Below, in pieces: positions 1 to 64,000 of a stretch of DNA of 64,000 nt (position 1 is its first letter; every line of letters begins with the position of its first letter). Under the pieces are notes generated by a model, which worked only from the letters and a program-made list of their open reading frames with translations, ran no database searches and was not told the DNA's origin. The position numbers were made by a program, and so were the translations under genes. The DNA is from Sclerodactyla briareus. Lineage: Eukaryota; Echinodermata; Holothuroidea; Dendrochirotida; Sclerodactylidae. The stretch is taken from the NCBI GenBank assembly GCA_026419785.1, contig JAODTK010002076.1, positions 186,001-250,000 on the forward strand, given 5' to 3'.

Positions 1-2189
1 ATTTCTTTACAATCTGGCAGCCAAAACCCTTCGCTCACCTCTATTCTATGCATTTACAAACTGCCCAGTAAAATTACGCCAACAGACCGATGTGATTATT
101 TATCTTTCTTTTCAAGAAGTTCTTCTTTTTTGTTGAATAATTCATAGCGGCAAGCCAATATATTTTTGGAACCCATAAACAAATTCGGAATCCTAACGAA
201 ACCCACCCTTGGAGCACCCCTCTAAAAAAAAACAATAAAATTCTCGCAGCGTCAAATTCAGGGCAAGAAGTATTCTCATTTTTAATACCTTATCCACACA
301 GGAAGGAAATGGAGCGGAATAATAACATCATAGAGAAGCGGTAAACAATAATTGTGTATTTCGAAGAATAGACCAGGCCTATAGCAGCGGTGACAAATCA
401 TGAGGGCATTTCAGCATATTGTCTGACCATAAGCTGGTGATGCCAGTCAATACTATTCAAACAAATTAGCGCACACGAAGCACACAGAAGAGGAGCGTGT
501 GGGGTAATTCTTTCCTCTCAGATCTCGGGCAAACTGGAACAAGCGCACTTGATAATTAAATGTCAGCACTCTGATGCGCTCCAGGTGTAACTGGATTGAT
601 ACCCCCAGCATTCACTCTCCTATAGCCGACAGTACAAGGAAGGTAGAGAGGCTATGGGGAACTATTTACGGATAAGCGCGGGTTGTCGTTAGAGCACCGC
701 AGCAAGGTGTCTATGTGTGATAACTTTGTTAAGGCAGTGAGTTCACCCATAGGCTTCAATTGTAGGACCTATGATCTTGGTTGAAACAGTAAGATGGGTT
801 TTTATTCTAAGTTAAATGCTACATTGCAAGCTGCAGATTGCCTGCAGTCCATGACTTTGATAATCTGTGACATATTCGGAGGGAGATTATCAGGAAATAT
901 CAATGCATTTTGGTGGCTGTTGTAATCCAAAAATGCCTACTCAGTTGACTCTGAAAAAACAGACACTAATTGGCGCAGTTTACGCCTACAGCTCCCACCA
1001 AACACTATATATAGCTACCACCGCTGTCTAATGAATATTGAACCCTGAACACCACCAAATATTGATTGGATACGGTTAATGAGTAGGAATTTGTTGACCC
1101 GTCGTCCGTGCTATGCTAGAAACAACGGCAGTCAAACTGTGATTCCGCCTTTGCTACTCGGTAGTTTGAACGCACTCTCTATGCGTGAAGTCTAAAACAG
1201 ATCCATACACTCACTGCACAGAGTTGTCCTTGTTATGAGGCAGTCTGGCAAGCTAGTGATACAAGCGAAACGTGCCTAACACATGACATTTCACAATATG
1301 GGAGAAAGGAAGCCTTCATCCAGGTTTTCCTGAGTAGAAAATTGAATTAATCACATCCACTGTGATAGTTCAGTTCTTAACAAAACCAAGGTTATGATCA
1401 GTGAAGCAGGGGTTATTGCCGACTCAAGAAAGAGGTGCACCCATGCACAGTCTGCCAAAAACAAAGATATCAAGATAAAAATCCAAATTTAACGCCAAAG
1501 TTTATTGTACAAAGCACACAGGAAATATGCCGACCTAGCCTGCGTTTGCTGCCATAAATCATAACATATCAGTTGTAACTGGGCATATAAAAGATTCTGA
1601 GCAGCAATTGCAGTAATTCAACATTTTTCAGCACCTGCACTGAAAGGCTGCAATTTTCTTTCGGTGAATAATTGAATACCAAATTTGATAGAACAATTGT
1701 GACAACTGTGATGCCATCAGCGAACTATTTCATTTAGAATAATGAATCGGTAGAGCCTTCCAACCCCAGTCAAGTGCCTATAAATAAACCTGCTGGTCAA
1801 TATTATATTTTCTTTATATAAAGCGCTTTCATGGAAGCATATGGAACCAGTCACAGATTTTGGTTTTCCACATATGACTTGGATTAATTACTGTAGCAAC
1901 CTAAACTACAATGTTCAATTAGGCTTATGCAGTTTGTCTGACCAAGAGCACAAATTGTAAAACAATGCTTCGGCTTCACATTTCCTGTATGTGCCATACC
2001 CACTTCATGAATCAACATCGGGGGAACAGCCTTGACAGTTTCCACTCCCTTGTTTTTATTTGGAGCTTGTGGTGACACCGATAAATACTGCCATGAATGA
2101 GAGGCTTGTGGTGGCTCCATAATAAGATGCAAAACTTCACACTATAGCATGCACTAGATGCATCAGTTACTGTAGGGTCAAGGTTAGGT

Positions 2190-2400
2190 GGGGGAGGGGG
2201 GGGGGGTAAGCTTAGAAATCTTGAATCTTGAAATACGCTAATTAGCGGAAATGCTTCCTCTGTCCCTTAACAGCTATGGGAATGTTTCGTTTTACCGCTT
2301 TCAAGCTTGAACCCACATGGTCAAATTGGCCAGAGACAGAAAAATGTTAAATTTGAACCTGCGTTGAAAACTAGCAGCACCAGGCCATAACCCCTTTTCC
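2190..2400 (+). repeat. Dispersed repeat, copy 1
   Basis: This shares GGGGGTAAGCTTAGAAA, then AATTAG(C/T)GGAAATG and (A/G)TT(T/C)(C/T)GTTT-type blocks in order with 58030-58260. Diverged; full boundaries are not defined. Confidence 0.5.
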
Positions 2401-3591
2401 CTGTTTGTTAGTTATATATGATCATTTTCTCCATCCCAATGCCCAGGCAGCGCCTCAGGCACGACACCCCTGAAAATCCTCAGTATCACCTGACCCTTAT
2501 TCGACCCTGAACCTATCAGACTGCAGCCTCTTGGATAGATTTTACTGCTACATCATCTAGTCTAGGAGGCCAGGGAAGGTAGATCATGAACCGAACAACA
2601 TACAGTGTAAGGTAGAGAAAACAGTGAACTGCTTCAAAGACATATATACACCCCTGTAGGTGTAGGTACAGCTGTGTGTAATACCCCAATACTCATTAAC
2701 TGTTTTTAATTTTGTCAAGTTCAGCACAGGCCAATCAAATCTAGTGAGAGCAGCTAATAGATCAACAAAGCTGACAGCCTTTTCAGCCTTTGGGAACGAA
2801 GGTGGTTTGATGACAATAAATCACTCTTTGAACAAGAGGCTTCGAAGATAGATGGCAACAGTTCCATGTCAAATGTTAATCACCAGGACCTGTGTGCAAA
2901 ACCACTGTGTGGTCACTGTTGTGCACCTTGTCAATTGTACGAAGCAACCACTTGAAAATTACGCACTAGGAGGCCAGCATTTTCTACATAATCTGGGTAA
3001 ATTAACTCACCCCAGAGCGGCGTTTGAAATAATGCCGAACATCTAAGCAATTTGGGGAGGGGGGGATTTAAAAAACCAGTAGGCTTGTCTATCAGTTTGT
3101 GTAAAAATCGATGATATGCTGACTATGCACTTCCAAAGGGCAGCAAACCTTGCCTCATTTGAGGAAGCATTTCGCGATGCTACACCAGCTATTCCAAACA
3201 CCGCCCCAAAGACAGCTTTACAACTGACCTTTCAGGGCGTGAGGCATGTATGGGAGTAACTTTGGATTGTAAAATGCACTACATTGGCAGACAAAGGCCA
3301 GGGTTATTGGTGGTGCATGGTAAAATTGATCAAAGGCATTATTCTCTCATACAGAAGACCACATTTGAACTTTAACTCACAATTTCTGAGTTAGTGTTGA
3401 TGAGACACCTGACCAAAATTCAAACATTAGTCAAACATGAATGGTTGAGAGAGGAGTTGGAGCGATGGTCCATGGTCGATTAATTATAATGATAACATTC
3501 ACAGATAGGAGAAATAGAGCATGACCGGCTGTTAATCTCAGCGATCATTTGAGCAAGCAAAGATGAATCATACCCCCCTTCCCACCCCTAC

Positions 3592-3720
3592 CAGTGAACA
3601 AATTTAGTCGTCTCATGTAGTCCGCATCCAGAAATCCCCTCAACAGGACTACCATGCACCCTAAAGTTGTGAGTTTGTCGTGTAATTTGGGGCGTCTCGG
3701 ACAGCCTAAATTGTTCACTG
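3592..3720. mobile_element. Short MITE with CAGTGAACAAATTTAG ends, copy 1
   Basis: A 129-bp element starts CAGTGAACAAATTTAG and ends CTAAATTGTTCACTG. It shares GTAGTCCGCATCCAGA and AGGACTACC with the element at 21797-22131. CAGTG ends suggest a hAT-type origin, but no clear 8-bp target duplication is visible. Confidence 0.68.
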
Positions 3721-6700
3721 ATCATAGTTGATCAGTACGGTCAACCAGCCTCAGCATAACAACGGACTGTGATCAATTTATTTGCCTGAAAATTATTTCA
3801 TCAATTGAATATCGGGGTACGAGCCTCCAGCAGTCTTGATAATAAATGGAAACCCCAAAATCCCTGCTACTATCGATGCAGAAGCAAACATGTCCACTCT
3901 TGCAAATGCACACAGACAGGACTTATCAATTGATTATGATGAAGCAAATTTCCAAAGAAGATTCCTGCCAAGCCGGCAACGCTAATTGCATTTAGGCCGT
4001 AGCTTGTCAACTCCATTCTACCAGTGAGTGATCATACATCCAATATTCTCTTAATTATCAACACCGCAACCCAGAATGCATCCCACATGAAGATAGGTGA
4101 AAGGTGTGCACATCCATCTACAATTCATGAGCAAGTGTGGCAAACCAGCGGCGCGTGGATGGTGGATCGACAACTCGCTATGGCCGATGCCAAGGCTAGT
4201 ACGGCCGTCCTTCTGGACTGAAATGAATTTCTGCAAACGAATGACATGGTATCCATTTGAGCGACATGCCCTAGGTTAGCTGTTGTTTAGATAATCTGAG
4301 AAGGCCACATTTATCTCCTTGCTTGCTACCGTACTTTACTATTTCGGGCCTTCATAAAAGACCCCTTCTTGGAGAATTTGACAATAGAGTGTTTTTGGTC
4401 GGAGCCTGAATGTAAATTTTTAGGGTCCTTTTTCACATTTCCTCCGCAAAATCGCACTTCACGTCCTTGTTTCCGGACACCCCTCTGATAAGTCCAATGA
4501 AATTTAATACATCGATATTTCACACTGGATGTTTTTGTTTGTGACATCATGAAACGCACCACCATCGTAGCTCACTAGGTTTTATAAGACGATGATATGC
4601 CCTCCTTTAAGTATGACTAGTTCTGGTTGAAGTTTTTTGCTTATTACATATGATACAGTGTACTGTGGCCCAAGCGCAGACCATTTGTGTACGCCAATAA
4701 ACATTCCATTCTCATTTTCGATAATGTTAATGCATTTAGCTGGCTCCTATCACTATGGAAGCCAGCACCAATCCGTCCTCAGACTACACACATGCACGTC
4801 AGTATCCATCAAATCAGGGTGGCTATGAAATGTAAACTGTGCCGTTCGAGGTCACATAATTATATGGTACGCCCTCAATTTAAACGTACCTTCCTGGTTA
4901 TCAAAATCAACTAGAGATGCATCTTCAGATTTGCTTAGCCAACACCTTAGATGGACCAATTTTGAGTTTTTATTCCAACTGTGACCAAACTTATTTTCTG
5001 TTTTTCTTGAGTGTGTCTATTGTCAAATAAGAAACAGTCAACAGCATTCATGTGACCTACTACACACATAGCAATTTTATGGTCACTAATCTAATCTAGC
5101 AACTCTTCCTCTCCCAATTTGCATGGCTACCACACTTGAGAAAGGTATTTACTGTACGTTTACCTTATCTCTTGTCTGGCTTCACTAGTGTTTTTGCACC
5201 AACATATGACACAAAATAACCCACAACACCCTGCTGAGTCCCTATCTATGGTGGGGAAAAAATCCCTAACATATATACCTGGTCTATTTCTGTCTTGATG
5301 TGTGGGGATAGTGAGGGTCATGTAATGAGAGACAGGCTGAGAATATTATTTGCCCCAAAACATGCTGAGAATATTAAATTTCTGCACCTTGGTAATTTCC
5401 CTGGGGAGCTGATCCCATTACAGTTTGGGTGGGGACTCAACGACTAAAGGCTAGGCTGTTAAGGCTCTAATTACCGAGAGGAAACACCCAAGACACAATT
5501 TTAGATGCTGGTCATTTCGTTGATGCCCAGAAGCGGGTACAATTCGAAATTTCTGCACTTCTGAACTTTTGCTGGGGCATGCTCACACCTAAACCAGGAC
5601 GATAAACAAACATTTATTATAACTATTTTTCACCATTGGAAAAGATCCTTTCTACATGTTCATCCCTGGGTGGTATATCTCTCCTCAATCATATCAATAG
5701 GTTGAGAAATGGCGGTTGTGTGGTTTTGTAAGAATAACAGGACCCAAAGTGACTGCTGGAGTTATTTGGCTACCTTCAACATTGGGTCATTGCTATCGTC
5801 ACTGACAATATATGATATGATATTAATAAAGGCAACCTGGGTTAGCTTTCTTCAATACACAGGTTTCCATACATCACATCCTGGTATAAAGGATTATTGA
5901 GATTATAATTAGGCCTGCCCACACTGAAATACTGAATGATAAAAAATATTGGTTAAACACATACCAAGATAATGATGAGCCAGTCATCATCCAGGAGAAT
6001 GTTATATTTGATGTTACAGTACAGATCATTCAGAAGATTTATATTAGCTCTTGGCACGATATTGTGTGCTTTTATCACTAGAATGTGACCACTTCAATTT
6101 GATCGTTATCGTTATGGCGTAACTGAGGCCTATATATAGACCGTTTCCATGCACATAGGCACGGAAGTGAGCAGGCGGGCGATTTTACATGCCCGCCAGT
6201 GTTGTAGTTTGTCATAAATTTCTGGGGATTTCCCTGTATCTTACTGGCTTGTAAGCACGGTAACTTGCAGGGTAGACAACCATTTTATGTTCAACTCATG
6301 TTTCAAACAACACTCGTAGTAATTGTTTCAATACTCATAATAATATCTAAATATATTTTCTCTATTTTTAATGGCCAGACACCTATTTGAACACATATTG
6401 CATGTTTTAAAACCATTGATGTGTCAAATATATGCTAATCAAATCTTCAAAACATGTCAATTTGGAGTTCTAATCGTTTCGTTTGGCGCTTATCGTTCAC
6501 ATTTAGGTTTAAACACCAGTATGCGTCCGATGTTCAACAAATGGGGGAGGAGGTGCATGATTGTGTTAAAACGCGGCACTGCCCGCGTCCACGCATGGAA
6601 AAAGGGTTACCCACAAGTGCCCGCCCGCCTGTGTGCATGGAAACACAGCTTAACAACAGGATCAATTGAATCATGGCTAAGGAATACTTCAATCTACAAG

Positions 6701-9700
6701 TGACAATATCAGAAGGTCTACACCAGCGCAAAGGCAGTTGGAATGCGGTTGTCCCAGGACGGAAGCAATTTCTGGGTTTTTTTTTTTTTTCGTATCATAA
6801 ATTGACTTGCCTATGAATTTTACCTTTTATACATTAATTTCATATGGCCAAACCCGCTAACCCCCAAATATCACTCCGAGTTGACCCGATCAGTATAATT
6901 GGCTATTGCAAATTGCTCGGACTGTGATGTCACATAAAGGGGGACTGGGGAGGTGAGTGATACAAGTCAATGTAAAACAAGTACTCCGAAAAACATCGGT
7001 AAAAACTCAGGAATTAAGACTGAGATTAGATTATTTACAAGTTAGTAGAGGAAATCTCTTTCATTTCTGGTGAATACTCTGTTTGTCTTCCTGTTATCAG
7101 GAAGCAAAATTTCAGCATTGACTGTGTAGAGAGTGTATGGGAGGCTCTTTGGGGTGTCGAGTTTTTATGCTTCCCTTTTCCACCTGTGCTCGTTGGAGAT
7201 AAATCTACTACATGACCATGGGACCAAATGCAAATGATCGACTGAGTTCATTCCATATTCATCACAGTGTCTCACTTATCAGAGGGCTTACAAATCCACA
7301 AGAAAATTACGATGATAAAGTGCTATGATTAATTTGCATTTTCAGACAGATAACAATAATAAAAAATAGATTCATGATAGCGCCAAATCAGCAAACAGTT
7401 GTGCTCTAGGCGCTTAACAAAGGCACATCAAGCAACAAGAAAGATTAAAGTAATGAATTCTTCAGCGTAGTCAAAAATGTGGAAAGTTTTTCACAACGTC
7501 TAATAAGACATTAATTTCCAATGAAATTTTTACATTTTATCGGAATAGAAGCAATTTTCTAATATGCACAATTGCAGTTTCCTTCATTTTGCCATTCATT
7601 CACATCACTCACTTCACATTAGGATATCTCTGACACAGCAATTACTCCATTAAATTATGGCCTCTGTCGGCAGCCGGCAGCTACTGTAGCCAGCAGCGCT
7701 AGAGAGAGGTGACTCATCTCCCCATGAATAATTCTCTGATTGGCTGGTACGCGGGGAGAGACGGATTCATTAACCTTCCATCTACCTCAAGAGCAGACAT
7801 GACGCATGGAAACGCGAGAACTTCTATCCTGCGAAAACAGCTCCCCACCGCAACCGCTGTCGTTTACAACCTGTGTTATGTTCCTGTATGCGAATAGTCG
7901 ATTGTACAGTAGTAAGTGCTCGCATGAAACCACCTCTCTCCAAGTGTATATACAACAAATTTCACATCAATTGTCCTAAAGTCTCTCAGAATCTGGTCCC
8001 GAACAGAACCTGCTTATACATGACCAGCGGTAAAGTCACTGCCAAATGCTGATATCACATTATATACATAGGAGCAAAGTTACCTACTGTATAAAGTACG
8101 CTGAATAGGGCGGTATAGTGACTGTCTATATGAAGCTTATAGGCACAATAAATTAGCTGCCCAGTGTACAATTAGCCTGGAATAGGCTGAGCATATGACC
8201 CACTGCTCATAGCATTCACCATTGCAGTTTACACTGGAACCCTCAGGTCTCTCGAAGAATGTAACCAATTCGCTCCAATCTTTGCTTTAAGGCTTTATTA
8301 TGTCAGCACTCAGTTAAGATAAGCAATTTTGTTGCAGACAGCTTTGAAAGAACTACTGCCCACAGGTCCCTATTGTACTACCTGTTTGTACTCACGGCGA
8401 CCTCTAGACTAAGTTATATGAATTATGAATGTGAATTTACTCACCTCTAGCTTATAATGTGAGTGGGTTCATGTGAGGACAATTCACTTATAGAATCGCA
8501 ATGAATTATTCATCAAGAGGTAGAGGCACAAAGATTTGTGAATTTCAATACTGCCATAACTACCTGTACATGTGTATGAGTCGATAAATTGTTTTGCCCC
8601 ACAGCTGAATCGCACAGCTTCCTCTCCTGTGCTCTTATTATGGACCCTAGCTATGTTCAGCTGGGACAGGCCATTACAGTGTATCCATGCAAGAGACATT
8701 GCAATGTTATAATTGCCATTTCTGCAATATAATATGTTGGCTATACCACTAACCTAGTTCCAAGCAAATTTGATAACAGTTATCTTCCAAAGTTCCCATG
8801 ATTGTTTTCTTACGAAAAATGTCACTAAAATGTACCCCCTCTTTCTTGTCACAGTAAGAGCTAAGCAGCAGTTGCTGATTGTATACTGATTACATAACAA
8901 CACAAAGTTCAGTGCTATCAGTTGATTGATACCCGTGAGACAACTTCTACTACCCCACAGACTAGACCTAATTGTTTTAATTAGGGACTTCCCCTTCCCT
9001 GTGACATCTCCACTATTGTTGATGCATCCTCCCACAGTTGCTGATAAAGAGTATGACAACTATATAATCAATAGACAATAGCGGAACTACACAGAACTTC
9101 AGTGTTACACAAAACCATCGGAACAGGGTCGAATATAAGCACAACAGAAGAGATTGAAAAGTAGGGGTAGTCTAGCCATTATGGTCACACCCCCTACATC
9201 GAATATCTGGTTCAGTCGCACACATATCCCGACCTGGACCAAGTCTGCTAGTGAACGTTCTTCTCTCAAAGTGCCTAAAACCAAGATATGGAGACTACTC
9301 TTCCATAGCCTGCTGAAGCCTCAAATGGTCACCACTTAGGAGGTTGGAAATTCTCCAACAGTCTGACTGCAGAAAATCTTGGTTGGAAATACCTTCGTTC
9401 ATGTCTCTTTGAGGCAGCTATTACTTTACGTGTATTTTTGTTTAATAGGCATTCATTAAAGCACTTTGAGCCCTTCTTTTGAAGAAAACACTATACATAC
9501 AAGATTATTTCATATAGAATTAGAAGTATGGAGACAAGTTGCGGTGTTTTGGTAGTATGAAGTGTGGAAAACTGACCTGAAGAATCATTCCGACCTATAC
9601 CAATGGACCCAGGATAACTATCTCTGGAAGAATAATGAAGGCTGTCATGGATCATATAGGGGATTGCACTAGCCACCACATTGAAATGCTATATTTATTT

Positions 9701-10675
9701 GAATACCACAAAGGTTATGATTTCCCTGCCAACTGCAAACATCAAAATCTTGTGCAATCGAACACATTTGCATCTTCTCTGGAAGTAAGGCCAATCCACG
9801 TTTACCAGAAATTAAGTTGAAGTGTAATGATATGTTTAATTAGTGAACTTCAATAACTTCAGTAGTTCCCGATGTGAAGCTAAATTAGAAGAAATTTGGT
9901 TAACAAACGAGGGAGTAATTATGCAAAATTCATCACAGTTATGAGAATCGCTGTGTTAGATGGAATGTACTTGTACTAACTGTACAGTGTGTCAATTGTC
10001 AGCTCCCTGAATTACCTGTTCTTGTCCCAAATGACCCATGGCACAAGTTCACAGAGCATGTGCAAAACATATCTCCCGAACTTGCTTATTACTGGTGAGA
10101 AACACTGGATGAGAGAGCCCTTACCCCTTAACCTGCCTTTAATAGCTCACTGTCTTAACCTAACCTCACCAAGATCTGGATTGAAAGCTCCATAAAAACA
10201 TCATTATTCTATCTTTGCTTCCACCAGGTGAGTCTTCCCTGACCTTCAGTACAAGGTAGGCCAATAGTAGGCATCTCTCCCTTCCCCATAAACTTTTTAC
10301 GATCCTGATTGTGCAATATTGGCTAACCCCTGCTTTTCCTGAGGGCTAAGCCCAATATTTCCTAAACACTGGTCAACATTGTTTTCTCTTGCACATGGTC
10401 AAAGACAGTTTCCTGTCCTAAGCAGTAGAGAGAGTATGCCTATACCCAGCCCATAGGAATTGAGATGAATTACTCCCCCAAATTCCCATCATTGGGGCTC
10501 CATTAATAGAGCTCACCTTTGTTTTGCCAAGACATAGCTCAAGTCACTCATAAGGCTCTATATGGATCCAAGGTTTGAAGTCCCCTGGTTTCAGATTCAG
10601 AAGTTGAGGGAAGAGTGTAACCATGCTCATTTTCGCTCCAGTAGTAAGACCGAGCTTCAGGCTTCCTAAGCTTAA

Positions 10676-11107
10676 AGGGAAATTCCAGCCCAAAATATTA
10701 AAATTCATATGATTGTGCATTAAAAATCATGCCAATCAAACTGTGTTTGCATGTTCACCCCCCCCCACCCCCACCCGTAGCATGTTCCGTTATATTATAA
10801 AGTTATGAATTTTCAAAGATTAACAAATAATCACTGCTAATTTGGCAATTTCGCAAATTGGCAACATTTGATGACGTCATATCTACCAATTTGCGAGAAA
10901 ATGTTAAGAAATATGTCTTTTCCCTTATGATTGGTAGATATGACGTCACAGAAAGGTTGCCAGTTTGCCGAAATCAGCAAATTATATGAAAATTGAGGGT
11001 GCCATATCTTCCCAACCAAAACATGTAGGAAACCTGGAACAAGTGATAGTTGATGATTTTTTATCTCTTCAACATAAGAAGAGTAATAATTTGGCTGGAA
11101 TTTCCCT
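10676..11107. mobile_element. TTAA-flanked MITE, copy 1
   Basis: A 432-bp element has perfect terminal inverted repeats (AGGGAAATTCCAGCC and its complement) flanked by TTAA on both sides (10672-10675 and 11108-11111), the target-site signature of piggyBac-type transposition. Internally it carries a second inverted pair, TGACGTCATATCTACCAA and its complement, around 10872-10948. It has no coding capacity. Copy 2 lies at 19846-20287. Confidence 0.85.
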
Positions 11108-11171
11108 TTAAGGCTAAGACGTTTCTACCAATCTTGTCTTCTCTGCCACAAGCGCATGTCCCCATTTTGTT

Positions 11172-11350
11172 AGTTTTTGGAACAGAGGTGGACCAGAAGA
11201 GTTATTAAAGCTTAATAGCATCCTTACCTTTGCCTCACCAAGACCAAGCTCAAGGCTTTCAGTTTTTGGAACAGAGGTGGACCAGAAGAGTTTATTAAAG
11301 CTTAATAGCATCCTTACCTTTGCCTCACCAAGACCAAGCTCAAGGCTTTC
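11172..11350 (-). repeat. Tandem 90-bp duplication of the KLC exon 2 end and its splice donor
   Basis: The segments 11172-11260 (89 bp) and 11261-11350 (90 bp) are identical except for one T in a T-run. Each carries the last 33 bases of KLC exon 2, the donor GTAAGG and about 57 bases of intron. The two donors are exactly 90 bp apart and the reading frame stays open between them. Splicing from the downstream donor would add 30 residues in frame, repeating SLELGLGEAK. It may be a real recent duplication or an assembly artefact. Confidence 0.9.
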
Positions 11351-11486
11351 CAAAGACTTTTCAATCATTCTTTCTTCTCTTCCACAAGGTTTGAGTCCCC
11401 CTGTCCTTGGTCCTTCTTGACCATCTTAAGAGACTGGTATAAACTGTTCAGTATATCATTGTGTTCATTCTTTAGTTGCTCAAGAC
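11318..11486 (-). CDS. KLC: Kinesin light chain, coiled-coil exon 2
   Basis: This exon encodes the start of the KLC heptad-repeat coiled coil, which binds the kinesin heavy chain stalk. Visible peptide includes GLEQLKNEHNDILNSLYQ, then SNLVEEKKE and, after a one-base frame change, MIEKSLESLELGLGEAK. These are family hallmarks (GLE.L..EH..IL, SNLVEEK, KSLE.LELGL.EA). The acceptor is strong (cttcccag at about 11487-11494) and the donor is GGCAAAG|GTAAGG (11312-11317). An A is missing in GAATGATT (expected GAAATGATT), so the raw frame hits TGA. The TPR exons are not found to the left and must lie beyond position 1. The last 33 bases and the donor are duplicated 90 bp downstream (see 11172-11350). 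From memory the peptide is especially close to sea urchin KLC. Confidence 0.93.
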
Positions 11487-14249
11487 CTGGGAAGACAATA
11501 TAAAGGAGACATGTCATTCACAGAAAAACAATTTGATTTTTTTTTATTAGGCTATGAATTATATTACTATAAGTTAAAGATTGGTTGGAAAGAGCTATGC
11601 TTCTTTTTGCAGATAAATTGTCTGTGTAGTGTGTAAGGTACCAACACAATGACAATCTTCATGGGGTTAACATGCTGTAAAACACACAGAACTTTGTAAA
11701 AAATAGGGGTGAGATTCACCATTCCACTGGATGCTATGAGTTATTAAAATCTTAGCAAGAGGGCTAAGCTCTCAACAGAGGTACCCAAGATCTCTCAGAC
11801 CCTTTCAAGTGAATTGCATGACCTGGTAAATATTTCTGTGGACTTTCAGTGATCACATGAGCACTGCAAACATTTTCCCAATTTATCCAAGAAAAAAAAA
11901 AATCCTACTGCTACCACATCATTACTCCCACCTGCTATGGGGATTAGACATTGTACACTTGGGTGTTCAACCACGCCTTATCGTGTCACATTTTGAGGTT
12001 GATATTATTGTGTATTATGATTGATCCACATGAAGAGCATCATTAAATAATGCATGCACCTCATAGATACACCAAGGAAATGATCAATCTTTTCAGGGAG
12101 ACAATAATTACACACCACTGAGGCAAGATGATACATCATGCTATATATTATTCATCACACTTCCTAGAAATGTGATGTCATGAAAGAGCCTATAATATTG
12201 TAAATGCCCATTTGAGCAATTTTTATTCACATTCCAAACAAACACTTTGTTCGAATTAATGTAAATGACACATCCGTGTAGGTAGTCCTATAATAACATG
12301 CTATATGTAGTTAACGGCATTATTATTAAGTGTCGAGACACGAGCATGAGTGGGCAATACCACCCCCCTGCAGTAGGACTGGTTGAGCACACAACATGAA
12401 TACTTCCGCTCAAAGTACTTTATACTACCCCAGCAATGACAAATGGATAGGCTGTGCACCCCTTATGAAGTCCTAACAAAATGTAGTTTCAGACTCAGGC
12501 TACAACTACCACAGTCTTGATATTTGGACAAGCTTTATTAAGCTTTATAAGGAAAATCCTAATCGCAAAGAACTTGAGTTACAGTAGAGCCGCCCAGCTG
12601 AAAATAACACCACAAATAATATCACATAACACACTGCAGTGAACCTTCAGTCATCATTGAGGGAGCCTGATTAAAGGAAAGCTATTTTATTGTTATTTTC
12701 CTAATCCTGTAAAATAGCAGTTTCTACAAACAGAATGGGTTTGTGAAATCTGTGAACTACGAGTACTTACCCTTATCATCCAGCAAACACTCCCAGGTCC
12801 GGGATAGAGAGGGAGGGGGAGGGACAGGGAAGGGACCCAAGTGAGGAAAGGACCCCAGGAAGGAAAAGGAGGCAAGGGCGCAGGGGTGAGGTAGAGGGAA
12901 GGAGAGGAAACCGGGTACTGACTAACCTACAAACCCGAACACCCCCATAAATAATGCCAAAACCCAACATGCGAACCTCGGCAGAGGTAAGAGACAAGCC
13001 CACTTGTGTTGTACCACACAAGTGAATGTTAGGCAAAGGGAGGCACACACACTCTCCACAGCCTAGGTTAGGCGCAGCCAAGGCTGTAGACAGTGATGAG
13101 GGGCGAAACAAAATCAACCAAAACATCGCGAATCCAAATGATACAGTACACTTTCAAAAACTGCTCTTAAGCCATGCTAGATGAGTAGCTTTGGTTCTCA
13201 ACCAACTATTATAACCCTTTGGTCAAAATGTTTGTAAATTCTCAATACCGAGAACACTAGGAACAGACAAATAGTCGGGCAAGAAGGAAGTGCGATGGGG
13301 TTGCCAACCTGGTACTATGTGAACGTAGCTATTGGGGTGGTGCGTGGTTGATAAGGGGTCTTAGGTAGAGTGTGTAAAATAGATTCTTCTATCGCCTCTA
13401 TCAAAATTTCAGGAGAACATCAACACCACTGAAAGAGAAAGCCATGGCATAAAAGTCGATGAGTCTAATTGCGAGAGTTTAACGGTGTTTGGGAGAATTC
13501 ACACAAAGATTGTACAAGATAGCTGTTCTGATGGCTCATTTTTTTTTGTGTTTATTCTGTTTCGTTGATGTGCCTACAGGGTTGTCTCTCATAGATGACA
13601 TCTTACTAACCAAAATTGTGGAAAATTAGGGCCAGTTTCAGTATTCTATACCCAAATATTTTGTTCATCATTTCAGCCTAAGCTTGTCCAAATATTTACC
13701 AAGATTCGACATCTCTTGTTAAATTTTCACAGACTTAGGTTGGAGCTGAAATCCCAGAAAAGATGCAGCCCTAACTGTTTGGGTGTTATGTGGTTTATAC
13801 AATTATAAAATATGGTCTTTTCCTGGTATGACACCATTGCGATGCTGTATCAAATGTACTTTTTTCACGGAAGTTCTTGCACCACCACTGAGGTCCCTGT
13901 ATGTGTGCCTTTGTCTAGCTGCATGCTTTTAGTGTCAACAATTGATGCTATAGTCTCCAAGAACTGCCAGTCACTAAACAAAGACAATGCAGATTATGAC
14001 ACATGGCATATCCACTGACAAGATCTGCAATGTAATGTGTATTTTATAATATCCTCCTGTAATAGTATCAGTCCCATCTAGTTTCCCATCATATGCAGCA
14101 ACAGTAGTATTACTGTGGGCTGCGACACATCCAACTCGACTGTCTGTTCTAGCATTGTCCAATTCAATTTCTACCCATTCAGGAAGGCCATTTCAGCCAT
14201 TCAGTGAACCACGGCTGTCCTTGATCATGGTGAGGGCTCATCTATAACT

Positions 14250-14981
14250 CAGAGTTGTTGACTCAAGTCGATGACTTGAAACACAATTTTTTGACTTGTG
14301 ACTCGAATTGTGACTTGAAAAACGAAATACTTGTGACTTTACTTATCAAATAAAAATTTGAATGACTTGTGACCTAATTTGTGGGCATTTGACCTGCGAC
14401 TTGATTGACTTGAAGAATGTTGACTTGTTGACACTGACACTGAAAATTAGAAGAGTCTACAGTTTTGGTCCAACTGGTGAAGAAATCTTGTGCCAATGTT
14501 ATCTTGTGTTAATGTTTACAATGATATGAAGTACAAGTTTATTGCCAACCACTATCTAGTTTTGGTGTTATTTAGAGTAAAATTGGCCAAATTGGCGACA
14601 GTATCACTGTAATAAATAACCCATGTAACTAGCAATGCACGGGCACCAGTGACCTACTACTGTTGTTACGTGGTGCTCCTGAACAACTGTTCAAAACTGT
14701 ACATGTTCAGAATATAAGCCAGACTATATATTGTCATTTAATGATGGCCTCATTTCAGAATGGGATGGAGAATGGAATGCTGGCTGTAACATGTTCTCTC
14801 ATCACTGCATGATGATTCCCCACCTTTTCTTAGGAATCACATGTCTTCATGATATGGTATTAAGTAACATAAGGAGGTCTTTTCCTGGGAGGCAGCTCTT
14901 CCACCATAACATAAGAACAACTGAATCTATTTGTTCAAATACACTTGAGACTTGACAAAATTTGACTTGTCGACGACTCTG
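14250..14981. mobile_element. Candidate non-autonomous hAT-like element
   Basis: The ends are imperfect inverted repeats: CAGAGTTGTTGACTCAAGTC on the left and the complement of CAGAGTCGTCGACAAGTC on the right. The left 200 bp is a degenerate TGACTTGTGACT-type array. The CAGAG start resembles hAT MITEs, but no matching 8-bp flanks are seen, so the class is tentative. Confidence 0.5.
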
Positions 14982-17900
14982 GGCCGTTAAGTGCGATAAC
15001 CCACCCTTTCCAAGGAGTGCTCCGGATCTCAGAATGGTAATGAATCAGGGGTGTGACGTCCAAAAACCTGCCCCATACGCCCCTTCACTTCCCCATCCAT
15101 TTAGTGGACATTCAGTGAACTGCAGGATTCAACCTTTTTCTCGGAACCCAAAGGAACGGAAGTCACAGCCGACTGACAGGACTTTTCGGGAACATCCTGG
15201 AGCAAACCCCAGAAACCATCAAGTCACGGAATTACAACAGAACAATGGAGTGAAGACCATCGCAAATGCAAGTACAGCCACCTATGGAAAACCTCCGGGT
15301 GAATGCTGGAAGTGAAACTGCTTGCTTGCTTGCAAAACATCACTGATACTGCCCCGCCACTCCTCAGCCCTAAGCAAGTGTGATCAGAATACAGGAGCGA
15401 CATAGTCACACACAAAGTGCAAAGTGAAATAGTGCCCTCTGAGGCTCTGATGATGTCCATCTATTACAGACCCACATTTTCTTAGTTTCACCTGAGCAAA
15501 TGTCACAAGAGGATGCACTGATTCCATTGGTTCAATTATTCAAAGGTTACATCTCTGTGGATTTCTGAGTATCTGAGTAATCCATCTCAGTCACGATGTA
15601 ATCATCAATAATGTTCACAGTCAACACAGACTACTTAGTTCGATGAATTCCACACACTGAGTCACTGTGTGATATATTGTTCCCATATTGTTCCCATCAG
15701 TGAAAGAAGAAACTGTTGAGGCTATAGTGGACATTTCATGTTTCTCGCCAAAATGGCATATAAAATGCCTGTAAGAGTTTTTTCTGCTCGCAGCCAATCT
15801 GAATATTCACACACTATGGGGTGGTGCTCATTGGCAGAGCCTAACATGCAATTGTGCAGGACTTCAGGTATAGGTTGACAACCCTGCACAATTGGGTTAC
15901 TGCAGTATGATCTCACTGCCCATGCGCTGTTGGTGATTAACAGCTACATCAACCACAAATGAGAATAAGATTCACAGACCTCAGTATTTCCAGAGGTTGA
16001 TGAGCAGACCAATGGTCCAATTCAGAACATCAACTCTTATAGATTGCATCTTTGAGGTTGTGATAAAATTGTCCACGGGCGCTGTGAAGCTCCTTTAAAT
16101 ATTGCACGGCACAGGAGGAAGCCAGCTGTATTGATTAGGAGCAGCTAAAAGCCAAAGGATTCATCAGTAAATGTTTTCATGATCAATCTTACTCCAGGCT
16201 TTGAAGGAACACTGTCTTCATCAACATCCTGTGTTTGTCATTCGAGCTACTGGGAGCAGTCTGAAAGATTTATTATAGTACTGCAGATATCCTGCCTGCC
16301 AGATTTACTTTTTGCCATAACATAATGACAAAGGAGTAATGATGGCACAGGGGCTTTCAGTTTCGGCCGAACCTGAAAGAGACACATCATTATTTCAACT
16401 AGATGGTGATGTGCAACAATTTTTTTTATGATCATAGTCATAAAATAAAACTGTGAGCGTGAAAGTGGGAGGTTCACCAGTGCAACTACACTGTTCATTT
16501 TTTTATTTTTTTCGGAACAGAACTTTTGTATCCTGGCACATGATGAACCAGTATTGAGGGTAAAATGGTTGGAACTGTAAGAACGAAAGAATCAATTATT
16601 CATATACAATTTATGCCTCATTTTGACTTGTCAAATGGACTATTAAAGTCTGTCTAGTTAGCTTTCATAGAAGATGGTTTAAATATGAATGTCAACATCA
16701 GTGCACGAAATGTCATGATTAGAAAAATTCACATGCTCATTTGAAAAGGACCATTCTCTCCCATTAGACTGAGCACCAAGGAAGTTGTTCATACAACAAC
16801 CCCACTGCACAAAATGTTGCTATTTCCACTCTAGCAAATTCATCATGTCAAAATCTTTGCAGAATATTTCTTGGGCATTTTTATCTGGGTTGGCTGTCTT
16901 CTTCCGTATGCTGTGGCAAGGAGCTGACACTTTACTTTAGTCATTCCACAACTAGTCTAAAATCCGTGTGTGCAATACAGTGAGCATTACAAAATTTTCC
17001 ATTATTAATACAAGGATGACTACTACAAACCCACTCAAACAACCCTATTGCTAAGCTGTGACTCATGTCAAATCTACAAGCAGCAGGTCTGTGGTACTGC
17101 GTCAACCCAGAGCAACAAGTGGCTGCTCACAGAGAAACCAGTCTTCTCCTCTATGGGTGTTTAGTCGAGAACCTAGATTACGGAGATGATGTTCACAAAA
17201 CCAACCTGGATGTCAGGTATCACAAGGAAGTGCAGACTCACATCATCAGCTGCAGGGGCGACAAGAAGGGCTGCCCCTCTAATCATTACAAGTCTGCAAC
17301 CTCCCATCAACTGACAAATCTCCCCCTGAGCTCTCCAACACAGCAATCTTCTTGAGTCTTGTTAAGACATTATCGTCCTCGACGCGGTGCGTCATACACA
17401 AAATCTAAAAGTGGCCCCACTCATTCCCTTTGCGTATATATGTCAGTGGTGAATTCAAATATTGCTAGACACAGACAAGCGCCCAACATGCTGTACTGGA
17501 GTTCCTACAGTATGCAGAGCAGAAGTCGGTGTGGAGCCTTGTTGCTATGCCCCAACAGCACCCTCACTGACACAGTAATGTTATAGTGACATGTGATTTG
17601 GGCGACATGATTCGCATTTTGTCAGAATATTACAATATGTTCTGTTCGACAGCCTCCTCTAGTTGAGCTCAAAATTAATTAGCTCTAGTTTGCTCCGTGA
17701 TGTTATACTTCACGCCTAGATTTTTTTTTGTGCCAGACCATCTCTATATATTTTCGAATTAATTATGTTGTTTCTGTGCTTCCGTAATGCTTCGGCTGAC
17801 TTTTTGAATTTGTTGTCAGCGTATTCTGAAACAGGGTAACACTCAATGATGATGTTCCAGAATCTTGCACTATGGCATACTATCATTACTATGAAGCGAG

Positions 17901-18839
17901 AAAGGTCGGGGCATATGGTAGAGAAAATTCACAGATAGAGAGTAAACAAACTGAATGTGTTTCACGATGTTACACACAATAGAGCGCCTTCGCATTTCTT
18001 CTTTGTGGTCTCTGACAGGACTTCGAACAGGGCACACAATATGCATTTTAATGTCCTCTCCGCTTAATATAATAGCTCCAAGGATACAGATCACAGGATG
18101 TATAGCTCTATGGATGTAGTGCAGGGAAGAGCAAGCCAATGAGCTGAATGGAGGGTGCAAGTCGCGGAGAGAAACAACAATCCAAGCATCTTGGACAAGA
18201 CAACGATGTCCAACGAGTGATGAAACTGATAGATGAAGCTCTTCGTCGACAATGAACCAACGGGTATATTTTTAAACAGTCATGAATCTTTGTTCCCCGA
18301 GAGAAAGGAGGGAGAAGTATGGTCAAATTAGTTCAGCAGTTTGAGAATCAGATGACCACTCCAGCATCTGTCACTCCGAAGATCATATAAACTCCTAAAA
18401 CTATGTTCGAACTTGGACACCGGGTTAAGTATCCGCCTGACCATTGAATGACCACTGAAGTCAATCAAGGGTGATTTTAGCTGGGAGCCAGGCTCCGTTC
18501 GGGGCCCATGAGCAGCTGTTTGGCACCTGTGAGCTGTGAAAAACTCTCATAGATGTTGGAGAAACTGTACACTAAATGAAGCCCATTTCCATTCCCACTA
18601 AAAACACCCTTGACTGAAATACTAACAAAAAGTCCTTATGTGTGATATTCTGAAACACTAAGGTAGTAATTCCCGCTCTTCAATTCATAATTTGTCATAG
18701 CAGCATCTTAATATCGGTGACCGACTGTATTCACACGGCCCCTCAAAGCTCTATGAATGACCACCCCCCTCCCCCAACACTGTGTCTATGACTATGTCAT
18801 TATATCCCGCAACACGAGTAGTGTCTGGGAATAGTATGG

Positions 18840-19330
18840 TTTTGGGTTTGTAGCCTTAACTCTTTAACACTTTATCCGATTGATCTGAAATTTGGTAATC
18901 ATGTCAGCCCTAAGTGAAATCTCAGATGAGTTCGAAAGTGTCTGCTGCCCTCTATTTTGCAGGTTATACACAAAAGTACTGAGTTTATCCAATTTACAGA
19001 GAAGTTGGTGGGTGGTCCCGAAAAACATGACGGTGGTCAACCAGAGGTCAAATTTGTGGGTTTTGTTTTGGTGAAAATACAGAGTAAGTCCGTTTCACAC
19101 AAAACTTGGTCCTAAATAACATGATGTTGATTTCAAGGTCACCAGAGGTCAAATTTTTGTTTTTTCCAAGCAATTTTTTCTAACTTTGTCGGATTTGAAC
19201 AAACTTGGTGGATGTGTACTGTTGTTATCCTGAACAACATGGAGGTCATTTTCAAGGTCACAGGAGGTAAAATTTGCATAAATCATGTGATTTTTGTGTG
19301 TGGATGTGCTTCCTCTAAACAAGGTCCACA
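18840..19330 (+). repeat. Diverged ~100-bp tandem repeat
   Basis: At least three related units end in CAGAGGTCAAATTT-like sequence (near 19040, 19150 and 19270), each preceded by AACTTGGTG...AACATGA.GGT and followed by a T/G-rich stretch. It overlaps KLC intron 1 up to the start-exon donor region. Confidence 0.65.
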
Positions 19331-19370
19331 AAGCATATCATAGAGCGTAAAGCATAAAGCAGAGCCTCAC

Positions 19371-19457
19371 CTTTGATGACCTCCTTAGTGCCACCAACTA
19401 TTCATCCTGGTTCATGGCCTGGGGTGCCGGACCACCGGTAGAGCTCGAGTTAGACAT
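19371..19457 (-). CDS. KLC: Kinesin light chain, first coding exon
   Basis: This exon encodes the N-terminus of kinesin light chain, the cargo-binding and regulatory subunit of conventional kinesin-1. Read from 19457 leftwards it gives a Ser/Gly/Pro-rich leader (MSNSSSTGGPAPQ) and then NQDE, followed after a one-base frame change by VGGTKEVIK. That matches the family's QDEI...GTK.VI.G motif just before the coiled coil. The exon ends in AAAG|GTGAGG (donor at 19365-19370), and its last G joins GT-CTT-GAG of the exon at 11318-11486 to give G-L-E in frame, which proves the pairing. An A is missing near 19400 (GAATAG where GAAATAG is expected), which creates a false stop. I chose the ATG at 19457 (context ACCATG). 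A second in-frame ATG at 19478 has a poorer context, and TAA at 19500-19502 closes the frame upstream. Identity rests on the join to the next exon and is secure; the exact start is less so. Confidence 0.88.
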
Positions 19458-19841
19458 GGTGCCGTTTGTGTGCCTCATGACTTGAAACTCAAAACGGTGT
19501 TACTCTGCAACAATGAGAAGAGAGAATATCATCGATCCAGTGCAATAAACTACATCTTGTTCACCCAGTTTGATTATTTGTCGGAAAAACTCCTCTATTT
19601 ACTCTTCAATGATGAAATATTTGTGAGCAACATGTCATGTGGGTACATTCCAGTTTTCACAGCAAACGAGGACGATATGGCATTTCTACAGGAATTATTC
19701 ATTGTGACCTTCATTGATTGAAGCAATTGATGGAGATACAGTGCTAGGCTTGTGAAAAGCTCTTTGGAGGATTGAATGAGTCAGTACATTTTCAAGCTAA
19801 TGGAGGATCAAACAAACTATGTAGGAAACTGATAATGAAAT
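19458..19841 (-). promoter_or_regulatory. KLC: KLC 5' leader and presumed promoter side
   Basis: This is the sequence immediately upstream of the KLC start codon on the minus strand. An in-frame TAA at 19500-19502 bounds the coding frame. I see no convincing TATA box, initiator or splice acceptor, so it is unclear whether the 5' UTR is contiguous with the start exon or has an upstream exon. An 83-codon plus-strand frame crosses the region but has no recognisable similarity. Confidence 0.35.
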
Positions 19842-19845
19842 TTAA

Positions 19846-20287
19846 GGGGCAAAGTCCGAAGTCTAGCCAAAAATATTTATGTCATATAAGGGATATGTCA
19901 TATGATTGTGCATTGAAAATCATGCCAATCAAACTTTGTTTCATGTTCTAGCATGTTTGGTTATAATGTTACAAATTCTTGAAGATTATAAATTTATCAC
20001 TGCCAAGTTGGCAACAACAGTTGCAAAGCTGGCACATTGATTATGTCATGTCTACCAATTTTGAGGAAGAGGTTCTGTCTTGAATTTTCCCCCTTATAAT
20101 TGGTAGATATGACATCATAAGAAGTTGCCAGTTTGCCAAAATCACCGAATTATATGAAATTTGAGGAAGCCATATCTTCCCAACCGAACATGCTATAAAC
20201 CTGGAACAAAATGTTTTTGAATAATTTTTTTATTCTCTTTAACAATATAACAACAAAAAGAGTCTTAGATTTGTCTGGACTTTGCCT
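19846..20287. mobile_element. TTAA-flanked MITE, copy 2
   Basis: This is a diverged relative of 10676-11107 in the same orientation and nearly the same length. TTAA sits at 19842-19845 and 20288-20291, with terminal repeats GGGGCAAAGTCC and GGACTTTGCCT. Shared interior runs include TGATTGTGCATT.AAAATCATGCCAATCAAAC and the TCTACCAATTT...AATTGGTAGATATGAC pair. It lies just upstream of the KLC start exon. Confidence 0.82.
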
Positions 20288-21796
20288 TTAACAATACCTG
20301 CCATAGCATTTTCCAAGTCTGCCCAGTTAGTTTCCATTCATCTCAAGTAGGAGGATACATGTAGATTTCACTACCCCAAGCTCATAGGGGTGGGGCAATT
20401 TGGCATGTAAGAAAATAAACATCACCAGTCACCAGCACAATAAACCTATTTGGCTGATGATAAGCTTCACGTAGAGTATCATAATATGGCAGCATCTTAC
20501 AAAAGTCTACAGCAAATACTCAGCTTGATCCGCAAGTTTTTGGCTGGACAACATTTAACATCAGCATGAATATGATCTACAAGTATCTACTATCCATAAT
20601 GTGATATCAAAACACTGGTTTATCCAAAGCTCATTATTTACCCTGTGAAGCTACTTTAAGGATTAGGAATTCCAACAATCACGATGTTAGTCTGTGAATA
20701 AAAAAAGCATTGACACCTAGGAGTGATAAATACCCAGCCATGCGTTTCAGGACCGTAGCCATACCAGGGGACCTATAGAGCGGTTCATAGCTGAGGTACC
20801 AACATAAATCAGCCCTACATTCATGGCAGATATCTGCTCTCCCTCACTGAGCTTCAGGTTATCCTCCACCAACATCATGAGTGTATCACAAGTAGTACAC
20901 AAATCACAGGACAACAATGGCATGCTTCACCATTTCCATAGTATTTATGTGCTTGAGTTGTTGTAGGCCCAATGTAATCCCTGTGGTAACATAAGGTGAT
21001 TATAAATAGAGGACTTTCTTTATCACTGTATAAACAAATAGGCTAGCACTGTACAACCTTGAACCTACCTACATTACAATATCTCTAATTCTCCTACTGA
21101 TAATGATAGGGGAACTTTCACTACTTCTACCTTCTTCCTTATTGAGCCTCCTGTGACACTGAAGGACTGCACATACACACAATATATTGCCTATGCACAG
21201 TGATACTACAGGATGGAAATGAATATATATAATATCTATATTCTGGTCATCGCATTGGGCAATTGTTGTCACATGACATGACATTGAATTACCAGTAGTA
21301 TTACAAAATCATGCAAAAAGTCCCCATGGGAAAATACTATTATATACCTCCATCCAAGCAGTGACCAACAATATTAAATGAAGGCCTTTTCCCTGTGTGC
21401 CAGAAATGATCTGCGTCAAACATTGACAGCAACCTAGGGCTGATTTCACACTATCAACTTCAGTGAGTTTTCACATCAACATACGTGATCTACATATCTT
21501 TTACATATTGCAATACACATATAGCAATGCAACTGTTTACAAAAGAAAAGTCCAGCAAAACCGTTCCATCAAGCATTAGCCAAATATTGTTATTGCCTCG
21601 TCGGGGTTATATGAAACATAAATGAATTTTTTCCATCCGTGCAACAGGACAAATATTCCCATTTGTTGAAAGCTGGAACGAACCTATACAACTCTGCCTC
21701 AACATATTTAAACTGAATTGTTACAACCCAGCTCAACTCATGAAACTGTCTGTACCATCCCATTTATAGAAACATTATTTGTAAAATGATTAATAG

Positions 21797-22131
21797 CAGT
21801 GAACAAATTTAGGCAATTTCGTCAGGTAGTCCGCATCCAGATCAGATATCCCTTCAATCAGGACTACCTGCAAACTATATTTGTAAAGTTCTTGTTGTCC
21901 TATGGTATTTTTGGTGTCCCTCGGCATGGGTGGAAAAAGTTGGGAATTTGGGAAGCTCCTTCCCGGAAATCTTGCCATCGGGAGGAATCTTGCAATATGG
22001 AGGGAAATTTTTTCAATTTTGGGGGGATATCGTTGTCATATTACTTGGAAATACATTCTCCTTCCCGGGAAATTCACATTTTTTCCAGCACTGCGTCTCA
22101 GACTACCGGACTACTGTTAAATTTGTTCACG
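21797..22131. mobile_element. MITE with CAGTGAACAAATTTAG ends, copy 2
   Basis: A 335-bp element begins CAGTGAACAAATTTAG and ends TTAAATTTGTTCACG. Its 5' third matches 3592-3660, and it has an internal stem CAGGTAGTC...GACTACCTG. The interior between about 21900 and 22100 is unrelated to copy 1, so the two share ends rather than a full body. Confidence 0.68.
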
Positions 22132-25100
22132 GAATAGCCTCCATCTTGTACAGCATACAGTTTTGTCAGATAGTGTGTTTTTTCTAGTATGAAACAACTG
22201 ACTGATCTAAAACAACCATCACACAAGGTCAATCAATAGGCTATAACAAAGGTGGACAGTTGATTATTTACCACATTCACCACATTGTAATGTTTATGAC
22301 TAAATCCAGACATTTCCAGAACTGTAATTCAAGCAACACATAATATGCCAATGTAACACAACATGCATTTTCCTGTGTAAATGATGAGATATGACCAGAT
22401 GTGAACACAGGAATGTGTCAGTAGAGGGGGAGGGGGGAAGGGGTTGGTTTCAAGATTTAGACAAAGTAGTGAGTCCTCCTATGTGAAACAATTCAATTTA
22501 AGGGTGCAAAAAAGTGATAGTGCAGGCTCATAATTGTAGTAAAATACCTTAAAATTTGTCAGAAAAGCCTATTTTGGGGAAACACGTTATTTCACTTGAG
22601 TCATGGGAGTCTCAGGTAAGTCTCAGGTATGCCATGCTACAGGCACTTCCACAGAAAGGAAGAGAGGGGAGGAGGGGGAGAGGCTACTTTTATTTAATAT
22701 TGATGTACAATTGACATTAATTAGTACATTCGGAACTTGTTTTCTCTTATGTTGGGTCACACTGTCTGCAAACTCCCCTCCTTTTTCTTTTTGGAGGGGG
22801 GAGGGGGGGACATAAACATGTAATGATAAAGTGCAATTGCTCAGCAAAAGATGGGGGGATTTGATTTGAATTCTATGGGTTCAGGAAGCGAGGTAAGGCT
22901 CATCAAGGGACCCTGGCCATATTGATCGTGGATGAGCACCTCAATACCGCCGCCTTCTTCTCGACCATGCTCAGATGAGATCGGGGTAAGGGGTGTAACT
23001 AACCCAACTGCTCCCGACTGCCATTTCAACATCCCCAAACGAAAGGATGATCAGTGAACTCCAAGACCCGACCAAGACCAAGACCTTGCCCGTAGCAAAT
23101 GCATTCTCTATGCAACCCATATGCATTTATTTGGAAGCAGACCATGCACTCAAGTGGAGGCTAATCCAATTGTTCAAAGTTGAGCAACTACCTTGAACAG
23201 GAAAGCTCCTACATGGAGCCAAACACGAACAACATAACAAAACACTCCTCTCTCTTCTCTACAGCACAGTAGGCTAAACCCCTGAAACGTATACAGCAAG
23301 TATTGGTATAATCTAAAGTCTTCCTCTAGTTGCTTTTCACATTCAAAATACAGTAAATACTATAACCGACTACTGACAGCCCAATTACCCCCTCCCAGTG
23401 ACTTAAGTGGAGAGATACAGGGGAACCATACCCCTCCCCCTCCTATCGAAAAATGACAGAAACACTACAGTGAGTAGGACAGAACCTTATTAGTGCTTCA
23501 GTCAAGGGGGATAATATGGGCAGTTCAATGAGTTTGGCAAAACAGCACCCCCCCCCCCAAACACCCACCCCCCACACCACCCTTCTGAGATAACCAGTTA
23601 TGTATGACCATATTCTTCCCCAGCCTTCAGGTAACACAAAATAGGCCTATTAAGGAGCAAATGTTACAAAATCAATCAGATTCCATGTAGTGGACAAAGG
23701 GGCTGAATAAATAGTCTGTTCTGTGGAAGAAACATTGCCGAATAATTGGGCCGAAAATAATTACCATGATATTAGGGAAGAGTGCAGGCGGAGAGCTTCA
23801 TGTGAGCAGTACATGAGGTAAGCCCTAAAGATCAATTCAATAGTTGTCCTATAAAGTTTTTAGATCAGACAAACCATACGTCTCATTTATAACAAACAGG
23901 GAGGGGAATATCCTAGGCCAACTCTATATCCCAAACCCAAAAATTGCAAATTATATGTTCCAAGACACAAGGACTTACCAATATATTAAAATTGGAAGAC
24001 AGTAATTCTCACATACGCACGAGCCAAGGCTACACAATTCTAATTCCAATCCTTTTCAATAGCAGTTGGTACCAGCACCCCAAAACATGGCAGCATCTGA
24101 AGATTATTCCACTTTTGAAGTGATCTTCAATACAATGTGATACAATCTGAAAGACAACACTTAGCAGGAAAATGACTGGAAACCCTACAAATACTCCCCC
24201 TACATATGTACAAGAAAACTACACACTACGCACTGTCGAGAAATGTTGGCACAACATCTCATTAGCGGAGAGATGGACGGTACAAGGATATCTGTGCGTG
24301 CATGCATGATGGAAACCTCGTGCCAGCTCCACACGAGAGGCAGACTTAATGGAAATAGCGTCAGAGCTTTATTGGCAGACTGTGCCAGTGCTCATAGCCA
24401 CACCTTGAATAATGCTAGTAGGCTGGAGGATGAAGGGAGGCCCGATAATGGGGGCTCTCTCTATGAATACAAACCATCCTCGACACATGAATTAACATAA
24501 ATGCGACAACGATGGCTCAACAACTTGGCACGCAACTCTGATATTTCCGTGCCCGCTAATGATGACGTCAAAAGCCAGGCTTTGAGAAACCGTTGGACGA
24601 GAAACGGAGGACTTACCACGCTCAGGTGATAATTCTGGGAGAATTAGAGATGTAAAAAAATGCAAAGGAGTACAGATAAGTGAAGTGTGAGAATAAATGT
24701 GATCAGTGCAGGCCAGAAAACAGAAGTATAGAATCAGAATCCCTAAAGGCACATAAAGGGTAAATTGGGCAGATTAGAAAAGCATTCTCAACTTAAAGAT
24801 ATCTATCGCGTAGGCTACAACTAGAATAAGAGTATTTGCCAATGTTCTTGCACCTTGTTTTTTTCTGCCATTCCTAAAACTAGCCCATAAAGCAGCCATT
24901 GGGCCGAAAATGCAATTGGTACTGTAGTTATGAATGAATGCGAATGCATTTTTCAAATCACACATGATACTCTGGAAGAGTAAACACACCCCCAGCCCCA
25001 CACATTGAACATGTAGCAAAGAGGATATGAAGTCAATTCAGTTTTCCACTACTTGACTCATTCTGTCAAGGCTGCATTGTAAAGGCTGCATTGTAACTGG

Positions 25101-26138
25101 TATACAAGCCACAGCAGGGCTCGAAATAAGCAGTCGCCCGCTAGCTGAATGCTAGTGAAATCCGCTACAGGCGAGTGAAATACAGTTGCTTGGTAGCCTG
25201 TTTGACTTTTGACTAACCACCTAACCTATGCATTTTTATTCAGTCACCCTATAAACATTTTCCATGAGAGGGGGACTACTCTTTGTACAGCAATGTTAAT
25301 GACTAAATTATTATTTCAAATTTCCAGTACAACTAGGCATATATAAACAGCAGACTGGGACGCAACATTTGCGCCGCCGACTTTGCAGTTGGTTGCAGTT
25401 GTGATTTTATGGTGTATTATCAATGCCATGTGCACCGCATCAGCATCGCAACTAAATAACTGCGGCAGCTTTTGTGGGCTTCCTGGAATTGTATTTTGAC
25501 GGGTCTACCCGTGACTTGGGTAATGGTAGTTGGGAGGGAACATTGCCAATGGTGCAGACCCAAGTGGCTAATAAATATTTAACAGAAACATGTTTTCACT
25601 GGCTAGGAGCACATAAAGAGCTGTTATTAGTCAATAGGGCGGGTCAGGTCAATTATGGGGGCGTCCTACTCTTGGGTCCCAAACTGAAACCCTCTCCATT
25701 GCAATTGCTTAATACGCCTATGAACATGGTATTATGAAAACTACTTATTGCAGGCTACGAAACACGCTTCGGCACTTACAAAAAGCTTGAGATGGCCTGG
25801 CCCGGCTTCGAGTACCTTTTTTTTAATGGAAAGCCATGGCCCATTATTGACAAAACTGCCAGGATGTCCAATTATTTAGGCCATTCAGCATTTGGGTATG
25901 CATAAGTTTTGTATAAGACTGAGCAGGGCTGTATGCTAGGGTCATCTCTCACGGGGGAGGTGTCAATTCCTCAATTTCAGGTTTTCCTACAACAGTGAAC
26001 CGCACTGACACTAGGTCAGTGTCACTAGGTCCTTCATCAAAAATCAAGTCCTAGAAGAAATTCACATCATTTTGCTATTTTCTGGGCCCTCAGCTCTTAG
26101 GAATTAATCAATTACTTAAACTGATTAATTCGGTTAAA

Positions 26139-26169
26139 AGGAAAAAAGCATAGGCTATGCTTTTTTCCT
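26139..26169. repeat. 31-bp near-perfect palindrome
   Basis: Arms AGGAAAAAAGCATAG and CTATGCTTTTTTCCT flank a single G. Directly upstream a second stem, AATTAATCA...TGATTAATT, spans 26102-26130. Confidence 0.9.
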
Positions 26170-27526
26170 GGGTCCCCACCTATCAATGTTCCAGTACCTG
26201 CAGAGGGATATTTTAGAAGTGCAATTGAAAAATATTGTAAAATATGACAGTTGCAAAGTTCTTAAATACAGTAGCAATGCATGTAACACCAGCATTTTCA
26301 TCATCTAAGCAGTTTGTGGATGGTTTTATTGCTGATAGGGGTCTAATTTTCAAAGACTGCAATTTTCATTGATTAAATGCCTGTAGGCTTTCTCAATTTT
26401 GATACGTGGTGGGCTGGAATATATATTTGAATCATATCAAGTGATCCAAAGTTTATAAGGTTACTACAATAGAGCAAAAATTGTAAGATGAATATAGGCA
26501 GGAAATTAATACTGTTCATCTGATAATGGATCAGCCCCAGACAAATGGATAGGGCTTATATAAGCCTGTTCATGGTATGAGATTATAATCATAATGTGTC
26601 AAAGGTCATGGTGGAACTAACCGCTCGATTTGCACTTACAGTGTTCCAACCAATCTTTCAAAACTCCCCTAACAAAAGCTACACATCCTCCCAGCACAAA
26701 ACTCACAGATTTCCCCCATACTATATTAACAACAATATTCCCGACAAGAAGGGATGAATTGGTTGCGTAGTGGTGAGTTGGTAACAGTTTGAAAATAAGC
26801 TGTTATGATATATAACTATGGAGAGAAGCTCGTCTATACCCCTGGTGATTCTGTGGTGAGCATGCGCACATGTAGGTAAATTTGTTCTAACAATCAGATT
26901 TTCCACTAATTCTTATATTTTGCGAGCAAATTTTGAATTGAAGAAATATTCCGGAGCAAATTTTGAATTGAAAGAATATTCTGGAGTACAGTAGTTAGTG
27001 TTGTCATATACACAAATGGCCTATTACTAAGGTAGTACTGCAATTATTATCCAGACCATATAGGATCATACCCATTCTGGTAGTGTGTCCAGGTCGCATG
27101 CTGAGGGGAGGGGGGGGGGAGGTGGAAAAGGATGAAGTCCACAAATATCGAAGGCTTCAGAGAGGCTGTAGGACAAAACTCACAGAGTTGATCACTGATC
27201 TCAAGTGACCTTACAAATTTTCACAACTGAGTATAGGCTTCCCTTTAGTAAATAGAAAATAGGCTTTGCATCAATCGTAAATTAGCCATTTATCTTCTCC
27301 ACTGACCTGACTTTAACTGTTAAATTTACCAATTAATGTAGACCATATCCACCAAGTTTCATGAAAAAATCAACAAAGGATTAAATGCAATTCAACTATA
27401 CACATTAGACACTCAATATATCGCCAATGCCCGAATAAGTTTTGTGTACCACCAGAGTAAAAAGTCTTTAACGCACTGCATATCAATGCACCTATTGGTC
27501 ATGAGCCACCCTGTCAAGAACTTTCT

Positions 27527-27548
27527 GGCTGTCTATTAATAGACAGCC
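27527..27548. repeat. 22-bp perfect palindrome
   Basis: GGCTGTCTATT is followed immediately by AATAGACAGCC. Confidence 0.92.
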
Positions 27549-29300
27549 TCATGTAAATTATATTATAGTTTGGGCTTACAACTGGAGCCGCAGGACAACA
27601 CTTGACCATGCACTCACAGTTCAGTAGACAATGGCTGTGCACATAGGACAGACAGACACCCAAGGTGACCACTATGTCCTCATCTTGAACAAAGTTCAGG
27701 TCAAGAGTGGCTATTTTTTCTTTTATTCAACTGGTCAATGCAATACTGTTTGGTTCTTCTATAATTTGTCTCAAATCCTCCTGCTCTGCTTTTGTTTTCT
27801 CCTGTTTATTTCTACTATGTCTTTAATCTTTTCATGTTGGTATTATCAGCTCTTGCCGCTACCCAATTTCCATCCTATTTTTTTTCGTTGGCTGATTAAT
27901 AAAGTATCTATCTACTCCAAGAAGGAATTGGGGTATTACATCTAGGCAGTCACCCCAGCATACCAAAATTACCACTCCTAATCCAATAAGGCAACACTCT
28001 ACTCTCTCTGGCAGATCTAACATGTAGACAGGTGAGGTACGGAGGGGAAGGAGATGTCTGCAGACATTTACACATTATTCAAAGCATTGTGTAACATGTA
28101 AATAAATTGACACCTGAATCGATAAAGTCCTGCAAGATCCCTGAGCGCATAATTGAGCTCTTGTTATTGCCTGCTGGCAATTGCGGAAAGGCAAGAATCT
28201 GGAAGATGCAGATATTCCGAGGAATGAAGGGGTCTTGAATACCCGTCAGCAGGAGAGGCCTCAAACAGTTACAGGTAAAAAATTGTATGACACAAATCTG
28301 AGTCGGCAGCACCATTAATGCAGTCACTTTTGGGGTTAACTAATTATTCTGGCGACTAAAAGTCTTTGGGTTTTGTCTAAAAGCGATCCTCTATTTGGCT
28401 AGGTACCATTTATTAATCTTTTAAATGAATATTGCACCCAATGAGCCCCTTGGATATGAAACTTTTTCCAACGCTGTCCTGATCCAAGGTCTACACAATC
28501 AAGACAGGTTTTCCCATCACTTGTCATCCTCATGAACAGTTTCATGTCAGCCCATGCGAGCACGAATAAGACAGGGAACACAACGTTCGCACCTTTCTCC
28601 ACTCCACTCGTTCGGGTCAACTGGTCCAAGGTACGTCAATGTGCAATACCTTGCGTGATGTTGCTGCACTATATTACAGTCTGTGATTTCCAAGGACAAG
28701 GCCTACCCTCTAACTCACTGGCCAGCCACCTTATCTAGCCTGACTCGTCCTTGACCCCAATACTGCATCCATCCTTTCAAACATAACCAAACCAAACCAC
28801 CTCAGTCCACCCTCTGGACCAATCTTGGGTGTTAGCTAGACTTAGACAACCCTCAACTCCTCAGACCACTTCCTATCTTTCCCATTCACACCACATCTGA
28901 TCTTTCCCTTTCATCATCATCATTCTTTCAAGTCTAGCCAAGATTTTTAAGTACCGCTCAAGCTCACACCAGATAGTCAAGATACTAGAAGATAGCTCTA
29001 GGAATACAAATTGGGAACATTTTCTCTAAACTTTTCCAAACACCCCCTGATTCTTCACACTTGAAATTAAAGACAAGCTCAAATTTCCCTTAACTGCCAA
29101 AACACCTCTTATGGGCCCAACTAAACATCACAAAAGTTAAGACCTATGTTCCTCTGTAGCTCTATAGCCATTCTTCCTATTTCTAATTTGGGACCACTCC
29201 TTTACTCCTCCATATTTTCAGCAATGAGAGGTTTATTTGATGCAAGTTCTAGCATTTACATACAAAGACTAAACAGAGAAAAGCTCTTTCTCTACACCTA

Positions 29301-29520
29301 CAATCTTGGACAAAAGTGTTGGATCACTACTTGCACCCACGACTGATGCACTAAACATAGGCGATATCGTGGCATAATCTCTCCTACATCTACCCCTCCC
29401 CGTTCATGTTGGATACGACAGAGTTGCGGTTTCATTCCCAACATTTGTGGGGAGTGGGGGTTTTATCCATCCTTTAGTCTGGACAGGTTGTTCCACGAAT
29501 TCTGTCCAAGATTGTCTGAA
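29301..29520 (+). repeat. Dispersed repeat with hairpin, copy 1
   Basis: It aligns throughout with 30728-30970: CAATCTTGGACAAAA start, ATCGTGGCATAAT, ATGTTGGATA.GACAGAGTTG and a GTTTTATCCAT end. The central hairpin is partly decayed in this copy. Confidence 0.72.
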
Positions 29521-30727
29521 CATGAGGTTTCAAATTGAAGGCCATTTTTTTTTAATTTATTTTTCTTTTTTAGTAATGTTCATTTTTTGGTATCTTCTGT
29601 GGGAGAGCTGTTAAAAAAGACTATTTTGAACAGTTGATACATTCGGGATGTAATCAAGGTGTTTTTCGCCTGGCATTTGTACATTTGGGTTTGCCACTCG
29701 ACCTGGGATGCCTCTCATATTGCAGGTCCATGAACCATTTGGATCTCCCTAATCTTACAGAACGAGGAAAGACGCAATACTGAACTGCAGTTCTGGAATA
29801 GCTCCGGTCACGGTTCTCGGCGGAAGGAAAGTTGTTTTTTTTAGATCATCCTTTCAATCACTGTATGTTTGCCATTGAACAGTGGATTTCTTTGGATTTA
29901 TTGAACTCATTTCAGAGATTTCCCGAGGCCAGTTTTCATGTTCTATCACAACTGCTTATCCATGTAACAGCTGTTGACGGTATGTGCATCTATATTCCAC
30001 ATAATTTACATTCTTTCTGCTGGCCGAATGAATGTAACTATGTGAATCGTGTCTTGTAGCCCCTGTCCTTATCACTCGTATTTAGACATAAGCTGGTCAA
30101 CTAATATGTGTGGTTTATTGTTTAGGCTTGTCTAAATCTCCCCTGCATTTTCAAGAATGAAACTCCAGGTGTTTTGTGCACTCTGAGCCATTGGTGTCAC
30201 TTATTCAACTTGATGACCGCATGAAAGTGTGGTGCTCCTCCTGTGCATCTCTCTCTCACCACTGGACGATGTGGCACTGTCTGGGTTCGAATGCCTCGCA
30301 CATAATTTCAGCAAAATGCGCTTTCGTGCGCGCCTCTCTGGAGCGACCTGACCTGGCTATACGTGACCAAGTAACAACCTGTCGACGCGACTTTCGCGGG
30401 CAAATCGTCTCCGCCACCTGAATTTTACTTCTGATTTTGTAATGTAGTGACTATGAAAAAAAAATTGTTATTAATGATTGACAGATCACAGTATGGATTG
30501 CTGTCAGTGTAGGTTAATCCGGCCACCCCGCGTTTTGGGGACAACACCGGATTAAAACTGGATGCTATGATATCTATTCCCGGTGGATGTTTGGAATGTA
30601 AAGAACGTATAATTCTAAATCTATATATAAAGGAATTTAGCCTTCAAACTCCCGAGTGTTCAGTCACATTGTCATATGCGTCCCTATCCGACCGGAGAAG
30701 TGAAAACCCAGTCACCATTTTCTCAGG

Positions 30728-30970
30728 CAATCTTGGACAAAACTGTTTGGTCACCTCTTGCCACTTGTGCCACACACGACTGACTGGCACTAAAAATAGC
30801 GTATCGTGGCATAATACATCTACTACATCTACACCCACCCCCTCCCCCGTACAATGTTGGATAAGACAGAGTTGCTGTCTCATATCCAACATTGTGTTGG
30901 CCAGTTGTGTTTTATCCATGCTTAAGGTTATGCACGGGGTGTTCACACCAATTTTGTCCCAAGAGTGTAG
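30728..30970 (+). repeat. Dispersed repeat with hairpin, copy 2
   Basis: This is the second copy of the repeat at 29301-29520. It contains a near-perfect hairpin: ACAATGTTGGATA (30851-30863) pairs with TATCCAACATTGT (30883-30895), and GACAG pairs with CTGTC inside. A 165-codon frame at 30567-31064 spans it and is best read as chance. Confidence 0.72.
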
Positions 30971-32469
30971 TCTGCCAATTGGCTTAACCAAATCACTTGT
31001 CGGTGGAACCCGTGAAAACTTTCTCCAAATCGAGAAATGCAGTACTCTTCTTATTCTTGCCTAAATACTTCGCTTGCAAGCTGCCTGACCAAAAAATAGC
31101 ATCAATTGTACCACCTCCTGGCGCATGAAACCAAGCTGCATGGTCTAGCAGTTTCAAGCCCCTATATTACCACTTTCAAGTGCACTACCTTTCCCAACGA
31201 CCAAGTTTAATCAGACCAAACATTCAGGTTCAAAGTTTTCGGATAGCATATTCATGCTTTCATGCTTTTCATTTCACCTGTTTTTCACGCACTTTCGTGT
31301 TGCGCTTTGGTGCTGTCTAGTAGGCCTATTGTCCTATACCTTGCACCATTTGCTGTTAGCTTTTTTCTTATCCAAATTCAAGGAGCATGGTCAAACGTTG
31401 TCACGAGCTCATGCCTGTCAGGGTTTGCCTCTTGCTTTCAGCTGAGATGCAATTTACTATTTGCTGATCCATTTTTTGTTGTAGCACGCCATATGACAAG
31501 GAATCACTCTGCTATTGCGTCATTGTTTCTCTTTATTTTGTGGTGTCCATTGCTTCTACTGTTGCTCCTCACAATCCATGTCTCTCCAAAGAGTGTTTAG
31601 ACGATTAGCCTACACCCGTACACACTAATAGTACCCTCTCAAGGTCGTCAACATTGGAGGATCTTTTTGGCACATATGAGCTGACACACCCAACATGCAA
31701 GCCTTCAATACACTAGACAGTAGACGTGTTTCTCAGAAACATTGCTTACCCCATTAAGGTTAACTGGGCCTTCACGCATTGGATTACTCAGTCATTAAGC
31801 TTCATTCTGCCCATATCTAGGCATCGGTATTTATCAATCGGAACTGAGCAATCTACCAATTGTTCAATAATCAACTGAATTTCAGGAATAATGAATTGAT
31901 ACTACATGTACTATATAAGGTTCTGCAATGCTACCATTATGTGTAGCGCCGCAAATTTGGGGGACAGATAGTCTGTCAAGTTTTCCATTTTTTTTCCATT
32001 CGCTTTCTTCTCTTGCAGCTAACACCGATTTGCAAGAATATTACGATTAATAAAAGTTATATGACAAAATACATACTCTCTAGGTTAGGGAATATTTTAT
32101 TAAGGCATTGCTTCTATTGACTAATACGTATTCACTCCTCTACCTACACCTCCTTGGACACACTCACGTCAAATTTTGTCATGCCTAAATCTCCTAACTA
32201 TGATCTGCCATGCAAGCTACCTACCATTAAAACTGCCTATTTTAACAAGAGCTAATGCTAAAAGGCTTAGTGATTCCTCACCATTCTGACAACCTATGGC
32301 CAACACAGCCGTCACAAGACAATGCAAAATGTCCAGCTCTTATGGCAACATATGAATTAAAATATGACATGTCTACAATTTTCCATTTTCCACATAATGA
32401 TGCTATCTTGATCAAGCAATAGCTAGGGGGTCCTGTCCTCCTAATCGAAAGCTCCACACTAAATTAAAC

Positions 32470-33540
32470 ATAATCAGCTTAGGCCATTTCTGAACTTCTG
32501 AAATTTACAAGGATTTTCCAACTCTGTTGACCTCAGATGACCTTTGACAGACCCCAAAATCATGAGGCATGTACTCATCATGAAACTCACATCAAAGTTC
32601 ATCCACTCCACTTGGGGTTTCGTTATCATGTTGACCAGCTGGGCATCACTAGCCCCCGCACACACAAAAACACACACCAGATTCCTCTGACTTCATGAAG
32701 GAATCAAAAACAATCTGTAGGGTTCCTATAATCCCCATAAAAAGCTACACACTAAATTTCAACCTGATAGTGATCGGACAACAATTCCGGACTTACAAGC
32801 AATTTCAGACTTTGACCTCTGTTGACCTCAGATGACCTTTGACCTGACCCAAAAACAATGGGGGGTTCATGTACTCATCAAGGATGAGCCCATCCTAGTT
32901 TTATCCATCCAAGTTATCATGTTTACAAGCAAAATTGGGCCAAAATATCAATTTTTCACAAATTTTCCAGTTTGGACCGAAATTCGTCCCGACCTAAACC
33001 AAAAACAATTCCTGTAAGTCCCCATAAGAAAGCTCCACTAAATTTAATCTTATCAGACCAGGCGTTCTGGACTTAATCGTGTCCAACAGATCACATAACT
33101 TTTGACCTCGATGATCATTGACCTGACCCCAAAACAATAGGGATCATGTCCTCATTATGGGAACCCATACACCAAGTATGAGCTTCATCCCATCCAGTGG
33201 GGTCAAGTTATCGTGTGAACGAGCTAAAATTTGCCAAATCATCAATTTTTCCCAATTTTTCGATTTTTTCCCCCAAATCTGACCCCAGGTCTGCACCAAA
33301 AACAAAAGGGTTCCTGTACTCCCCATAAGAAGCTGCATACCAAATTTCAACCTGATCAGATCGAGCATTCTGAACCTATCGGTAACAAGATTTTCAGACT
33401 TTAACCTCTCTTGACCTCAGATGAACTACATCCATCCAAGTGGGGTCAAGTTATCGTGTTACAAGGCTATGCCTCACACACACACACACACACACACCAC
33501 TTTCATGAATGCATAGATTCCTCTGACTCTCAAGGAATCA
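32470..33540 (+). repeat. ~280-bp tandem repeat block A
   Basis: Diverged units contain the ordered blocks TGACCTTTGACCTGACCC, CAAAACAATAGGG, TCATGTACTCATCATGG, ..CCAAGTATGAGCTTCATCC, GGGGTCAAGTTATCGTGTT, ..TCCTGTACTCCCCATAAGA.. and TTCAACCTGATCAGA. Unit starts near 32830 and 33115 give a period of about 280 bp. It ends in a (CA)11 tract at 33475-33496. Related blocks occur at 42330-42520, 46195-46400 and 48100-49180. Confidence 0.82.
33475..33496. repeat. (CA)11 microsatellite
   Basis: An uninterrupted CA run at the end of the 280-bp repeat block A. Confidence 0.95.
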
Positions 33541-34389
33541 AAAAAGATCTCACGAAGTTTATCGAGCTCGTGACCAGGTAAAACTGAAACAGTGAAAAGA
33601 CGAAAACAAGGAAAAGTATTAGGCTACATATATTATCTTCAATCATAGAGAATATTGCTGATAAGGTAAGCTCGACTTTGAGTTCACATTTAAAGGTGGC
33701 TAGTGTGGCAGATCTCAATGAAGTTTGGTAAACCATTCCATGTCTTAAAGCAATAGTTGTACAAAAGTAATTAGCCATGTTTCGAGTTGTGCCAGCTTAT
33801 CGAGAACAGAGTATTGTTTTCTTGTGCGGGCACAATCATTGGGAGGGCACACAAAGGGTAATAACACGAGAAATCTGGAGGTAGACATTATTTAAATACT
33901 GGTATAATAGACAATCTTTAGATATATATACATTCGAAAAAAAAAAAGGGGGGTATTGAAAGCATGAACGTATTCCAAGGCGGCGCTCGGCTTCGAATTT
34001 GCCCGGCCTCGGCCTTGTTCTAGCCTCCAGGCCGCCATACAGTGTACGAACTCGAGAAATTAGCCTGGCCTCAGCCTTGGTTTGGCGGGCCTCGACTACA
34101 CCCCTGATTAAGATCAGTATGGAGAGCATTCGTGGACTAGCGACGGTGTCTGTAAGTCACAGTTTTGAAGATCCTGTTTTGAAGGACCGTAATGGCTTCA
34201 GTAAGTTGCGGAGGTCATGCCATAAATCTATACACCGTACGAGATCCTTGACAAGAGAATTGTAAAGCTGAGTAATGCCAGACAGGGATGAGCGAAGCTC
34301 TGAGGCGAAAGAAGAAAGATGTCCCTCTCAATCGTCTATTAAACCCAATGTTTTTACTCAAATTAGTGGCAGGGTGGAAAACGGTATTA

Positions 34390-34661
34390 GTTTTAGTAAG
34401 TGCCCAACATGCAATGACGAGTAAGGTCCCGTGTGTTCAAACCTTGGTGTCGACAATGATACCAATTCCCAACCCGATTCTTTCTTGTGTAAGAAAAGTG
34501 GCTGCACAAGTAAAGCGCACTGCAAGTCCGTGGGGAGGGGATGTTTTAAATGGCGGGAGTCCGGGAGCAAGGAATTGTCTCACCCCTCCCTTGTTAATGT
34601 CTGGACTCTATTCGAGAAGGAAGGCGAGTCTTCTCCGGTGTTCATGGCCCGATCACACTGA
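34390..34661 (+). pseudogene. Cys/His-rich fragment, possibly from a retroelement
   Basis: A broken plus-strand frame reads KCPTCNDE, then stop, then GPVCSNLG, then DSFLCKKSGCTSKAHC and a Lys/Ser-rich stretch to a stop at 34661. The spacing C-x2-C...C...C-x4-C-x4-HC hints at a zinc knuckle or PHD-like module, such as occurs in some LINE ORF1 proteins. It lies about 0.5 kb upstream of the LINE RT on the same strand. I do not recognise the protein, and it may be chance. Confidence 0.25.
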
Positions 34662-35109
34662 ATATCATGTGGAAATGTATAAATGTATATATATGTGGTG
34701 AGAGAATGTCCTTAATTGGATGTATCACCAAGAAAGAAGAAGAAGAAGAAAAGAAAGTTAAACCAAGCAACTTGGTTTCAGAATCATACCAGAAAACGTT
34801 TAACCAAAGTCATACCAATGAACTTTGTTCCTGAATTAAACTGGAGGATATTCACAAGGCAAAATATACCTACTGATGTCACTAGGTGTAAACAAGAGCC
34901 AAACCCTGTACAAAGTCATGAGACAGTCTTTCTTGACATTGCGATCAACTTTTTAGGTAGGTTCTTGTACCATTTTCTCCCAGTCGGCACTAGCAGTGAA
35001 TAAATTCCATCACTATTTTTAACCTGTGCAAAAAACAAAAGCCACACGCACGCTGAAATGCAAGTAATTGGACTGCAAACTCTTAGGATGAGCACTTCAG
35101 CATGTAAGA

Positions 35110-36830
35110 ATAACATCACCATTAGGCCACTGTGTCAGTCTGAGTGCACGCCACTTTGGAAAGAGGCTAATGTGTGTCCTGTCTATAAGAAAAGTGATCG
35201 ATCTCTTCCACTTACCGCCCGTTTCACTACCTCATATGCTGTAAACTTCTGGAACACATCAGTTCTAATCTGATGCAGCATTTTGAGTCTCACAAATTAA
35301 AATATAATAATATACTATAAACTCATTGCCTTATATAGCGCTTTTCCAACGTCGTAGACGTTCTCCAAGGAACCGGTACGCTCTCCAACAATCCGGGAGT
35401 GTATAAGTTGCTGCCATTGTGGGCACAGATTGTACTCAAATTCCTCACAGGTTCCCCATTATCGCCTGGGTGGGGTGAGGCAATGGAGACAAAGTACCTT
35501 GCCCCATTGCCCAAGGGTACACCGGAAGAGTTGATCGGTCATTGGGAATTCGAACTCGCAACCTTTCGATCACCAGTCCTAAGCTCTACTAACTGAGCTA
35601 ATCCGATCTCCTATCCTGTCTCCTAGCAACGTGCCTTTAGGAAGTCACTCAGCTTGTGATTGTGAAACCAAATTAGTTTCTGTGATTGAGGATTGGGCAT
35701 CGTGTCGTGATCAGAATAAACAAATTGATGTTTTCATCTTGGACTTTGAGAAGGCTTTTGACACTGTCCCTCATGAACTTCTCAAGTCGAAGTTGTACTC
35801 TATGGGGGGTTCTAAGCAGATTCTTTGTTGGGTTGCTGATTTTCTACACAATCGTAAGCAAGCTGTTGTTATTAACGGTGCAAAGTCCGGTCTTACTGAC
35901 GTTATCTCTGGTCTTCATCTTCATCGTAATACTCCAATGCGCCCTTTAGGCATTTGATTTGACCCTTGGTGTCCCAGGGTCAATCTGGGCCCCGTTCTCT
36001 TTCTGGCCTACACAAATGATATCGTTAATGTGGCTCATCTGATGTGCGTTGTTTGCCGATGACTGTGTCTTGTATACCCAAACGATTATTGATAGTGCCG
36101 ATGATTGTCACAAGTGACATTGATAACTTGGGGCAGTGGGCGACATATGTGGTATGAGATTTCAGCTGCAAGGTTTTACTATCATGTCTATATTTTTAGG
36201 AAACCTAAGCCTATAAATTTCAATTATTCTTAAGATTCCGAACGTGACCCTAGTGACGTATCAAATACCATCTGCGTCAACATCACTCATGATCTCAACT
36301 GGGGCAAGTACATTCAGGGATCTGTAATAAGGGGAGCAGGATTCTTGGCATTCTCCATAGAAATGTCCCAGAGAAGTCAGGCTGGCTGCCTATAAAGGGT
36401 TGCCCATCCAGTTTTGGAATATGCCAGTGCTGTCTGGGACCCCCCACCAGATCCTTTCTAAAGTATAGCTTGAAGCATCCAGAAAATCAGCCAGATTCAT
36501 TGCTTCAGAAATACGTATGAACCAGGTGACTTCTTTGTTAGAGAATCTTGACCTTAAACCTCTGGCTGATCGTAGGAGACATAACAGGATCATTCTATTT
36601 GCTAAGGGCATCTATGGGCAGGCTGGCATCCCCGTAGCTGGTCTTCATCATCCCATCCGGAGAACCCGTCATATCATATGCATGATTTGCACTTTTCAGC
36701 TGGCTTCTAGGACAGATTGTTATAAGTACAGTTTTTTGCTTGCACTAGAGATGGAATGGTCTTCCTGCAATGTAATCTATACTGCTACCACCCATTATTT
36801 CTGATCCTGTCAAGTACTTAAAAATGGTCA
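35110..36830 (+). mobile_element. Degenerate non-LTR retrotransposon (LINE) reverse transcriptase
   Basis: This is a 5'-truncated LINE ORF2, split by the SINE at 35297-35612. In order: WKEANVCPVYKKSDRSLP (RT fingers, about 35153-35210), LMQHFESHK, then after the SINE CETKLVSVIEDWA, the catalytic block DFEKAFDTVPHELL (from 35742), a GS.LGPVLF.AYTNDI block near 35985-36025, the second catalytic block FADDCVLYT (36052-36078), and a C-terminal tail with WDPP-like, LADRRRHNRIILF (about 36559) and WNGLPA motifs. Many frameshifts and stops mean it is inactive. The style is CR1/jockey-like; the clade is not resolved. No endonuclease domain is visible. Confidence 0.88.
35297..35612 (-). mobile_element. 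tRNA-derived SINE nested in a LINE
   Basis: Read on the minus strand it starts near 35612 with a tRNA-like head: TTAGCTCAGTTAGTAGAGC as A box and GCGAGTTCGAATTCCC as B box. It ends with GGAAAAGCGCTATATAAG and an AT-rich tail near 35297. It interrupts the reverse-transcriptase frame: LLEHIS.NLMQHFESHK lies to its left and ILSPSN to its right, so it inserted after the LINE did. Confidence 0.82.
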
Positions 36831-37770
36831 CGTTAAAATTAAAGTATAACTTGACAACTCGGCGCTCGCGTGGTGAGATAAGTTCTTGTGGATTTTTCAT
36901 CACCCGTAAGAGAAAGCGTAACGGCGAACGGATATTTTCACCCAGCAGCGAACCCAGATACCCAACTTGGTACGTGGATGTTCTGGTAGAGGTCAATCTG
37001 ACTGGATACTCACCGAGCTCAAGTGCTACAGGTTGAGTGTCATAATGGTTGTTACTTTCATTAAATGCATAGTGCCCGGAAGTGACGTACTGTACACATA
37101 CATTGTTTTACATGTTGCACAGTGTCAGAGTTACTATCACAATGAGGTTAGGGTCATGGTTCGTTAATTTCATATAGGCTGCATAGGCCCTAGGGGCCTA
37201 GGCCTACCTGCGTCATGCTCCTTTTATGCCTCAGGTTCACGGCGACTAGAATAGTGGTCCGTCGACTCGTACAGTATTCTAGTTTTATACACGAAGTCAA
37301 TGTGTAGCTGCTGCTACAAGTGCTAGCCACTGGTAATGCACCTAACGTTAAGTAATATGCCTAACACAAATAATACTTAGCCTAGCCTAGCCTAATCAAT
37401 TTTGTAACGGATGATAGGCTAATACCAATCGTGGCGTGAAACTGAAACGAACCAGGCACTATAATTTCAATCTGATCAGTCGATTTCGACCAGAAAAATT
37501 TATTGATTCCATACTTACAACTGATTTCGCGATGCTGTTACAGGAATGATTCACAGAGGCCCAAGCCACCTAACCTCGGGGTGATATTCACAATTTTTCT
37601 GATTTGCAAAACATCGGCCCGGACCGTACGTTACGTAGGTCTATGTGTACTAGACTAGCAAGAACGATATGTCGGCTGGCAGGGCCGCAAGCTAGACCAT
37701 TTAAATAGAGGGCGTGTGACACCCCGAACTTTTTTCAATTCCGAGATTGTGGAATAACTTTAACTTAGCG

Positions 37771-39180
37771 CTGTTCACCACTTGTGCCGATCCGATACAT
37801 CGATACGATCACGATAAATTTATCGGATGGAGTGTTTCACACTTGTGCGATAAAATATCGTACGATATATTTAAATCGGACGTCCTCGGCGCCTAACATA
37901 AACGGAGAAAGTGGTGGGATTGTATTTGAGCAAAAGCATAGTTCACACCCTTTTTGTCCACTCTTCAGCTTGGGGAAGCATGGTCTGCAGAAATTTTTGA
38001 GTACCCTCAAGAATTGTAATTTCTAGCAATTCGAATGCTTGTGCCTTTCTCGGTACTCGTAGGAGGCGTGAATAGTGTTTTATATGACCCATTTTAAAGC
38101 AACAACAGTTTACGACAGCCTTGTCTTGGAGACATGACGCGCAATGGGCACCTGATAAATTGTTTTCTGGACATACTGAAACTTCATTCCATACATAAAT
38201 ATTTTCTTACGATTCATTCTGACCAAACCAATCAATCAGGGAGTGTGCATGCCTGGAAGGCACTTTAGCTGCTCCACCCGTGCTTACGGCGAGTGATTTA
38301 TTCAGAAAGCATTCAGTCTGCCGCCTCAGTTTAACAGTGATATTCCGCCTCCCTAGAATATGGGAAGCTGGAAGCAAATTGAGCTGAAAAATTGGAGCTT
38401 TGGTAAGTCTGCTCAGAACAAGCATGTAAACATAATATGTACGGCTCCACCTGTGTACCACTTCTACTTTCCTCCTACCTACCAGACATCATTAACTTGC
38501 GTAGATCGACATTAAAAATGCCCCCTCCCCTCTATCGCTTATTTCCGTGCCTTCTTCGTTTCTTTTCCTCCCCGCCTCATTTCTTCACATGGGGTTAGGG
38601 TGAAGTTCCGTCAAGACGTCAGGCTGTGATCGACCTTCTCTGGAAACTCCCCTCCTCTCCTGCCCTCCCCGAAGGACCCAAACCGCCCATCCACTCACTA
38701 ACCACCGCATATCTCCTGCATTTGCATGCCACAGTTACTTAGTAGTCGCCGACGCAACATTGAACCCTCCCCATTACCTCACTGGTCACGCTACTATTTG
38801 TCCCATTGGGAGTGCAAGCATTGATTCGAACACAATAATCGTTTCGTAGGTCCCATGCCTGGCGGCAAATAGAGCCAAGCAGCTCAATCAGAGCCAAGTC
38901 TTCCCCAATACTCACTAACACAATACAACATTCATCAAAACCCCTATTTTAAATCACTAAAACCCACTTTCATCCCGCCAACTTCCCCCAATAAGCCTGT
39001 TTGGCGTTTTCATACTCTATGCCGAATTGCGCAAGTTTATCCCTCCATTGCGCAATTTATCGCACTCCGATAATTTTATCGTAGCGATAAAGTTAAAATA
39101 TTTCAACTCACGTCCGATAAATTTATCGTATCGTATCGTATCGTATCGTATCGTATCGTATCGCACAGGTGGTGAACACT
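37771..39180. mobile_element. 1.4-kb TIR element with TATCG-rich ends
   Basis: The left end reads TGTTCACCACTTGTGC, then GATACGAT..CGATAAATTTATCGGA. The right end is its complement in the same order: TCCGATAAATTTATCG, a TATCG array, then GCACAGGTGGTGAACA. No transposase is recognisable inside; an 84-codon minus-strand frame at 38207-38461 has no known similarity. It is probably a non-autonomous DNA transposon. Exact ends are uncertain by a few bases. Confidence 0.6.
39124..39163. repeat. (TATCG)8 microsatellite
   Basis: Eight perfect TATCG units lie inside the right terminal repeat of the element at 37771-39180. A shorter TATCG run follows at 39236-39260, just outside it. Confidence 0.95.
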
Positions 39181-39360
39181 CCTATTGACAATAAACACTT
39201 TTTAACTCGAACTCGTCCGTAAATTTATCGGTATCTTATCGTACGTATCGTATCGTATCGCCAAGCTTGAAAGCCCTTTAGCAACTCCTTGCCTTGAACT
39301 TGGGCGACAGGCGCGTTTCCAGGAGGGAGCTCGCAGCGCGTTCCAAGAGATTTGTCTTGG

Positions 39361-39440
39361 GGAGAGGGGGGGGTTGAGGACGGGGAAGGGTGGTTGAGGA
39401 CGGGGGGGGGGGGGTTGAGGTCGGGGGGGGTTAGGGTCGG
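39361..39440 (+). repeat. G-run cluster
   Basis: Several runs of 3-12 G separated by short loops (TTGAGGAC type) could form G-quadruplexes on the plus strand. Confidence 0.7.
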
Positions 39441-40325
39441 AACCAAGAGAATGCGGCGCCCTCATGAATAGCCTCCCACTTCTATTTGTAAATAAGTACT
39501 TTACGGGCCCCCCGGACACATGCTGCTGGGCAATATTTTGCTAAGTAACCAGCTGCAAAAACCTTACTGAACTGCAAAAAAATCAGTTTTTATGTTTAAA
39601 AAATTATTTGTTTTTTTAAGTTTTTCTATTTTTTTAACCCCCCCCCCCCTGTCACTTATTAACGGCTCACAGGAAGGATGTTGGTTTCCAGCTCCACCCG
39701 CACGCACGTAAATTGTTACAGGGCATTGGGTTTTTGGTATTCAGTTCGTAATCACTTGCTGACATATATTCTTTATAATATTTTGTATAAGCCATAGATG
39801 CCTGGTTGCTAGAATTAATCTGCGTAATTCCTGAAGAGTGAAAACTTTCCACGTTTCTTCCTTATACTACGTTGCACATCCCGATATTCACACTTAATGC
39901 CGGCAAGAGCCAGTTTTCCGGCGATCTAGGAGGTAAGAAGCTAAATTTTAGGCTGCCACACGGTATCAGCGTTCCGTCCGTCACTCAACGTCAAATCTAT
40001 TCCGTACGGCTGACGAATGCGCCATAGACTCCGCCCTGTCCGAAGCAGATCCGTCTTTCCTTCCGTCATGCTACTGGAGATAAATCTACAATAAAAATCT
40101 TTGGGATGGTTAAATCTGTATTTTTTATGGCATTTATCGCACCAGTGGGCCAAAGTAGGTCGAATTATATCAAATTCGAATATTTTCGGCGGAAGAAATG
40201 CATGTCCAACAATTTCTATTCTGGGCAATCGAGAGTGGTAAGGTGAGTATATAGTTTGATTGCTGGATGATTGATTACACAAGATTCGGTTTTCGCACAA
40301 CCACGACTAGCCACAACTATTCGAA

Positions 40326-40466
40326 ATGGCGGACTCCGGCAGTGATGACGACATCGCAGTTGTAACCCTCGGGGGGGTTGTCCCAGGCGCAACGGGGGGT
40401 CGTGGGTCCACGAAATCAACCAGAAAAAAGGACCCTCTCAGACTAACACAGACAATCAGTCAGTGA
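40326..40466 (+). CDS. Candidate first coding exon, product unknown
   Basis: The ATG lies in AAATGGCGG context, a YY1-like start-site motif common in animal housekeeping promoters, within CpG-rich DNA. It opens a 46-codon frame beginning MADSGSDDDIAVV, then a Gly/Ser stretch and a basic STRKKDPLRLTQ segment before TGA at 40464-40466. An acidic N-terminus followed by a basic patch looks protein-like. A donor such as TCA|GTGAAC near 40463 could end the exon before the stop. I do not recognise the protein and found no downstream exon with confidence. Confidence 0.35.
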   Translation: MADSGSDDDIAVVTLGGVVPGATGGRGSTKSTRKKDPLRLTQTISQ

Positions 40467-41559
40467 ACTGTACCCTAGACGGTTCTTCCCATCGTAGCGT
40501 CATTCCTAACCATACACTATTTCTTAGAGATTCCGCTGCCAAGAGGAGACCTCCCATTTTTGGTTAGAGGTTTGTCGCGTCCCGGAAATTTGCTTGAACA
40601 AACTGTCCTGGACAATGTGTGCATTTACGGGCCAGCTGATTAAGAAAAATCGAGAAAATCAGTCCATTGGCAAAAATGTTGTCTTTTTCATTTTTGTTTC
40701 CGTTTAAAAAGTTGTCACAATTTTCAAAATTGTTTTTTTTTTTTTTTTTCCCCACGCTACCGCCTTATATAATGCCAAACACTGGCGAAGTCATTCTGTT
40801 ATAAACAATCAGAGAGAAGTAAACTAAACTCGAGCCATTGTGTTATGTGCATGCCAGTTGATTCCAGCATTGGTGGGCGCAACATGAATCGTGACCCAAA
40901 CCGAGTTCTCCTTGTGGCTTTCCATATGTTCACCGCACTTATGATGAATGGTTAAAATGGAAAAAAGTATATTTGGCCGATACGTTCAGAAAACCAGCGC
41001 GTGAGCGCGAATCTTTTTCCCATTTTAGCCTCCTCAATATAAAATTTAGGTAATCTGGTGAGAAATATGTGGTTTGCCTTTGTGTTATGGGCCGTACTTA
41101 CTTTCCTTGCTACCATCATTTCATTTAATAATTTCAGGAGATGCGTGTCTGGATCTTGGGGGAGATGACTCACATAGGCCCCCCCCAATATCAAAAATTG
41201 GGGGTGTATACCCCGACCCCCCCCCCCCCTACCACCGTTGCCTTCATGTGAGATAGGATATTATGAATATCTAATTGAATATTCCTGATATGCTACCACC
41301 CCCCTCTACCACACTCCTTTCCTTCCCTTCCCCAGCAGCCCTACACTACTCCTCAATCTCATCTCACCCCCACGGAAGCATCCAGTTCACTTTCATGTAG
41401 CCCTTTCAAATTAGTTTCACTACGGGGTCCCAAGTGACACTGCACCTGGAACAAGCAACATATACTTGCAGTAAAGAGCAATGAGAATAGTGTACCCCTT
41501 TCTCCCCCAGCCTAGCCGATGGGCTTTCTTCTGTGCTCAATTTTTTTCTCAGAACTTAG

Positions 41560-41842
41560 CATGAAAACATGGCGAGCTCCAAACTTGACGGATCGATCCG
41601 TCGTCAATTCTGCTATTCTGACGTACATGGACTTGGGAGCAATCCGGATGGTTGCGTACGCCTGCGTCAACTTTCTGACGTATTGTGAACGTGGACGGAA
41701 CGGACGCCTCAGTGTGGGACAGCGCTTTATTACGTGGCGAAGTGATCGGAATTTCGTGACGGAACGGATCGTATCCAGTGTGGACAGGCGTTTGGTGGAA
41801 CGCTACGAGTCAACCAGTGTTTGGCGCTATCCGCTTAGATAG
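41560..41842 (+). other. CpG-dense segment with 107-codon frame
   Basis: This stretch has many CpG dinucleotides, contains the perfect palindrome GACGGATCGATCCGTC (41587-41602) and lies in the long plus-strand frame 41519-41842. The frame has no recognised family or splice context. It may be part of a CpG-rich regulatory region or a young repeat not yet depleted of CpG. Confidence 0.4.
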
Positions 41843-42329
41843 TCAATTGAAGTCCACTTCGCCCCCCCCCCCCCCCCTTTTTTGCAAACGAGAAGAGAAC
41901 GGATCAGAAACGAGGGAAGAGAGGGGAAGAGAGAGAGGAGGAGAGAGGGGAGAGAGAGAGAGGGGGGGGGGGGGAGTCCACCTCCATACAATGCAGTAAC
42001 ACTTTTATTTTCTGCACAATGATCCCCCACAACAAGGGAGGCAATGGTGGCAATATTTACTTCTTGATCTATCTAGTTCCATTGTTCCCTGTGTCGATTT
42101 TTTCTGATTCTATTACATCCCCCACTGTCTCATGGAGCTCAGCGGGAGGCACTTGGCAGCATTGACCTGCCGCTTTTTTTCAATCACCGGCCACCTGCTG
42201 GTAAGAAACCGCCTGGTCCTGATTTCTCATTGAGGTACCTGCAGCTCAGGCGATTCCTTGACTGATTTTTTGTGACGTATGACCAGACACAAGAAAATGG
42301 ATAATAACTAGGTTAATTCCATTATGGAC

Positions 42330-42520
42330 CACAACTTTGGGAGTTACTGACTTTGACCTCTAGAAGTCTGGTGACCTAAGATACGTTTGACCTGACCGGG
42401 CCCAACAACATATGGTTCATGTACTACTCATTGGGAACACCCATACCAAGTATTAGCTTTGATCAATCCAAATGGGGTCGAGTTATTGTGTTTACAAGCC
42501 AGGCATCACACACATACATA
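42330..42520 (+). repeat. ~280-bp family, single partial unit
   Basis: This partial unit reads GACCTGACC..., TTCATGTACTACTCATTGGG, ACCAAGTATTAGCTTTGATC, GGGGTCGAGTTATTGTGTTT and then CA-rich sequence. It is the same family as 32470-33540. Confidence 0.75.
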
Positions 42521-43005
42521 CACAATACACAGGAACTCATAGCTTCCTTACTTTCGTCAAGTCGACTCAGGAATAACTAGAGAACCAATGGTTTCATAGC
42601 TCAAACCGGACCATTTTTTCAATATGTAGTGAACTTGGTATGATGTGTGTATTAGTATTGTACCTGGATTTCGGTTATGCTGACCTCGATGACACTGAGC
42701 AGCACTCATGAAGATACACTTCCTTTGATAGATAGGAGTACATGTTTTCACACAATGGCCCATTAGGCGCCCTCAATTAACACCTTCACCTTGACCTTTG
42801 GGTGGTCCGAATGTCACCCAGCAGTCAATGATATTATGTCCAACTCGGGCAATGTCCATCAAAGAAGCCTAGCATTTGAGGGCCACAAACATGCGAATTG
42901 CATATTATTCTACTATTTGTGAACAAAATTGCTAGTACCCCCCTTTTTCTGGCCTTCCACCTACCATTCCTGTGGACTAGCATTATTATATTGTTACCTT
43001 ATCGG

Positions 43006-44132
43006 ACCGCCCGATGTCTGAAGGCCTTTTATTTCATGAGGCTTTTGTTTCATAAGGCCCTATTCATAACGTGCAACTTTTCGGAAAAAAGGTCCGTTAA
43101 CCATAATTACCAAAAAGGTCCGATATTCATAATCAAAAAACAGGTTCTTTGCTCATAAGGTCCGATATTCATAATGACCAAAAGGCCCGTTTTTCATATT
43201 ATCAAAAGGGTCTGTTCTTCATACAGAGCAGAAGGTCGATATTCATAATAGTAAAAAGGTCCGTTATTCATAATGGCGAGAAGGTTCCGTAATTCATAAA
43301 AGCGAAAGGGGACCGTTTTCATAATAGCAAAAGAGGTCCGTTATTCATAATCGCAGAAAAGGCCCCGTTATTCTGATAGTGAAAAGGGTCTGTTATTCAT
43401 AATACAAAAGAGGTCCCGTTATTCATAATCGCGAAAGGTCCTTATTCAATAATGTGGTTTCCTTTCAAGATATACTTGCCAACAGATGATTCTATCCTAT
43501 GCATGTCCCGCAAAGGATGCAAACATTAAACTGGCAACCTTTGGTCCAGTTGCGATCTCTGACAACCACGACCGGTGGTTTTGTGTTTCCCATTATGAAT
43601 ACCGGACCTTTTTTCCTATTATGAATATCGACCCCTTTTCCCTATTATGAATAACGTACCTCTTTTCCTATTATGAACATCGGATCTTTTCCTTCATTAG
43701 AATATCGACTCTTCCTCCTCTCATTATGAATACGAGCCTTTTTTCCTATTATGATAAACGGACCCTTTTCACTATTATGATAACGGACCGTTTTTGCTAT
43801 TATGAATAACGGACCTTTTTTTTCATTATGAAATATCGGACCTTTTTCCTATGAATAACGGACCTTTTTCCTATTATGAATAACGGACCCTTTTTCCTGT
43901 TCTGAATAATGGAACCTTTTTCACTATAATAATTATCGGAACAAAAAAAAAACAAAAACCGGTTTTATACTCTCTGACTCATCGGACCTCATTTGTGATT
44001 ATAATATTCGGACCTTATAATAAAGACCTTTTCGGCCAATATGAATAACGGGCCCTTAGAACAAAAGGCCTTATGAATAAAGGCCTGATGACAAACGGAC
44101 CGTAGAATAAAAAACTTATGACATCGGGCTGT
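43006..44132. mobile_element. Foldback element with arms of tandem 25-bp units
   Basis: The left arm (43006-43450) is a head-to-tail array of units close to GGTCCGTTATTCATAATNGC plus an A-run. The right arm (about 43585-44132) is the same array in reverse complement (ATTATGAATAACGGACC plus T-runs). Outermost ends are GCCCGATGTC (43009-43018) and GACATCGGGC (44120-44129). A roughly 130-bp unique spacer separates the arms. This is the architecture of foldback-type DNA elements. It sits inside a diverged repeat unit whose halves resume on both sides. Confidence 0.8.
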
Positions 44133-44140
44133 CACCCCCT

Positions 44141-44640
44141 TATCATGGCAATCTGACCGAATCTGCAGGAGAAGTATCGTTTTGCAGTTTCCACATCATG
44201 ACCCATTGTGGCCGCCCTTTAAATGCCATTTGACCTTGACATTGAGTTGGTCAAAATGATGACCCCTGGGTCACTAAACATTGTGACAACTGTGGTCAAG
44301 ATACATCGAAGCAGAGTATTCAAGGGTCCAAATACGTGCAATGTGCATCGGCTATTATTGTACACTTTGACCAAAATTGCCTACTATCCCCCTTTACTGA
44401 CCTTTCACTCAAATTCCTGTACAGCCAAATACACAATCAATGGTTTACACTTAGCATGATCATGGCAATCCGCCACCTAACTGCAGAAGCAGCGTTTTTC
44501 ATTTCACAGTTTTCCCACATCATGACCCATTGTGCCCCGTTACTGCCATTAGACCATCATTCAGTAATCATTGTGACCAAGTTTGTTCAAGATCGATCGA
44601 AGCACGAACATTTGGTGGCCAAACAGCATAGGTAAATACA
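44141..44640 (+). repeat. ~310-bp repeat units flanking the foldback element
   Basis: Sequence from 44141 (TATCATGGCAATCTGACC, ...CACATCATGACCCATTGTG, ...TGACCTTGACATTGAG) recurs from about 44457 (GATCATGGCAATCCGCCACC, ...CACATCATGACCCATTGTG). The block near 44350-44420 (ACCAAAATTGCC...CCCCCTTTACTGACCTTTCA) has a counterpart left of the foldback element at 42915-42975. Confidence 0.7.
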
Positions 44641-46194
44641 TCTAGATGATAATAGAATGACAATGCTGGGCATCACAATAGCTCCACCCGCAAGCTGGTT
44701 GAGCTAAAAATGAAAAATTCATTGAAAATTGCACAAAGGCAACCATCATGTGGTTTTAATCGCTTATGGGTACAACAAAACAAACTATATGACTTTCATG
44801 TTTAGATGTCACAATTAAATGATAAATACAAGAATAGCAGTTAATTTCATTATCCATGGGTTTTATTAGGTATTATGATCACTGCTTCTTATTACATGCA
44901 CGTGGCAGAGACAGAGACATATTGAGGGTTGCATTTGAAACATTGTAAAATGAGTAGCATATAACAAATATACTTTAAACTCCATAAATAAACAACAACA
45001 CATTCGACTGAATGTATAGATGTCACAATTCTAATAAATATAAAGAATGTCAGTTAATTATGCAGTGTGAGCAGTTTGCTCGCATGCTTCTTACTCGTAT
45101 GTTACTTGACAGATAAAGGACATCTTGTGGGTGCTTTGAACAATTGTTCAAAAGGAGTACCGTATCATGTAACAAATTTCTCAAAACTAGCACAGATAAA
45201 AAAAAAAAAGAGCATGTCCTACTACCCTGGCCTATTCGTTAGTCGAGTGTTTTTAATTTACCGGTATATGTCGGTAAATAAATTTAATCTTGATTCATAG
45301 CATCCTGGGGGTGGGGGCACATATAGGAGACTATAGACCACTCACACTAAATGCGTAACGTTCACCTAGCACTTTAGAAGCGACGGGCAATAGTCCCATT
45401 CCAAACGAAAGAAAGGTTCTATTGTACTTTTCCAAGTTATTATTTGGTATGTTACGGGGGTTCCAAACGTTTGATTATGATATTATTGCCCTCCACCCCC
45501 ATCCCCACCCTCACCAAAAAAAAAAGAAAACTCCCCCTTTTTTTTCTTCCGACTTCCACCGCGTCCCCAAAAATTTTGACCAAAAACAAAATTCACCCTC
45601 ACATAATCATCCCCCTCCCCATTGTCCGTCTACGAACTTCAGCCCCCCCCTCCCACACTTCTGGCGATGGATTGACGTCGGTGCTGCTTGCTTATATGCT
45701 AATCTTGCTTGGCCTGGGACGGGTACGTGACGAGGCTCATACTATGGTAGGCATACAGGTGTTTCCCATGATGAATAACTGCCATTAAAAATATGCATGA
45801 ATTGTATTCCTATTGTTTACTAGTCAGGTTCATTTGAGGTCACAAAAGGTCAGTGACTCAAAATGTGTAAACACTATCAATCCAAAATGCTTAGTCCGAT
45901 GAGTTTTAATCGGTAGTCACTTATTGGAAATAGGCGTAATTAAAATACCCAATGTTTTGTATTGATACGAATCAGGGGTCATCATGTTTGGTTAAAAAAT
46001 TTGATATTGAAGGAAAAACCAGAAGCCAAAGGCTTAGTGATTTTTGAACCTTTCTGAAAACTCTATAGCCAGACACAGGACAGATTGAGTTGTACAGTCT
46101 CTTTATGGGAAACATAACCTCTGTCAAATTTCCCCCATTTTTCCAACCAACCAATAGGGTTTCCATACTCTTGATAAGATAGCTATTTCGAGGA
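44641..46194. other. Spacer between repeat arrays
   Basis: AT-rich DNA with poly-A and poly-C tracts (45200, 45515-45540, 45640). Overlapping frames of 102 and 114 codons at 45422-45788 are Pro/Lys-rich because of these tracts. I see no gene. Confidence 0.5.
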
Positions 46195-46399
46195 TTCAGA
46201 CTTTGATCCCACTGGTGAACCCAAAACCGTAGGGTTCATGAACTCATCACCAGGAACACAACCAAGTGTGAGCTTCATTCATCAGGTGGGGTCGGTTATC
46301 CATGTTTTCCCAGCAATAACTGGCCAAAAATTGACTTTTCCACAACTTTCATATTTTCGACCAAAATTCACTCCTGACCTATACCAAAAACTAGAGCAC

Positions 46400-47930
46400 C
46401 AATGGTGCTGTAGCTCAAACTGCACAAATGTACCGAGATGAATGTACCTAATGGATAAAGTTCAAGATTTTGTTTCAAACTATGGCCAAGTTGTGCCCTG
46501 TTTATGACTGTTGACCACATCTTCATGTGGCCCAAAGATTTCTAGCAGTCATAAATGTTCGACTATGGGCCGCATGCCACACAGTGACACTGGACCATGG
46601 GTCCTAAATCCCGGGCCCACCCCGAAGGTACAGCTATTTAGACCTCATTGTAACTGAACATCAGCACTGTTAAACAAAGTTGTAGGACGGAGATACATGA
46701 TGTTGCAGTATTTCATATATTGGGCCCTTGGGCTCAAAATTCCCAAACACCTCCAATGGCCTCTACCAAGCGGGGGGACTGTTACATGCTAATTGGAAGA
46801 TTGAGTCAATCGAAGCTTGTGGAAGGTGCATTTCAAGTACCATTGTGTGAAAATTCCATAAATGGGCCCACATGCCCACATAGGCCTGGACCAAAATTCC
46901 TGAACCCCCAAAGGTACGGCTGTTTATAGATCCCTATGACTTAATGCCAGCACTGTGCACGAAATTCGTAAGAGGAGAATCAATTTGCGTAATTCCACAT
47001 GGGGACCCTAGGGCTCCCACTGGGCCTTGGGACCTAAATTCCTGAACAACCAGACAGTATGGCAGTTAGACCACTATTATGACTAAACATGAGCACTGTG
47101 CACAACATTTGCAGGAGAGACCAGATTTTGCAGTATTTCATATGATTGGCCCTAGGGCCAACTGAGCCTGGAGCCCAAAATCCCCGAACACCCTCCAATG
47201 GCCCTCTAACCAAAGACCATTACTTGTAACTCTGAAGATCATCATTTCAATCTTGTTGTAGGATATGCGTTCAGTATATCCATTGTGTGAAATTTCATAA
47301 AATGGGCCCACGAGCCAAGTTGGACCTTGACCAAAAAATCCTTGAACCCCCAGATTACGGCTGTCGACCATCATTATACTGAATGTCCAGCACTGTGCAC
47401 TGCATTCGTCAGAGGAGGCAGTTTTGGTGGAATCCACATGAATGGGCCCCAGGGCCCACACGGGCCCTTGGGACCTAATTCCCCTGGGCACCCTTAGGCA
47501 CAGCTCGTAGACCACGCATTATCACTGAACATCAGCAAAATTGTGCCAACAACTTTGGTAGGCGATACAAATTTTGCGGTATTTCACATAATATAATGGA
47601 ACCCTAGAACCAAACTGGGCCGTGAGCCCAAACTTCCGAACACCCATATGGCCCTTCACCCAAGGACCATTACTTGTAAATTGGAAGAAATCAATTGAAA
47701 TGGTGGAGGATATGCATTTCGAGTACATATTTGTGTGAAATTTCATAAAATGGGCCTTCGGGCCCAGGTGGGACCGTGGACCGAAAATTCTGAACTCTCG
47801 AGGTCACGGCTGCTAGAACCATGATTATGACCGAACATCATCTCTGTGCACCAAAATTTGTAGCAGAGATACATTTTTAAATTTTACACATAATTGCCTA
47901 TACTGGGGGCCCCTTTTTGACCTTGACCTT
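46400..47930 (+). repeat. Higher-order repeat of ~445 bp built from ~147-bp subunits
   Basis: The phrase GAACACC..CCAATGGCC recurs near 46745, 47186 and 47637, spacing 441 and 451 bp. Within each period, GG(T/C)(A/T)CGGCTGTTAGACCAT-like subunits occur in pairs about 145 bp apart and then about 295 bp to the next pair, with a third subunit type (ACCATTACTTGTAA.TTGGAAGA) between. GGGCCC-type palindromes punctuate the subunits. Long frames such as 47138-47515 are repeat-driven. Confidence 0.75.
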
Positions 47931-48099
47931 CCAAAATAAACATGTCCCATGGGTCAATAAACATTGTGTCCCAAGTTTGATCAACATCCGCCACTGAGAC
48001 TGTTCGGGGTCCAAAAGGCAATTGTTAACACACTGGGATAGATAGATAGAGAGTTACATGCAGATTCCAAAAGCTTAACCAGCATAGCTGGTTTGAGCT

Positions 48100-49180
48100 A
48101 ACAATTTTTAAGGGGGGGGCTCTCTGTACTCTCCATGAGAAAGCTCACACCAAATTTCCATCCCGATCAACCACCATTCTGATTTAATCGTGTCCAAGGT
48201 TTTCAATAACTTTACCTCTGGTGACCCTCAATGACCTCTGACTTGACCCCAAACAATTGGGTTCATGTACTCTCATGGGGAACACACTGCAAGTTGAACT
48301 TCACCATCCAGGTGGGGTCGAGTTAGTCATGTTCACAAGTCAAATTGGCCAATTAATTGACTTTTCACCATTTTCTATCTTCGACTAAATTCACCCCTGA
48401 CCTATACAAACCAATAGGGTTCCTGTACTCTCCAAAAAAAGTTACACTCCAATTTCAACTCGATCAAACCACCCATTCTGATTCATCGTGTTCACAAGGT
48501 TTTTCTGACTCTACCTTCTGGTGACCTCAATGACCTCTGACCTGACCCCAAACAAATAGGGTTTCAGTACTCATCATGGGAAGAACACTCACCAAGCATG
48601 ACTTATCCATCCAGGTGAGGTCGTGTTATCGGTTCACAAGCCAGCGTCACATACACACAAACTGTCCATTGACTTCATAGATTCCTCTGGCCTTCTCCAA
48701 GGATCAAAAAGTGGGTTCGCCGACCTGACCTGACCTCAAAACAAAGGTTCATGAACTCATCATGGGGAACACACATACCAATATGAGCTTCATCCATCCA
48801 TGTGGGGCCGAGTTATCGTGTTCACATCCAATGGCCAATTTTTGCACTTTTCACAAATTTTATATTTTTGACCAAAATTCACTCCCCCCGAACCATACTC
48901 AATAGGTTCCTGTACTCCTCAGAGAAAGCTACACAAATCTCAAATTTGACACCCGATCAGACCAACCATCTGGACTTATCGTGTCACAAGGTTTTCAGAC
49001 TTTAACCTCTGACCTGACCCAAAACAATAGGGTCTGTACTCATCCTGGGGAACACACATACCAAGTAAGAGCTTCATCCATCCAGTTTGGGGTCCGATTA
49101 TCGTGTTCCCAAGCCAGCCTCACATCCAACCACTGTCATACTTCCTATATTCCTCTGAACTTCGTCAAGGAATCAAAAAG
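48100..49180 (+). repeat. ~280-bp tandem repeat block B
   Basis: Three to four diverged units of the 32470-33540 family start near 48230, 48530, 48730 and 49005 at TGACCTCTGACCTGACCCC or shortened forms. They share TCATCATGGG.ACACAC.., CATCCA(G/T)GTGGGG and CGAGTTATCGTGTTCACAAG. A partial unit also lies at 46195-46400. Confidence 0.8.
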
Positions 49181-49744
49181 TGGGTTCCCGGGCCGACCGC
49201 TAGTCTCTGCCCTTTTTCGCGATTAGTGGTCTTTTTCATTTCGCAGTTAATATATTTCCACCAACCTGATCTTATAGAGGTCGAAAGATCAAATTGCTAG
49301 TTAGCGATATTAACGCAAATCCAAAACAATTAGAGGTGGATTAGTTCGCCAGCCCCTAATTGTGCCTCCTATAAAATGGCACTATCAGTGACCATTTTCA
49401 AATTTACAAGGACTGATTGTTGACATTGCTCTCGTGTACTGGGCATATCACGTCTTATGGCAGGAATACACAATATCCTGACATCACCATGGACAGTATG
49501 GTGTAAACAACACCATTGGGCTGTCATCACCACGGTGGCTGGACAGAATGCCGTTACCAAGTGGAATAGTTGAATCAAGCCACCTCTTAAATGACCCAAT
49601 AAGATCCATATTTCAAAATCACAGAAACTGCAAATAGGAGAGCAGTTGTTAAATGTTTTTCTCAAGGCCCATGAGGACACGGTTAACGTAGTTATTCATG
49701 GGCCAATGCCCATTGATCCCTCATATCAGAACATCAGCCTCACA

Positions 49745-50060
49745 GGCCAGCTCCCCTCCCAGGCCAGACCCCTTCCAGGCTAGATTCCTTCCAGACTGGA
49801 TACCTCTAGACTGATCCCTCCCAGGCCAGAGATCTTCCAGGCTGGATCCCTCCCAGGCTGGATCCCTCCCAGGCCAGATATCTTCCAGGCTGGATTCCTC
49901 CCAGACTTGATCCATCCCAGGCCAGAGATGCTCCAGGCTGATCCATCCCAGGCCCGGAGATCTTCCAGCTGGATCCATCCCAGCCATAGATCTTCACAGG
50001 CTGGATCCCTCCCAGCCAAGCTCTTCAGGCTGGATTTCCTCCCAGCCAGATTTCTCCATC
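49745..50060. repeat. GC-rich minisatellite, ~32-bp unit
   Basis: About ten copies of a unit close to CCAGGCTGGATCCCTCCC followed by AGGCCAGATATCTT are seen, with half-units. Because the unit lacks stops, long minus-strand frames (49721-50019) rich in Trp, Gly and Asp appear; they are a by-product. Confidence 0.85.
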
Positions 50061-50655
50061 ATGGGCCCTACTTTCCTCCATGCCTGGTCTTGGCAAACTC
50101 TAGCTTCAGATATTTATGCCTTCATTTCTAACACTGCAGATTGTTAGCATCCTCCAGTTTTTTTTTGTGCCAAGCAGAGCACCACAACACCTCACAAGCG
50201 CAGGACAAGGATGAATTAAACTGAGAGACGAAGGTGAATTTGAATGCCCACAGCAGGCCAACCTCAGGAAATCCATGTGGTGGTTGTGTTACCCGGTCAC
50301 ATATTTGAGTTTTTGCATGGGCCAGATGCATTGATTGACGCCTTTGTTGAGGAAAGTAGAACTCACTTCACTGGGACCACTATGGTAGCAATGTATCTCA
50401 CCATGGATAGATAATGAGTGACATTAAAGAGAGCACCATACTTTGTTTATTTGCTTTTATTTTAAACCGAAGCTCGTGAACATGCAACAAGTTATTAATA
50501 CCACACAAGCCCAATAAATGTATACACCCCCACAGTGGCTCAAATATCTGCCAAAAAAGGCAAGCAGGTATTTCTGTTCTGTTTCTTGCTCACAGTAACA
50601 ACTGATGCCCATTTTAAGCTTCTGCCAACTCCTACTTAACTGAAGCAATGCTCCG

Positions 50656-51315
50656 TTCCATTTACCTCGTGAACAGGTGTAACACGACTTCACACCGTTA
50701 CATTTGTACACAAGTCGTGATCATTAGTGGTGAAGTGGGAATTCCGATAGCAAGCAACTCGACTTCACGACCATCCAATATATGGCGGACATTCGACCAA
50801 CTTAGTGAAAAGTCGAAGTCGAATAGAAAATTAAATAAATATAAAAAATTTATTTTAAAATAAAAAACAAAACCCCTCCTGTACACATGAATGTATTCAG
50901 GTCAATATTCCTCGAAATTGAGAACATTTAGAAATAATCCCTGCAGTTAGCGGCGAAGCAATTCCAAATAGCGAAATTCGAACCAAAAGGCTTTTCCCGA
51001 CGTCGGCGATCGAGTGCTTTTCGCGAAACCAAACCAGTGTAGTAACTTAACTTTCGATTTTGAAAGTTGCTGTACATGCTCAAATTCCAATAAACCACTC
51101 CAATTCACGTCGATATTGATTAATTTCTAGGACTAATGAAACCTAGTAATTAGATCTGTCTTCATTCCACTATTGTAACAATACGGGGTGTTTTTCATTT
51201 CGCTGCATGTAGGAGGCCGCCATCTTGTATTCGTCCCATTTTCACGACTAGTTTTACTGGAACGCAATTCACGCGTGGGAAAGTCGTGATCACGAAATTC
51301 ACGAGGTAAATGGAA
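50656..51315. repeat. 18-bp perfect inverted repeat pair 660 bp apart
   Basis: TTCCATTTACCTCGTGAA at 50656-50673 recurs as its exact complement at 51298-51315, with further CACGACTT/AAGTCGTG matches just inside. It may be a TIR element or a locally mirrored regulatory region; no target duplication is evident. Confidence 0.6.
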
Positions 51316-52112
51316 GGCAGCACAAATTGAAATGGAGCGGTAAAATCACATCTCCAACGAGTTCAATTGCTCCTTTTTTTTTTTTTCCTGTTCCAACCAA
51401 GTCTGCAGTGACTCAGTAAAAATGCCAAATCGATTATGATCTCTATAATCAAATGGTCCTAATTGATATGCACTTGGGAACCCGTGCGCTTCACATTGGT
51501 GAAGCACTTCCACGATACCATATGGAGGTTGTTACATACATTCCCACAGTATGGACTGACCGACCGTCACTGTAGCTTACAACTCCTGTAACCAGATAAC
51601 CTCTCAGACTGGGCGGGTCAAGAATCGCTTTTCAATGTCCCCCCCCGACCATAGGGGTTTGACCCGAAGGTGAGGCACAAATCCTCCACACCCCACAGAT
51701 CCATTGATTTTGTTCCATAGTTTTAGGCTCCCCATTGCTTCCACATGCCAATATAGAGCAGCCAACCTGATACAAGGTACACGAGGTCATTCCTGGGCAT
51801 CCTTAGTCCGAACCATCCTATCAAGTATGTATGGTGTAGCGTTGAACAAACAGCATCAACCCGTGTGAACGACAATTATAGGTATATGTCACAGTTTTAA
51901 GTTGAGCATATATAACAAAATAAATTGCAGGTCAAGTTTTTATTTTTTAATACCAGGATTCAGAGTCGTGTGAAAAAAAAGCTTGTTTATATGCAGACAG
52001 CCAGGAGGATGCAAGTTTTGAGCTATCCTCTGTAACAGTGGGTCAGTGTGTCCTCCTGACCCCGAATGGTTTCCTGTGTTTCTGTTCAGCTTTCATTCTC
52101 AACGTTTCTTAG

Positions 52113-52227
52113 AATGGATAGGCTGTCTGGAAGTGTAGACTCAACTGCTGTGAGCTATCCCTATGGTAACCAACCATTCTCAAACCTGCTATCTACACTA
52201 CACAGACGCTATACCCTACATACACGT
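52113..52227 (+). CDS. Candidate internal exon on the plus strand, product unknown
   Basis: A pyrimidine-rich acceptor (ending tttcttag at 52112) and a strong donor (CGT|GTGAGT at 52228) bound 115 bp that is fully open in one frame: MDRLSGSVDSTAV, then SYPYGNQPFSNLL and STLHRRYTLHTR. The residue mix and tyrosine/proline pattern look protein-like. No neighbouring exon could be paired with it, and it would be transcribed towards the eIF5 3' end. Not recognised. Confidence 0.3.
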
Positions 52228-53630
52228 GTGAGTACTATCCTGGGAGATGAGGCTCCAGCATTTTCCCTAAGAATCTTTCATGCCCTGATCTTTTTTTTTA
52301 AACAAAATATTTCTCAATTCCTACATGCCTGATAAATGCTTCAGAAACTTCAGTACCCATAAGAAGAACGAGGCCCAATTATTCAATACAAAGTCGGCCT
52401 ATTGTGAACATCTAGGTGGAAGCACAATAACGTACAGAGAAAACGATGCCTGCCTACGGGCAATCATATCAAAAGAAGTGGTAGTGGTACCTCAGTTATA
52501 TCCAGTTTAGTGTCCCATTCATGTTGTAGAATTTCCCAAATATGTACTGACAGAGTGAATTGGTGATAACTCCATAAAGCGTAAAATTTTAGGAATTTAA
52601 ATGAAAAAAAAAAAAAACACTTTTAGCACAGTAAACATGCACTGCCAATATTCAGTGTAACAGGGAAAAAAGGAAGCTTTCATGAACTAATGTCCACATG
52701 GTAATGAACTTTATAGTGTAAACCGCGGCAGGCAATGTGCACATAATGGCTGGTGAATAATCTTTTGAAGAAAATTTAGAAAGTGACAGTCGTCAAATAC
52801 ACTTGGGGACTCCTAACATTCAGCTGTTTGAAAAAAAATATGTGAGGCATATTGACACTGGATATCAGTAGCATCATGTATGGATGCAACTTAATACTAC
52901 ATATATTTATGGGTATGCAGAGATATGCAGAGGTATGCAACCCTCCTGCTGATGGGATAATTGGCGGCTGTCACTGGCAAAAACAACATAGCACCACCCC
53001 TGCATACATAGGGTCAGAAACAAGCCAAAACATGACAGAGAATTAGCGATATATATCTGGTACAGAGCAGCGTTTATATTTATGTCTGATCAAAGCCAGC
53101 ACATTACTCCTGAAGATCATGTTATTAATGAGAATTTTTTTCTGGACTAAACAATACAGTCACTTGAATATCAAGTATATTATGGAACTGTAGAACACTC
53201 CAATAACCAGAACTATGGCCAGTACATAAGTTCTTAATCAAATCACAACTTGTTTGGTCATCGAGAATAATTCAGCTATAAATCCAAGCCCTATGGCAAT
53301 ATAATTAAACACTATTTACCAGTACAAGTAATATACTCATAATAACATATCAATTACCAATCTCGTCACAGGGGGGAAGTGCATTTGTCAGGGGGTGATT
53401 ACATCAGTGCGCAGAACAAGCAAGGTGATATATACCAACATGATCTGTCACTGAACAGGATATTTGTAAAAGGGATCATCGATTCCTCCACAAGGTGTTG
53501 TGTCACCAATGCGGAGGGAGAAGCGACGTGCCATCAGGGGTTATAGGATGAAGCAGGGGTGTATAGTATGACATTAGTGTTGTGCCGCGTTCAGCATCAG
53601 TCGGCGGCTATGTATGGGACCGATGCCATC

Positions 53631-53731
53631 TTAGATATCATCATGTCAATATCATCTTCCTCACGTTTCGCTGGGGCCTTCGGCTGTTCGACCACAAGCT
53701 TGTTTCAAGTTGGACTGTTCGAGAATGAGAT
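53631..53731 (-). CDS. EIF5: eIF5 last coding exon with stop codon
   Basis: The exon follows a strong acceptor (tctccctgcag, 53732-53742). It reads KLVVEQPKAPAKREEDDIDM and, once a missing G is restored in GACATGATGAT, ends DDI-stop (TAA at 53631-53633). The C-terminal DDIDxDxI-stop is the signature end of eIF5. An in-frame TGA in the first third of the exon implies a further indel or a slightly later acceptor. The 3' UTR must run left from here; I found no clear AATAAA on the minus strand down to about 52.5 kb, so the cleavage site is unplaced. Confidence 0.86.
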
Positions 53732-56700
53732 CTGCAGGGAGATAGAAAATAACATAGCAAAGTAAAGGGTGAGTGATTATGGCAATGAAATGTAGCATTG
53801 TATCTCTATGTTATTGTTTGTCTCACAAATCCATGACTCCTGACCCATATGTGCCATGGAGCTTAAATGAAGGGTCCCCATTTAATGGAAAAATTTTGAA
53901 GGTTCCATTCAGAGGTAGAAGATCATGTGAGGTCAAATTACCTAATGTTCATCTTCCAACTGTGATGAGGTTGAAAGTTAAAGGAGAATGTAGTAGATTT
54001 TTTCAGAGGAAATATATGAGCTATGACAGTGTTAATGTTCAGCAGGGTACGACATTCTGAGAAGGATTCTGCTTTTACTCAACCCCTTGATTATAAAGGT
54101 TTGTTTTTCAATATGATTGATTGCAAATAATTTAAGGAAAAGTGCACATAATTTTAGGCAATTTAGCATCAATTTGTATCTCCACAGTATATACTTTAGT
54201 AATTCATTGGAAAAGCGTGCATCGAATTGCTCATTGGTGCTTATGATAGGTAATGAAAAAATAAAGAACATATATTCCTGTAGTCGGGGTTGTGGGACAT
54301 CATAATTAGACTGTTCAAGTCTCGACATTATTTGAGGGGAAAATGGCGGCGCCCATTCTCAAGTTTTAAATGCACCTAAATTCGGAAAGGAACACTTTAT
54401 TGGATTTTTTTTGCATAAAATACTGCTCCTTATATGAAAAGATTACTTTCAGGGTTATTCTCCTTTCATATGTGTAGTCCACATACAATCAGCAAAGGTC
54501 ATGGGGAGGTCCATTAGAGGTTAAACGACTTGACTGTGATATCCCACAAATCGATGAAATACTGTGAGGTTGAAGTTGGGATATGCAGTCAACATATAGT
54601 GGACATTGTAAGGTCACTCAAGGTAAAAAATTATTAAAATGTTCATACATTCATTATACTTGTGGATGCTATGAGGTTTAAAGGTGGGATACATCGTGAA
54701 TATTTACAGGCTAATCCTGTGTAAAACCACACTTTTTCAGGATAGATACAATTTATAATTAGTGCATCAACACAGCCCGATATATATACATGTCTTCAAT
54801 AGTCATGTAACAGCCTGAAACTAGCACCGGTGAAAAGGAAAGAGGGCATACAACCCAAATTTGGAAGTTGCCTTGTTGAGATACTCCCTAGTTTCCTTTG
54901 AGAAATGCAAAAGGCCTCCCATAGACCCTATACTGTAAATGCTGCATTTTTGCGGCCTTGATATCCAGCAAACGAGAATAGGTCATCCCTCATGAATGAG
55001 TGAGGTTTTATTCTTGATTTTTTGTATGCTTCCTATTCGGACCGCATCTTATTTTGTTTGGTACAGATTTTTGAGAGTGCATGTTTTACTTACTGCTTCA
55101 CCCCTGATGCACATGGCAAATGTTGCATAGCTGATTGTGCTTTATCAGTACACTCAAATCGCTGAAATTCATCTGGGATTTTGACTGTCTATTGTATATG
55201 GGAAATACCAAAAGGCCAGGTCATATTTACTGACCATCTGGCCTTTCTGGTCAACACAGGTGTTACGGTTTTAGCCTGTTGAAACAGGCGTTGACTTTGT
55301 TAACCTGGTATCCAGCCTCATTCCTCATATGAGCAGATGACGCTTCAACCAATCGGGATTGCCTAAACAAACGCTATGCGCCTCCGTCCGTCGCTGTCAA
55401 AAAACTGAATCATGGCAAAAAAAGGACTGTGGGCGGTGCAACGTCAACGATGATTGCACAATCAGAGATTCTCTCTTTTACTAAATTGCGGAAACGGCCC
55501 ATCCTGGTAATTACTCTATTGATCTGAATCTGGAATGGCTTAGACAACTTCCACTATTGTTGCATATGTTAGATGAGTATTCCCCAATTGAGATTCATAT
55601 TTCTCTGAACTGTGCTGCGATACCGAACAAGCTGCAATAGACTTGCGCATAGCTAAAACGTGGCTTCGGTTCATTTTAGGCTTCAAATGCATCCATTCTC
55701 TTCGATAATAATTCCGGTATTGTGAAAGCCTCCTGTAAATACCATGCCAAAATATGGGGCCGATTTTCGCAAAATCTATTCGGGGTTGCTCTCATCCATA
55801 TCAACGTACGCCCATGTGCTACTAATGACTGACATCTACGTCACCCAATTGGATGAAGCATACGAATCCCAACTTTTTTTTTATTTGTAATGACGTCCTG
55901 CAGACTATATGTTAGTGATATTCGATCGTGGTATATACTAAAGTGAAGCCCCTCTATCTACGGCTTCCTCGCAATCGTTGCTTTAGCAGGCTATTACACT
56001 CCTGGCTAGGCACCCTCGATTTCAAACTACCACTGGTTCAACCCGGTGCCTACACCTTTCTTCTTCAGTTATGTAGCAATGTCTATTCTCTCTCCATTGG
56101 TCCGTTCATAGCATCACGCATACAATGGCCGTAGCTCGCCAGGAAGACTCTGCGATTGGACTGGGACCTTCTCGCTGTTCTGATGCTCTATAGGCCACAG
56201 CCCGTGGATAACTGTAGGCCAACTATGGCACACACGGCATGACTACAGCAACTTGACCTACGTTTCTGTATCATATGAGCTCTCCCCGTGTGCACAAAAG
56301 AACCATTCGGTAATGTTGTAAATTTCAGTTTTCATTGCAATTCAACCATATTTATTGCCATGCCTATCTAAGGCGTTTTCAAATGATTTCTTTCTTCGCT
56401 GGATATTGCAACAGGAACATGGCTACAACACTAGTTAACTTTCAAGATTAATAGGTGGAATACAAATACATATATTAGAAGACTTTGGGTCGTTTAGTGC
56501 GTTTTTGGGTAGGAAGTCATAACTATTCAGTGCTTCCCAGTTCAGGCACTAAACAAAGCAACAGCATCATTTCATGACGACATTTTACATAGATACCCTG
56601 TGTGGGAGTGCTTGTTGTAAGCAATGTGTAACTGTTCATACAACAATGCATCATGTAACAAAGAATCCAAGTTTACTGTAGCACCACTGAGAAAACTTGC

Positions 56701-57884
56701 AAAGACTGGCAATTTACACATTGCAGATGGGTGCAAGGTGCCAGGCTGAAAGGTGAAAAAAACAATACCTATATACAGCGTGCATCACAACCTAGTATAC
56801 TCATAATACAACTGCCAAAAACTATCCACAGATCCACCTGTAAACCACCTCAGCACCCAAATCTGCTAACATACAACAGTTCTCCCTCCTAATCACTGAC
56901 AAAATCCTACGTACCTTCAACCTGTTTAGAGACACTGTACAAACCCAATTTGGCATTTCCCTGCATCTCATCGGGATGCACTCCGGTTTTAAAACACTAT
57001 AAATAGGTATATCTGAATGCTGTCATCACTGATAAAATGGAAATGGAGTCGAAGGCTGCATGTCAGAGCACCTTCAAATGAGGTGTAATCTGGTGCAATG
57101 AGACGCCAAAATGCATTGGGTGACAGTGCTGTTCAATTTGGATTCATCTGAAATGCAGTGCAACCGTAAAACAGGTTTGTATGATGTCCCTTACAAACAG
57201 CCTTTTCTACATATGGTTATACACTTTCAGTCACCACAATCTTATACAACACGAACCCACTCTCTCCATCTCAACAGTACCAATCCCTCTCTGCCTCTGG
57301 CACCACCTACTGCTGTGTCTTTGTCCTTATACTACTGATCTTCCCGGCCGATCCACATTTCCTTCCCCCTCTCCTAATACCTTTGCGTTAAGACCCATTT
57401 GTTTTAGCCCTTCTTGAAGCTGGATCGTTCTCATCTGTCTACACAGACAAATATGCACCCAACTGACTGAAATAATCGCCTTGTTCCAATTACCAAATGT
57501 GCCGTGGTTCATGTGAGACGATATCATGTTTGAATTGTCACGCCAAATGGCAATTCTCGATTTCACATGTGGGTAACGAACCCCTGTTACGGTCCAACCG
57601 TTCACAGACCTATTTTAATATCCTGATCGGGGGTGGTTTTCCCTACAGTGATGTGACTGGATCATCTCAATTATTGGAGCAGATTCATTCGAACAGACGT
57701 TATACAAACACAACACCGAGAGTATGTTTGTGGCTGAATGGCGCACTGCAGATTCGCGGTGGTGACAAAATCATCTGGTTACGGGAATGTCATATCATCG
57801 TCTAACCGAGACTTCCTCCCACAATGCTGTCTGACTGTCTCCCTCACCCCCCACCAGCCTGCTGCATCTATGATCTGTATGTAC
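53732..57884 (-). other. EIF5: eIF5 last intron
   Basis: This 4.1-kb intron precedes the final coding exon. It contains an AAAATGGCGGC motif at 54340-54350 that would encode only eight residues, and a stem-forming sequence at about 55212-55249 (AAAGGCCAG paired with CTGGCCTTT). No additional exon is supported. Confidence 0.65.
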
Positions 57885-57991
57885 CTCAATTCTTCATCTT
57901 CTTCCTCACTGCTATCCTCTCGGCTCCTTGAGCCACTTGAGGAATGTTGCAGCCTCTCGTGGAACTGTACAGAGATGTCATTGGTCACATA
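57885..57991 (-). CDS. EIF5: eIF5 C-terminal exon with acidic tail
   Basis: The peptide reads YVTNDISVQFHER, then in a shifted frame AATFLKWLKEP, then EDSSEEEDEEL. In eIF5 the corresponding order is KYVSKELA.EIR..A.PF..WLKEAEEE, followed by an acidic patch. The WLKE motif and the Glu/Asp run make the assignment firm. The donor is TTGAG|GTACAT (57879-57884). The acceptor is uncertain by a few bases: CAAGAG|TAT is used here, giving direct continuity from WGLK, and CCAAG|AG is the alternative. Conserved residues occur in two frames in about 105 bases, consistent with indel error. Confidence 0.88.
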
Positions 57992-58029
57992 CTCTTGGGC
58001 ATGGCGGTCAATGAAAAACACCAGAATCC

Positions 58030-58260
58030 GTTCCGTTAGGAGTTATAGTTGGGGGGAGGGGGAGGTAAGCTTAGAAAAAATAACATTTAAAATATGTAAT
58101 TAGTGGAAATGTATTCTCGGGTCTCAACATTGAGAGGTTTTGTTTGAAGGCTACTGAGGCTTGCACCACTTGTTAAATTGGCTGCAAATGAATAGGCAAA
58201 CCCTGAATGGATGTAAGCACTGCTAAAAATCAAACCCCAGGAAACCAAACCCAATAGGCC
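58030..58260 (+). repeat. Dispersed repeat, copy 2
   Basis: Diverged copy of 2190-2400 starting at GGGGGAGGTAAGCTTAGAAA, inside an eIF5 intron. Confidence 0.5.
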
Positions 58261-58825
58261 AGTTCAGAGTTATAGTTTAGTGAGATGGTAATGATATTCT
58301 GTCAAAGGTCATGAGGGAACTCCAGCAGTTCGATGTTGAACGTACGTGTGCAGAAAGATCTTTAGAAACTCTCCTGCCGAAAAAAATACAAATCCTGACC
58401 GACAAAAACTTTACAGATTCCCCCCCCCCCCTAATACTATTCAACATAACATCAAAAGCATGGGATGAATTAGTTGCGTTTTCAAATGTGGTGAAAGTGG
58501 TGAGCATGCTTATTAGCAACTTTCGTTTTAATTTAAAACTTGTAGGCAGGGGGACAGATTCAAAAATAGCTATGTCACCTTGCAAAATCCTCCTTACATC
58601 AGAGGACCTTCGAACCCACCAGAAGGTCTTGAAATTTCACTTTGAGATTTATCTCTTCCAATTAAATGTTTGATATGCCATTACTGTGTATTTTTGAGCT
58701 CCACTTGAATGAGTAGAGAAAATGTTGTCGTGGTTTCACCAGGGACTATAATGGCCGTATGCACCAGAGTCCAATGTGGATTAAACCAATTTGAAGTTAG
58801 CAATGGTTGAGAACTTGCAAAAATG

Positions 58826-58870
<45 letters not shown>
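58826..58870. repeat. 45-base poly(A) tract
   Basis: An uninterrupted run of 45 A. Flanks share TTGCAAA (58816 side and 58873 side), but no retroposed body is recognised next to it. Confidence 0.9.
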
Positions 58871-58872
<2 letters not shown>

Positions 58873-59291
58873 TTGCAAATTGCCAGACCGGGCAGGTAAA
58901 CAGTGATATTTTAAGGGCAAAAAGTAGAACCACTCAATTGTGACCATTGAATCAGGAATGCCAACGTCAAAAGAAATATTTTCTCTGCTTACTGGATGGG
59001 AGACGTCCTTTGCCTCATTTGGAATTTTTGAAAACGTCCCAGTTTAGAATATTCAAATTTGACCTTTCCACCAAACCCCTAATAAATGACGTCTTGCCAA
59101 TGAACTTTTCATACATAATACATAACCTACTAAAGTGTCATTGGTGATCATTTGGAATTTACCATGGCAGTGAGGAATGCAACGTTAATGCAGCAAACAA
59201 AATGTTAGTTACTGACACACACATACAGTTGACCACCAGGTCCCCCCATGAGGATACTAAGACATGTTTGATGACTACTAGTAATCCCCCC

Positions 59292-59322
59292 GGGGGGTGG
59301 GGGGGGGATGGGGGGAGGGGTG
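59292..59322 (+). repeat. G-run cluster in an eIF5 intron
   Basis: Runs of 6, 9, 6 and 4 G with one- or two-base loops; this fits a quadruplex motif on the strand opposite to eIF5 coding. Confidence 0.7.
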
Positions 59323-59702
59323 GACTGATTATTGACAGGCGTGATCAGGCGCCTCGTAACCATTGACCTCTTGAAGTACCCTAAACACGTATTTGTCTGG
59401 GACAAAAAAAAGCACCCTAAATAAGTATAACCACAATATTTGTTAACCTAAACAAGGCTTCCGACTTCCAAATTCAGTCTTTCCCCTGGATATTCCCCAA
59501 AAACAATAGGTTTCTACAAAAAATAAAATACGCCCTCTTCCTTAATTCTAGTGGATTTTTGCACCCTTTCCACGTTCACACGTATCGTACCCGTATTTTT
59601 TAAAAGTACCCTATTTATGTGAATTCTTGGTTACACATGACACTCTCTTGTGAATGGCGAGTGCCCCCTCCCCCCTAGTAATCCTCCAAATGAATGACTA
59701 AC

Positions 59703-59873
59703 CTTGAGTCCCCATTCGTGGAAGACCTCCTCGTCGACCAGATCCATATCATACATCACCTTGAGGATTGAGGCTACCTTGGCATCAGTTTCTCAGGATG
59801 AACGTTTCCACAGAGCTGCTCAAGGCCGCCCAGCAGGGGGGGGGGCTTTGGGCCTTGTGGTTTGATTGGTGAA
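59703..59873 (-). CDS. EIF5: eIF5 C-terminal HEAT domain exon
   Basis: The exon encodes NHKAQ, then GGLEQLCGNVHPEKLMP, then after one restored A (CCAAGG for CCAAAGG) KVASILKVMYDMDLVDEEVF followed by HEWGLK. This matches eIF5's KKAQ..LL.GLE....., K..HILK.MYD.D.L.EE.. and W motifs, the conserved aromatic/acidic boxes of the W2-type domain. Acceptor tctttctag is at 59874-59882 and donor CTCAAG|GTTAGT at 59697-59702. A run of nine Gs at about 59837-59845 is another likely error site; the LLGG segment sits there. Confidence 0.94.
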
Positions 59874-60323
59874 CTAGAAAGAAGGCAGGAACCAGAAATA
59901 AGGTAGGGTTGGTCGTGCCAGATTATTCAAACAAATACTTCCACACCTTGTGGTTTTGACAGAGCAAGAGATGAGTTAACACTGTGAAATGGTCAAATTT
60001 CCAAGAAATAGCAAATTTTCCTAATGAGCAAGAACTTTTTCCTTCAGAATAAAACAAGCCAATTCAAACGTGACTTTCTGCTTAACATACATTCCTCTCT
60101 ATGTGTTCATTTACATTCATTCATCATCAGGATCAGTATCCAGGGGCCAACAACCGGTGTGGTCCACAAGCCAAATGTAGAACAAATGCCCTCCTCTTCC
60201 CATGAACTCAAAATCTCATTTGTATTGTTCTCATATTCTTCTATCAGACCACCTAGACCACCATTCAGGGTTGGAGGGCCTTCAGATGAGCACCCTTGTA
60301 CCACGAAGAACAGGACAGCTTAC

Positions 60324-60490
60324 CCGGAGAGAAAAATGCTTTGACGATTATAGTTTCAGCTGCTTGAGGATATTCTCATCTAGCAGAACCTCGGCCAGGA
60401 CAAGTGGGCACTTGTCCTTGTGTCCAGGCGCTCCCCCTCAAGCGCTATCTCCTTATCCTTGCCAATCAGCTGGTTGTCTGCCTTCAGTTT
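60324..60490 (-). CDS. EIF5: eIF5 C-terminal domain exon
   Basis: The peptide reads KLKADNQLIGKDKEIALEGE then RLDT. After restoring one A in ACAAGGAC the frame continues KDKCPLVLAEVLLDENILKQ, corresponding to eIF5's ..DKEI..EAERLD....PLVLTEVLF..KI..QI.. near the start of the C-terminal domain. Acceptor ctctccag is at 60491-60498 and donor TCCGG|GTAAGC at 60318-60323. A second frame change is needed near the 3' end, where YNRQSIFL fits the conserved KYRRHFLRF position. Confidence 0.93.
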
Positions 60491-60690
60491 CTGGAGAGAA
60501 AGAAAACGTAAACATCAAGTTGCTAGATAGAACCACTGCATGTACTTATCATGGGGTAGACTACACAAGAAGGTGATTGAATTGTATGTTCAATAACACC
60601 CGCTATATGTTTTGGCTGTCAAGTTGCAAAGTTGTAGGCATCCCCCTTTTTGGTCACCTCTTATAGCAGTCAAGGTTCAGGCATGCAAGG

Positions 60691-61080
60691 GACGGTAGAT
60701 TAGCTCAGTTGGTAGAGCTCCAGACTGCAAAACAATTGATTGCGAGTTCGGAGCCATGGAAGCCCAAGGACTTTTCAGCAAATGTCTCCCGAAATAGCCA
60801 CCGCATCCCACATGTAGAGTCGGGGGTACTTGGTGAGGTGACTTGTAAAAGAGTAGTGAGTGCGAGCGCCCTGTGCAAGCGTGCTCGATACCCCAGAGGA
60901 CACAATGAAGTGAGGTACTGAAATGGTGCATAGGGGATGGGAACAAGCAAGAGGTGCCTGCTGAATGCTACGGATGTGACAAGTCACTAATGATCCCGGG
61001 TAATATTTGTAAAGCGCTTTGTTGAGCAGCCTTCAACCGGAAAAAGCGCTACATAAGAACCAGATATAAAATTACTATTA
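60691..61080 (+). mobile_element. tRNA-derived SINE in an eIF5 intron
   Basis: A tRNA-like head carries an A box (TAGCTCAGTTGG, 60701-60712) and a B box (CGAGTTCGGAG, 60743-60753, close to GGTTCGANTCC). It is followed by an unrelated body and a tail ending GAAAAAGCGCTACATAAG near 61050, then an AT-rich end. The same tail motif ends the SINE at 35297-35612. No tRNA cloverleaf 3' half or CCA-ready acceptor follows the B box, so this is a SINE and not a tRNA gene. Confidence 0.8.
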
Positions 61081-61656
61081 TGACGAACGGGGATATTAAG
61101 AGGGATATGCTTACTGCGACTGACAACAAGAATGGTTAGTTCTTATAGCAGCTTGGCCAAAAAACTGCTGGACATCGTACCCATGGTCACCGCTGACATG
61201 TCACACTATGATTACCCCCGTTGCAGATTAACCTGGAACTGTGAGGTAGGTCCAGAAGTTAGGTTAAAACGAAACAGCCATGTTTGGCTGGAGAGTTAAG
61301 AGCCATGTGCAACAAATCTGAAGGCAGCCAAGCAAACCGCTGGCTGTGAAATATTCCAACATTTCTGGCAACAGTGGGGCGACAATGTCAATCTTGGGGA
61401 AAGTTATGTGTTTGGTTTCCGCTTATGTTTTGTCTCAGGATAACGATTCATCTGGCCGGACACCATTTTAAATTTGAAAGTTCAAGATTTGATTGCATTG
61501 ATGTGAAAATTCCATGCAAATGTGGCCGGACATCAGTGAAGACATCAGTGAAGACAAAACCATAATATCCCTGAAGTCGGGATAAAATCACTCTGTGTGG
61601 GAATAAGGACTGTGGCAGAAAATCTAATCCATTCATTCCAGAACAGACAGTCCTAC

Positions 61657-61820
61657 CTTCACGGTAGTCAAAGAATGCTTGGAGTCTCTCAGTCTGGGTC
61701 AGTTCCAGGTCGTGGGTCATGGTGAGTCTTGGCTCCAAAGGTGAGCTCCTTCATCCTCTCAGCGACTGCATCCTTTGAAGTATCCACCGACCACTCCACA
61801 TCATCAGCGCCGTCATCCTC
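61657..61820 (-). CDS. EIF5: eIF5 linker exon (acidic DWEV-like motif)
   Basis: The peptide starts EDDGADDVEWSVDTSKDAVA and continues with ERMKELTFGAK, then in a shifted frame MTHDLELTQTERLQAFFDY. This is the eIF5 linker: an acidic patch with Trp, then VDTS..A...RM.E, leading into ..LT...DLE.T..ER...FFD at the start of the C-terminal HEAT (W2-type) domain, which binds eIF2-beta and eIF1. Acceptor catctcag is at 61821-61828 and donor CGTGAAG|GTAGGA at 61651-61656. The exon joins cleanly after NNTT of the exon at 63140-63356. One frame break lies near ACTCACCATG; a base is gained or two are lost. Confidence 0.92.
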
Positions 61821-63139
61821 CTGAGATGGCCAATGAAAATTGTTGATATTAAAGGACAACTGCAGGATGAATATATAGCTGGAGAAAACCGAATGCGTCA
61901 GTCCCAAAACCCGAAGTTCATACCACTTTCCCGTGACAGAGTTACAGTCCTTTGAAGTTTGTGTATGTGTATTTGCCCAGATCGAAAGCATTTTAATCAT
62001 GCAATATGAATTATCTCATAGTTCACAACCCTGCGAACATTCTTTGTTTCCTGCTGAAATTCACACATTAATTTCACTTCGAAAGCATTTATTCTATGGG
62101 AAAGGTTGTCTTTAAGTGATTTGTAGGTGTTCTGTGTTACTTGGCGAGGGAAATACAACAAACTTCCGCTAAATGTTGACTTATTCAACAAAATGAAACA
62201 ATGAAATACATATCAATTTACTGGGTTGTCCATGTGGTGCGTCATCGTTATTGTGCACCATTGGGATTCTCCCCAATTCTCTCATATGACCAATCTTTGA
62301 ACGCCAGAAACCTTACATAGGAAAATCGTATTAAAATGGGGTTTCACAACCTATAGATACCGTTCTCCATTCTCTACGTATAACCTCTGTTATATCCGAC
62401 CTGCAGTTGCCTTTAAATGTGACAGTTTGATGGATCTTGAATGAAATTTCCCTAAAACTAATTTACACAAAACCTCCTACGGTCTAAGATGGGTGTGGAC
62501 ATGCGAGATACAGCCTGCCATGGCTACACTGCTACAGCCTAGCCTAAGGTACGCAATATTTCCTCATAGGACGATCAGAATTTTCTTGCAAATTTGACTT
62601 TTGAATCTGAAACTGATTACAAATCTCAAAGACAACAATTGGGAAGAAGTAGGGGCTAGTAGAATCTGGTTCGATGACAACAGAGCAGGTTGAATTGTTT
62701 AAACTAATTCCCCCCCCCCCGCAACAAACGACTAACCATGTTTTGTTTGTAACAAGTGGTGCCAGACCCTTGCCCACTGTTTATCCAAAGTCTAGAAAGA
62801 TTATCTCAGCAGCTGCTGTGAGTGGGTAATGTTTATAGATACATAAGTTATACATATAAGTCATTAAGACACATATGGGCAATTCCAGCTAAACCGGGCA
62901 CTAAAATATCAAACTATTTATTTTGCTTCACAAAGTATTCCATTATGTGATAGACATTCAAATAAAATTCCTTAAAGTTTTGTACCAAACGGGATTTGTT
63001 TGCAATTTTGTATTATATAAACGAGAAACGCTACTTGGGGATAAATATTCCTCCAAAACATCATGCATAGCAATTGATTGGCATTTTCAATGTCGCTGTG
63101 GAGGTAATTACCATGATACTGCATAATTCAGGTTCTTAC
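61821..63139 (-). other. EIF5: eIF5 intron between linker exons
   Basis: This intron is bounded by GTAAGAA at 63133-63139 and catctcag at 61821-61828. The protein reads straight through from NNTT to EDDG, so no exon is missing. It contains a poly-C run near 62710 and no recognised repeat. Confidence 0.75.
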
Positions 63140-63356
63140 CGTGGTGTTGTTCAGGTCTGTCGTCTCCTCAGCTTGCTTGTTCTTCTCCTCTTTGCGGTCC
63201 TTACGCTTGGTCTTACTCTCGCCGTAGCCTTGGGGTCCATCTCTGGTGGTTCTTCACGATGAACTGTGTGACCGGTGGGTCAATGGAGGAACTCCATGAT
63301 GGCCCGCAGGCAATGCACCGCGGGCCATTTGTGCCCTTCTTCACTTTCTGCATGTG
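63140..63356 (-). CDS. EIF5: eIF5 exon encoding the zinc-binding end of the N-terminal domain and the linker
   Basis: eIF5 is the GTPase-activating protein for eIF2 in the 43S/48S initiation complex. This exon covers the second half of its zinc-ribbon and the basic linker. The peptide reads HMQKVKKGTNGPRCIACG, matching the CxACG knuckle of eIF5, then after a frame change TQFIVKNH, then in a third frame the charged stretch ESKTKRKDRKEEKNKQAEE. Acceptor cattctgcag lies at 63357-63366 and donor ACCACG|GTAAGAA at 63133-63139. The N-terminal exons, including the catalytic Arg and the first CxxC, lie to the right of the window. Frame changes inside one exon, with conserved residues in each frame, point to sequence errors. 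Confidence 0.88.
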
Positions 63357-64000
63357 CTGCAGAATGAGATGGGAGGTCCGTGCTCTCAGAATAACTTTTG
63401 AGCATACCAATCAAATTGTTCAACTGCATATGGCTACGACTAGGACTAAAGGTCTTTTTTGGGATGGAAAATATTTTTGTCTAGCAACTTTCCACTATCA
63501 TTTGCCTCTGTTGATTGGTCAATGAATGACACACCTCATTAAAAAGAAGAAGCCCATTATCGATCAATGAATTTTAATTGATGGTGAGACCTTTTGGAAA
63601 AGCTACCACATCCATGTCAACCAAAAAGCAACCGCTAACTAGTTTGAAATTTAACACAGACCAATAAAGTAGTAATAGTGGACAATTTCAATTATTTTGA
63701 CCCCTGACACCGAACCAACTTAATGTATTCACATGTCTGACATACTCAGTTGATGGGAGAGATGACATAGCCTCACACAGCCATCACACAAAATAACAAA
63801 TACATATTTACAAAACCCTTCATGATCCCTTGGAACAGAAAAATCCAAACAAGCCCTGATGCAGGGATCGAAATAAGGGATCAGAGTCCAGAGGTTTTTT
63901 TCTTCAAAATAAAGAGCCCCTGGTTCGTGCAATCTGGCATGGGACAGGGGTCATTTTGGTGGACCAGAGACTCTGATCATTCTCAACTCATGCATTGAGG
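63357..64000 (-). other. EIF5: eIF5 upstream intron (right end open)
   Basis: No exon for the eIF5 N-terminal domain is recognisable between the zinc-binding exon and the window edge. The stretch is AT-rich intron with short chance frames on both strands. Confidence 0.6.

Follow-up and report, generated by a model that had tools for sequence, protein, structure and literature searches.

An eIF5–KLC gene pair with a linked Rel-class NF-κB gene in Sclerodactyla briareus: a probable remnant of an ancestral animal gene neighbourhood

The genes encoding eIF5 and kinesin light chain (KLC) were found as neighbours on one contig of Sclerodactyla briareus (JAODTK010002076.1, C1941; 282,750 bp), of which a 64-kb stretch (contig 186001-250000), hereafter called the window, was analysed in detail. 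Using tblastn with human KLC1 and EIF5 against the whole contig, both genes were recovered as collinear series of minus-strand exons, with KLC running from contig 197496 to 138370 and eIF5, upstream of it, from contig 261958 to approximately 243900. The initial annotation had placed the two genes on the same strand with eIF5 upstream, ~34 kb apart, and this arrangement was borne out by the exon series and by a reversed-query control: at E ≤ 1, KLC1, EIF5 and RELA gave 15, 7 and 6 matches on the contig, and the reversed proteins gave 0, 1 and 0, respectively. Some KLC and eIF5 exons were weak when taken singly. The human EIF5 query matched PDB chain 8oz0_H over 1-431, and residues 21-557 of the KLC1 query matched 9pmb_C, identical save for the last few residues. 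The gap from coding sequence to coding sequence was 34.2 kb with the tentative last eIF5 exon (~53.6 kb) and 38.4 kb without it. The span first given for the two genes, 11318..63356, stood in part: the pair is real, but both genes extend past the window. Of eIF5 it contains the 3′ part, the start lying above it; of KLC it contains the first two coding exons found, most of the gene lying below it. Position 11318 coincides exactly with the point where KLC coding exon 2 ends on its 3′ side, directly followed by the donor gtaagg, and position 63356 is at the zinc-ribbon exon of eIF5, which tblastn matched weakly over 63249-63341 (E 9.7 alone).

Table 1. Features of the eIF5–KLC locus (window positions; position 1 is contig 186001).
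Feature	Position	Strand	Evidence
90-bp tandem duplication, KLC exon 2 3′ end and splice donor	11172..11350	-	Tandem Repeats Finder score 349, 98% matches
KLC coding exon 2 (GLEQLKNEHNDILNSLYQSLKM...LELGLGEAK)	11318..11486	-	tblastn E 7e-10, sequence reading
KLC first coding exon	19371..19457	-	read by eye after weak tblastn match, E 1.4
Interval, KLC to eIF5 coding sequence	19458..53608	.	Pfam: no convincing gene domain in scanned ORFs
Reverse-transcriptase fragment of retroelement	35583..35954	+	Pfam RVT_1 E 1.6e-4, 21.9 bits, below curated cut-off 29.6
Tentative last eIF5 coding exon, acidic tail ...KREEDDID...	53609..53700	-	weak: tblastn E 9.7 contig, 0.096 local; frames
eIF5 exon, W2 domain end (QEYVTNDISVQFHER / FLKWLKE / SSEEEDEE), frame-broken	57885..58042, 5′ end approximate	-	tblastn E 0.48 contig, 0.004 local; frames
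eIF5 W2-domain exon (AKVASILKVMYDMDLVDEEVFHEWGLKVSHSF)	59688..59783	-	tblastn E 0.001-0.002 contig, 5e-6 local stretch
eIF5 exon, W2 domain start (DKEIALEGERLDT / PLVLAEVLLDENILKQLK), one frame break	60333..60496	-	tblastn, frames
eIF5 central exon (WPSQEDDGADDVEWSVDTSKDAVAERMKELT.. / DLELTQTERLQAFFDY), one frame break	61664..61844	-	tblastn, frames
eIF5 exon, second half of zinc ribbon (...CIACG...FIVKN)	63249..63356, ends approximate	-	tblastn E 9.7 alone; in order between flanking eIF5 exons; frames

The KLC gene measures 67 kb from the first to the last coding exon found and has large introns. Its first coding exon, which begins with an ATG at 19457 and ends in ...EVIK G before the donor gtgagg, contains an internal frame break and is homologous to the human KLC1 N-terminus QDEIISKTKQVIQGLEALKNEHN; the phase join to exon 2 gives VIK-G-LEQLKNEHND. 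Coding exon 2 is preceded by the acceptor ccag and also contains an internal frame break. The 90-bp duplication at its 3′ end, which was also picked up by a separate repeat search and in the sequence itself, may be either genuine or an assembly artefact. In eIF5, the donor gtacat follows 57885 of the W2-end exon. Pattern searches for the first KLC coding exon and for the missing eIF5 exons gave no output. When the assembly was searched for KLC TPRs, all three matches were exons of this KLC gene, and the eIF5/eIF2B N-terminal family gave one match, inside this eIF5 gene. Six KLC pieces were identical to a sea-urchin KLC at 177 of 191 positions versus 144 of 191 for human. As markers of the clade, COX1 (intended for a mitochondrial-code test) gave no match in the assembly, bindin gave none either (its control was likewise silent), and the sea-urchin microRNA miR-2012 gave no match with up to one mismatch allowed.

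Frame breaks were present in several exons of both KLC and eIF5, and because of these and the duplication in KLC exon 2 the assembly looks noisy. We read the frame breaks as assembly noise; a pseudogene reading was dropped because the assembly searches returned no second copy of KLC or eIF5. The same irregularities would suit a chance pair of neighbours, or a misjoin of the contig between eIF5 and KLC. The contig could be misjoined, but both genes form ordered exon series on one strand, the contig is without N, and a misjoin would need to gather three genes of one vertebrate paralogue group, the third being the Rel-class gene described below. We consider chance or artefact a very improbable explanation.

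To survey the interval between the two genes, 359 ORFs (≥45 aa; window 11.3-58.5 kb; repeats and low-complexity ORFs removed) were scanned with Pfam. Sixteen families were matched at E ≤ 0.05, and RVT_1 alone was taken as real (Table 1). The best of the other 15 (E 0.0016-0.049) was WIV_dom_3, at 18.9 bits against a cut-off of 27. Four of these 15 were RING-type, three of them on a single ORF at 31129-31317 (+), where they scored 14-15 bits over ~15 residues (cut-offs 27-31); we take them as chance, but a real RING exon may still lie there. No Rfam family reached gathering scores anywhere on the contig, whether inside the window or outside it. These results show that eIF5 and KLC are nearly adjacent here, with no convincing domain-bearing gene recognised between them.

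A third gene, a Rel-class NF-κB gene, was found on the same contig, also on the minus strand, with exons from contig 56423 to 38202 and ~82 kb beyond the last KLC exon found; read along this shared strand, eIF5 comes first, KLC second and Rel third. The best PDB-chain match of the Rel dimerisation exon was RelA (E 2.9e-10). The assignment to the Rel class is based chiefly on the last RHD exon; at contig 44.0 kb, an exon of this gene gave a better match to NFKB1 than to RELA (E 0.012 vs 1.6). The other RHD-dimerisation locus returned, on contig C2965, fits NFKB1 better than RELA. From the assembly searches came a single KLC locus, a single Rel-class locus and a single NFKB1-class locus, the copy numbers to be expected of a genome that predates the vertebrate duplications. 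Of 484 ORFs selected outside the window (≥72 aa), 402 were scanned with Pfam, the other 82 being those of the KLC gene span (contig 138.3-176 kb). The scan gave two Rel-homology matches (6.9e-14 and 0.0013), taken as real, and eight other families with E from 1.6e-4 (FYRN) and 2.6e-4 (YqgG) to 0.0095, of which all except FYRN were taken as chance. The FYRN match, on the plus strand at contig 80.4 kb, is weak (21.7 bits, cut-off 24) and uncertain, and we know of no gene beside KLC or EIF5 to which it would belong.

The genes that separate EIF5 and KLC1 in human had been described as not recognisable in the stretch, and the whole contig agreed: tblastn with human proteins found none of MARK3 (kinase domain), CKB, TRMT61A, BAG5 and COA8 (0/5). 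For 19 vertebrate neighbour proteins or domains, searched on the contig in sets of two (best E 0.32), nine (0.28) and eight (0.093), no match was credible (best E 0.093), and hence the block here comprises only eIF5, KLC and Rel. The BAG domain had no match in the whole assembly, where the control was likewise silent. To judge by these searches, the human EIF5-KLC1 interval is not kept as a whole block on this contig.

Human has four KLC paralogues, KLC1 among them, and we take human EIF5 and KLC1 to have the same order and orientation as the pair found here, presumably with five genes between them. We also assume that the human RELA-KLC2 region is 11q13, that RELB lies ~0.3 Mb from KLC3, and that the Rel gene precedes the KLC gene in human, RELA being upstream of KLC2 and RELB of KLC3. 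On this map, order is not kept for Rel, because on the contig it follows KLC, downstream and with the strand unchanged; both order and strand differ from those of human RELA-KLC2. The human EIF5-KLC1 linkage, which the initial annotation had put forward, is supported by PMC6612161, in which MARK3, KLC1 and EIF5 are named within a 1.62-Mb, 22-gene duplication at 14q32.31-q32.33. A region list for pig SSC2 contains both RELA and KLC2 (PMC4763188). Human chromosome 19 carries both RELB, which falls inside the APOE region (PMC7164172), and KLC3, which lies with MARK4, CKM and PPP1R13L within ~377 kb at 19q13 (PMC4015772). PMC7069985 names CKB, KLC1 and PPP1R13B for one locus, and 19q13 MARK4/CKM/KLC3/PPP1R13L mirrors MARK3/CKB/KLC1/PPP1R13B on chromosome 14. 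A 1.37-Mb coho salmon interval lists eif5, mark3b, ckba and trmt61a and no klc (PMC8102513). PMC8934532 was rejected as an eif5 source, as its sole eif5 match is Eif5b and it is irrelevant here. Among the literature matches listed, none named an EIF5-KLC linkage outside vertebrates.

Taken together, these results suggest that the eIF5–KLC pair is probably what this genome has kept, with a Rel-class NF-κB gene, of an ancestral animal gene neighbourhood to which all three belonged. This third paralogon gene is linked to eIF5–KLC on the contig, and it strengthens the ancestral reading because RELA and KLC2 share the pig region list (PMC4763188). The earlier proposal that the pairing is older than the vertebrate–echinoderm split gains from the Rel-class gene on the same contig and loses from the salmon eif5 interval without klc (PMC8102513). 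The genes may instead have belonged to the same ancestral linkage group, with the closeness of eIF5 and KLC arising independently here and in vertebrates, which we regard as unlikely. Such a coincidence would fit the salmon interval, the differences in Rel–KLC order and strand, and the failure to find the human intervening genes here, as expected with free shuffling inside a conserved chromosome; however, the order and orientation of eIF5 and KLC agree with those taken for the human pair, and Rel recurs with a KLC paralogue in pig. The rough odds that a random neighbour pair would lie ≤6 genes apart in human and also agree in order and strand are ~1.5e-4, or ~3e-3 if both genes came from one ancestral chromosome (assumed gene numbers in both cases), and these odds are after the fact because the pair was singled out with the human map in view.

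If the neighbourhood is ancestral, the ancestor would have held eIF5, KLC and a Rel-class gene together, and the present genome would represent the three-gene state before, or without, the vertebrate genome duplications. In vertebrates, the neighbourhood would have been duplicated and different members kept in each copy, with EIF5 staying with KLC1, RELA with KLC2 and RELB with KLC3 (human chromosome 19). We infer common ancestry of the eIF5–KLC–Rel linkage and its passive retention; this retention would most likely have come about by slow local rearrangement, with the very long KLC gene helping. To our knowledge, eIF5, KLC and Rel have no functional coupling. In a special form of the retained-neighbourhood explanation, which differs in the cause of retention, the neighbourhood would be held together by enhancers of one gene that sit within or past a neighbouring gene, such as in the long introns of KLC. 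The length and large introns of KLC would suit such a constraint, but eIF5 and KLC are broadly expressed and, by general knowledge, are not typical targets of long-range control. According to PMC7069985, an intronic enhancer of human KLC1 regulates a shared BAG5/APOPT1/KLC1-isoform promoter, which suggests that a KLC intron is able to serve neighbours; however, that case involves genes not found on this contig, and we consider a regulatory constraint quite unlikely. Similarly, we give little credence to a tight eIF5–KLC–Rel block in the common ancestor of this animal and vertebrates that was kept for more than 500 million years by shared regulatory DNA (e.g. KLC intron enhancers) and then reciprocally parted by the vertebrate duplications.

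Ancestral linkage, if correct, would add one anchor to reconstructions of deuterostome or bilaterian ancestral gene order, and would account for the vertebrate KLC paralogues travelling with MARK, creatine-kinase and Rel paralogues. It would also make a simple system in which to ask what holds unrelated, broadly expressed genes together: long introns by themselves, or enhancers that they share. Conserved microsynteny is an already known phenomenon; the eIF5–KLC(–Rel) example itself may be undescribed so far.

Compared with known systems, the locus resembles human 14q32.3 (EIF5-MARK3-CKB-TRMT61A-BAG5-KLC1) in that EIF5 lies close to a KLC gene, as the co-location of MARK3, KLC1 and EIF5 in PMC6612161 indicates, but differs in that the intervening genes were not found on the contig and a single KLC was returned. 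The mammalian RELA-KLC2 region likewise has a Rel-class and a KLC gene in one region, but, unlike the contig, the pig list has no EIF5 and has many genes between RELA and KLC2 (PMC4763188). In the ancient animal microsynteny blocks described in PMC8851819 and in the works cited there, as would hold for this locus, local gene order is common to different phyla; the main text of that paper has no 'kinesin', 'klc' or 'eif5'.

The assembly (319 Mb, 3171 contigs) was searched, and human KLC1 and EIF5 were run by tblastn against the whole of C1941, a contig of 282,750 bp whose positions 186001-250000 make up the window. Both queries were compared with PDB chains: the EIF5 query matches chain 8oz0_H across residues 1-431, and residues 21-557 of the KLC1 query align to 9pmb_C, identical save for the last few residues. 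Kinesin light chain (KLC) and eIF5 are both present on the minus strand of C1941 with collinear exons; of the KLC exons, only the first two fall within the window, and the others are located below it. The KLC piece at contig 169.5 kb had an E value of 2.7 taken singly, and the counterpart of human eIF5 residues ~301-330 was not recovered by tblastn on C1941. As a control, hits on C1941 at E <= 1 numbered 15 for KLC1, 7 for EIF5 and 6 for RELA, compared with 0, 1 and 0 for the reversed proteins. Six KLC pieces agree with a putative sea-urchin KLC sequence, one set down once the window had been read, at 177 of 191 residues, and with human KLC at 144 of 191. Among possible indicators of the phylum, COX1, bindin (for which the control was silent too) and one microRNA (miR-2012, <= 1 mismatch) had no match in the assembly. 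The end points of the initial annotation, 11318 and 63356, correctly mark KLC exon 2 and an eIF5 exon; its spacing of 34 kb stands (34.2 kb) if the tentative last eIF5 exon is accepted and becomes 38.4 kb otherwise.

Positions of gene parts and of the reverse-transcriptase fragment
Feature	Position	Strand	Basis
KLC coding exon 1	window 19457-19371	-	read by eye
KLC exon 2	window 11486-11318	-	sequence read
Remaining KLC exons	contig 185.7, 174.5, 170.7, 169.5, 168.0, 163.8, 157.2, 156.2, 138.4 kb	-	tblastn
eIF5 exons above window	contig 261.9, 256.2, 250.5 kb	-	tblastn
eIF5 exons in window	window 63.3, 61.8, 60.4, 59.7, 58.0 kb	-	tblastn, frames
eIF5 tentative acidic last exon	near window 53.6 kb	-	weak tblastn, frames
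Reverse-transcriptase fragment	window 35583-35954		Pfam E 1.6e-4, under family cut-off
Rel-homology exon series (loci L014-L016, outside window)	contig 56423-38202	-	tblastn

Frame breaks occur in several exons of both genes, and a near-perfect 90-bp tandem duplication at window 11172-11350 repeats the 3' end of KLC exon 2 together with its splice donor; if real, it would add a further donor to KLC and insert 30 residues in frame. A pseudogene reading was set aside because the assembly searches returned no second copy of KLC or eIF5: all three matches to a KLC TPR query belong to the C1941 gene, and the eIF5/eIF2B N-terminal family matched once, in the C1941 eIF5. We therefore read the frame breaks and the duplication as uncorrected long-read noise. 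The gene for eIF2-beta, whose product shares this domain with eIF5, did not come up in the family search of the assembly. Either the assembly or the search therefore has gaps, which makes the copy numbers lower bounds.

Human EIF5 and KLC1 are presumably separated by MARK3, CKB, TRMT61A, BAG5 and COA8; none of these five (MARK3 as its kinase domain) was found on C1941 by tblastn with the human proteins, in agreement with the initial annotation, which had called the human intervening genes unrecognisable here. Between window 11.3 and 58.5 kb, 359 ORFs of >= 45 aa remained after repeat and low-complexity filtering and were all run against Pfam, a scan that short exons could escape. Sixteen families reached E <= 0.05, of which only a reverse-transcriptase fragment looks real. 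Three RING-type families matched the same short stretch of a plus-strand ORF (window 31129-31317), probably by chance, since they score 14-15 bits where their cut-offs are 27-31. A 25-26-bp repeat forms two arrays, at window 43159-43453 and 43586-43921. The units of one array look like reverse complements of those of the other, as they would in the inverted repeat-rich arms of a mobile element. At window 49743-50050 another tandem repeat, of the CCCAGGCCAGATC type, shows periods of 16, 32 and 48 bp.

Elsewhere on C1941, 402 of 484 chosen ORFs (>= 72 aa) were scanned with Pfam, and one strong match was obtained, a Rel-homology dimerisation domain (6.9e-14). The gene to which it belongs shares the strand of KLC and lies ~82 kb beyond the final KLC exon detected. 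Its last Rel-homology exon has RelA as the best PDB match (2.9e-10, versus 1.6e-8 for the best p105/p50 chain), although the exon at contig 44.0 kb favours NFKB1 (E 0.012) over RELA (1.6). Apart from this gene, the assembly searches returned a single RHD-dimerisation locus, which is on contig C2965 and closer to NFKB1 than to RELA. They thus yielded one Rel-class and one NFKB-class gene; with one KLC gene, this is the state expected without the vertebrate duplications. A partial FYRN domain on the plus strand (contig 80407-80757, locus L012:4407-4757; 21.7 bits, cut-off 24) may represent a fourth gene, perhaps one exon, between Rel and KLC and unrelated to the group. Within a KLC intron, contig 176000-182400 (locus L002) is a 6.4-kb segment of 61% G+C (51-69% per 500 bp; C1941 overall, 43%). 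Both of its strands carry very long ORFs, it has no reported tandem repeat, and the 50 ORFs scanned gave no Pfam domain; the segment may be a mobile element or an insert of foreign origin.

The human EIF5-KLC1 linkage invoked by the initial annotation is supported by one report, in which both genes are named, with MARK3, for a 1.62-Mb, 22-gene duplication at 14q32 (PMC6612161). Other papers annotate CKB, TRMT61A, BAG5, APOPT1, KLC1, XRCC3, ZFYVE21 and PPP1R13B at one chromosome 14 locus (PMC7069985), place EIF5, MARK3, CKB and TRMT61A around one SNP on sheep chromosome 18 (PMC12267044), and give eif5, mark3b, ckba, trmt61a, exoc3l4 and tnfaip2b for a 1.37-Mb coho salmon interval, for which no klc is listed (PMC8102513). 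Further papers place MARK4, CKM, KLC3 and PPP1R13L inside ~377 kb of human 19q13 (PMC4015772), KLC2 and RELA in one pig SSC2 region list (PMC4763188), and RELB within the APOE region of chromosome 19 (PMC7164172). Across these vertebrate regions, paralogues of MARK, creatine kinase, KLC, PPP1R13 and Rel form parallel sets. On human chromosome 19, RELB probably lies about 0.3 Mb from KLC3, and human EIF5 and KLC1 probably have the order and orientation of the pair on C1941. Among the papers listed, there was no statement of EIF5-KLC linkage outside vertebrates; supplementary tables of large synteny studies may well contain one.

The eIF5-KLC finding is sound and of a known kind. In the initial annotation the pairing was proposed to be older than the divergence of vertebrates and echinoderms. 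The three clearly identified genes of C1941 are KLC and two with counterparts near a KLC paralogue in mammals; with Rel as the third, there is therefore a small pattern and no longer one coincidence. The simplest account is a single ancestral neighbourhood that would have held eIF5, KLC and Rel, been retained in Sclerodactyla briareus, and had its members divided among the vertebrate KLC1, KLC2 and KLC3 copies. Retention would have been passive, the mechanism that we prefer to the alternative of regulatory coupling. On the human maps the order of Rel relative to KLC probably differs from that on C1941, and the likeness would therefore be one of conserved neighbourhood, not of frozen gene order.
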